Source: a virus. From it: a stretch of 33,541 nt of DNA. Shown in pieces: positions 1 through 33,541 of this stretch. How positions within the stretch are numbered: the first letter of the stretch is position 1; each line of letters opens with the position of its first letter. The notes beneath the pieces are model-generated. The model did no database searches and was not told the origin of the DNA. It saw only the letters and a list, made by a program, of their open reading frames with translations. The stretch spans positions 1-33,541 of the IMG/VR virus record IMGVR_UViG_3300010354_000311, one strand, 5' to 3'. A program made the position numbers and the translations under genes.

Positions 1-11
1 AACTCAAAGAT

Positions 12-3000
12 ATGAGAGTTGCTTTTCAAGAGGTTGTCAAGGCTCTTCCGAATGCTAAAACATTGGTGCAAGACCAGGATGCACAAAAATATTTTGTTAG
101 TTTGTCTACTGATAAGGCTTTGTTTCAAAAGAAATTAGAAGAGGCTAAAGACGACTTCCAGAAGAAATTAATCGAGGAAAAAATAAAAAGTATCGATAAA
201 AAACTTGGCGATGTTGCAGCCGGAAAACCTCTTCAGTTAACAAGGGTCAAATTTAAAGATGGAAGTAGTGTAGTTATTTCTAATGAAGATATGGTTAATC
301 GCTATATCAAGGACCCAAAAATGATGGAGAACCTTACTTCTGAAGGAATAACAGTAGAAACACAAGATCCTGCAATTACCAAAGCTATAGAAGAAAAGAA
401 AAAGTCAAACGAGAAAGAATTACAAGAAGCAACTGATAAAGGAGCAAAACAACTTGGTGGTGTTCAAACTATAGCAAGAGATAAAGGTGCTACCCTAGAG
501 GATCAAGATAAACTGAACGAAGTAGCAGCAAAAGCCACAAGTAATGGTCAAGCAAATACTAATCTTATTCTCAACGAGGCTGTTACATTGCAACGTGCTT
601 TAGAGCAAGTTGCTCCAGGTGCTAGGATTGTTTTCATGAACAATGAAGAGTTTAACGAGGTTGTGCCTCAGCTAGGTGGCAAAAGAGAAAGTGCCGGTAA
701 CTTTGCGTACAGAAAAAATGAAGATGGAAGTTATAGTGTAGAGGTACAAATAAACTTAGATAAAGCAAATAGCACTACCCTTGCTCACGAAATAGGACAC
801 GTTGTTCTACTTAGAACATTGGGCTCAGATCCCAAACTTTTCAACGATATGCGTACTAAGTTGAAAAAGACAATCGAGGGAACTGTAAAGAACGATGTAC
901 TGAGAACAATCGATACTTTAGTAAATGAGTATAAGACAAACGAGCAAGCTGAAGAGTTCTTGGTGGAGTTAACTTCTACTTTGAGACTTAATGCACAGAA
1001 ATTAGAAATAAGCACCCTTGAGAAAATAGCCAAGGTTATCTCTGATTTTGTTGCCTATGTAACAGGCGGACAGGTTCAGATATTCAATGAGATTCAGACT
1101 CGTGCTGATTTCACTGAGTTTATAAATGGTATGACCGAGACATTGCGTACCGGTGAAATTGCAAAACCCTTACAAAGAAAAATCGATGCCGTTCAAGAGC
1201 AAGAAGCAGGTCAAGTACCTGTACAGCCAGAAGCCGGAGTTAGCCAAGAGGTGGCGGAAGGAGCACCCCAAACAGAACCTCAAGTCGCTGCCGAACAAGG
1301 TCAAGAAGAAGTAGCATCCCAAATTCAAGATGCAGAAGTAAAAATTGTTACACCAAATAACGAAGAGACTGAAGTTGGTGATGTTATAGTTAGTGGTTAC
1401 GTTAATCCAAATGAGGTTAGAAGTAAATCGCAACTCGCAAAAGTTTTTCAGCCTGTAGAAATTTCATGGGAAGTAGACCCAGAAAGCGGTATTCAATTAC
1501 AAGTCCCAGAAGAAAGAAAATCTTTCTACGATGTCGTTTCTGAAAGTGGAGGAGCAGTAGTTGTTGCAAATTCTGATGGTACAGGAATTGGTAAAGTTGT
1601 TGACGGACAAATATTACAAGGAGGAATTGGTTACTCATTTATAGCTGAAAATGTTTTAGAAAATATTGGCTTTGCTGCATCAGATGATACTAAAATTCCT
1701 TCAATATGGGAAGCAGCACAAGAAGCAGCTAAATTGAGAGATCAGCAAAATCCTGAGATGAAAGGAAGTCCTGTAGCTGTTTTTGTAATGGTTCAAGAAC
1801 CTAGTGCTACTTTTGGAAATGCTTATGCTGCTACATATTTTGGAAATGTGTTGAAAGCTATTAGTAAAGATAAAGGCTATCAAACAACTAAAGCTAAAAA
1901 TGAACTGATTGAATTTATCAATGATTTTAGGACAAATAATAATACCGGAAGAAAATATAATGATGCATTTGCTGAACTAATTAGTATTATTAGAAATACA
2001 GATTTTACAAAACCTGAAGCTATAGATAAAATTACTCAAACTCTTATTACCGAAAAGAAAAGAGGATTACCTAAAAATGCAGATAGACAAATCATTGCTG
2101 AAAACAATAAGCGTTTTGGTTTTGATGTAAGAAGAGCTTTTTTTGAAAAGTTTTTTGTTGGTGTTGGTAAAGCAAATTCTAGCCAACCAGCAAATGAACT
2201 AAGAAATTACCTTAAAGAAAAAGGTTTTGGTCATGAAAATTTCTTTGAAAAATATGTGGACGAGAACATTATGAAAAGCCTTCAAGGAGAAACGCCAGGT
2301 AAAAGATTATCAGATGGCGGTTTTGCTATGACAGGTTTCTTTGTTGATCCAAATATGAGCAAAGATGCGTTTATAAATGAAAGTAAAACTGGAACATATC
2401 AACACAAACAATTCAATTCTAGATTTTTTGGCACGAATCCGTTTGTTTTAAATGGGAAATACTATGTAAACGAAATGCTTCCTGAAGCACGTTTTGTTTC
2501 AAAAGAAGGTAAAGATGTCCCTGTTCAAGCATCTGCTGCAATGTCTTTATACCCAAGAACTAGAAGAGGCGAAACTGCTAATATTATTGAAAGGTCTAGA
2601 GAAATTGCAAACTCGCCACAGAATTTGAAAATGGCAGATGAGAACTTTGGTACTGAAGATGGAAAGGCTAACTTCCAATCAAAAGCACAATATAGCCCTA
2701 AAGAATTAAGTACTCTTTCTGAGACCATCTCTAATCGATTCGATGAAGCCCAACTAGAGAATCTTAAAAAGATGATTAATCAGGGAGTTACAGCACCTCA
2801 GAATACTACAAAAGCCTATAAATTATTCAAGGTTAAGAAGAATTTCCCCGGGGAACTATTCCCATTATTTGTAGGTGCTAATGAATCTGTTACTACAGGT
2901 GATTGGATAGCAGCAAAAGTTGGAGAATTGACTCAGACCAAAGAGGGTAAAACCATGGTTAAGTCGACACTTGGTCCTTTGGCTTTCAGACCGGGTTGGC

Positions 3001-6000
3001 ACTCTGGTGATATAGCTGTTGCTACTCACATTGGAGCTAAGAAAAATGCGTCTGATAAAGCACCTACATTAAGAGCGGATGATCAAGTTTGGGCCGAAGT
3101 CGAAGTAGGTAATGATGTTGACTGGCAGACCGAAGCGAACAATAGAGCTGAGAAAACCAAAGACGGAAAAATTTTACCTAGAACTGCTCATATCACAGAC
3201 CAGGTTCCATCGGGAGGTAATTACAAATACAAAACCAATTCTAATATGACCGGAAGTTGGATTATTTCCGGAGAGATGAAGGTGAACAGAATTTTGACCG
3301 ATGCTGAAGTTGAACAGATAAATAAAGAGGCAGGCGCAAAAGATTTGCCGAGAACTAAACCTTTTGATTTTGCTGCTTACGGATTCAATTCGGACGGAAC
3401 CGTTGCAAACCCCAAACAAGTGTTAGCTAATCAAGTAGCAAGAGCGTACTTGAATGCGAAAGAAACAGGTACGAATCAAGAATTAGTTGATGCTGTTGAT
3501 ATGAAACGGCCTCAGCCTGAATTCAAAAGCAAAGCACAGTTAGATTTTACACAAATCCGTCCTGAGTTTGATAACGTAATGAATCAGACCAACGGAAACA
3601 AAGTTGCTGCATATACCGCTTTGGTAGAAAAAGGCTACACACCTAAGAGAATCAAGGAAGCCATTGGTCTGTACGATTTTGATGAGACAGCGTTCAAGCA
3701 GGCTCAATCGCAGATTGCTATTAATACCTTGGACAAAATTGGAACTACGTTTTCAGATCGCCAGGAACTTATTAAGCAGGAGATTAACAATAATCTCGGT
3801 AATGTGGAAAGCATTTACGAAGATTTGATTGCCCAGGGCTACAGCAATTTGGAAATCTTTACTGCTGCTAGAGACATGGATTTCTTGTCTCCTCAGGATC
3901 TTGTGGACATCTTTGGTGCTGAGTATAGACAGACAGTTCAAAATGCTATCAATTCTAAAACACAATATCCGGCTGACTTTTTGGATGAATTAGAAGCTGA
4001 TGCTAGAACTCTGAAAGTAACCCAAACGGCCTCAGAAATTACCGATGTAATAAGAGAAACCGGAATCGGGTTGGTAGATAGTGCTGTTACCATAGATATG
4101 TTCTTAGAGTACCTCAAAACCAATGGCTTTGATCAGATTGCCATTGCTCTGACAAACGGAGTAAAGCAGTTTGCCCAGGATAGAGGTATGTTTGACAAGA
4201 CAGCAGATTGGGTTGATATGGTAAACTCAGGACAGGTGGGTAATGAAATGTATTCTCCTGAGGCCATCAATTATGCATTCAGCGTATCTTCAGAACTCTT
4301 TAGCCAGGCAGGTCGCATTCTTCAGATGGCACGTTTCTTCAATGAGGCAAATACCATGAGCGTAATTGAAAAAACACTAGCCAACAATGGAGTAGTTCTT
4401 ACCGAGCAGCAGAGAAAAACATTAGAGGGCCTTGTAAACGATTATAAAGCAGCTCAGAAGGACAATAAGGCCAAGTTGGAAGCACTACAAACAGATTGGA
4501 GCGATAATGCCTACAATGCGTTTTGGGAGAGCGAGAAGGCTGTCGGTATGGCAACCATCAGAGTTGCTCAGTTCCTTGAGGCCAGGAAGCCAATATTCTG
4601 GAACGAGAGAATCACATCCGGTGCTGCTAGAGGTCTTTTGAACTTGACCACTACAATACTCAGTTTAACTGCGAACATTGAAAACAATATTTACAGTACA
4701 AACTTTGTAACTAGAGCCATTCAGAAATTAAGAGATTCTTTGGGCAGTGGAATAAAAGGAAATACGCTTAGCATTAGCAACTGGCAGATGGCTAGAAAAC
4801 TGACTAGCAAGCGTATGTGGTTCGATATGAACAAGAACGCTATGTATGGTGTGATGGATACTAGCAATGGTTTGAACAAGTACTACGACAACTTGGCTCA
4901 AGTTAACTTCTTTAAAGATGTAAAATGGGTTTATAATTTCTCCAAAACCATGGTTGGTAAAGTTCTTAATAAGGACTGGGAAAGCATGACACCTGAAGAA
5001 CAGGCCGATGCTTTTGATTTGACTTTGGTTAAACTTAAAAATGGCGATATTGAACTCAGAGATGGAAAAACATACACCTTTGCTCGTTCTTTAGCATGGA
5101 CATTGGGTACAGGCCCAGCCCTTTCTATTGCAACCGGCAATCCATGGATGCTGTTAAACACCGGAGGTCCATTGCTTTCTGAGATAACAGGACGTGCCAT
5201 GGCATATGGTGGTGATATTGCTTTTGGTTACATGGCAGCCCAAAGAGCCATGATTGATTACTTCCAAAACATTCAAGGCACACGTTTCCAGGATGGTATT
5301 TTTGATGGTATGTTCAAAAATGCAGATGGAAAACTGGATGAAAACACAATTAGGGCAATGAGTCAGATTCTCTTGGCTGATAGTGAGTTATATGCTCGTT
5401 TTGAACAGGAAGGTTTGAAGAGAACTTTGTTGGCTAACAACCCTATTTCCGGAATGATTTCTTTGGGTAGAGGTCAATTGCGCAAAGGAATCCGTAATTT
5501 ATATACTGAAAATCGTGTACAAATAGGTGGTTCAAATTTATTTGGCGAGGCTCGTAGAGAATTCTTAACCTTAAGAGGTTTAGGAAAAAATGCATTACAA
5601 TTAACAGATGTTGCTTTGTTTACTCTTATGCCATTTACAAAAGTACCCGTGAACTTCTTAGGCTCGGCTATTGCAAAAGTTGTTCCGGCTGTAGCAATGA
5701 GTAAATATGCAATGTCAGAAATAGCTTATCAGTATAAATGGAAACAATTCAACAAAGAATATCCTATCGGTAAAAAACTCAAAAACGATAAGGAAAGAAG
5801 AGACTACGAAAAAGCCAAAATCGAAATATTTGCTGCTAAAAGACAAGCCACTTATGATGCTGCTCAGGTAGCAACAAGTTTTGCGATCTACGGTTTTGCA
5901 ATGTCAGCTGTACAGGCAGGTGCGATTTTGACAAGTGACGGAGGAGATCCTGAAAAAGAAAAAGCTCTGAAAACATTTGGTCTCAGAGGAGGTCTCTATA

Positions 6001-7280
6001 ACGCTAGTTTGCATTGGGAATATTTAACTTCTAAAAACAAAACTAATTTCTTGGCTCGCAGAGGTGGGTATGCTAAACCAGGCGATAAGATATTGAGCAC
6101 TGCTAACGCTGGTTTCTTAGGATATGCGTTTAACTTGTATGGAAGCACTATTGATGCACAAAGAAAACAAGAAGCGAATAATGTAATAGAACTATTGAAT
6201 ACTCAAAAGGGCGCACTAAGCACACTATTTAGTACTTCTTTAGCTTCTAGTATCGAAGGCTTGCCTATGTTCCAAGGTGTTGCTCGTATTGGAGAATTGT
6301 TCAACGATGTAAAAAATCCTGAGACCGAGAAGAATGCATTTACCAATTTTGCTGCTGGTAGTTTGAGTACTTCCATGGCTGTATTCTTTCCATCTTTCTT
6401 CTCTTTCATGTCAAAAGGAAATGCTGAAATGGTGCAGAGTGCAAATGAAATAAACATTAGAATGGAAAACGCTAGTTGGCTTTCGTTCTGGGGTGATGTA
6501 ACACTTCGGGTTGTTCAGAAATTAAATCGTAATGTTTCATTTAATCCAGAAACTCGTAACGAGTTTTATGAAGCAGCAATAGGACCGTTCGGAGAAGATT
6601 TAAGTTATAGAGTAACTGTAGGTGAACCTGGAACTGCTAGGGCATTTATTCAATCTGTGTGGAATCCTTTCTCGTTTAGAAAATTCTCTTCCCCTGCTAA
6701 AGAACAGCAGAAAGAAATACAAGTTTATAGACAATCTATGGAAGTTTATGGTGGTTTAGTAAACTTGTCTTTGATTTATAGTCAGATGACAGGAAGAGAC
6801 TATGAATGGACTGCTACAGGTAAAACATCTGGTATGTTTGGTATTATTACCAACCCGATGAAAAATAAACTTGTATGGACTCAAGAAAGCACTTTAAGCG
6901 GTGCAGATGCTCCTAATGTTTACAAAGGATTTACCTATCAATTACCTAACGATTTGTATCGCCAGGAACTAAAAATAAGAGGCGAACGATTCAGAAGTGC
7001 TTTAGAAAAATATGGTGCAGATACTAAAGATGTAATAGCTAAAGTACAAACCCTTGTTAATCAAGAAAGAATAGAAGAAGCCAAAGCTGAGATTGTTAAC
7101 TTGTTTAGTAGATATCAAAACGATTTAGTTCAGACTCAGGCATCTTATATGCAAGATTACAGAAACAATAGAGAAAGAGGGTACTTAAGAACTATAAAAC
7201 AACGTGGTCTTCTTAGTCCTCAGGAGATTCAAGATATGATAAAAGTTGGACTTGCGGACGAGAATGGTTTGATAGATTAA
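12..7280 (+). CDS. giant polyvalent-type virion protein with metallopeptidase motif (probably 5'-partial)
   Basis: A 2422-residue reading frame from the first ATG. The frame is open to the window edge, so the true start may lie upstream. Residues 259-263 are HEIGH, a zinc-metallopeptidase motif, and an acidic EEFLVELTS stretch about 50 residues later could give the third zinc ligand (gluzincin pattern). A Pro/Gln/Glu-rich linker (about 390-440) separates this from a long unrecognised region. A conserved-looking domain near residue 985 has RPGWHSGD followed by VWAEVEVG and GSWIISGEMKV. The C-terminal 900 residues are helical with many hydrophobic Gly/Ala-rich stretches (for example around LGTGPALSIATG and LMPFTKVPVNFLG) and end in charged coiled coil. 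Size, domain chaining and position before fibre genes fit the large polyvalent proteins of phages, which are packaged and ejected into the host. I infer that role; there is no RNA polymerase DxDxD motif, so it is not an obvious virion RNA polymerase. Confidence 0.7.
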   Translation: MRVAFQEVVKALPNAKTLVQDQDAQKYFVSLSTDKALFQKKLEEAKDDFQKKLIEEKIKSIDKKLGDVAAGKPLQLTRVKFKDGSSVVISNEDMVNRYIKDPKMMENLTSEGITVETQDPAITKAIEEKKKSNEKELQEATDKGAKQLGGVQTIARDKGATLEDQDKLNEVAAKATSNGQANTNLILNEAVTLQRALEQVAPGARIVFMNNEEFNEVVPQLGGKRESAGNFAYRKNEDGSYSVEVQINLDKANSTTLAHEIGHVVLLRTLGSDPKLFNDMRTKLKKTIEGTVKNDVLRTIDTLVNEYKTNEQAEEFLVELTSTLRLNAQKLEISTLEKIAKVISDFVAYVTGGQVQIFNEIQTRADFTEFINGMTETLRTGEIAKPLQRKIDAVQEQEAGQVPVQPEAGVSQEVAEGAPQTEPQVAAEQGQEEVASQIQDAEVKIVTPNNEETEVGDVIVSGYVNPNEVRSKSQLAKVFQPVEISWEVDPESGIQLQVPEERKSFYDVVSESGGAVVVANSDGTGIGKVVDGQILQGGIGYSFIAENVLENIGFAASDDTKIPSIWEAAQEAAKLRDQQNPEMKGSPVAVFVMVQEPSATFGNAYAATYFGNVLKAISKDKGYQTTKAKNELIEFINDFRTNNNTGRKYNDAFAELISIIRNTDFTKPEAIDKITQTLITEKKRGLPKNADRQIIAENNKRFGFDVRRAFFEKFFVGVGKANSSQPANELRNYLKEKGFGHENFFEKYVDENIMKSLQGETPGKRLSDGGFAMTGFFVDPNMSKDAFINESKTGTYQHKQFNSRFFGTNPFVLNGKYYVNEMLPEARFVSKEGKDVPVQASAAMSLYPRTRRGETANIIERSREIANSPQNLKMADENFGTEDGKANFQSKAQYSPKELSTLSETISNRFDEAQLENLKKMINQGVTAPQNTTKAYKLFKVKKNFPGELFPLFVGANESVTTGDWIAAKVGELTQTKEGKTMVKSTLGPLAFRPGWHSGDIAVATHIGAKKNASDKAPTLRADDQVWAEVEVGNDVDWQTEANNRAEKTKDGKILPRTAHITDQVPSGGNYKYKTNSNMTGSWIISGEMKVNRILTDAEVEQINKEAGAKDLPRTKPFDFAAYGFNSDGTVANPKQVLANQVARAYLNAKETGTNQELVDAVDMKRPQPEFKSKAQLDFTQIRPEFDNVMNQTNGNKVAAYTALVEKGYTPKRIKEAIGLYDFDETAFKQAQSQIAINTLDKIGTTFSDRQELIKQEINNNLGNVESIYEDLIAQGYSNLEIFTAARDMDFLSPQDLVDIFGAEYRQTVQNAINSKTQYPADFLDELEADARTLKVTQTASEITDVIRETGIGLVDSAVTIDMFLEYLKTNGFDQIAIALTNGVKQFAQDRGMFDKTADWVDMVNSGQVGNEMYSPEAINYAFSVSSELFSQAGRILQMARFFNEANTMSVIEKTLANNGVVLTEQQRKTLEGLVNDYKAAQKDNKAKLEALQTDWSDNAYNAFWESEKAVGMATIRVAQFLEARKPIFWNERITSGAARGLLNLTTTILSLTANIENNIYSTNFVTRAIQKLRDSLGSGIKGNTLSISNWQMARKLTSKRMWFDMNKNAMYGVMDTSNGLNKYYDNLAQVNFFKDVKWVYNFSKTMVGKVLNKDWESMTPEEQADAFDLTLVKLKNGDIELRDGKTYTFARSLAWTLGTGPALSIATGNPWMLLNTGGPLLSEITGRAMAYGGDIAFGYMAAQRAMIDYFQNIQGTRFQDGIFDGMFKNADGKLDENTIRAMSQILLADSELYARFEQEGLKRTLLANNPISGMISLGRGQLRKGIRNLYTENRVQIGGSNLFGEARREFLTLRGLGKNALQLTDVALFTLMPFTKVPVNFLGSAIAKVVPAVAMSKYAMSEIAYQYKWKQFNKEYPIGKKLKNDKERRDYEKAKIEIFAAKRQATYDAAQVATSFAIYGFAMSAVQAGAILTSDGGDPEKEKALKTFGLRGGLYNASLHWEYLTSKNKTNFLARRGGYAKPGDKILSTANAGFLGYAFNLYGSTIDAQRKQEANNVIELLNTQKGALSTLFSTSLASSIEGLPMFQGVARIGELFNDVKNPETEKNAFTNFAAGSLSTSMAVFFPSFFSFMSKGNAEMVQSANEINIRMENASWLSFWGDVTLRVVQKLNRNVSFNPETRNEFYEAAIGPFGEDLSYRVTVGEPGTARAFIQSVWNPFSFRKFSSPAKEQQKEIQVYRQSMEVYGGLVNLSLIYSQMTGRDYEWTATGKTSGMFGIITNPMKNKLVWTQESTLSGADAPNVYKGFTYQLPNDLYRQELKIRGERFRSALEKYGADTKDVIAKVQTLVNQERIEEAKAEIVNLFSRYQNDLVQTQASYMQDYRNNRERGYLRTIKQRGLLSPQEIQDMIKVGLADENGLID

Positions 7281-7298
7281 AAAAAATTCGTAACTTTG
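7268..7298 (+). promoter_or_regulatory. Bacteroidetes-type promoter, TTTG-N19-TAACTTTG
   Basis: The -33 element TTTG lies at 7268-7271, inside the end of the giant gene, and the -7 element TAACTTTG at 7291-7298. Only four bases separate the final G from the ATG at 7303, so the predicted transcript has essentially no leader. The -7 element and start codon are nearly identical to those at 9043-9062. Confidence 0.7.
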
Positions 7299-7302
7299 AG
7301 TT

Positions 7303-7878
7303 ATGGCACTGGACATTAAATTAAGTATTATCAATAACAAGAACGAGATTATCGTTACTGATAGTACCGGGGACTATAATGCAATCACAAACCCTACGGG
7401 TTGGGGTGCACCTAACCCTGTTAGAAATAACACAGATGTTACTTCTGTTCGTTTGACTGTTACCAACCCTTCAGGCACTATTTTCGCTGATAGCGTACCG
7501 CCCAATAGTTTGTACAATACTACCTTTTGGATTGGTTCATCAAGAGCGTATGAAATAACTGCTGATGTGACTAATATTTTCACTACAAACCCGGTTATTG
7601 CTGATGGTGTATGGAAATTTGTGGTTGTTTTCACAGTGCTTGGAACCCCTACTACAGTTACAAAATATGCTCTTCGTGATAATGTCTTGAGATGTCAGCT
7701 CGGTCAACTTGCCTTGGGCGATATGGACACAAACAATTTTGAGGAAGCTAAATTGATGTACGACAAAATGGTACAGGCTTTTGAGTGCGGAGAGTATACT
7801 TTGGCTCAGCAATTATACCAAGATATCAATGATTTCCTTACTGATTGCGATACAATAATTAGAGACTGCGGTTGCTAA
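7303..7878 (+). CDS. predicted beta-sandwich virion protein
   Basis: 191 residues, not recognised by name. The first 120 residues are Thr/Asn/Val-rich alternating strands (VTSVRLTVTNPSG, WKFVVVFTV), like an immunoglobulin-type or jelly-roll sandwich. The last 60 are helical and Cys-bearing, ending DCDTIIRDCGC. It lies between the giant virion protein and the fibre genes and has its own promoter four bases before the ATG, so a structural or tail-associated role is likely by context. The next gene starts inside its stop codon (TAATG), implying translational coupling. The start MALDIK resembles those of two other genes here (9055 MALTFG, 10843 MALKIK). Confidence 0.65.
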   Translation: MALDIKLSIINNKNEIIVTDSTGDYNAITNPTGWGAPNPVRNNTDVTSVRLTVTNPSGTIFADSVPPNSLYNTTFWIGSSRAYEITADVTNIFTTNPVIADGVWKFVVVFTVLGTPTTVTKYALRDNVLRCQLGQLALGDMDTNNFEEAKLMYDKMVQAFECGEYTLAQQLYQDINDFLTDCDTIIRDCGC

Positions 7879-8264
7879 TGAATTACGCTACTATATATAG
7901 TTATATTGGTACTTACTTAGCGGTGAGGAAGGCTATTGTTAGTAATGAGGCCGAAATTCAAGCTGATATGAAGTATGATCGTCCATGCTGCCAAAAAGAA
8001 TGGTCTCAGAAAAAAGGCTTATTTCTATTGTGGACATTGGAGAATATCGATTGTTATAACGATACAACAACAGATAAGGTTATTTCTGTGGCAAATAGAT
8101 GGACTAAGAATTGTGGTAATTGTTCTGTGACCCAGGCTGAGATTGACGCTTTTCTACTTACTCCCAAAGGAATAGAGTTAAAAGCTAAAGCCGTTAGCAA
8201 CGGATATATTGTAACTACAGCCGGAACCTGGACAATATATAATACCGGCTATCAAATTATTTAA
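7878..8264 (+). CDS. hypothetical protein, Cys-containing, coupled to upstream virion gene
   Basis: 128 residues from the ATG that overlaps the preceding stop by one base (TAATG). A TTG six bases upstream would add two residues but is less likely. Six cysteines fall in PCCQKEW, IDCYND and NCGNCS, which could form disulfides or a metal site. The C-terminal stretch (residues about 100-128) is Thr/Gly/Tyr-rich. I do not recognise the family. Coupling to its neighbour and position next to the fibre genes suggest a virion or virion-assembly role, which is inference. The next gene begins two bases after its stop. Confidence 0.6.
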   Translation: MNYATIYSYIGTYLAVRKAIVSNEAEIQADMKYDRPCCQKEWSQKKGLFLLWTLENIDCYNDTTTDKVISVANRWTKNCGNCSVTQAEIDAFLLTPKGIELKAKAVSNGYIVTTAGTWTIYNTGYQII

Positions 8265-8266
8265 CA

Positions 8267-9019
8267 ATGGCATTTGAGGTAACAAGACAGGAACTGCTAA
8301 AACAGGCCAATGATTTGTTACAGCAGTATAAAAAGAATCGTGATCCTGAGCTAAAGGCACAGGAAGTTAGGATAAGAAAGATTGTTGCTGATTTAGATTT
8401 TATTGCTACCACTGGGTCTCAGAACCTGCAACAAACCACAGATTTAGGATCGACTACAACTAATTCGATTACTGCAAATGCCTTTATCAAATCCGGAGGT
8501 ACGGCTGCTCAGTTTTTAAAAGCTGATGGTAGTGTAGATAATAATGTATATTTAACCGCTACTTCTTTTAAATACGGTGCTTTCTATGATACATCAAATC
8601 AATCGATAGCTTTGGCATATGAAGAAAAAATAGTAAACATAAATACTACTTCTTATTCAAATGGTGTTACTCTTGGAACAAATGAGTTATTATTTTCTAC
8701 TGCCGGAGTTTATAATATTCAAGTTTCTTTGCAAATTACAAATAGACATAACCAAGATCAATTATTTTATCTGTGGTTTAGTCGCAACGGAACAGCAATA
8801 GCAGATTCTACTTCTATTGTCAGCGTACCTAGTACACATGGTGGTGTCAATGGACATTATATTTTATCTATGAATTTGTTTCAGCAAGTTAATCCTTTGG
8901 ATAATATAAAAATGCATTGGACTGCTGACCACAATGGAGTTGGAATTGAAACACTTGTGCCTGGCTTCGGGACTCTTCCGAATGCTCCATCTGTAATAAT
9001 TACAGCAACTCAAGTATAA
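8267..9019 (+). CDS. fibre/tip protein with C1q/TNF-like jelly-roll C-terminus
   Basis: 250 residues. Residues 1-45 form a charged helix, probably coiled coil. They are followed by a linker with the phrase FIKSGGTAAQFLKADGSVD, which recurs in phage fibre proteins. Residues about 100-250 form a beta-rich domain (ELLFSTAGVYNIQVSLQI, FYLWFSRNGTAI, HYILSMNLFQQVNPLDNI) with the hallmarks of C1q/TNF-like jelly rolls used as trimeric tips of fibres. The likely job is receptor contact or tail decoration on the virion. It starts two bases after the preceding stop and is followed by a new promoter in front of the large repeat fibre. Confidence 0.7.
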   Translation: MAFEVTRQELLKQANDLLQQYKKNRDPELKAQEVRIRKIVADLDFIATTGSQNLQQTTDLGSTTTNSITANAFIKSGGTAAQFLKADGSVDNNVYLTATSFKYGAFYDTSNQSIALAYEEKIVNINTTSYSNGVTLGTNELLFSTAGVYNIQVSLQITNRHNQDQLFYLWFSRNGTAIADSTSIVSVPSTHGGVNGHYILSMNLFQQVNPLDNIKMHWTADHNGVGIETLVPGFGTLPNAPSVIITATQV

Positions 9020-9050
9020 TTGTTATTTTTGAATATTTTTCGTAACTTTG
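9020..9050 (+). promoter_or_regulatory. Bacteroidetes-type promoter, TTG-N20-TAACTTTG
   Basis: TTG at 9020-9022, exactly 20 bases, then TAACTTTG at 9043-9050; the ATG of the repeat fibre gene follows after four bases (9055). The stretch from 9040 through the first codons is nearly identical to 7288-7310. Confidence 0.7.
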
Positions 9051-9054
9051 AATT

Positions 9055-10821
9055 ATGGCACTAACATTCGGAGATTTCCTCTCAATATTTACTACAAACG
9101 ATCCTAGCGGTGGCAGGGCCATCAAGGCTACTTTTGACACCGGCATAGATGACGCAGCAAATTATTTGACTAAAAGTGATCCTGCTGGTGGTCGTGCGAT
9201 AAAAGTTATAAATGTAGGGGCTCCGCTTGGGCCTCAGTTCTGGGGCGAAGCATATAACGCAGGTACACAAGCTACTTCTTCTTGGACACCTGCTGGTGCT
9301 GCTACTAATATAAATGCTGCTATTGTTCCTAAAGGCACAGGTGCTATTGTTGCTGATATTCCCGATGGAACTGCAACAGGTGGTAGTGCAAGGGGTGCTT
9401 ATGCAGTTGATTTGCAGATAATAAGAAATGCTGCTACTCAAGTTGCAAGTGGAGTAAGTTCTTTTGTTGGAGGAGGACAAAATAATACCGCTAATGCTGA
9501 AGGTAGTTCTGTGGTCGGAGGATATCAAAACACGGCATCAAGATTGTATAGTGCAGTTGTTGGCGGAATATTCAACACGGCATCGGGGTTTTATTCTTTT
9601 GTTGGTGGAGGTTATGGTTGTTCTGCCACAGGCAGTGATGCCTCCGTGTGTGTAGGTGGTGTGGGTAACAGTTCTCAATCTCAAGCAGCTTTTGTTGGAG
9701 CAGGTAATGCCAATACTGCAAATAACCAATATGCAACAATTACAGGAGGTCAATCCAACACGGCATCGGGGCAATGGAGTACTATAGCTGGAGGAAGACA
9801 GAACACTGTTTCGAATACTTACGCAACAATAGCCGGAGGTTATCTCAACCAAGCAACAGGCTATACTAGTTTTATCGGAGGCGGTGAACAAAACTTTATT
9901 CAATCTGTAAGCACAGGGGGTAATACTATAGCAGGGGGTGTTTCAAATTCTTTATCAGGAACAGACAATACCGCTTTTAGATTTATTGGTGGCGGAAATC
10001 GCAATACAATGAACGCTGATCAAACCGCAGGGGCAACTATTTGCGGTGGGTTTGGTAATACGATTTATAACAGTAGCAAAGGTGGATTTATTGGTGGCGG
10101 TGGTAACGGTATGTTTCCAGGGGGTAATTTTTTGTGTGGAGATAATTCATCTATCGTAGGTGGTGTTTATAATAGAATAGGAAACGGAACATTTGCTCAA
10201 GCAAATAATGCGTTTATAGGTGGAGGTGTTTCTAACATAATAGACACTAATGCTGATTTTTCTGTAATATCCGGTGGCGATAGCAATATAGTCCGTAGTA
10301 GCATTGTTGGGGCTATCATTACAGGTGGCATTGGAGGTGCTGCTTCTCTTTACGGACAACAAGTACACGCATCGGGCCAATTTTCTGCTCAAGGAGACGC
10401 TCAAGCACACGAACTTATTTGGAGACGTGCTATAACAGGAATTACTGCTACTGAACTTTTCTTAAATGGTTCTTCACTTCAAGCTATACTTCCTGGAACT
10501 AATTCTGTATGGCATGGTATTATAGATGCAGTTGCAATCTGCACTACAACAGGAGACGGCACTACAACCGTAGGGGAAGTAGAAGCCACTTCTTTCAAGG
10601 TAACTATAAAAAGAATCGGCACTGCTACATCACTCGTAGGAACTGTTCAAGAGATTGGAACTACGAATGCTGATGCTACAATGGCTACCGCTTCATTTTC
10701 AATCGACAATGACGATACAAAAGAAGCACTCAGAATTCGTTTCACTCCTCCGGCTACAGCAGGATCTACTACAGTGATTCGTGTTGTTGCCACATTTAGA
10801 GGCACACAAATTCAATATTAA
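9055..10821 (+). CDS. tail fibre / receptor-binding protein with YadA-head-like repeats
   Basis: 588 residues. The N-terminus carries a short internal duplication (NDPSGGRAIKATF and SDPAGGRAIKVIN), probably the virion attachment part. Residues about 130-440 are some 16-17 imperfect repeats of 14-18 residues with the pattern IxGGxxNTASGxxS, as in the beta-roll heads of YadA-type trimeric adhesins and in other phage fibres. Some repeats are also close at DNA level (AACACGGCATC recurs three times). The C-terminal 130 residues (LIWRRAITGITATELFLNG, then IRVVATFRGTQIQY) resemble a recurrent fibre tail domain. The protein is expected to be trimeric and to determine host binding. It has its own promoter. 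Confidence 0.8.
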   Translation: MALTFGDFLSIFTTNDPSGGRAIKATFDTGIDDAANYLTKSDPAGGRAIKVINVGAPLGPQFWGEAYNAGTQATSSWTPAGAATNINAAIVPKGTGAIVADIPDGTATGGSARGAYAVDLQIIRNAATQVASGVSSFVGGGQNNTANAEGSSVVGGYQNTASRLYSAVVGGIFNTASGFYSFVGGGYGCSATGSDASVCVGGVGNSSQSQAAFVGAGNANTANNQYATITGGQSNTASGQWSTIAGGRQNTVSNTYATIAGGYLNQATGYTSFIGGGEQNFIQSVSTGGNTIAGGVSNSLSGTDNTAFRFIGGGNRNTMNADQTAGATICGGFGNTIYNSSKGGFIGGGGNGMFPGGNFLCGDNSSIVGGVYNRIGNGTFAQANNAFIGGGVSNIIDTNADFSVISGGDSNIVRSSIVGAIITGGIGGAASLYGQQVHASGQFSAQGDAQAHELIWRRAITGITATELFLNGSSLQAILPGTNSVWHGIIDAVAICTTTGDGTTTVGEVEATSFKVTIKRIGTATSLVGTVQEIGTTNADATMATASFSIDNDDTKEALRIRFTPPATAGSTTVIRVVATFRGTQIQY

Positions 10822-10825
10822 TCAT

Positions 10826-10833
10826 TAACTTTG
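10826..10833 (+). promoter_or_regulatory. probable -7 element TAACTTTG before the 10843 gene
   Basis: TAACTTTG lies nine bases before the ATG at 10843, in the short gap after the fibre gene. No good TTG was seen 19-21 bases upstream, so this is weaker than the other promoters. Confidence 0.4.
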
Positions 10834-10842
10834 TAAATAATC

Positions 10843-11142
10843 ATGGCACTCAAAATTAAAGCTGACGTTGAAACTAGTGATGGATTCACCGTTCAACCAT
10901 TCGCATTTCTTGACATTCAGATGTATAAGCCTTTCTCAAGAGCTCTCATCACTTACTATAAAGATGAGGCTTCTTATCAAGCAGGCAAATCACCTGTAAA
11001 TGTAAGTCTTCCAACTCTTGCTGAAGTAGAACTTAAGAGCGCTGATTTCTTTGGTCCCGAACTGGCAATGTTGTTCCACGACAAAGCTATCGAACTGATC
11101 GAAGAAACAACCGGCAAAGGTACTGTTGAAGTAGTACAATGA
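10843..11142 (+). CDS. small conserved-looking phage protein, probably virion-associated
   Basis: 99 residues, start MALKIKADVETSDG. The mix is beta-strand (IKADVETSDGFTVQPFAFLDIQMY) then helix (ADFFGPELAMLFHDKAIELIEE). I recognise no enzymatic motif. It follows the fibre gene, has a possible promoter of its own, and overlaps the next gene by ATGA, so it is co-translated with a membrane peptide. A fibre-associated or head-tail role is a guess from context. Confidence 0.6.
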   Translation: MALKIKADVETSDGFTVQPFAFLDIQMYKPFSRALITYYKDEASYQAGKSPVNVSLPTLAEVELKSADFFGPELAMLFHDKAIELIEETTGKGTVEVVQ

Positions 11143-11333
11143 AGTTGAAAAACTACTTTTCGCCTACACCCAAAAGATTCCGGGTAATCGGAGACAGCAT
11201 TGCTGCTGCTTCTCTGTTTATTGCCGGTCTCAACTTGGATAATCCTAAGTTGATGCTTATCTCTGGCGTATGTGGTGCAATAGGTAAGTTTATCACTAAC
11301 TTTTTTGCAGATGAAGACACCAAAGAAGGATAG
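11139..11333 (+). CDS. small membrane protein, holin-like
   Basis: 64 residues starting in an ATGA overlap with the gene before. A basic N-terminus (KLKNYFSPTPKRFR) precedes two short hydrophobic segments (IGDSIAAASLFIAGLNL and LMLISGVCGAIGKFITNFF), and the tail is acidic (ADEDTKEG). Small size, two potential membrane segments and charged ends are the usual holin features, but sequence alone cannot prove membrane lesion formation. Two other small membrane proteins (12482 and 25328 genes) are alternative holin candidates. Confidence 0.6.
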   Translation: MKLKNYFSPTPKRFRVIGDSIAAASLFIAGLNLDNPKLMLISGVCGAIGKFITNFFADEDTKEG

Positions 11334-11625
11334 TCGTTTAGCTAGGGCTGGGGTCTCAGGGTTTAATCAGCCCAAGAGAACTCCAGGCCATCCCACCAAA
11401 AGTCACATCGTAGTGGCTAAGCAGGGAGACCAGGTTAAGACCATTCGCTTCGGTCAGCAGGGTGTTAAGACCAATCAGACAGCAGGACAGCGTGAGGCAT
11501 TTAAATCACGCCACGCTAAGAATATTTCTAAGGGTAAAATGTCTGCTGCTTATTGGGCCGATAAAGTTAAGTGGAGTCCTAGTAAGACTGCTTCTCCAAG
11601 CAAAAAATGGAAAAAAGGAAGTTAA
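11311..11625 (+). CDS. small basic phage protein with RHAKNI...AAYWADKVKW motif
   Basis: 104 residues from the ATG at 11311, inside the end of the holin-like gene; an in-frame TTG at 11305 is less likely. The protein is strongly basic. It carries RTPGHPTKSHIVVAK, then IRFGQQGVKT, then SRHAKNISKGKMSAAYWADK, a pattern I recognise from many marine and cyanophage genomes, where its function is not established. It opens a run of very small basic proteins; DNA binding or packing is an inference from charge only. Confidence 0.7.
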   Translation: MKTPKKDSRLARAGVSGFNQPKRTPGHPTKSHIVVAKQGDQVKTIRFGQQGVKTNQTAGQREAFKSRHAKNISKGKMSAAYWADKVKWSPSKTASPSKKWKKGS

Positions 11626-11643
11626 AAATAATTTAAAAATCAT

Positions 11644-11832
11644 ATGAAAAAGATAATGAAAAAAAGCCCCATGAAGAAAGTATCTGAGTATGGTGGTTTG
11701 GAAATGTATGCTTCTAAGAAAGCCGAAAAAAAGCATGAGAAGATGGAAGGCAAAAAAGTGGAAATGAAAGAAAAAGCCATGTATGCCAAAGCCAAGCCCA
11801 TGATGAAGAAGGTTGCTAAAAAGAAAAAATAA
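11644..11832 (+). CDS. extremely Lys-rich microprotein
   Basis: 62 residues, of which 23 are lysine and 9 methionine, with no hydrophobic core. The central EYGGLEMYASKKAEKKHEK resembles small Lys-rich proteins of other Bacteroidetes and marine phages. It is probably unfolded or helical when bound to nucleic acid. The ATG follows the preceding stop by 18 bases. The -33 element of the next promoter (TTG 11813-11815) lies within its last codons. Confidence 0.65.
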   Translation: MKKIMKKSPMKKVSEYGGLEMYASKKAEKKHEKMEGKKVEMKEKAMYAKAKPMMKKVAKKKK

Positions 11833-11843
11833 TATTATATTTG
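11813..11843 (+). promoter_or_regulatory. Bacteroidetes-type promoter, TTG-N20-TATATTTG, leaderless
   Basis: TTG 11813-11815, exactly 20 bases, TATATTTG 11836-11843, then only three bases (agt) before the ATG at 11847. Transcription should begin at or within a base or two of the start codon, which supports ATG 11847 over the in-frame TTG at 11841. Confidence 0.7.
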
Positions 11844-11846
11844 AGT

Positions 11847-12116
11847 ATGAAACCTATTAAACCAAAAAAAGGTGGTAAATTAACTAAAGGGGTGGTAAAA
11901 GAATTTCCCGAAGAGCCAATACAAGGTTTTAGACAGCAGGGTGTTCAAAACATTATGGGCGGAGTAGGCGGTTATAGACCCGAACCAAAACCTGCTGTAC
12001 CTCTCAGAAGCCTTAAGCCTGTTGATACACCCAGTACTCTATCTGCATTGCATCCTGTTTTAGTAGGTAAAACTCCTACAACAGTTGAAAAATTCTCTAA
12101 AAAGAAAGGGAAATAA
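11847..12116 (+). CDS. small basic protein with HPVLVGKTP motif
   Basis: 89 residues starting three bases after a -7 promoter element. It is Lys/Pro/Gly-rich with the phrases FRQQGVQNIMGG (compare FGQQGVK in the 11311 protein) and, near the end, LHPVLVGKTPTTVEKFSKKK. The latter is closely echoed in the next gene. The stop overlaps the next ATG (TAATG). The family is unknown; it belongs to the basic microprotein run. Confidence 0.6.
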   Translation: MKPIKPKKGGKLTKGVVKEFPEEPIQGFRQQGVQNIMGGVGGYRPEPKPAVPLRSLKPVDTPSTLSALHPVLVGKTPTTVEKFSKKKGK

Positions 12117-12259
12117 TGAAACCTGAGACCCATCCTATACTCGTTGGTAAGACACCTGAAACTATTGCCAAGTTAACCGGCAAAAAAGTTGTGGTTGTAA
12201 CTCCTTTTGATATTGCTGGCGAAGCCTGGATGACTGTCAAACCCAAATCAAAGAAATAA
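12116..12259 (+). CDS. 47-aa microprotein paralogous to the end of its neighbour
   Basis: A short frame starting in the TAATG overlap and ending TAA at 12257-12259; the next gene begins five bases later, so it fills the gap exactly. It opens MKPETHPILVGKTPETIAK, matching HPVLVGKTPTTVEK at the end of the preceding protein, which indicates a tandem duplication. The tail is basic (VKPKSKK). The start contains one GGTCTCAG octamer on the opposite strand. Function unknown. Confidence 0.55.
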   Translation: MKPETHPILVGKTPETIAKLTGKKVVVVTPFDIAGEAWMTVKPKSKK

Positions 12260-12263
12260 TAAA

Positions 12264-12482
12264 ATGCCATACGGAACCAAAAAACAGCGCAGTGAAATCG
12301 TTAAAAAAGCGGTTGCTGGTAAAGACTTGCAGGGCAAAGGAAAAGAGTTTAAAACTGTTGCCTCCAAAGTTGCTGCTTCTTACAAGAAAAAGGGTATGTC
12401 TGCTAAGAAAGCAGAACAAATTGGAAAAGCTACCGCAGCTAAACAGATGTGGACGGCACTAACTAAAAAGAAGAAAAAGTAA
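12264..12482 (+). CDS. small Lys/Ala-rich helical protein
   Basis: 72 residues, MPYGTKKQRSEIVKK start, ending in KKKKK. Alternating Lys and Ala patches (KVAASYKKKGMSAKKAEQIG, KATAAKQMW) predict a basic helix-turn-helix-like or histone-like bundle. I do not recognise a named family. It overlaps the next start by TAATG. Condensation of packaged DNA or RNA binding would fit the charge but is not shown. Confidence 0.6.
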   Translation: MPYGTKKQRSEIVKKAVAGKDLQGKGKEFKTVASKVAASYKKKGMSAKKAEQIGKATAAKQMWTALTKKKKK

Positions 12483-12667
12483 TGCCACATTTCTTAGATC
12501 AATCTGATAGCACAGCCAATTCTCTAACAGTAGTGTCTGGCACATCGGCATTGATACACTTTGCGACAATTTGGCTTCCTGTATTTTCTTTGGTTGCAGC
12601 AGCAGTAGCCATTATTTCTGGTAGCCTTGCTGCATTTTACTACACTAAAAAACTCAGAGAAAAGTAA
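12482..12667 (+). CDS. small membrane protein, second holin candidate
   Basis: 61 residues. A polar N-terminus (MPHFLDQSDSTANS) precedes a long hydrophobic stretch (residues about 24-54, IWLPVFSLVAAAVAIISG then SLAAFYY) that can make one or two membrane passes, with a basic tail KKLREK. It is embedded among basic soluble microproteins and coupled on both sides by TAATG overlaps. A holin or pinholin role is possible; the 11139 gene is an equally good candidate. Confidence 0.6.
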   Translation: MPHFLDQSDSTANSLTVVSGTSALIHFATIWLPVFSLVAAAVAIISGSLAAFYYTKKLREK

Positions 12668-12807
12668 TGGCTAAGGCTGCAAAAGAATTAAGCAAATGGA
12701 AACCTAAGCCCTCGGTTAAAAGACCGGGGGTTGTTTCCAAAAAGAAGAATAGTTCTTTGAAAACAAGCAAGAACTACAAAAAAGCATATCGTGGTCAAGG
12801 CCGATGA
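12667..12807 (+). CDS. 46-aa basic microprotein
   Basis: A short frame that starts in a TAATG overlap and ends in an ATGA overlap with the next gene, so both junctions support it. It is Lys/Ser-rich (SKKKNSSLKTSKNYKKAYRG) and ends GQGR. Similar short SLKTSKNYKK-type tails occur in other Bacteroidetes phages to my knowledge. Function unknown. Confidence 0.55.
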   Translation: MAKAAKELSKWKPKPSVKRPGVVSKKKNSSLKTSKNYKKAYRGQGR

Positions 12808-13190
12808 AAAGCGCAGTTAAAACCAATCCGTCCAAATGGAAACGCATTGTTGCCGAAGTAAAAGCCGGTAGCAAAGGCGGTGATCCAGGGGAATGGTCAG
12901 CTCGCAAAGCTCAACTTGCAACTCAGAGATACAAAAAGTCCGGAGGAGGATACAAAGGTCCCAAGACTGAAACGTCTTTATCCAAATGGACAAAACAAAA
13001 GTGGCGTACATCAGATAATACGCCTAGTAAAGGTAAGAAGAGATACCTGCCAGATGCAGCATGGAAATCTCTGACTGCCGGGGAAAAGGCTGCGACCAAT
13101 AGAGCAAAGGCCGCAGGTAATAAAGCCGGAAAGCAATTTGTCGCTCAACCAAAGAAGATTGCAAAGAAGGTTGTACAATTTAGAAAATAG
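12804..13190 (+). CDS. DUF5872-like basic protein
   Basis: 128 residues with a recognisable order of motifs: W(K)RIVAEVKAGSKGGDPGEW, SARKAQLATQRYK, GGGYKGPK, LSKWTKQKWRT, KRYLPDAAWKSL and a terminal GKQFVAQPKK. This is the pattern of the DUF5872-type family found in phages and giant algal viruses (family number from memory, not checked). The protein is very basic and probably binds nucleic acid. No catalytic residues are evident. It ends the first basic microprotein run and is followed by a 61-base gap with a possible promoter. Confidence 0.65.
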   Translation: MKSAVKTNPSKWKRIVAEVKAGSKGGDPGEWSARKAQLATQRYKKSGGGYKGPKTETSLSKWTKQKWRTSDNTPSKGKKRYLPDAAWKSLTAGEKAATNRAKAAGNKAGKQFVAQPKKIAKKVVQFRK

Positions 13191-13234
13191 TATGGATTGT
13201 CCGGATTTGTTATCATATTATTCATTTCCGGGCT

Positions 13235-13242
13235 TATCTTTG
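13235..13242 (+). promoter_or_regulatory. probable -7 element TATCTTTG before the 13252 gene
   Basis: TATCTTTG ends nine bases before the ATG at 13252. The nearest upstream TTTG (13206-13209) is 25 bases away rather than 20, so the promoter is weaker or uses another -33. Confidence 0.4.
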
Positions 13243-13251
13243 TAATATCAA

Positions 13252-13527
13252 ATGGCAAGGAACACAATCGTAGGAAAAAATAAGAAACCTGGCACAACCA
13301 AGGCTACAGGCAGATCCTTTGATTATCAGAAGGCGTACAATAAGAAGCCTGAGGAAGTTGCCAAACGTGTCGAGTTGAATCGTGAGGCACGCAAAAGAAA
13401 AATTTACGGTAAGCGTCACTCCAATGGAGTTGACCTAAGTCATACCAAATCAGGCAAGTTAGTGCTTGAGAAGCGTTCGGCCAACAGGGCAAGAAACGGG
13501 CAGAACGGAAAATCTACCAAAAAATAA
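13252..13527 (+). CDS. small basic phage protein, degenerate-HNH-like pattern
   Basis: 91 residues. The order FDYQKAYNKKPEE, RVELNREARKRKIYGKR, GVDLSHTKSGKLVLEK and SANRARNGQ matches a phage family I have seen repeatedly (D..H then S.NR.RN). The DLSH and NRARN elements recall an HNH-type nuclease core without a clear catalytic His pair. It may be a DNA-binding packaging accessory protein. It lies between two promoters and forms its own small transcription unit. Confidence 0.55.
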   Translation: MARNTIVGKNKKPGTTKATGRSFDYQKAYNKKPEEVAKRVELNREARKRKIYGKRHSNGVDLSHTKSGKLVLEKRSANRARNGQNGKSTKK

Positions 13528-13559
13528 TTTGCTTTTGCTTGGGGCTCAGAGTATATTTG
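13528..13559 (+). promoter_or_regulatory. Bacteroidetes-type promoter, TTTG-N20-TATATTTG, for mazG-nrdJ
   Basis: TTTG 13528-13531 begins right after the preceding stop; exactly 20 bases separate it from TATATTTG 13552-13559. The ATG of the MazG-like gene follows after seven bases. It should drive the MazG and RNR genes, which are two bases apart. Confidence 0.7.
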
Positions 13560-13566
13560 CAGTCCC

Positions 13567-13965
13567 ATGAAAGAACTAATAGTAAAAGCACACGGAACAG
13601 CCAAAGAAAAAGGCTTTTGGGACACAGAGAGAAATGTGTCAGAGATGTTAATGTTAATCGTATCGGAATTAGCTGAGGCCCAGGAGGCACTCCGCAAAGA
13701 TTATTACGCAGACAAAAGTGTTGCGAATGGTCTTATTCAAGATATGGAATTGGAAAAGACAGACGAGGAATTCCAAATCGATAAGGGTATTTGGAAAGGT
13801 TTGTTTGAGGCCAAGGTGAAGTCCTCATTTGAAGACGAGATTGCTGATGTAGCTATTCGCCTATTTGATTTGTGCGGAGGAATGGGCATCGACCTTGAGA
13901 AGCACATCGAATTGAAAATGAAGTATAACTCAATGCGTGGTTACAAACACGGAAAGGCATTTTAA
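13567..13965 (+). CDS. MazG-like nucleotide pyrophosphohydrolase
   Basis: 132 residues of the all-alpha NTP pyrophosphohydrolase (MazG/MazG-like) type. The metal-binding acids are visible as SELAEAQE (E34, E37, E40) and FEDEIADVAIRLFDL (E91, D94). The terminal IELKMKYNSMRGYKHGKAF matches the family's K-x-x-YN.R...HGK end. These enzymes cleave NTPs or dNTPs to the monophosphate plus pyrophosphate. In phages they are thought to tune nucleotide pools or ppGpp. It is two bases upstream of the ribonucleotide reductase and probably co-transcribed with it, so a role in dNTP supply is likely. Confidence 0.8.
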   Translation: MKELIVKAHGTAKEKGFWDTERNVSEMLMLIVSELAEAQEALRKDYYADKSVANGLIQDMELEKTDEEFQIDKGIWKGLFEAKVKSSFEDEIADVAIRLFDLCGGMGIDLEKHIELKMKYNSMRGYKHGKAF

Positions 13966-13967
13966 TT

Positions 13968-15824
13968 ATGGAACTGAATCACGAAATCCTGTCACAAATC
14001 ACGGTATGGGCTAAGTATGCTAAGTACTGTCCCGAACTGAACCGCAGAGAGAGCTGGGAAGAATTGGTTGAGAGAAACAAGCAGATGCATCTCAATAAGT
14101 TTCCGCAGCTTGCTGAGACTATCGAGCAAGCCTATAAACTTGTTCTAGCTAAAAAGATTCTTCCATCCATGCGTTCGCTCCAATTCGGTGGCAAGCCAAT
14201 TGAAGTGAATAACACCCGTTTATTCAATTGCTCGTACTTGTCAATCGATGATTATCGTGCCTTCAACGAGACCATGTTCTTGTTGCTTTCAGGAACCGGA
14301 GTTGGTTACTCTGTGCAGAAACACAACATTGATAAGTTACCTGCCATCAAAAAGGCAGAGAAGAGTCGCAGATACTTAATCGGAGATTCGATTGAAGGAT
14401 GGGCCGATGCCGTTAAGGTTTTGGTTAAGTCTTATTTTGGTCTCAGTTCATGGAAGCCCTCTTTCGATTATCGTGCTATTCGTGCTAAGGGAGAGAGATT
14501 GATTACTTCCGGTGGTGTTGCACCTGGTCCTGAGCCCCTAAAGATTTGCTTAACCCATATTGAGGCAATCCTTGATCGTAAGCAGGACGGAGAAAAGTTA
14601 ACTTCTATCGACTGCCATGATATCCTGTGTCACATTGCTGATGCTGTTCTGAGCGGTGGTATCCGCAGGTCAGCCATGATTGCCCTGTTCGACCATGATG
14701 ATGAAGATATGCTCACCTGCAAATTTGGCAATTGGTGGGAAACAAATCCTCAGCGTGGCAGGGCTAACAATAGTGCAGTGATTCTGCGTAATGGACCTGT
14801 GAGCAAAGAAATGTTCTTGGATTTGTGGAAGAAGGTTGAACTTTCCAATAGCGGAGAACCAGGTTTCTATTTCTCCAACGATGAGAACATGGGTACAAAT
14901 CCCTGCTGCGAGATTGCTCTGCAACCTTTTCAGTTCTGTAATCTAGTAGAAGTAAACGCTAGCGATATTAAGGATCAGCAAGACTTGATTAATCGTGTGC
15001 ATTGGGCCTCAGTTATCGGCACATTGCAGGCAAGCTACACAGACTTCCATTACCTCAGAAGCATATGGAAGAAGACAACAGAGAAAGAAGCATTGCTCGG
15101 TATCGGTATGACCGGTATTGCAAGTGGTGCTATTGACAACTTAGACCTTGAAGAAGCAGCGTATCACGCAGTACAGACAAATATCACTATTGCTAAAGAG
15201 ATAGGAATCAATCCTGCTGCTAGGGTAACGTGTGTTAAGCCATCAGGAACCTCTTCTTTGGTATTGGGAACTTCTTCCGGTGTTCACGCATGGCATGACA
15301 AATATTATATCCGCAGGATGCGTGTGGGCAAAAACGAGGCAATCTATACCTACCTATCCATTTACCATCCAGAACTCATTGAGGACGATGTAATGAAGCC
15401 ACAGAGCCAAGCGGTAGTATCTATCCCTGTTGCTGCTCCCCATGGTGCAATAACTCGTAGCGATGAGACGGCTATTCAATTCCTTGAGCGTGTTAAAAAA
15501 CTACACAACAATTGGATTAAACCTGGTCACGTTTATGGAAACAATACGCACAACGTGTCTGCTACCGTTACCATCAAACAAGACGAATGGGCTGAAGTTG
15601 GAGAATGGCTGTGGGCTAACCAAAATCATTACAATGGTCTGTCTTTCCTCCCGGAAGATTTGGGATCTTATCAGCAGACACCATTCGAGACTATTGATGA
15701 AGCCAAGTATTATGAGTTGTCAAAGAATTTGAATAGCCTTGATGTTTCTAAGATAATTGAGATATCAGACAATACAAATTTGAGTGACCAAGCAGCTTGC
15801 GCTGGAAATAATTGTGAAATTTAA
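13968..15824 (+). CDS. nrdJ: adenosylcobalamin-dependent (class II) ribonucleoside-triphosphate reductase
   Basis: 618 residues of the monomeric RTPR type, making dNTPs from NTPs with B12 as radical source. The redox cysteines are C88 (LFNCSYL) and C324 (FQFCNLVE). The thiyl cysteine is C313 in NPCCEIAL, with N311 and E315, where the usual NPCGE has Cys instead of Gly. The C-terminal shuttle pair is C611/C616 in CAGNNCEI. KPSGTSSLVLGTSSGVHAWH is the substrate phosphate loop. The Lactobacillus leichmannii enzyme has 739 residues and about 300 between the redox cysteines, against 236 here, so the internal region that carries the regulatory insertion is shortened. It needs host cobalamin and implies an aerobic-tolerant life style. 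Confidence 0.9.
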   Translation: MELNHEILSQITVWAKYAKYCPELNRRESWEELVERNKQMHLNKFPQLAETIEQAYKLVLAKKILPSMRSLQFGGKPIEVNNTRLFNCSYLSIDDYRAFNETMFLLLSGTGVGYSVQKHNIDKLPAIKKAEKSRRYLIGDSIEGWADAVKVLVKSYFGLSSWKPSFDYRAIRAKGERLITSGGVAPGPEPLKICLTHIEAILDRKQDGEKLTSIDCHDILCHIADAVLSGGIRRSAMIALFDHDDEDMLTCKFGNWWETNPQRGRANNSAVILRNGPVSKEMFLDLWKKVELSNSGEPGFYFSNDENMGTNPCCEIALQPFQFCNLVEVNASDIKDQQDLINRVHWASVIGTLQASYTDFHYLRSIWKKTTEKEALLGIGMTGIASGAIDNLDLEEAAYHAVQTNITIAKEIGINPAARVTCVKPSGTSSLVLGTSSGVHAWHDKYYIRRMRVGKNEAIYTYLSIYHPELIEDDVMKPQSQAVVSIPVAAPHGAITRSDETAIQFLERVKKLHNNWIKPGHVYGNNTHNVSATVTIKQDEWAEVGEWLWANQNHYNGLSFLPEDLGSYQQTPFETIDEAKYYELSKNLNSLDVSKIIEISDNTNLSDQAACAGNNCEI

Positions 15825-15842
15825 AAATTTATAGTATATTTG
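15812..15842 (+). promoter_or_regulatory. Bacteroidetes-type promoter, TTG-N20-TATATTTG, with no gene before the terminator
   Basis: TTG 15812-15814 lies in the end of nrdJ; 20 bases later comes TATATTTG at 15835-15842. The first structure downstream is an intrinsic terminator at 15895-15927, with no ATG between them. Confidence 0.65.
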
Positions 15843-15846
15843 TATC

Positions 15847-15927
15847 GGGGTTTGTGTTTTGTCCCCTGTGTTTTCATAGTGTATTATTGGTTTGCAACAG
15901 GTCGCATTTGCGACCTGTTGTTTTTTT
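15847..15927 (+). ncRNA. candidate small RNA of about 80 nt
   Basis: This is the stretch between a full promoter (15812-15842) and a perfect terminator. There is no ATG frame in it. Its 5' part has GGGG (15847-15850) facing CCCC (15863-15866) over a U/G-rich 12-nt loop, then an unstructured middle, then the terminator hairpin. It may be a phage regulatory RNA, or a leader/attenuator whose read-through feeds the spanin gene. The 5' end is estimated from the promoter position only. Confidence 0.4.
15895..15927 (+). terminator. intrinsic terminator with perfect 11-bp stem
   Basis: CAACAGGTCGC (15895-15905), loop ATTT, GCGACCTGTTG (15910-15920), then seven T (15921-15927). It should stop transcription from nrdJ and from the promoter at 15812-15842. 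Confidence 0.85.
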
Positions 15928-15938
15928 ACATATATTTG
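15907..15938 (+). promoter_or_regulatory. promoter nested in the terminator, TTTG-N20-TATATTTG
   Basis: The -33 TTTG (15907-15910) is the terminator loop plus the first base of the descending arm. The spacer is the descending arm and T-tract, and TATATTTG is at 15931-15938. The ATG of the spanin candidate follows after four bases (15943). Confidence 0.65.
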
Positions 15939-15942
15939 CGAC

Positions 15943-16380
15943 ATGAAAAATACAAGTGTGACATTGGCTAGGGTTATTCTTATTGGAATCGGTCTTTTGA
16001 TAGCCCTGGCAATCACCTCCTGCGACTCGCAGAAAAGATGTAATCGTTTCTTTAAGAAACATCCTGAGTGCGTTAAACTCGATACAATTACATATCGTGA
16101 TACATTTATTAAGCAGTTAAGAATCCCTGTGCCTGAGTACAAGGATTCATTTATAATTCAGTGTGATACATTTATTGAGACCAAAAGACTTGTAATTACC
16201 AAGTTCAAAGATAAATTCACAGTAAGAATTAAGCCCGATACTATTATCTATCGTGATACAACCCGGATAGAAGTTAAAACTGCTGGGCGTGTGGTGGAAA
16301 AGAAGACATGGAATTGGCCCTTACTATTAGTCGCCTTTACTGTAGGCGTAATTACAACTGTATTTATATCTCGCAAATGA
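15943..16380 (+). CDS. candidate unimolecular spanin (u-spanin) lipoprotein
   Basis: 145 residues from ATG 15943, four bases after a -7 element; an in-frame TTG at 15892 lies inside the terminator and is rejected. The N-terminus is a lipoprotein signal: basic start, hydrophobic VILIGIGLLIALAITS and lipobox I-T-S-C27. The C-terminus is a single transmembrane segment (about 126-142, WPLLLVAFTVGVITTVF) followed by SRK. The ectodomain between them is beta-rich, with DTITYRDT and DTIIYRDT repeats. An outer-membrane lipid anchor plus an inner-membrane anchor on one chain is the architecture of u-spanins such as T1 gp11 (about 130 aa), which fuse the two membranes in the last step of lysis. Function is inferred from topology. 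Confidence 0.65.
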   Translation: MKNTSVTLARVILIGIGLLIALAITSCDSQKRCNRFFKKHPECVKLDTITYRDTFIKQLRIPVPEYKDSFIIQCDTFIETKRLVITKFKDKFTVRIKPDTIIYRDTTRIEVKTAGRVVEKKTWNWPLLLVAFTVGVITTVFISRK

Positions 16381-16814
16381 ATTTTGTTCAGACGCTTTTC
16401 GATAAAAGCGACAACCAAGGCAAGGAATTGTTGAAAGCATTCCTGCGTAAAAAAGGCCATCATATCCAAGAGAATGAGGATAAGTATGGAATAGACTTAT
16501 TCTCAGAAAAAGATGGCAAAGTGTACCGGTGGGAAGTGGAAATGAAATCTCTCAGACCATGGACCAATATGGAAGATTTCAACTTTGATACTGTTTCCTT
16601 TTTGCAGCGAAAAGAGAAATGGAAAGATGAACAGTTCTGGTATGTAATTATATGTACTGAGACCCAAGCTATACTAATGTGCGATAGCAATATTATATTT
16701 CAAGAAAAGTATAAACAAATTCTGAGGATAAATACACAATATAGAAAACGTACAGATGTTTTTTATCGTGTTCCAAAAGAATTATGTATATTTGTGCCAC
16801 CAGAAGAATTATGA
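16377..16814 (+). CDS. PD-(D/E)XK-type nuclease candidate
   Basis: 145 residues, starting in an ATGA overlap with the spanin candidate. The core pattern is a helix, then KYGIDLFSEKDGKVYRWEVEMKS, giving D40 and E55-x-K57 (with E53), the D...ExK arrangement of the restriction-endonuclease-like fold. A helical/strand region follows (FWYVIICTETQAILM). The fold includes Holliday-junction resolvases and phage repair or packaging nucleases; which of these it is cannot be told. It is coupled to the Nmad1-like gene by another ATGA overlap. Confidence 0.5.
   Translation: MNFVQTLFDKSDNQGKELLKAFLRKKGHHIQENEDKYGIDLFSEKDGKVYRWEVEMKSLRPWTNMEDFNFDTVSFLQRKEKWKDEQFWYVIICTETQAILMCDSNIIFQEKYKQILRINTQYRKRTDVFYRVPKELCIFVPPEEL
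16787..16794 (+). promoter_or_regulatory. possible -7 element TATATTTG before the 16811 gene
   Basis: TATATTTG ends 16 bases before the ATG at 16811. No TTG is seen at the expected -33 position, so it may be fortuitous or weak. Confidence 0.3.
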
Positions 16815-17065
16815 ATACGCAAATAGAAATCGAAAAAACCTGTGAAGAAATTAAGCAATTGCTGCTAGAGAAGAACCGTAAGTATGGAGATTCGGCATTG
16901 AATCCTGTGCGTATTTTTGCTAAGAGCGATGCCACAGAACAATTGAAAGTAAGAATAGATGATAAACTAAATAGATTAAAGAATTTGCAAGAAGACGAAA
17001 CAGAAGATACCATCACCGATTTGATTGGTTATCTTATCTTACTGAAGATAAAATATAAAAAGTGA
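16811..17065 (+). CDS. Nmad1-like (DUF1599) nucleotide-related protein
   Basis: 84 residues from ATG 16811 (ATGA overlap with the preceding gene). KNRKYGDSALNPVRIFAKSD and then RIDDKLNRLKN and DTITDLIGYLILLKI match the DUF1599 family, also called nucleotide-modification-associated domain 1, a MazG-related all-alpha protein common in phages. The exact reaction is not established; association with modified nucleotides is proposed for the family. The next gene begins with GTG in a GTGA overlap. Confidence 0.7.
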   Translation: MNTQIEIEKTCEEIKQLLLEKNRKYGDSALNPVRIFAKSDATEQLKVRIDDKLNRLKNLQEDETEDTITDLIGYLILLKIKYKK

Positions 17066-17430
17066 AAATCTATTGGACATATTCAAAACCTACTCTAAGA
17101 CCTAGCGAGGTCCATGCCCACGAGAAGGGCAGAACAAGGTTGTCTAGTGAGACCTTCCACATCGGAGGTCTGGGAAGAACACCCATCTTCACACATTGTA
17201 TTACCGAGCAAGGCTATATGCACGTTCTTATCCCTTCGGCCTCAGATATTCATATCGCTTTGATTGGTGGTATAGATGAGGAATACCGGATCTGCAATAC
17301 GGCAACATCAGACCAACTGCTGACACTATCGAATTTGGTACGATTTTATCAGTCCCTTGGTCACAGTGTGGAAGAAGGAGATTTAATTAATTTTGACCTA
17401 CAACAATGGCTAAAAGCAATAAACAAGTAA
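17062..17430 (+). CDS. unknown protein with faint amidase-like C-terminal pattern
   Basis: 122 residues from a GTG start overlapping the preceding stop (GTGA). The middle reads THCITEQGYMHVLIP, then DIHIALIGGIDEEY, then TSDQLLTLSNLVRFYQ. This order recalls the IGGID...T..Q...L..L part of T7-lysozyme-type N-acetylmuramoyl-L-alanine amidases. The N-terminal zinc His and the C-terminal H...C pair of those enzymes are not seen, so if related it is probably inactive. The next gene starts 25 bases before its end. Confidence 0.4.
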   Translation: MKIYWTYSKPTLRPSEVHAHEKGRTRLSSETFHIGGLGRTPIFTHCITEQGYMHVLIPSASDIHIALIGGIDEEYRICNTATSDQLLTLSNLVRFYQSLGHSVEEGDLINFDLQQWLKAINK

Positions 17431-17594
17431 TCGAGGAAGAAGTTATCAAACTTCAGAAGTTAATGTCATGGTGGGAGTACTACACCCAGATTGACAATCC
17501 AATTGAAGCAAACAAAGCTCAGAAAGAAATTGAAGAACAAAAAAGAAGAATCAGCGAACTTAGAAAAACTCTCGGAGTACCTAAGAGCAAATAA
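17406..17594 (+). CDS. short coiled-coil protein, possible first part of terminase small subunit
   Basis: 62 residues from an ATG inside the end of the previous gene. It is Glu/Lys/Gln-rich helix (EEEVIKLQKLMSWWEYYTQ, KAQKEIEEQKRRISELRK), predicted coiled coil. It overlaps for over 100 bases with the next frame, which lacks an ATG. The two together would make a protein of about 160 residues directly before the large terminase, the usual place and size of a small terminase. It may be a separate protein, or the N-terminal half expressed with the next frame by frameshift. Confidence 0.5.
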   Translation: MAKSNKQVIEEEVIKLQKLMSWWEYYTQIDNPIEANKAQKEIEEQKRRISELRKTLGVPKSK

Positions 17595-17874
17595 GCTCAG
17601 CGAGGAAGATGCAATCGAGAGATTGAAATTGCAGGAGTTTGATCCTGCCAAGGATTTCTATGCAACTTTGGTCTCAGCATCTAAGCAGCTAATGGACTCG
17701 GTTAAAGATAAGAGTTTGGACCTAGATGATGCATATCAGAAAGGTCTGTTTCAGCTGCTCCAGGCAGGCGATAAGATTAACAAAAGTCTGAAACTCGCTA
17801 AACTAGAAGCGTATCCTGAAGAGCAAGTAGATGACGAGGGTTCTTTCCTTGATCGTGTGAGTCAGAAACGATGA
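17491..17874 (+). CDS. probable terminase small subunit or C-terminal part of it (no ATG start)
   Basis: An open frame of 127 codons with no ATG; possible starts are TTG at 17491 or 17503, or entry by a +1 shift from the 17406 frame. It is helical and charged (LSEEDAIERLKLQEF, KQLMDSVKDKSLDLDDAYQK) and ends in an ATGA overlap with the large terminase. Position and composition fit the DNA-recognition subunit of the packaging motor, but no sequence motif proves it. The overlap contains A-runs and a CTTAGA where slippage could occur; an assembly indel is the plain alternative. Confidence 0.5.
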   Translation: MTIQLKQTKLRKKLKNKKEESANLEKLSEYLRANKLSEEDAIERLKLQEFDPAKDFYATLVSASKQLMDSVKDKSLDLDDAYQKGLFQLLQAGDKINKSLKLAKLEAYPEEQVDDEGSFLDRVSQKR

Positions 17875-19679
17875 AGTCAAAGTTTGTATACGAGGAATGG
17901 TACAAGAAGTTCGGTCTCAGCCCGAATGCCACAACTAAGGAGAAAGACCTATGGTGGGCTAAGGAGCGTGAGTATTGGATTGAAGGCCGTTTCGGGTTGA
18001 CAGGTCCTCATTACTTTGCTCTGACTCAAGGATGGGTAAAAGACGCCAGAGGTTTCAAAAAGAGACCGATATGGCGAGATATAGACGATTTGATTTATGA
18101 GGGCTACATGAATGCCCGGAACACGAATCACGACTTGTTTGTGACCAAAAGGCGTGAGGTTGGTCTTTCTTTTATTTTTGGTGGTATCATCCCGATGTGG
18201 ATAGCCATGACCAACCCCGGTTCTACATCTCTGATTACATCTGCCGATAAGAAGAGGTTGGAAGCCTTATTCAAGGATAAGACTCGTGTAGTGTATGACG
18301 AATTCGATGAGTACGCTAGGCCAGGAATCGTATCGACCCGACAGGAAGGTTATCTGCACTTAGGTCGCAGGGATTCGAAAACTGGCTCCATCACGGGCTT
18401 GGATTCGCAGATTATCACAAAAGAAACGGTGGAAACACCCACAGCGTTCGAAGCGTATCGTGCGATGCATATCTTTATTGATGAGTGTATGCTGCATCCC
18501 AAGGCGGACAAGGTTTATAAGTCAGCCCAGGCTAGTACGAAATCAGGCTTCGTAAAAGTGGCTCCGATTGTAATTGGTGGTAGTGCCGGTGAGGCTACGT
18601 CAATTGGCCAGAAATTAGCCAAGACGCTTTGGGAAAGTGCTGAGGCTTTGAAGATTCTTACCATCTTTCTGCCTGGTAATCAAGGGATTATGGAAGCACC
18701 CGAATTAGACATAAATGGTAAGGAAACTGGCAAAATATTGAACTTCTGTCCTAATGGTCACAGCGATGTAAAAGCTGCAACCGATTGGATTATGAAGACC
18801 AGGGAAACGCTAGATAAATTGGAAGACAAGAGTTATCTGAATTCTTTCATCAAGCAGTATCCGCTCGACATACAAGAGGTATTTTCTGTCAGTGGTCATG
18901 GTGCTTTCCCCAAGGCCATCATGGATAAATTGGACACCCAGGAGAGAATCATTCTTGCATCTCGTCCGCCCATTGACAGGTCCGAGTTGCATCGCAATTA
19001 CGATGGGCAGATAATTAAAAGAGCAGCGATAACCAGCCCGATTCATTTTCTTGAAAATCCCCATCCCGACCACACCTACATTGCCGGGATTGACCCCATT
19101 CCGTTTAACTCAAAGAACATGGGCGATGGTTCTAATCAGGCTATTGTGATAAAAGATATCGATACCAATAGATACGTTGCTCACTATAAAGAACGGGACT
19201 CAGATCCTGATAACATCGTCAACAATATGATTCTATTACAGGAGTACTACAATAACGCAGTAGCCATGATAGAAATCAACCGAGGTGGTGTGGTGAAGCA
19301 GAAGTACAAGGACCTGGGTAAGATTCATCTATTGGCAAAGAAGCCGATCTTCCTGGGCAAGGGATTCTATAAAGACGATGATTCTGTTGGATACTACAAG
19401 AACGATATCACGGCTGAGAGAGGTAATTCCTATCTGACAGATTATGTTAAAACCTATTGTGATGATATCTGGTTTATTGATATGATTCAAGAACTGAAGA
19501 GCTATCTGATTGAGAACACGGACCTTGCGGATGCCATGGTTGCCTGTGAAATCATGCACAAGAACATCGTTAAGAAAACAGAGAAGAAGCAGCCGGAAAG
19601 ATTGGAGACTAAAGAAATTCCGATGCTTGAGTTTCAAAACGGACGATATGTTCGTGTTTGGAAGAAGGTAAAGGTTTAG
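17871..19679 (+). CDS. terL: terminase large subunit
   Basis: 602 residues. The ATPase half has an adenine/Walker A region VTKRREVGLSFIFGG (a T4-like deviant Walker A, about residues 90-104), Walker B HIFIDECM (about 199-206) and a coupling-like region near GGSAGEATS. The nuclease half has AGIDPI (first metal acid), MIEINRGG (second) and NTDLADAMVACEI (third). It cuts concatemeric phage DNA and drives it into the prohead. It is the last gene of the rightward block, and its 3' 71 bases overlap the last gene of the leftward block. Confidence 0.92.
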   Translation: MKSKFVYEEWYKKFGLSPNATTKEKDLWWAKEREYWIEGRFGLTGPHYFALTQGWVKDARGFKKRPIWRDIDDLIYEGYMNARNTNHDLFVTKRREVGLSFIFGGIIPMWIAMTNPGSTSLITSADKKRLEALFKDKTRVVYDEFDEYARPGIVSTRQEGYLHLGRRDSKTGSITGLDSQIITKETVETPTAFEAYRAMHIFIDECMLHPKADKVYKSAQASTKSGFVKVAPIVIGGSAGEATSIGQKLAKTLWESAEALKILTIFLPGNQGIMEAPELDINGKETGKILNFCPNGHSDVKAATDWIMKTRETLDKLEDKSYLNSFIKQYPLDIQEVFSVSGHGAFPKAIMDKLDTQERIILASRPPIDRSELHRNYDGQIIKRAAITSPIHFLENPHPDHTYIAGIDPIPFNSKNMGDGSNQAIVIKDIDTNRYVAHYKERDSDPDNIVNNMILLQEYYNNAVAMIEINRGGVVKQKYKDLGKIHLLAKKPIFLGKGFYKDDDSVGYYKNDITAERGNSYLTDYVKTYCDDIWFIDMIQELKSYLIENTDLADAMVACEIMHKNIVKKTEKKQPERLETKEIPMLEFQNGRYVRVWKKVKV

Positions 19680-19968
19680 GGTAATTCACACGCATCTTCT
19701 CTAGATAAATACTCAGCACGTCAATAGTCTGGTCCGATAAGGTATCTCCGTCCATGACTATCGGAATCTTCACATCCTTTATGTAATGCACAACCAGGAA
19801 TCCACGCACAGGACGAGTCTTAAACTTCCTCCTGAGCGTGGGCACTACAACCTGGACGTGCTTCTCAAATTTAGGGGCAAAGCATAGTGGCTGAGAAATC
19901 AATTCTGATTTCAGAGCCAATAAGATTACCCGGAGATCTATCCCATAGTGTGGGATATTTATCTTCAT
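19609..19968 (-). CDS. hypothetical protein coupled to PolB, overlapping terL antisense
   Basis: 119 residues from an ATG that overlaps the polymerase stop (ATGA); a longer frame from 20016 is less likely. It is a mixed alpha/beta protein (PHYGIDLRVILLALKSEL, VRGFLVVHYIKDVKIPIV, DVLSIYLEKMR). I recognise no family. Coupling to the polymerase suggests a replication accessory role. Its last 23 codons run opposite to the end of terL. Confidence 0.55.
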   Translation of the reverse strand: MKINIPHYGIDLRVILLALKSELISQPLCFAPKFEKHVQVVVPTLRRKFKTRPVRGFLVVHYIKDVKIPIVMDGDTLSDQTIDVLSIYLEKMRVNYPKPLPSSKHEHIVRFETQASEFL

Positions 19969-21893
19969 AGGAGACTCAATTGTTTCGGTTTGATTGTCTC
20001 TATCAGTTTGTAACATTCGTTTTCAAAAAATGAATAGTTAAGATTTTTCTTATCAAAGATTTCGATGGTATTGTACGGAATGGTCTGGTATCCCTCGCAC
20101 AGATGGTGTTCCCTGCCATCCTTGTTAACCTTCATGGAAACTCCACCTCGGAGTACCGGCAGGTAACGATAAATCTTTCCAAAGTCCATTCTCTTCTCCT
20201 GGCTACCGCTGAGATAAATGTATTCAACGTGCCATCCTAGGGATGCCTTATATCGTCCACAGAAGTCTAATATATTATCGTGGTTTCTCAGCGTGGTCTC
20301 AATTGGAGTCCCATTGACAAAATATTCACGCACAGCCAAGGGAACGACCATGAATGAGTTGTCCTTGTGCCAATCCTTCTTGGTCTCAAAGGTCCCTTTC
20401 TCTTTTATCTTTCCGGTCTCAGAAACAGCGATGTAATTATTCACATCCCGGATAATCATCTTCTCGTAATTGGCGTATTCAAGCGTAAGTTTGGTATCCT
20501 GCTCCCACTTCTTACATACAGCAAGTATTTGCTCTTCTTTGTTCCGTGGCATACTAATAGTCACACCATCGGTATTGACCTGAAGCAGTTCAGCTCCGTG
20601 CTTAACCAATTGTTCTACGAGCATGGATATAAACAATTGTCCGTTAACGGTAATTCCGTAGAAGACGAAAGGGTCATAGAAGCAGGACACATCAGATCCT
20701 GTCTTACCGAACATTCCGTTCAAGGCAAGTTTTAACGCATCAGAGGTCAAATCATCTCCGTCAATCTGTGCCTTGACTCTTTCGTTGAAAATGTCATTGT
20801 ATACGTTGACGAAAATGTCCTGGTCCATCTGCCGGGGATGTAGTCTATTTTGGATAAATAGATTTGGGTAATAAGATTTAACATCGATGTCGAGTATTTT
20901 GTATGTCTTGCTAGAAACGTATACTCCTGGCGATATACAGCCGTGGATTCCACCCACACCATACTCCAAATGGAGACCGGCATAGTTAATTGTGAACGAG
21001 AAACTTTTCTTCTGCTGAGCAATCCTTTGCACACGAATATTATTGTTCTGAAACTTCTCGAACAATTCATTGGTGGACATGGATGTATCGATGCCTTCGA
21101 CAAAGTTCTGCAAGTAATTACTTGAACTCACGGTCTCCTTCATCAGGCCGAGCAGACGATTGAATTCCGGGCTCTCGAACTTTACATTCGGCAGGATGAT
21201 ATCTTTCAGGGGAACATCAGAACGCTTGCCTCTGATCTCCTTCAATTCCTTAACAGGGATGCCCATACTTTCGCTCAAGTACTTCAGAAAGATTGATTCC
21301 CCGATAACCACATCGCTCTTGTTCAGCACGTTCATGTTATACTTCTTGCCAATCTTTTTACGCAGTTCAATCTTCTCGCTGCATTTCTCGTAGAACAGAG
21401 CAGTAAAGAGAACATCGTTCTTGTTGTACTCAAGCACCTTATTCAACTTGATGGAATCTACTTTTTCAGTATGGTGGAAAGGCATATCCATCACATTGTT
21501 CCATCCCAGGGAAACCTCTAAGGCTTTGAGTGAAGTTGATCGTGCTTTGTTATCGTAGTGGTTCAGCAGATACAAATCAAGTTGCGGTACATCCTGGCGA
21601 ACGTACTGCTTTTTATCCTGAGAAGTAATCTGTTGTGCTAGACCATAAATCTTTTCTGCCGTATCCACCTCGCCCATGTATATGGCACGGACGATGGGCC
21701 AGTCAAAGTTTATATTGTTGAATCCTACCATACCGGCCTTGCTCTTTATCAGAGACCCAATGTATTGTACGAAGGCTTCCCTATCGTTACGGAATTCACA
21801 GATTACAAATTCGTTGAATGTTTTGTCCTTTACATCGTAATCAATGTAAGTAAAGCAGTTGCTGAATGTTTCTATGTCGTATACTTTTATCAT
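19965..21893 (-). CDS. polB: family B DNA polymerase with 3'-5' exonuclease
   Basis: 642 residues. The exonuclease has Exo I YDIETF (residues 5-10), Exo II GFNNINFDWP (about 57-67) and Exo III YNKNDVLFTALFYE (about 155). The polymerase has motif A DIDVKSYYPNLF (about 334), motif B LKLALNGMFGKTG (about 386) and motif C VNTDGVTI (about 440). In motif C the usual DTDS is NTDG, as in many phage PolB enzymes. It is short for the family. It replicates the phage genome with the neighbouring primase-helicase. The start overlaps the stop of the small gene before it. Confidence 0.9.
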   Translation of the reverse strand: MIKVYDIETFSNCFTYIDYDVKDKTFNEFVICEFRNDREAFVQYIGSLIKSKAGMVGFNNINFDWPIVRAIYMGEVDTAEKIYGLAQQITSQDKKQYVRQDVPQLDLYLLNHYDNKARSTSLKALEVSLGWNNVMDMPFHHTEKVDSIKLNKVLEYNKNDVLFTALFYEKCSEKIELRKKIGKKYNMNVLNKSDVVIGESIFLKYLSESMGIPVKELKEIRGKRSDVPLKDIILPNVKFESPEFNRLLGLMKETVSSSNYLQNFVEGIDTSMSTNELFEKFQNNNIRVQRIAQQKKSFSFTINYAGLHLEYGVGGIHGCISPGVYVSSKTYKILDIDVKSYYPNLFIQNRLHPRQMDQDIFVNVYNDIFNERVKAQIDGDDLTSDALKLALNGMFGKTGSDVSCFYDPFVFYGITVNGQLFISMLVEQLVKHGAELLQVNTDGVTISMPRNKEEQILAVCKKWEQDTKLTLEYANYEKMIIRDVNNYIAVSETGKIKEKGTFETKKDWHKDNSFMVVPLAVREYFVNGTPIETTLRNHDNILDFCGRYKASLGWHVEYIYLSGSQEKRMDFGKIYRYLPVLRGGVSMKVNKDGREHHLCEGYQTIPYNTIEIFDKKNLNYSFFENECYKLIETIKPKQLSLL

Positions 21894-22114
21894 CTTAATC
21901 TATAAACTATTTGTGTGGCACACAGCGTACCTTCTTTGGCATCTATTTCGTTGTAGTAGAAATCTTTTATCTTAATCCAATTCTCACAGATGACAGGAAT
22001 CACTTTTCCATCATAAGTAAAATCCTTAGTTATCTTTTTAAAGTAGTGTGGCGATACGTTGAATATCATTACCTCTTCCCCACGAGCTTTGTGTCGTGAA
22101 CAGATTATTTTCAT
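21890..22114 (-). CDS. small hypothetical protein between primase-helicase and PolB
   Basis: 74 residues from ATG 22114; alternatives are 22129 (5 residues longer) and 22069 (59 residues, with a smaller overlap with the helicase gene). It contains EEVMIFNVSPHYFKKI, VIPVICENWIKIKDFYYNE and ends IVYRLR, a small mixed alpha/beta fold. No known family. It overlaps the end of the helicase gene and abuts the polymerase start, so it is part of the replication operon. Confidence 0.55.
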   Translation of the reverse strand: MKIICSRHKARGEEVMIFNVSPHYFKKITKDFTYDGKVIPVICENWIKIKDFYYNEIDAKEGTLCATQIVYRLR

Positions 22115-23777
22115 CAGAGTAAATATCATTTTTCAATTGCATTAGGTTTTGAAACTTTCCGTCCTCACTGTACTGGCCTGTGGTCCGGTTAAATTGGTAA
22201 TCGATTCTTCCAAGTTTACCCCGGAAATGCCACTTAATTTTCTGAATGTGAACCTCGACAGGATCATTGATTCCATTCTGGAACGAACGATGCACAGCAA
22301 CCCCGAAGTCAGGAACATTGAAGAAGTGATGCGATCCGCTGATATCGTACAGGCGTGGTACGTTATATCCGGCTGAGTTCTTATCCATCTTGCGAGGGTG
22401 GGCTACTAGCACTACACATACATTGTTCTTCACAGCAAATTTTTTTAATCTTCTCAGCAGACCACCGATTCTTTCGTTGGAACTTTCCTCGTCCCCATCC
22501 TGCTCAATATAATTGAATGGGTCCAGGCACAGACAATCGATGCCATGGCGTTTAACTAACATTTCGCCTAAGCGTAGCAGATTCGTAAGGGAGTAATCTT
22601 CCATGGTTTCCACATTGTAGAACCAAAAGTGTCTGTCGAGTATTTTTACAGCCTGCTCGACTTCCATCGGATTCATCTCATGTAAACCTTTATTGAGCAA
22701 TTGCTCGCTCATGCGTGTGATTTTCAAGGGTGCTACGTTCTCAGGGGAAAAGATTCCAAATTTCCAATTTTTCAAATAGGCAAGGCGCACAAACATATAA
22801 TCTAACCATGTGCTCTTCCCAGATCCTGGGATGCCCGTAACCACACCTAATTCACCACGATTCCACGAGATATGCTCATCGGTCTCAGACATATCGACCA
22901 GGGCTCCCACAGGATAGCCATCTGTCTGATACGATTGTATGGTGGACAGATAATCCATGGCAGAAGATATCTCTTCCACGGGAAGGGGTTTGGCATCGTA
23001 AAATAAACGTGCAATGAAGTCTTGTCCGTAGCGGAGCAAACAATCGTTAGCATCCTTCTCGCCCTCCGGAAACTCGATGATGCGAATGTCATGACTTGTG
23101 AACCTGCGTGCGATATCCTGGCGGAGTTTTCTGCCGGGCTCATCGTTATCGGTGGCTAAATAAATAATCTTATTTTCAAAAAGTTCGTAAGTAGAATCAA
23201 GCCAATCGAGGTTATTATTGTTGCGACTAGCACCGTTAGGCACAGAAACTGCTCGGAGGTCAGATTGATGCCATACCATTGTTTCTTCTTCTCCTTCGCA
23301 GATGATAACGTACTCTGAATCCTTGATTGAATCCACGTTATACGGAATCTTACGAGCATCTTTGACCATCTTGAACTTCTTGTCAGCGGTCTTGAATTTA
23401 ATATTGACAAGTTCTCCGTCCAGGTAATAATTAAAACAAATTGTTCTGTGTTCTTTCTGATCCTGAGGCATCCATTCCCGACCTTCAGTAATACCAAAAG
23501 AGTCTACTGTTGTGCGAGATATCTTTCTTTTTTCGAAATAATCGTATATGCCCTGGGTCTCAATAACTTTCCTGGGTTCGGGTCTCACATACTGATTAAC
23601 AGAACCAGACCAACCACAATGGTGGCACTTCCAAACCCCGGTATCTATGTTCACACCTAGGGATGGGTCTTTACTCTTCTTCCGGGTATGGGCACACTTA
23701 GGGCACAGGGTCTTAACCTCTCCGCTGTATCTATTTCGCAGGTCAATCCCTAACCGCACAAGCTTGTCCGAATTCAT
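22038..23777 (-). CDS. T7-gp4-type primase-helicase (Twinkle-like)
   Basis: 579 residues, close to T7 gp4 (566). The N-terminal zinc ribbon has C25-x2-C28 (LCPKCAHT) and C51-x2-C54 (WKCHHCGWSG). The Toprim primase core has VIICEGEEETMVW (about 150) and IIYLATDNDEPGRK (about 200). The RecA-like helicase has Walker A GIPGSGKST (about 310-318), Walker B CLCLDPFNYIE (about 425) and VVLVAHPRKM (about 465). It unwinds DNA 5'-3' as a hexamer and makes primers at the fork. It overlaps both neighbours, consistent with one replication operon with PolB. Confidence 0.9.
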   Translation of the reverse strand: MNSDKLVRLGIDLRNRYSGEVKTLCPKCAHTRKKSKDPSLGVNIDTGVWKCHHCGWSGSVNQYVRPEPRKVIETQGIYDYFEKRKISRTTVDSFGITEGREWMPQDQKEHRTICFNYYLDGELVNIKFKTADKKFKMVKDARKIPYNVDSIKDSEYVIICEGEEETMVWHQSDLRAVSVPNGASRNNNNLDWLDSTYELFENKIIYLATDNDEPGRKLRQDIARRFTSHDIRIIEFPEGEKDANDCLLRYGQDFIARLFYDAKPLPVEEISSAMDYLSTIQSYQTDGYPVGALVDMSETDEHISWNRGELGVVTGIPGSGKSTWLDYMFVRLAYLKNWKFGIFSPENVAPLKITRMSEQLLNKGLHEMNPMEVEQAVKILDRHFWFYNVETMEDYSLTNLLRLGEMLVKRHGIDCLCLDPFNYIEQDGDEESSNERIGGLLRRLKKFAVKNNVCVVLVAHPRKMDKNSAGYNVPRLYDISGSHHFFNVPDFGVAVHRSFQNGINDPVEVHIQKIKWHFRGKLGRIDYQFNRTTGQYSEDGKFQNLMQLKNDIYSDENNLFTTQSSWGRGNDIQRIATLL

Positions 23778-24186
23778 TGTAATCGTATTTAGATTCTATC
23801 CATTTAACTGCCTTCTCGTAACTTTTCTTCTGCTCGATGATTTCCCCATCGCTGTTGTGTATTTTCCATATAACCTCTCCATTGGTATGATTCTTCGAGA
23901 TGCTATCAGGATAAAAGTAGATATGTACCTTGCCATCTTCAACCCGGAAATAACGGATGATTAGATGATACCATGCAGGATTGATGTGCTCTAGTGACAT
24001 TCCCTTGGTAAGGTATGGGCCTCCGGAAGGGTCAACCATGAATAACATATTGTCCTCGAAAGTATATAAATCACTATCAAAGGCAAAACGACAATTCTTG
24101 AATCCCTGCATGATAACAGATTGGTCTTCTAACTTGGTAAAGGTAATTACATTACCGTCCCGATTGATAAATGATATATCACTCAC
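23743..24186 (-). CDS. hypothetical protein, GTG start
   Basis: 147 residues from a GTG that overlaps the stop of the preceding gene by eight bases. It is beta-rich with NVITFTKLEDQSVIMQGF, NMLFMVDPSGGPYLTKGM and WYHLIIRYFRVEDGKVHIYF, and ends in a helical AVKWIESKYD. No recognised motif or family. It is coupled to the primase-helicase by a 35-base overlap, so a replication or early function is likely only by position. Confidence 0.6.
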   Translation of the reverse strand: MSDISFINRDGNVITFTKLEDQSVIMQGFKNCRFAFDSDLYTFEDNMLFMVDPSGGPYLTKGMSLEHINPAWYHLIIRYFRVEDGKVHIYFYPDSISKNHTNGEVIWKIHNSDGEIIEQKKSYEKAVKWIESKYDYNEFGQACAVRD

Positions 24187-24430
24187 GCCATTCGCCTTCC
24201 CGGATTGATTTAATCAGCCCTTTAAATGATGCATACGTGTAGAATCGAACAGGATAATCGAAGATTGTCCCGAACCATTCGTCACCATCCTGGTCAATCA
24301 TCAGATCGAACCCATTCATTTTTGCATCAAAATAATGAAATGTTTCGTCTGCACCACTATATTCGGTGGTAACAGTTTTCTTTTCGAACTCAAATTCCTT
24401 TTTGAGTTTCAATGCTTCTCTGAGTTTCAT
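24179..24430 (-). CDS. small hypothetical protein
   Basis: 83 residues. A charged helical start (LREALKLKKEFEFEKKTV) precedes a beta-rich domain (FHYFDAKMNGFDLMIDQDGD, WFGTIFDYPVRFYTY). No family recognised. It starts inside the end of the preceding gene and ends inside the GTG start of the next, so it belongs to the replication operon. Confidence 0.55.
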   Translation of the reverse strand: MKLREALKLKKEFEFEKKTVTTEYSGADETFHYFDAKMNGFDLMIDQDGDEWFGTIFDYPVRFYTYASFKGLIKSIREGEWRE

Positions 24431-24569
24431 AGATATTTTTTATTTGTTTTTGAATGTTGATATAGAAATCGTTGAGATTTAATTTCTCTCCTGGGTCACA
24501 AACACTTTGTGCCTTGGGCCCATGGTTAACGATACTGAATGGAATCTTTTTTATCTCTAGTATTTTCAT
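24390..24569 (-). CDS. small hypothetical protein
   Basis: 59 residues from ATG 24569, four bases after the stop of the small membrane protein gene; a longer frame from 24605 would overlap that gene. It begins MKILEIKKIPFSIVNHG and ends with a polar helix (FYINIQKQIKNIYETQRSIE). Function unknown. It overlaps the next start by 41 bases. Confidence 0.5.
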   Translation of the reverse strand: MKILEIKKIPFSIVNHGPKAQSVCDPGEKLNLNDFYINIQKQIKNIYETQRSIETQKGI

Positions 24570-24573
24570 GGTT

Positions 24574-24699
24574 TTATTTTTTAGTAGTCGCTTGAACATA
24601 TTCATCTAAGTATTGAATAGCACGGATAGATCCGTAAATACAAACCGATATGTAGATGGCAAATATAATGAACAAAATGAATTTAACTATGTGTTTCAT
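24574..24699 (-). CDS. 41-aa single-pass membrane microprotein
   Basis: A short frame reading MKHIVKFILFIIFAIYISVC and continuing to a polar tail (YLDEYVQATTKK). It has one clear transmembrane segment with a basic N-terminus. A full Bacteroidetes-type promoter (24711-24741) sits 11 bases upstream of its ATG, and the next gene starts four bases after its stop, which together support it being real. It could act on host membrane proteins; no function can be assigned. Confidence 0.5.
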   Translation of the reverse strand: MKHIVKFILFIIFAIYISVCIYGSIRAIQYLDEYVQATTKK

Positions 24700-24707
24700 A
24701 CGCAAGT

Positions 24708-25013
24708 TTACAAAATTATAGAATCTTTTTCAAAGTTCCAAGTCTTAATGGCAGCTTTCCAATTCTTCATTTTGTTTTTGCCTACCATCCATCCCTTACC
24801 TTCGTAAAAGTTCCAGAACTTATCGGCCTGCATCTGGTAGTTACGGATTTTCTGCCTACGCAATTCTTCTGTAACCTCTTGCAATGTGGGGGCGGAGAAT
24901 CTTTTTTTCTCCTGCAAGGATTCCATGGCTGACACAAGTTCTGGGTTGAACTGCCATCCCGGATCTGCCTTATCCAATAAGTGAGTCAACACTTTTACCA
25001 ATTCTTTGCTCAT
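24708..25013 (-). CDS. helicase-loader/replisome-organizer-like small protein
   Basis: 101 residues. The C-terminal half has KFWNFYEGKGWMVGKNKM followed by NWKAAIKTW, a motif (F..Y..KGW.VGK.KM..WK.A..TW) I associate with the C-termini of phage replication-initiation and helicase-loading proteins. The N-terminal half is helical and charged. It lies between the DnaA-IV-like gene (44-base overlap) and the primase-helicase cluster, which supports a role in origin melting or helicase loading. Confidence 0.6.
   Translation of the reverse strand: MSKELVKVLTHLLDKADPGWQFNPELVSAMESLQEKKRFSAPTLQEVTEELRRQKIRNYQMQADKFWNFYEGKGWMVGKNKMKNWKAAIKTWNFEKDSIIL
24711..24741 (-). promoter_or_regulatory. Bacteroidetes-type promoter on the minus strand, TTG-N20-TAATTTTG
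   Basis: On the minus strand TTG (24741-24739), 20 bases, then TAATTTTG (24718-24711), overlapping the end of the 24708-25013 gene. It would give an internal start for the primase-helicase and polymerase genes downstream. Confidence 0.5.
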
Positions 25014-25326
25014 ATGAATCCTTTACTTCGGTTAACAATAAATACTCGTGTTCGAACTTCTCGTCCTGAGACCATTCCTCAGTCCTATCCAGGCTTTGCA
25101 GGATGGTGCAATGGTTCTTCAACCCGACAATCCTAGCGATGGTCTGTAACGTGAATTTGCCGTAGTTATGGAGCATATAAATAAATATATGTCTCAGCAT
25201 TACTTCCTCGGTGTTACGAGTTCTTTTACGTTCCCACAATTCTCGTGGTACTCCGGTGACATCTTCCATAGTCTCAATGATTCTGAGTCGGGTGTCGGTC
25301 TGCTGTCTGGTTTCTATGTATATCAT
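24970..25326 (-). CDS. DnaA-domain-IV-like DNA-binding protein
   Basis: 118 residues. The centre reads EEVMLRHIFIYMLHNYGKFT, then LQTIARIVGLKNHCTILQSL. This follows the DnaA C-terminal helix-turn-helix with its signature (R..iamYL....t...Ig..fg.rDHtTVlha), with NHCTIL in place of DHTTVL. DnaA domain IV binds DnaA boxes; here it stands alone, without the AAA+ ATPase. It probably recognises a phage origin or the host DnaA box. It starts one base after the stop of the small membrane protein upstream. Confidence 0.65.
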   Translation of the reverse strand: MIYIETRQQTDTRLRIIETMEDVTGVPRELWERKRTRNTEEVMLRHIFIYMLHNYGKFTLQTIARIVGLKNHCTILQSLDRTEEWSQDEKFEHEYLLLTEVKDSYEQRIGKSVDSLIG

Positions 25327-25327
25327 A

Positions 25328-25552
25328 TTAATAAATGTAAGTTGTGTCGCACTTGTTGTCTTCGCACTCTACTTTGATTTTTGGTGTGATTTTCTTCTTG
25401 CTTGATTTTGAAATTTCACTGCCTAAGATTGCTCCCATGACAACAAGACCTATTAAAGCAAAGCTTATCAGAGGTGCATGATCTCTTTCCTCGTCAAGAA
25501 TGTATATGAGAATTATTGCCACCATTAAAATTACTATTAGTATTATTATCAT
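25328..25552 (-). CDS. small two-pass membrane protein
   Basis: 74 residues: a transmembrane segment at 1-20 (IIILIVILMVAIILIYIL), an acidic turn DEERDHAP, a second at about 28-46 (LISFALIGLVVMGAILG), then a basic stretch and a Cys pair (VECEDNKCDTTYIY). Two close transmembrane hairpins fit a class II holin, and it is near the glucosaminidase gene, but the early position argues for some other membrane role. It is tightly packed with its neighbours. Confidence 0.55.
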   Translation of the reverse strand: MIIILIVILMVAIILIYILDEERDHAPLISFALIGLVVMGAILGSEISKSSKKKITPKIKVECEDNKCDTTYIY

Positions 25553-25559
25553 ATTCTGT

Positions 25560-26174
25560 TTAATTAAAAATATAAGTTCCTACCCATTGTGTATGTCCTT
25601 CAGGTGTGGTGGTTGTTAGGATTGAATCATAAAACTCTCTTTCCATAAATTCATTATGTTTAAATAATTTCTGTGTTACACATTCAAATCCAATAGGCAT
25701 CTTTGGTTGTGATAGGGATTGGATAATTTGTTCTTGTCTTTCTTCTGCCGTTTCTGCAATTCTTAAAGATGGTGTACCCCCTGTAATCCAAGCACTATAC
25801 AAAAACATCGCCTTCCTCAAATCTTCCTCTGTGTATTTGTACTTCTCTTTGGCTTTTTTGTAACCATCACAGAAACCCATAACCCTATCTTGATTATGCT
25901 TTTCATTGATATAGTGTATCAATGTCCAACCTATTGAATCTTCTTCCAAAGGTGGCAGCAAGTCCACACCTTCAAGAATAGGTGAGCCGTTAAGTGGTAG
26001 GTGAGCAATGATATTTCTTACACCAAAACGCTTTTCTAGTTCTAATTCTGTTGGGTCTTCCTGGCATTTGTAACCTTCGTTTGTTCTTGGTAGATAATAC
26101 CAATGACCAATTTTAATCTCACTTTCATCTACTACAAGTAGATAGTTGTCTAATTTAATTATGTTGTGTTTCAT
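25560..26174 (-). CDS. hypothetical phage protein
   Basis: 204 residues from an ATG overlapping the endolysin stop (ATGA). Recognisable phrases are HWYYLPRTNEGYKCQ, FCDGYKKAKEKYKYTEED and a C-terminal EFMEREFYDSILTTT; I have seen the G-Y-K-A..KY-EED pattern in other Bacteroidetes phage proteins without a function. There are no membrane segments or catalytic signature. It is co-translated with the endolysin. Confidence 0.6.
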   Translation of the reverse strand: MKHNIIKLDNYLLVVDESEIKIGHWYYLPRTNEGYKCQEDPTELELEKRFGVRNIIAHLPLNGSPILEGVDLLPPLEEDSIGWTLIHYINEKHNQDRVMGFCDGYKKAKEKYKYTEEDLRKAMFLYSAWITGGTPSLRIAETAEERQEQIIQSLSQPKMPIGFECVTQKLFKHNEFMEREFYDSILTTTTPEGHTQWVGTYIFN

Positions 26175-26662
26175 TTTAATTTTTTAATTGTTTGAATGTA
26201 TTCAGGTGCCTCGGCATATCTGCCATCGATTGCCCGGAGATAAAAGTCCTGAATGTGAATGTAGCATTTTATATTGTCACGATATGTATTGTATGATGCG
26301 TATACACCGTACTTACCGGAAACGTACTTGCACTTGTGGTAAGTGATGCCGAATAGGTTCTTGGCTTTTCTTCCCACAGCACTAGTTCCGAGACCCGACT
26401 CCAAACGTGCCTGGGCTATGGCAACATTGGTCAGTACGCATCCATTTTCTTGCAGACATTTAGTCAATTCTTCTTGAGTCAGTTTTACATCACCGGTTTC
26501 CTGATCCGGGTGGATGTACTTGTAAATTATTTTTACAGATTCTGTCCTGATCAGCAGACTGCTTATGGTTGCTATCAGACATACCATCAGGAATATAGTA
26601 AGTAGTTTGTACTTGTTCCTGGTGGGTTTGAGTTCGAGGTTTTCAGTTATTTTGTAGTTCAT
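26171..26662 (-). CDS. membrane-anchored glucosaminidase endolysin
   Basis: 163 residues. A short basic N-tail and one hydrophobic segment (about 19-38, KLLTIFLMVCLIATISSLL) form a signal anchor. The rest is a glucosaminidase/FlgJ-type domain: AQARLESGLGTSAVGRKA (catalytic E89), NLFGITYH, and a typical YRDNIKCYIHIQDF and YIQTIKKL end. It cleaves the glycan strands of peptidoglycan; the anchor suggests a SAR-type or periplasm-tethered enzyme. It overlaps the recombinase by 20 bases upstream and the next gene by ATGA. Confidence 0.8.
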   Translation of the reverse strand: MNYKITENLELKPTRNKYKLLTIFLMVCLIATISSLLIRTESVKIIYKYIHPDQETGDVKLTQEELTKCLQENGCVLTNVAIAQARLESGLGTSAVGRKAKNLFGITYHKCKYVSGKYGVYASYNTYRDNIKCYIHIQDFYLRAIDGRYAEAPEYIQTIKKLK

Positions 26663-27329
26663 AGATGTTGTTATTTAGTATTTTTTGTATGGTTGATGCA
26701 TAGAATTTTCCGCTTTTAGATCCTTTAATCCCTTGCGAATTAAAGTGATTGGCAATCTGTCTCAAGCTGAGACCTTCTGCCTTCAAGGTAACGATGGTCT
26801 CCACCATTTCCATTTGCTTTGGGTCTCGGACCAATTGCCCATCCTGGTGCTTGAATCCAAGGGGAGGGAAAGCACAATACACCTTGCTGTTCTTCTTAAG
26901 ATTGTTTTTTACAGAACGTGTGTACTCTCCGGTAACATCGGATTGGTATTCAGCAAAGACAGCCATCAGGTTACGCATTGCCTTCCCGGAACTGCCACTC
27001 ATTTCGGGTTCCTCGATAGAATAGAACTTAACCTTTTTCTTTTCGAGATCAGCCATGTGGTTGATAAAGTCACGCAGATTCCTGGCGAAACGTGTCGAGT
27101 GCCACACGATAAGTGCTGAAACTCCACCTTTATTGATGCGTTTCATCATGTCCTGGAACCCTGGTCTATTGGTGTTCTTACCGCTGAATCCTGCATCAGC
27201 GTAGATGTCCTCAAGAACAAAGCCACGGCTCTCAGCGAATTCCTTAATGCGGTCTACCTGGTTCTCAAGGGATGTTCCTTTCTCCGCCTGCATATCGGTT
27301 GATACACGGATATATCCAATTGCCTTCAT
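26643..27329 (-). CDS. serine recombinase (resolvase/invertase type)
   Basis: 228 residues. The catalytic domain has AIGYIRVSTDMQ (R8, nucleophile S10), ENQVDRIKEFAESRG, DAGFSGKNTNRPGF, and WHSTRFARNLRDF with the active-site arginines. After the long E helix come PPLGFK, a short recombinase region and a helix-turn-helix (LSLRQIANHFNSQGI). It is much shorter than large serine integrases (usually over 450 residues) and lacks their zinc and coiled-coil parts. It may resolve genome multimers or act on a site not in this window. A ribbon-helix-helix-like gene overlaps its start by ATGA. Confidence 0.85.
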   Translation of the reverse strand: MKAIGYIRVSTDMQAEKGTSLENQVDRIKEFAESRGFVLEDIYADAGFSGKNTNRPGFQDMMKRINKGGVSALIVWHSTRFARNLRDFINHMADLEKKKVKFYSIEEPEMSGSSGKAMRNLMAVFAEYQSDVTGEYTRSVKNNLKKNSKVYCAFPPLGFKHQDGQLVRDPKQMEMVETIVTLKAEGLSLRQIANHFNSQGIKGSKSGKFYASTIQKILNNNIYELQNN

Positions 27330-27616
27330 ATGTTTCTTCCTTTCAATATCTTAGTGATGAATTCTGTCCGGGTTAGTCCTTTAATCACACAATACTCGTC
27401 CAGGTAAGGGAACAGATATTCCTTAATCGGGATGGTAATCTTAACCCTATCCTTGCGGTTGATTAAATCACGAGACAGCAGGGATCTGTGAGACCGAATC
27501 CGATTCTCGACAGCCAGGGTAAGTGCATCCAAAGCTATCTTAGTATTGTCGAATCGGGATACGAATTCATCGTAGTCCTGCATCGGCACGAACAGATCAA
27601 TCTTCTTCGTTGTCAT
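27326..27616 (-). CDS. ribbon-helix-helix-like protein, possible tandem RHH
   Basis: 96 residues. Two segments each look like strand-helix-helix: KIDLFVPMQDYDEFVSRFDN with KIALDALTLAV, and DRVKITIPIKEYLFPYLDEY with LTRTEFITKILK. That is the pattern of MetJ/Arc-type ribbon-helix-helix DNA-binding proteins, here twice in one chain, which would make an intramolecular dimer. It overlaps the serine recombinase start (ATGA), so it may regulate or accompany recombination. Confidence 0.5.
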   Translation of the reverse strand: MTTKKIDLFVPMQDYDEFVSRFDNTKIALDALTLAVENRIRSHRSLLSRDLINRKDRVKITIPIKEYLFPYLDEYCVIKGLTRTEFITKILKGRNI

Positions 27617-27920
27617 AGATATACGATTGGGTTACATGGTTGTAAATTTCTTCCGATGGCACATCCAAATCTTCTGCTGTAGTCACAGCCTTATTAAAGT
27701 CATTGTAGAATAGGTCTACAGTAACATCGTAAAAGGAATCCATGGCTTCAATTGTAATCCCGATGGCGGTGTCAAAATCATCGATGGGGATATCGGCACG
27801 CAAATCGTCTGTCCATTGTCCGATTAAATCATCGATAAGTTCCACCAGGTCTGTCGAGTCGATGGGTAATTCATCGTAGTACGGCATGGGTACGGAGTAT
27901 TGCTGAGTGCATTGCTCCAT
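27597..27920 (-). CDS. acidic hypothetical protein
   Basis: 107 residues from ATG 27920; a longer frame from 28001 would overlap the methyltransferase by 46 bases and is less likely. It is very acidic (LPIDSTDLVELIDDLIGQW, IPIDDFDTAIG, terminal YDNEED) and mostly helical, with no basic patches. Acidic small phage proteins are often DNA mimics or inhibitors, but nothing here proves that. It overlaps the ribbon-helix-helix-like gene by 20 bases. Confidence 0.55.
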   Translation of the reverse strand: MEQCTQQYSVPMPYYDELPIDSTDLVELIDDLIGQWTDDLRADIPIDDFDTAIGITIEAMDSFYDVTVDLFYNDFNKAVTTAEDLDVPSEEIYNHVTQSYIYDNEED

Positions 27921-27955
27921 GGTAATAGGATTAAACGTGACGGTGCCGTGATTAA

Positions 27956-28594
27956 TTACTTTGTCTGTAATTTCAGCGTGCTTTCCACTACTTCTTTGCA
28001 TAATTGATAAGGGATTTGTGATCTAACATACGCACCTTTTAAACCTTGAGTGCCGGTTCTACTGCCACGAGGTGCTGAAACGTGACAAGACATACCATTT
28101 TTGCAGGCAGGACGAGGACTCCATTCATAATTATTGGTCCAGATATCGGTTGGTTTCATCCGGGTGTCCCCATATTGGCAATAGGTAACGGTGTGGCGAA
28201 CGTGTGGGAGCACGTTAAATGCATCCATTCTACGCATCATGCCACGAGGGTTCTCGATGTACCAAATTAGGTGTGGGTTTAATGTCCTGAAATAATCGAT
28301 AATGGCTATCGTCTTTTTAAGGATTTGCAGACCCATAAGGGCATCCTGGGTTTTGGGTCTCCGATTCATGTCCCAATGTTTACCGATAGATGCAACAGAG
28401 AACGTGGTGCATGGTGGGGATGCCCAAATCATGTCCGGGATGAAAGGTACTTGCTGTGGATCGAACTTATTGATATCGACCACATAATTGATATTTTCGA
28501 ATTCGGTCCAGTCGGAAGAGAAAACTTCCAAACCCATGCTGTCGCATATTTTACCGATGGAACGTGAACCTGCGAATAATTCTAATGTTTTCAT
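27956..28594 (-). CDS. cytosine-C5-methyltransferase-like protein, short, no recognition domain
   Basis: 212 residues. Motif I is LELFAGSRSIGK (residues 4-15), motif IV is ASPPCTTFSVAS with catalytic C62, and motif VI is WYIENPRG (E114, N115; P in place of the usual V). Later HVSAPRGSRTGTQG resembles the end of the catalytic domain. The full target-recognition domain of Dcm-type enzymes (usually over 300 residues in all) is missing. It may methylate cytosine with relaxed specificity, act with a partner, or work on free nucleotides. One copy of the 28607/31360 repeat sits just upstream of its ATG. Confidence 0.75.
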   Translation of the reverse strand: MKTLELFAGSRSIGKICDSMGLEVFSSDWTEFENINYVVDINKFDPQQVPFIPDMIWASPPCTTFSVASIGKHWDMNRRPKTQDALMGLQILKKTIAIIDYFRTLNPHLIWYIENPRGMMRRMDAFNVLPHVRHTVTYCQYGDTRMKPTDIWTNNYEWSPRPACKNGMSCHVSAPRGSRTGTQGLKGAYVRSQIPYQLCKEVVESTLKLQTK

Positions 28595-28606
28595 GATTTT
28601 ATTTTG

Positions 28607-28638
28607 TTTGACTTCACTGATGAGTGTATGAGAGCTTT
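28607..28638 (-). repeat. intergenic repeat, copy 1
   Basis: On the plus strand it contains GATGAGTGTATGAGAGCTTT. It fills the gap between the stop of the 28637 gene and the methyltransferase ATG and matches 31360-31396 apart from a one-base and a five-base insertion there plus three substitutions. Both copies precede leftward genes, suggesting a shared regulatory or processing site. Confidence 0.55.
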
Positions 28639-28918
28639 AATCTTTTGCAATTGCTACTACACCGGGGTTAACCCATTCGGCATACCATCCTGTCCCCTGA
28701 AGAAACTCGACAAGTTCCATGCTGATGCCCAGGTCATAGTGGGTGTAATTTTCAGTCCAATAGTTAAATAAATCGTAACCCCGGCTGTCTAAAGTTCCGT
28801 ACTCAGCAGATACACCGAAGGTATCTTCTGATTCGGGAATCCATCCATTGTCATCCCGAAGGATAACAATGGAAGGATATTTTTTCTGTAGGGCGGATAT
28901 CATCTGTCTTTTGTCCAT
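28637..28918 (-). CDS. small hypothetical protein
   Basis: 93 residues, MDKRQMISALQKKYPSIVI start. It has mixed alpha/beta character with several Trp and Tyr (FNYWTENYTHYDLGISMEL, GWYAEWVNPGVVAIAKD). It is acidic with no recognised family. It starts four bases after the stop of the SH3-like gene and ends inside the intergenic repeat. Confidence 0.55.
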   Translation of the reverse strand: MDKRQMISALQKKYPSIVILRDDNGWIPESEDTFGVSAEYGTLDSRGYDLFNYWTENYTHYDLGISMELVEFLQGTGWYAEWVNPGVVAIAKD

Positions 28919-28922
28919 GGTA

Positions 28923-29201
28923 TTACTTATTATTGGTTGATACGATAAAGTGATTAATTTTAAAAAGGGTTTGCAGGTTTATCAGTCTGTATTCCTTAGT
29001 ATTAAAGTCATAGTACGTTACATAGCCACGTTCGTTTGGCTTGTAGGTACGTTTCCTGGCGTTCGGCTTCAGGTGTTTTTTGACTCCAGTCCTGCCATGG
29101 GCATAACGAATTGTACCATCTTTTTTTACGAACCATGCTGAGAAGATTTTCTTACTGCGGATGATTTCGATTGCTTTGTTAGTGTTAATTGTATTTTTCA
29201 T
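28923..29201 (-). CDS. SH3-barrel-like small phage protein
   Basis: 92 residues. FSAWFVKKDGTIRYAHGRTG, then VKKHLKP, then YVTYYDFNTKEYRLINLQTL follows a pattern common in Bacteroidetes phages and usually annotated as an SH3 beta-barrel fold protein (from memory). It is basic, with a short N-terminal helix. Its biochemical role is unknown; nucleic-acid or protein binding is plausible for the fold. Confidence 0.6.
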   Translation of the reverse strand: MKNTINTNKAIEIIRSKKIFSAWFVKKDGTIRYAHGRTGVKKHLKPNARKRTYKPNERGYVTYYDFNTKEYRLINLQTLFKINHFIVSTNNK

Positions 29202-29214
29202 AATGTTAATTGGT

Positions 29215-29439
29215 TTAAAGGGTTTCTTCTACGTTATCTATTTCGACCAGGGTGCAGTAGTCCGGGAGATCCATGATGTGGATTCTGCCGTAGTTCATAC
29301 TGCTGTAATAACCCTGAAATTCATACTGCCTTACCCATTGTTGCAGAACTTCGTGTGCCTGTTCGGGTGTGCTGTAGGTGTCGCTGTGGTGGATGCTGAA
29401 CCCATCGGGACTCAGAACATCATATTGTTTATTGCTCAT
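29215..29439 (-). CDS. small hypothetical phage protein
   Basis: 74 residues from ATG 29439, which has GGAGG six bases upstream (also coding Gly-Gly in the preceding gene); an ATG four codons earlier is less likely. QYDVLSPDGFSIHHSDTYST, EVLQQWVRQYEFQGYYSS and a DYCTLVEID end match a recurrent phage pattern (GYYSS...GRI...L...CTLVE) of unknown function. Confidence 0.6.
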   Translation of the reverse strand: MSNKQYDVLSPDGFSIHHSDTYSTPEQAHEVLQQWVRQYEFQGYYSSMNYGRIHIMDLPDYCTLVEIDNVEETL

Positions 29440-29644
29440 TTTTACCTCCATATGTTTTTATGTAGTAGTGCACACCATACTTAGTCCCTTCATATTCAGC
29501 ACCTTCGGCTACAATAAAGGCACGAATTATCTGTTCCTTTTCCATCTGTTTGGCTTCATCAATTTCTTTCTGTAATCGATTGATAACTCGTGTTGGTAAC
29601 TGCTCTACCAACCAGTCTACTGCTGTTTGTTTCTTATTGCTCAT
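29429..29644 (-). CDS. small hypothetical phage protein
   Basis: 71 residues. QTAVDWLVEQLP, then EAKQMEKEQIIRAFIVAEG is a small helical family widespread in Bacteroidetes phages, function unknown. It ends in GGKNEQ, whose codons double as the Shine-Dalgarno-like GGAGG for the next gene. Start MSNKK echoes the next gene's MSNKQ. Confidence 0.6.
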   Translation of the reverse strand: MSNKKQTAVDWLVEQLPTRVINRLQKEIDEAKQMEKEQIIRAFIVAEGAEYEGTKYGVHYYIKTYGGKNEQ

Positions 29645-29650
29645 CGTTTT

Positions 29651-29947
29651 TTAAATATTAAAGTCAGTACCGATTTCAGTTATATAAAGCTGACCGCCAT
29701 TGTCTTTTAAGAAATAGATATCGAGGTAGCAATAGTCCGAACCATGTATGGTGCAATTCGATACAAGTTTGTAATCATACTCAGCATCTTCATCAGTTCT
29801 AGTCCCCGGTTTGAGACGAGGATTGAAACCGCACTGTATTTCGATGTGTTCATTTAGTTTATCGATTGATCGAAATCTGCGACCTACTAAGTCTTCCATT
29901 TGCTTATTGAATTCTCCTCTATTGAATTCGATTTTCAGTATGCTCAT
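29651..29947 (-). CDS. hypothetical protein
   Basis: 98 residues from ATG 29947, in an ATGA overlap with the preceding stop and with GGAG about eight bases upstream; the longer frame to 29998 is a read-back into the neighbour. It is beta-rich in its second half (YKLVSNCTIHGSDYCYLDIY, GGQLYITEIG). No family recognised. Confidence 0.55.
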   Translation of the reverse strand: MSILKIEFNRGEFNKQMEDLVGRRFRSIDKLNEHIEIQCGFNPRLKPGTRTDEDAEYDYKLVSNCTIHGSDYCYLDIYFLKDNGGQLYITEIGTDFNI

Positions 29948-30513
29948 TTTTCTGTCTCCTTTACTGAGTAAAAAATATGCATTTCGCCTTCTGCCCAATA
30001 GTTAATATCATCAGTATCGAGGTGTGCATGGGCAAGTGCTTCCATTAGTGCGCCAACCCGATGCCCCGGATTTTCGAGGATGTACTGCGGATTGCACCAA
30101 TCTTCTACATCATTGCTGTGCCAGGAAATAAAACCATCACGAGAGGTGTAGGTCTGGCGAATGTAGTCAGCGATATTTTCTTTGTTATCGTTCACGACTG
30201 CCATGAATCTGTCGAAATTCATATCGACTTCGATGTCTATGGTATCGTTGCGGAAATTATATTCTTTGGGACTCACAACCTTTTGGAAATAGATCCTTAC
30301 ATCGGGCATGATATCTTTGAATTCACGTTCGAAGGATTCAACAAAGGCAGATGCGACTCTCTCCTCGTAATCTTGATAATCCCAAATGAAATCATCGTAG
30401 GATAAATCTGTGTCATGCTCCTGATTGTGGGAGTAAATTTCATTTTCTTCGCAGGGTTCAAAGATTGTGTTGTAGAATCCTGGAAATAGTGGGCAAAATG
30501 TTTCGATTTTCAT
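29944..30513 (-). CDS. phage-conserved hypothetical protein (PLFPGFYNT type)
   Basis: 189 residues, very acidic and aromatic. Its phrases are CPLFPGFYNTIFEP, YDDFIWDYQDYEERVASAF, VVSPKEYNFRNDTIDIEVD, YTSRDGFISWHSNDVEDW and HRVGALMEALAHAHL. This order is familiar from other Bacteroidetes phages but no function is known to me. Its start has the AATACACC leader seen before other genes of this block. Confidence 0.65.
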   Translation of the reverse strand: MKIETFCPLFPGFYNTIFEPCEENEIYSHNQEHDTDLSYDDFIWDYQDYEERVASAFVESFEREFKDIMPDVRIYFQKVVSPKEYNFRNDTIDIEVDMNFDRFMAVVNDNKENIADYIRQTYTSRDGFISWHSNDVEDWCNPQYILENPGHRVGALMEALAHAHLDTDDINYWAEGEMHIFYSVKETEK

Positions 30514-30522
30514 GGTGTATTT

Positions 30523-31272
30523 TTATTTATTAATGGTGTTAAGGATGTGTTGGTAGTCTTCGTTTACGTTCTCAGCAGATAACTTATTCAGTATGGATTC
30601 GGGTAATTCGTAACCCAAATACTCGTCAAAATTGCGGTCTAAGTAGAAACCATCGTGCCTGGCTTCTGTGCATGGGGTCTCAGCAATACCATTTTTGAGG
30701 TATACAAGTTCACGTTCCCATCGTCCATCGTGGAATGTGGCTACATCATCCCAATCAGGACGATCGTATGACTGCACATCTTCGGATTCTCCCTTCACAA
30801 AGGTGTGAACCTCTCCGAATCCTTGATCCTCCTCCCAATGCCATATGAAATCCGGGAATTGCTCTGCAAACTTTTCAATGATTGCATAATCCATGGGACA
30901 CCAGGCTGTAGTGAATCGGAGTACATCGTATTCGAATTCATTTTCATAGCATCCCCATTTAGTTCCCCAATGGGTGTTTGCCCAATTGTACCAATTGTCA
31001 GTACCATACTTGCTGATCAAATCGTCCGACATCTGCTGTGTAATGTAGTAGTTTGGGAATTGGTCGGCAGACTTGTCTTCTGTCAGCCATTTTTGGTATT
31101 CGGTCTCAGACAGAATTCGTGATGGCGATGTGGTGTTGACCAGGGCTTTGGGCATCGGTTTGTAGTGACCGCACAATCCTTTTTTATTGGCAACAATTTT
31201 GTTTAGGATTGCTCTCTGCTTATCAGTTAGCGGAGAGGTAAATTCGATAGTGTGATAAACGTGGTTTGGCAT
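30523..31272 (-). CDS. Api92/YubB-like (DUF1281) ferredoxin-like fold protein
   Basis: 249 residues from ATG 31272 (the frame could extend to 31332, but that covers the promoter). It begins PNHVYHTIEF and has YNWANTHWGTKWGCYE, then LRFTTAWCPMDYAI and FIWHWEEDQGFGE, the W...NWGTKWD and TAW signatures of the Api92-like ferredoxin-fold family found in phages and plasmids. The role is unknown; the family often sits in anti-defence or early regions. A full promoter lies 29 bases upstream of the ATG. Confidence 0.7.
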   Translation of the reverse strand: MPNHVYHTIEFTSPLTDKQRAILNKIVANKKGLCGHYKPMPKALVNTTSPSRILSETEYQKWLTEDKSADQFPNYYITQQMSDDLISKYGTDNWYNWANTHWGTKWGCYENEFEYDVLRFTTAWCPMDYAIIEKFAEQFPDFIWHWEEDQGFGEVHTFVKGESEDVQSYDRPDWDDVATFHDGRWERELVYLKNGIAETPCTEARHDGFYLDRNFDEYLGYELPESILNKLSAENVNEDYQHILNTINK

Positions 31273-31301
31273 GGTGTATTTTGTTTTGTTGTTTCGATGT
31301 A

Positions 31302-31333
31302 CAAATGTAGTTGTTTTATTTTGTTTTACCAAA
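31302..31333 (-). promoter_or_regulatory. strong leftward Bacteroidetes-type promoter, TTTG-N20-TACATTTG
   Basis: On the minus strand TTTG (31333-31330), 20 bases, TACATTTG (31309-31302). The gene start is 29 bases downstream, giving a short A-rich leader that ends AAAATACACC before the ATG. It probably drives the leftward genes from 31272. Confidence 0.7.
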
Positions 31334-31341
31334 TTATTTAG

Positions 31342-31358
31342 AAAAATAATTTATTTTT
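31342..31358. repeat. AT-rich palindrome
   Basis: AAAAATAA, T, TTATTTTT: a perfect 8-bp inverted repeat of pure A/T just upstream of the leftward promoter. It could be an easily melted element, an upstream promoter element or part of an origin. Confidence 0.55.
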
Positions 31359-31359
31359 T

Positions 31360-31396
31360 TTTGCTCGACTGCTCCGATGAGTGTTATGAGAGCTTT
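31360..31396 (-). repeat. intergenic repeat, copy 2
   Basis: The plus strand contains GATGAGTGTTATGAGAGCTTT, matching the copy at 28607-28638. Here the end is followed by CTCTC, forming a small GAGAG-CTTT-CTCTC hairpin (31388-31401) that the first copy lacks. Confidence 0.55.
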
Positions 31397-31413
31397 CTCT
31401 CTCCAGTATATTG

Positions 31414-31451
31414 GACACCGGGTGTCCTGAATCCAGGACAGAGCCGGTGTC
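31414..31451. other. two-tier perfect hairpin / operator-like inverted repeats
   Basis: Outer arms are GACACCGG (31414-31421) and CCGGTGTC (31444-31451), inner arms GTCCTG (31424-31429) and CAGGAC (31434-31439), with loop AATC. An alternative palindrome GGACACC-G-GGTGTCC (31413-31427) competes, and another GGACAC lies at 31461-31466. It starts 17 bases after the stop of the 31468 gene. No T-tract follows, so it is not an ordinary intrinsic terminator; an operator, structured RNA or origin element are options. Confidence 0.6.
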
Positions 31452-31467
31452 TCAATAACCGGACACA

Positions 31468-31683
31468 TCATGAAACCTTATTCCTTTCTTCTTCTCTCAA
31501 ATAGTACAGCAGACTCTCGATTTGCACAAGGGATTCTATGGTTTCCCTGAGAATCTTATCATTTGCTGACTGATTCAATTGGTTTAGTCTATAGACTGCT
31601 TCGAAGATTCCATCGAGCATATCTGTTAAGGTGTTTTCATTGTAGGCGATTGTATCGCATCCGAATAATTCTTCTGTTGTCAT
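31468..31683 (-). CDS. small acidic helical protein
   Basis: 71 residues. TTEELFGCDTIAYNENTLTD is followed by a long helix (GIFEAVYRLNQLNQSAN, LRETIESLVQIESLLYYLRE), probably coiled coil. No family recognised. It is the last gene before the structured intergenic region and starts six bases after the second methyltransferase-like gene. Confidence 0.5.
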   Translation of the reverse strand: MTTEELFGCDTIAYNENTLTDMLDGIFEAVYRLNQLNQSANDKILRETIESLVQIESLLYYLREEERNKVS

Positions 31684-31689
31684 TTTATA

Positions 31690-32352
31690 TTACTTGTTTA
31701 TGATGAAACTGCTATACTGCTCTGCGATTGCTTTGGCAAGTCCGGGGAACGTGCGATTGCGGATCTTCTGTCTCTCCTTTGGGTCGCTAGTTTTTTGGAA
31801 TGCATCGGCATACCATTTGGGCTGTCTTTTTACTCTGCCTGTTTTTTTATCTGTCCATTCGATGAATTCGCCTTTGCTGACTACATCTGTGGGGATCAGA
31901 TTGGGCAGATTTTTTGTCCATAGGCAGGTAGACTTTTGGAATGGGTCTCCGAACATCCATGGCTGTACGATTTGGTTTGGTTTCCTGAATACAGATGACA
32001 TGATGCCGATGGGATTTTCGACTGCAATATGTGGAATGTCTGCATTCATTAGAGTCATAAAGAATTCGACAGCATCGTCTCTATCCTTCTGCCTTGTCGG
32101 ATATTTTTCTTTGTATTCGGGTTTAAACCATCGATTTCCGGCTAAGGTAAGGTAGGTGCATGGCGGATGTGCGATAAGCAAATCCCATGGCTGTGCTGAG
32201 AGGAATTGAAGCACGTCTCCTTTGTAATGGTATGGAGAATCGTCTTCTGCGGACTCGATGTCGCATGACCAGGCATTGTGACCTAATTTGCGGAATTCTC
32301 TGCGGACTGCACCTGAGAATTCACAAGCGATTAATACGTTTAACTTTTTCAT
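31690..32352 (-). CDS. second cytosine-C5-methyltransferase-like protein, short
   Basis: 220 residues. Motif I-like VLIACEFSGAVRREFRKLG (7-24), motif IV-like IAHPPCTYLTLAGNRW with C65, and motif VI-like AVENPIGIMSS (E112, N113). Then PNQIVQPWMFGDPFQKSTC and LWTKNLPNLIPT, a well-known phage sub-family often annotated as DNA methyltransferase. No separate target-recognition domain is present. The leader reads ATACACATC before the ATG, as for the next gene upstream. It may mark or hypermodify phage DNA; activity is not proven. Confidence 0.7.
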   Translation of the reverse strand: MKKLNVLIACEFSGAVRREFRKLGHNAWSCDIESAEDDSPYHYKGDVLQFLSAQPWDLLIAHPPCTYLTLAGNRWFKPEYKEKYPTRQKDRDDAVEFFMTLMNADIPHIAVENPIGIMSSVFRKPNQIVQPWMFGDPFQKSTCLWTKNLPNLIPTDVVSKGEFIEWTDKKTGRVKRQPKWYADAFQKTSDPKERQKIRNRTFPGLAKAIAEQYSSFIINK

Positions 32353-32369
32353 GATGTGTATGGTTTTTT

Positions 32370-32780
32370 TTATTTTGACTTATACATGGACATTCTTTTT
32401 TCTGCTCCATCAATTTTGCTTTTGAGCATTTTTACATCGTTCTGTAGGGACAGCAGACGCTTTTTCATTTCCTCGATTTCTTGATGCAAATGAACATAGT
32501 CCCATATTAAATCGTCAATGCATTCGATAATTTCTTCATAGTCCGGGGAAGGAAATATGCCTTTTAAATCCTCGTATTCATTTTCAAAACCTGTGTCATA
32601 CCAACAGTTTTTTACAAAGTTAGTCAGATCTGCATCAGCAGTAAGGAAATGTGGAATAAATTGGTCTGCTGCATCAATGCCTTGAAAATAATTGATACCT
32701 TTGACTGCGCCATCAGTAAGGTGCAGAATGATGACTCTGTCAGAGTCTTGCATTTTTTCGATGATGATTGATTTTTTCAT
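32370..32780 (-). CDS. hypothetical protein with C-terminal coiled coil
   Basis: 136 residues from ATG 32780; the frame extends to 32879 but that overlaps the neighbouring gene. The N-terminal part is alpha/beta (KSIIIEKMQDSDRVIILHLT), the middle acidic (FENEYEDLKGIFPSPDYEE), and the last 50 residues are heptad coiled coil (LHQEIEEMKKRLLSLQND). No family recognised. Leader AATACACATC before the ATG. Confidence 0.6.
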   Translation of the reverse strand: MKKSIIIEKMQDSDRVIILHLTDGAVKGINYFQGIDAADQFIPHFLTADADLTNFVKNCWYDTGFENEYEDLKGIFPSPDYEEIIECIDDLIWDYVHLHQEIEEMKKRLLSLQNDVKMLKSKIDGAEKRMSMYKSK

Positions 32781-32815
32781 GATGTGTATTTTTTTATGTT
32801 TTGGTTTCAGATTGA

Positions 32816-33535
32816 TTAATGTTCTAAGATGACTACAGATTTTTTGCCTTTGCCCGATGTCCCCGAACACAGACCGCATTTGCTACAATGACTGCGGTAA
32901 TTCTGCTCTGCGGATGCGGGACATGATATCATGGATTCGTAAATGGTCTCCGATGCTACAAAGGAACGATAGCCTATTAAATTGGCGATCCTCTCCTGGT
33001 CTTCGCTGTGGGTGGATGCCATGAAATAAGGACTATATTCGGGTTTCTTGCTCCACTGATGTGTATAACCCGTCCAAACCGATGCGACATTGCAGATCGA
33101 TTCAACGATGGCGATGGGCAGAAGGGATGGCTCTCCGTATGTGCCGAAACGAACGTATCTGTCTTCGCACATGGCGATGATGTCTGCAATGATTTCGTCA
33201 TTCAGCATGGGAATATCATTCCATTCTGCTAACTTACCAATGCTCCGCAATGACGAGAGGAATCCGCTGTACTGCATCATCTTGTGTGTGTAACAAGCCG
33301 ACAGTTTTGCACCATTACTCACAGCGAAGGGACAATCCATGCAGACCTTTGCATCTGCGCTGAAAAATTCTGTCATGGTTGTCTTATTCTGTGCGATTTC
33401 GAACTGCTCCTTACTGAAATGATATGTCTGCACGATGGTCTCTGTAGGCAATGCGATTTTTGCATTGGATGTTTTGCCCAAAGTAAAAACTGTCAATGTG
33501 TCGTTTGCCATGCGGAATGCGATACGTTTTTTCAT
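32816..33535 (-). CDS. Cys-rich phage protein with TGYTHQW motif
   Basis: 239 residues. Cysteines are grouped as KVCMDCPF (C65, C68), ACYTHK (C81) and, at the end, SCPASAEQNYRSHCSKCGLC (C205, C217, C220, C223), so a zinc or iron-sulfur centre is likely. Between them are YVRFGTYGEPSLLPI and VWTGYTHQWSKKPEY, diagnostic of a phage family I recognise (YVRxGxYGDP, TGYTHQW, CPAS) but whose function is not known to me. The start is six bases from the window end, so its promoter is not visible. Confidence 0.65.
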   Translation of the reverse strand: MKKRIAFRMANDTLTVFTLGKTSNAKIALPTETIVQTYHFSKEQFEIAQNKTTMTEFFSADAKVCMDCPFAVSNGAKLSACYTHKMMQYSGFLSSLRSIGKLAEWNDIPMLNDEIIADIIAMCEDRYVRFGTYGEPSLLPIAIVESICNVASVWTGYTHQWSKKPEYSPYFMASTHSEDQERIANLIGYRSFVASETIYESMISCPASAEQNYRSHCSKCGLCSGTSGKGKKSVVILEH

Positions 33536-33541
33536 GATGAT

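Follow-up and report, generated by a model that had tools for sequence, protein, structure and literature searches.

An eight-letter word, GGNCTCAG, or GG-N-CTCAG, is dispersed, at roughly one copy per kilobase, through the genomes of one family of uncultured Bacteroidota phages, to which it is restricted. It is almost certainly a real signal that is kept by selection, and it is very likely a docking signal for a DNA-handling protein of this phage family, because the word is family-wide and selected and is absent at such a level from the hosts and outside phages tested. The stretch of DNA analysed, hereafter referred to as the window, is one record, 33.5 kb long, from an uncultured tailed phage; it encodes RNR, terminase, DNA polymerase and primase-helicase. 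Genome-wide selected DNA words are rare, and they have led to major machines, as with Chi and RecBCD, KOPS and FtsK, and the uptake sequences. GGNCTCAG, which was not found mentioned in the literature looked through, is exactly defined, deeply conserved and tied to a lineage, and could be used directly as bait in an affinity search for a new phage DNA machine with sequence specificity. If its reader belonged to the host, GGNCTCAG would be a Chi-type signal of aquatic Bacteroidota.

The word and its copies in the window

An earlier note on the window had claimed 17 copies of an octamer, GGTCTCAG, where fewer than one was expected by chance. Every coordinate and strand proved exact (11 plus, 6 minus). 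The chance expectation is 0.7 copies, and dinucleotide shuffles gave a mean of 0.68 and a maximum of 4. When 8-mers were ranked against an order-2 Markov model, GGTCTCAG was number one in the window, with 17 copies against 0.64 (z=20). The hexamer GGTCTC, claimed to occur at least 38 times with about 10 expected, was counted 39 times, and the expectation of about 10 was reproduced. However, the octamer is only part of the fuller word GGNCTCAG, of which the window has 29 copies. Because the third base of the motif is free, the match of GGTCTC to a type IIS restriction site, which had been offered as a point of interest, is incidental. The copies, with the genes and the promoter element that concern them, are as follows; GGGCTCAG, GGCCTCAG and GGACTCAG have another base at N.

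821..828, plus, GGGCTCAG
2719..2726, minus, GGTCTCAG
3508..3515, plus, GGCCTCAG
4028..4035, plus, GGCCTCAG
4258..4265, minus, GGCCTCAG
5979..5986, plus, GGTCTCAG
6319..6326, minus, GGTCTCAG
8002..8009, plus, GGTCTCAG
8415..8422, plus, GGTCTCAG
9230..9237, plus, GGCCTCAG
11352..11359, plus, GGTCTCAG, retained by 4 of the 5 relatives that align
12123..12130, minus, GGTCTCAG
13542..13549, plus, GGGCTCAG, intergenic, within a TTTG/TAnnTTTG promoter, in 21 of 21 relatives
13552..13559, plus, TATATTTG, -7 element of a Bacteroidota-type promoter (consensus, PMC6847099), directly 3' of the motif
13673..13680, minus, GGCCTCAG
14439..14446, plus, GGTCTCAG, in the RNR gene, near-universal (orthologous group in 21 of 23 records)
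14530..14537, minus, GGGCTCAG
15005..15012, plus, GGCCTCAG
16657..16664, minus, GGTCTCAG
17238..17245, plus, GGCCTCAG
17670..17677, plus, GGTCTCAG
17871..19679, plus, terminase large subunit (phrog_6681), query for finding relatives
17913..17920, plus, GGTCTCAG, at the terminase gene start
19196..19203, plus, GGACTCAG, in the terminase gene, near-universal (32 of 38)
19965..21893, minus, DNA polymerase (phrog_1252), query for finding relatives
20415..20422, plus, GGTCTCAG, 23 relatives align and none keeps the copy
22038..23777, minus, primase-helicase, in nearly all motif-bearing records, putative reader
22881..22888, plus, GGTCTCAG, antisense in the primase-helicase gene, near-universal (24 of 26)
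25066..25073, minus, GGTCTCAG
26767..26774, minus, GGTCTCAG
29408..29415, plus, GGACTCAG
30676..30683, plus, GGTCTCAG
31102..31109, plus, GGTCTCAG

The four near-universal sites (13542, 14439, 19196 and 22881) are all on the plus strand and may be partly constrained by protein or promoter; for those in the RNR, terminase and primase genes, the constraint may partly come from the protein. The site at 13542 sits between TTTG and TATATTTG of the promoter for a MazG-like gene, and in relatives its N is variable while the other motif bases are fixed.

Protein sequence had been claimed not to be the cause of the enrichment, and this holds. Sense copies occupy all frames, while antisense copies shun the one frame that would put TGA in frame. 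The 16 copies found in coding ORFs compare with a mean of 1.1 in codon-preserving shuffles of the window ORFs, which never gave more than 5, and a codon or protein origin of the motif was rejected. An inserted element or repeat was also rejected as the source of the copies. The flanks of the 17 GGTCTCAG copies are unrelated, with no common flanking homology, and in alignments of relatives gaps opposite motif copies (7.0%, compared with 5.8% for controls) are not notably raised; therefore, the copies arise by substitution.

Distribution and selection in the phage family

The enrichment persists throughout related uncultured phage records. In 38 of them (828 kb) there are 624 copies of GGNCTCAG, an over-representation of 14x and a density of 0.75 per kb, while thirty letter-permuted control words have a mean of 27 and a maximum of 77. 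GGTCTCAG, GGCCTCAG, GGGCTCAG and GGACTCAG, which cover all four bases at N, are each among the top 8-mers in relatives. All clades of the family (terminase 59-92% identical) are enriched about 8-19x: 13x at 78-92% terminase identity, 19x at 70-75%, 14-15x at 62% and 8x at 59%. Outside the family, phages linked to it by no more than a 32-35% identical primase show no enrichment (0.5x), and Cellulophaga phi38:1 and phi14:2, Flavobacterium FCL-2 and crAss001 are at about 1x or less. A triple-motif scan of viral contigs matched repetitive genes only.

Single-base changes at the fixed positions mostly lower the observed to expected ratio from 14 to about 1, with residual enrichment for A7C (3.9), G8C (3.0) and A7G (2.7). 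The base at -1 sets the enrichment of GGNCTCAG (G 43x, C 29x, T 5x, A 1.6x), an A at +1 gives 25x, and T is preferred at -2 and +2. The best context is T-S-GGNCTCAG-A-T, where S is C or G. The extended form SGGNCTCAGA has a density of 0.41 per kb in the phages.

The earlier description of a genuine, dispersed and non-palindromic signal can be extended, as the signal is also selected and conserved in relatives. In pairwise alignments at 65-70, 70-75 and 75-80% DNA identity, 34, 49 and 64% of motif copies are retained, respectively, versus 5, 7 and 13% of control words, so that motif copies are kept 5-8x better than controls. Since alignment pairs overlap, retention was also counted once per orthologous group, which gave 0.22 for the motif and 0.05 for controls. 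Singletons make up 214 of the 303 orthologous groups; therefore, individual sites are gained and lost at a steady density. In 9 of 10 records the copies are spaced more evenly than at random (Fisher combined P=2e-4), and copies are equally common within genes and between genes.

The 11:6 strand split noted earlier in the window is correct in its counts and not significant on its own. The raw plus to minus ratio is about 2:1 in long records, and 184:119 when orthologous groups are counted by strand. Strand-specific base composition explains most of this family-wide asymmetry. The late structural module alone departs from strand composition (orthologous groups; P=0.05 and 0.01), and even its strong bias is mostly explained by composition (GC skew 0.12); outside this module the split is no different from composition. 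Enrichment across regions is 17-24x on the plus strand and 8-17x on the minus strand, i.e. both strands are enriched 8-24x in every region, which was also the outcome of the check for primase-site polarity. Plus-strand genes have 240 sense versus 103 antisense copies (observed to expected ratios of 14 versus 8), and minus-strand genes have 120 versus 104.

Host and neighbouring genes

Shine-Dalgarno sites are rare in these phages (12 of 296 ORFs), and TAnnTTTG is found 11-20 nt upstream of ATG in 56 of 296 ORFs (eight records). TAnnTTTG is the -7 element of Bacteroidota promoters, and Bacteroidota are without Shine-Dalgarno sites (PMC6847099). From these two features we infer that the host is probably a Bacteroidota bacterium. 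Among the named relatives nearest to the primase, at 31% identity, are those of Cellulophaga and Flavobacterium phages. The phage collection searched held no close cultured relative, and a polymerase search of genome contigs for a host gave no match.

We counted GGNCTCAG or SGGNCTCAGA in about 760 distinct Bacteroidota genomes, from two phylum draws that largely overlap. None came near the phage density; the phage's own host may lie outside this sample, and a host enrichment of about 2x (E. coli-like, 2.3x) could go unnoticed with the reversed-pattern control. The outlying genomes were rejected as candidates, since composition or a repeat accounts for them. One genome, G122 (144:25), shows no excess against the Markov expectation, and three others (G053, G049 and G047) are at 0.9x. 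In another, G118 (60:6), the counts come from an interspersed GGGTCTCAGA repeat, many copies of which lie at contig ends and which seems to be a repeat family with no relation to the phage motif. Runs of plus-strand matches in host genomes were an artefact of matches being ordered forward-first.

Some neighbouring genes can be described. A replication protein is encoded at 24708-25013. A very basic 91-aa protein (13252-13527, phrog_6437) is kept in divergent clades even where it is relocated; its model is helix-strand-strand-helix (pLDDT 73), and an HNH-like assignment was dropped, as the model had no structural match with E<=0.001. A 106-aa protein (11305-11625, phrog_7595) is 77-91% identical family-wide, much more conserved than the terminase. 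A small serine recombinase (26643-27329), which adjoins an Arc-like repressor, is 65-82% conserved in long records, and in the most divergent clades the neighbourhood of the terminase shows none. Two short cytosine-methyltransferase-like proteins of 212-220 aa, with PPC and ENP motifs, are encoded at 27956-28594 and 31690-32352; one or both are missing in some relatives, and they have no room for a normal recognition domain. Relative L108 has a homing-endonuclease-like gene (4013-4732) that adjoins a 648-aa ORF. Relative L099 has, at 8230-12637 and on one strand, 15 copies of AACGTAGG and 11 of ACTAGTCC with a period of about 250 bp, which are probably a repetitive structural gene.

Possible readers and rival explanations

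The earlier note compared the octamer to Chi, KOPS, uptake-type signals and modification targets. The Chi-like form has been borne out; the KOPS-like polarity, the host-wide uptake or Chi word and the modification target have not. We tentatively favour a mechanism in which GGNCTCAG works in a Chi-like way for a lineage-specific, most likely phage-encoded, DNA-handling protein. The next most likely explanation, though a rather unlikely one, is a host Chi, the signal of an AddAB/RecBCD-type nuclease, of which the phages would gather copies so that their DNA is recombined and not degraded. The form fits, as the motif, like E. coli Chi (GCTGGTGG), is short, non-palindromic, intragenic and phage-enriched, is evenly spaced on both strands, and has a plausible link to recombination. 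Moreover, Chi is over-represented in lambdoid phages without RecBCD inhibitors, including those with their own recombinase (PMC3784561), and the present family encodes a RecE-like exonuclease. A literature search for a Bacteroidota Chi found none. Lambdoid Chi, however, reaches about 2.4x and 0.2 per kb (PMC3784561), far below the 14x and 0.75 per kb of the motif, which also has a longer context, has no demonstrated host enrichment and is bound to one phage lineage. The four cultured Bacteroidota phages are not enriched, and the candidates among the approximately 760 genomes fail against the Markov expectation. These genomes are without comparable enrichment and so give no support to a Chi, KOPS or uptake word used host-wide.

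A stoperator-like set, in which prophage transcription would be silenced by a phage repressor bound to the dispersed sites, an arrangement known from cluster A mycobacteriophages, is improbable. Cluster A stoperators (PMC6550527, PMC9283540) resemble the motif in being dispersed, asymmetric and lineage-specific, with a similar number of sites (tens) per genome and one at a promoter; here, the -33 and -7 elements of a promoter flank one universal copy, and an Arc-like repressor gene adjoins the serine recombinase gene. But most stoperators have the same orientation with respect to transcription, and their motif drifts with the repressor (PMC6550527), whereas the orientation of the motif is nearly free, with no dominant direction relative to transcription. 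The motif is not concentrated between genes, genic copies being as frequent as intergenic ones, and it stays constant over deep divergence with no matching conserved repressor, the Arc-like protein being only 21-78% identical or absent. The polymerase search of the genome collection found no relative. Still less probable is that the two cytosine-methyltransferase-like proteins use the motif as a target for modification or self-marking, although both are encoded and widely conserved. Relative G010 lacks both genes, with the flanking genes present, and keeps full motif density (0.89 motifs per kb), and therefore this reading is not supported; relative G006 lacks one of them. In addition, 212-220 aa would leave little room for a recognition domain, and marking alone would not select for more sites or for even spacing. 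The lowest probability falls to a word of the uptake (DUS/USS) or KOPS type that the phages took over from their host. Like the motif, uptake words are enriched, dispersed and evenly spaced, with a sharp core, weaker flanks and turnover at constant density. In the host chromosome, however, their density is no lower, and the motif is found in a phage family, while no sampled Bacteroidota genome carries it at high density. KOPS requires strong polarity, and beyond the late module the motif has no such polarity, its strand preference there being small.

In the favoured Chi-like mechanism, a putative reader specific to the phage lineage would recognise GGNCTCAG genome-wide. A short, non-palindromic word, mostly intragenic and in both orientations, would be sampled wherever the machine happens to be. 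The reader would be encoded by the phage and may act in replication or recombination. More tentatively, the word may be a phage-encoded Chi analogue, tolerant of orientation and built by this one family into its genes, that serves the phage's own replication, recombination or DNA-organising machine independently of the host. The reader may instead belong to a host from an unsampled clade. Candidate readers are the primase-helicase, the polymerase and a RecE/YqaJ-type exonuclease. Genes for the first two are present in nearly all motif-bearing records. Known phage primases, however, read about 3 nt, far fewer than the GGNCTCAG site, which counts against a primase reader. At the sites the exonuclease would either pause or load recombinase. 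It is 66-87% conserved where records extend to its region; those of the divergent clades stop short of it. Lambda exonuclease pauses sequence-specifically at GGCGA (PMC7496540), a word that, like the motif, a phage recombination exonuclease could sense, and the present family has a RecE/YqaJ enzyme. The discussion of GGCGA there concerns one cos end and makes no mention of genome-wide enrichment, whereas the motif is genome-wide.
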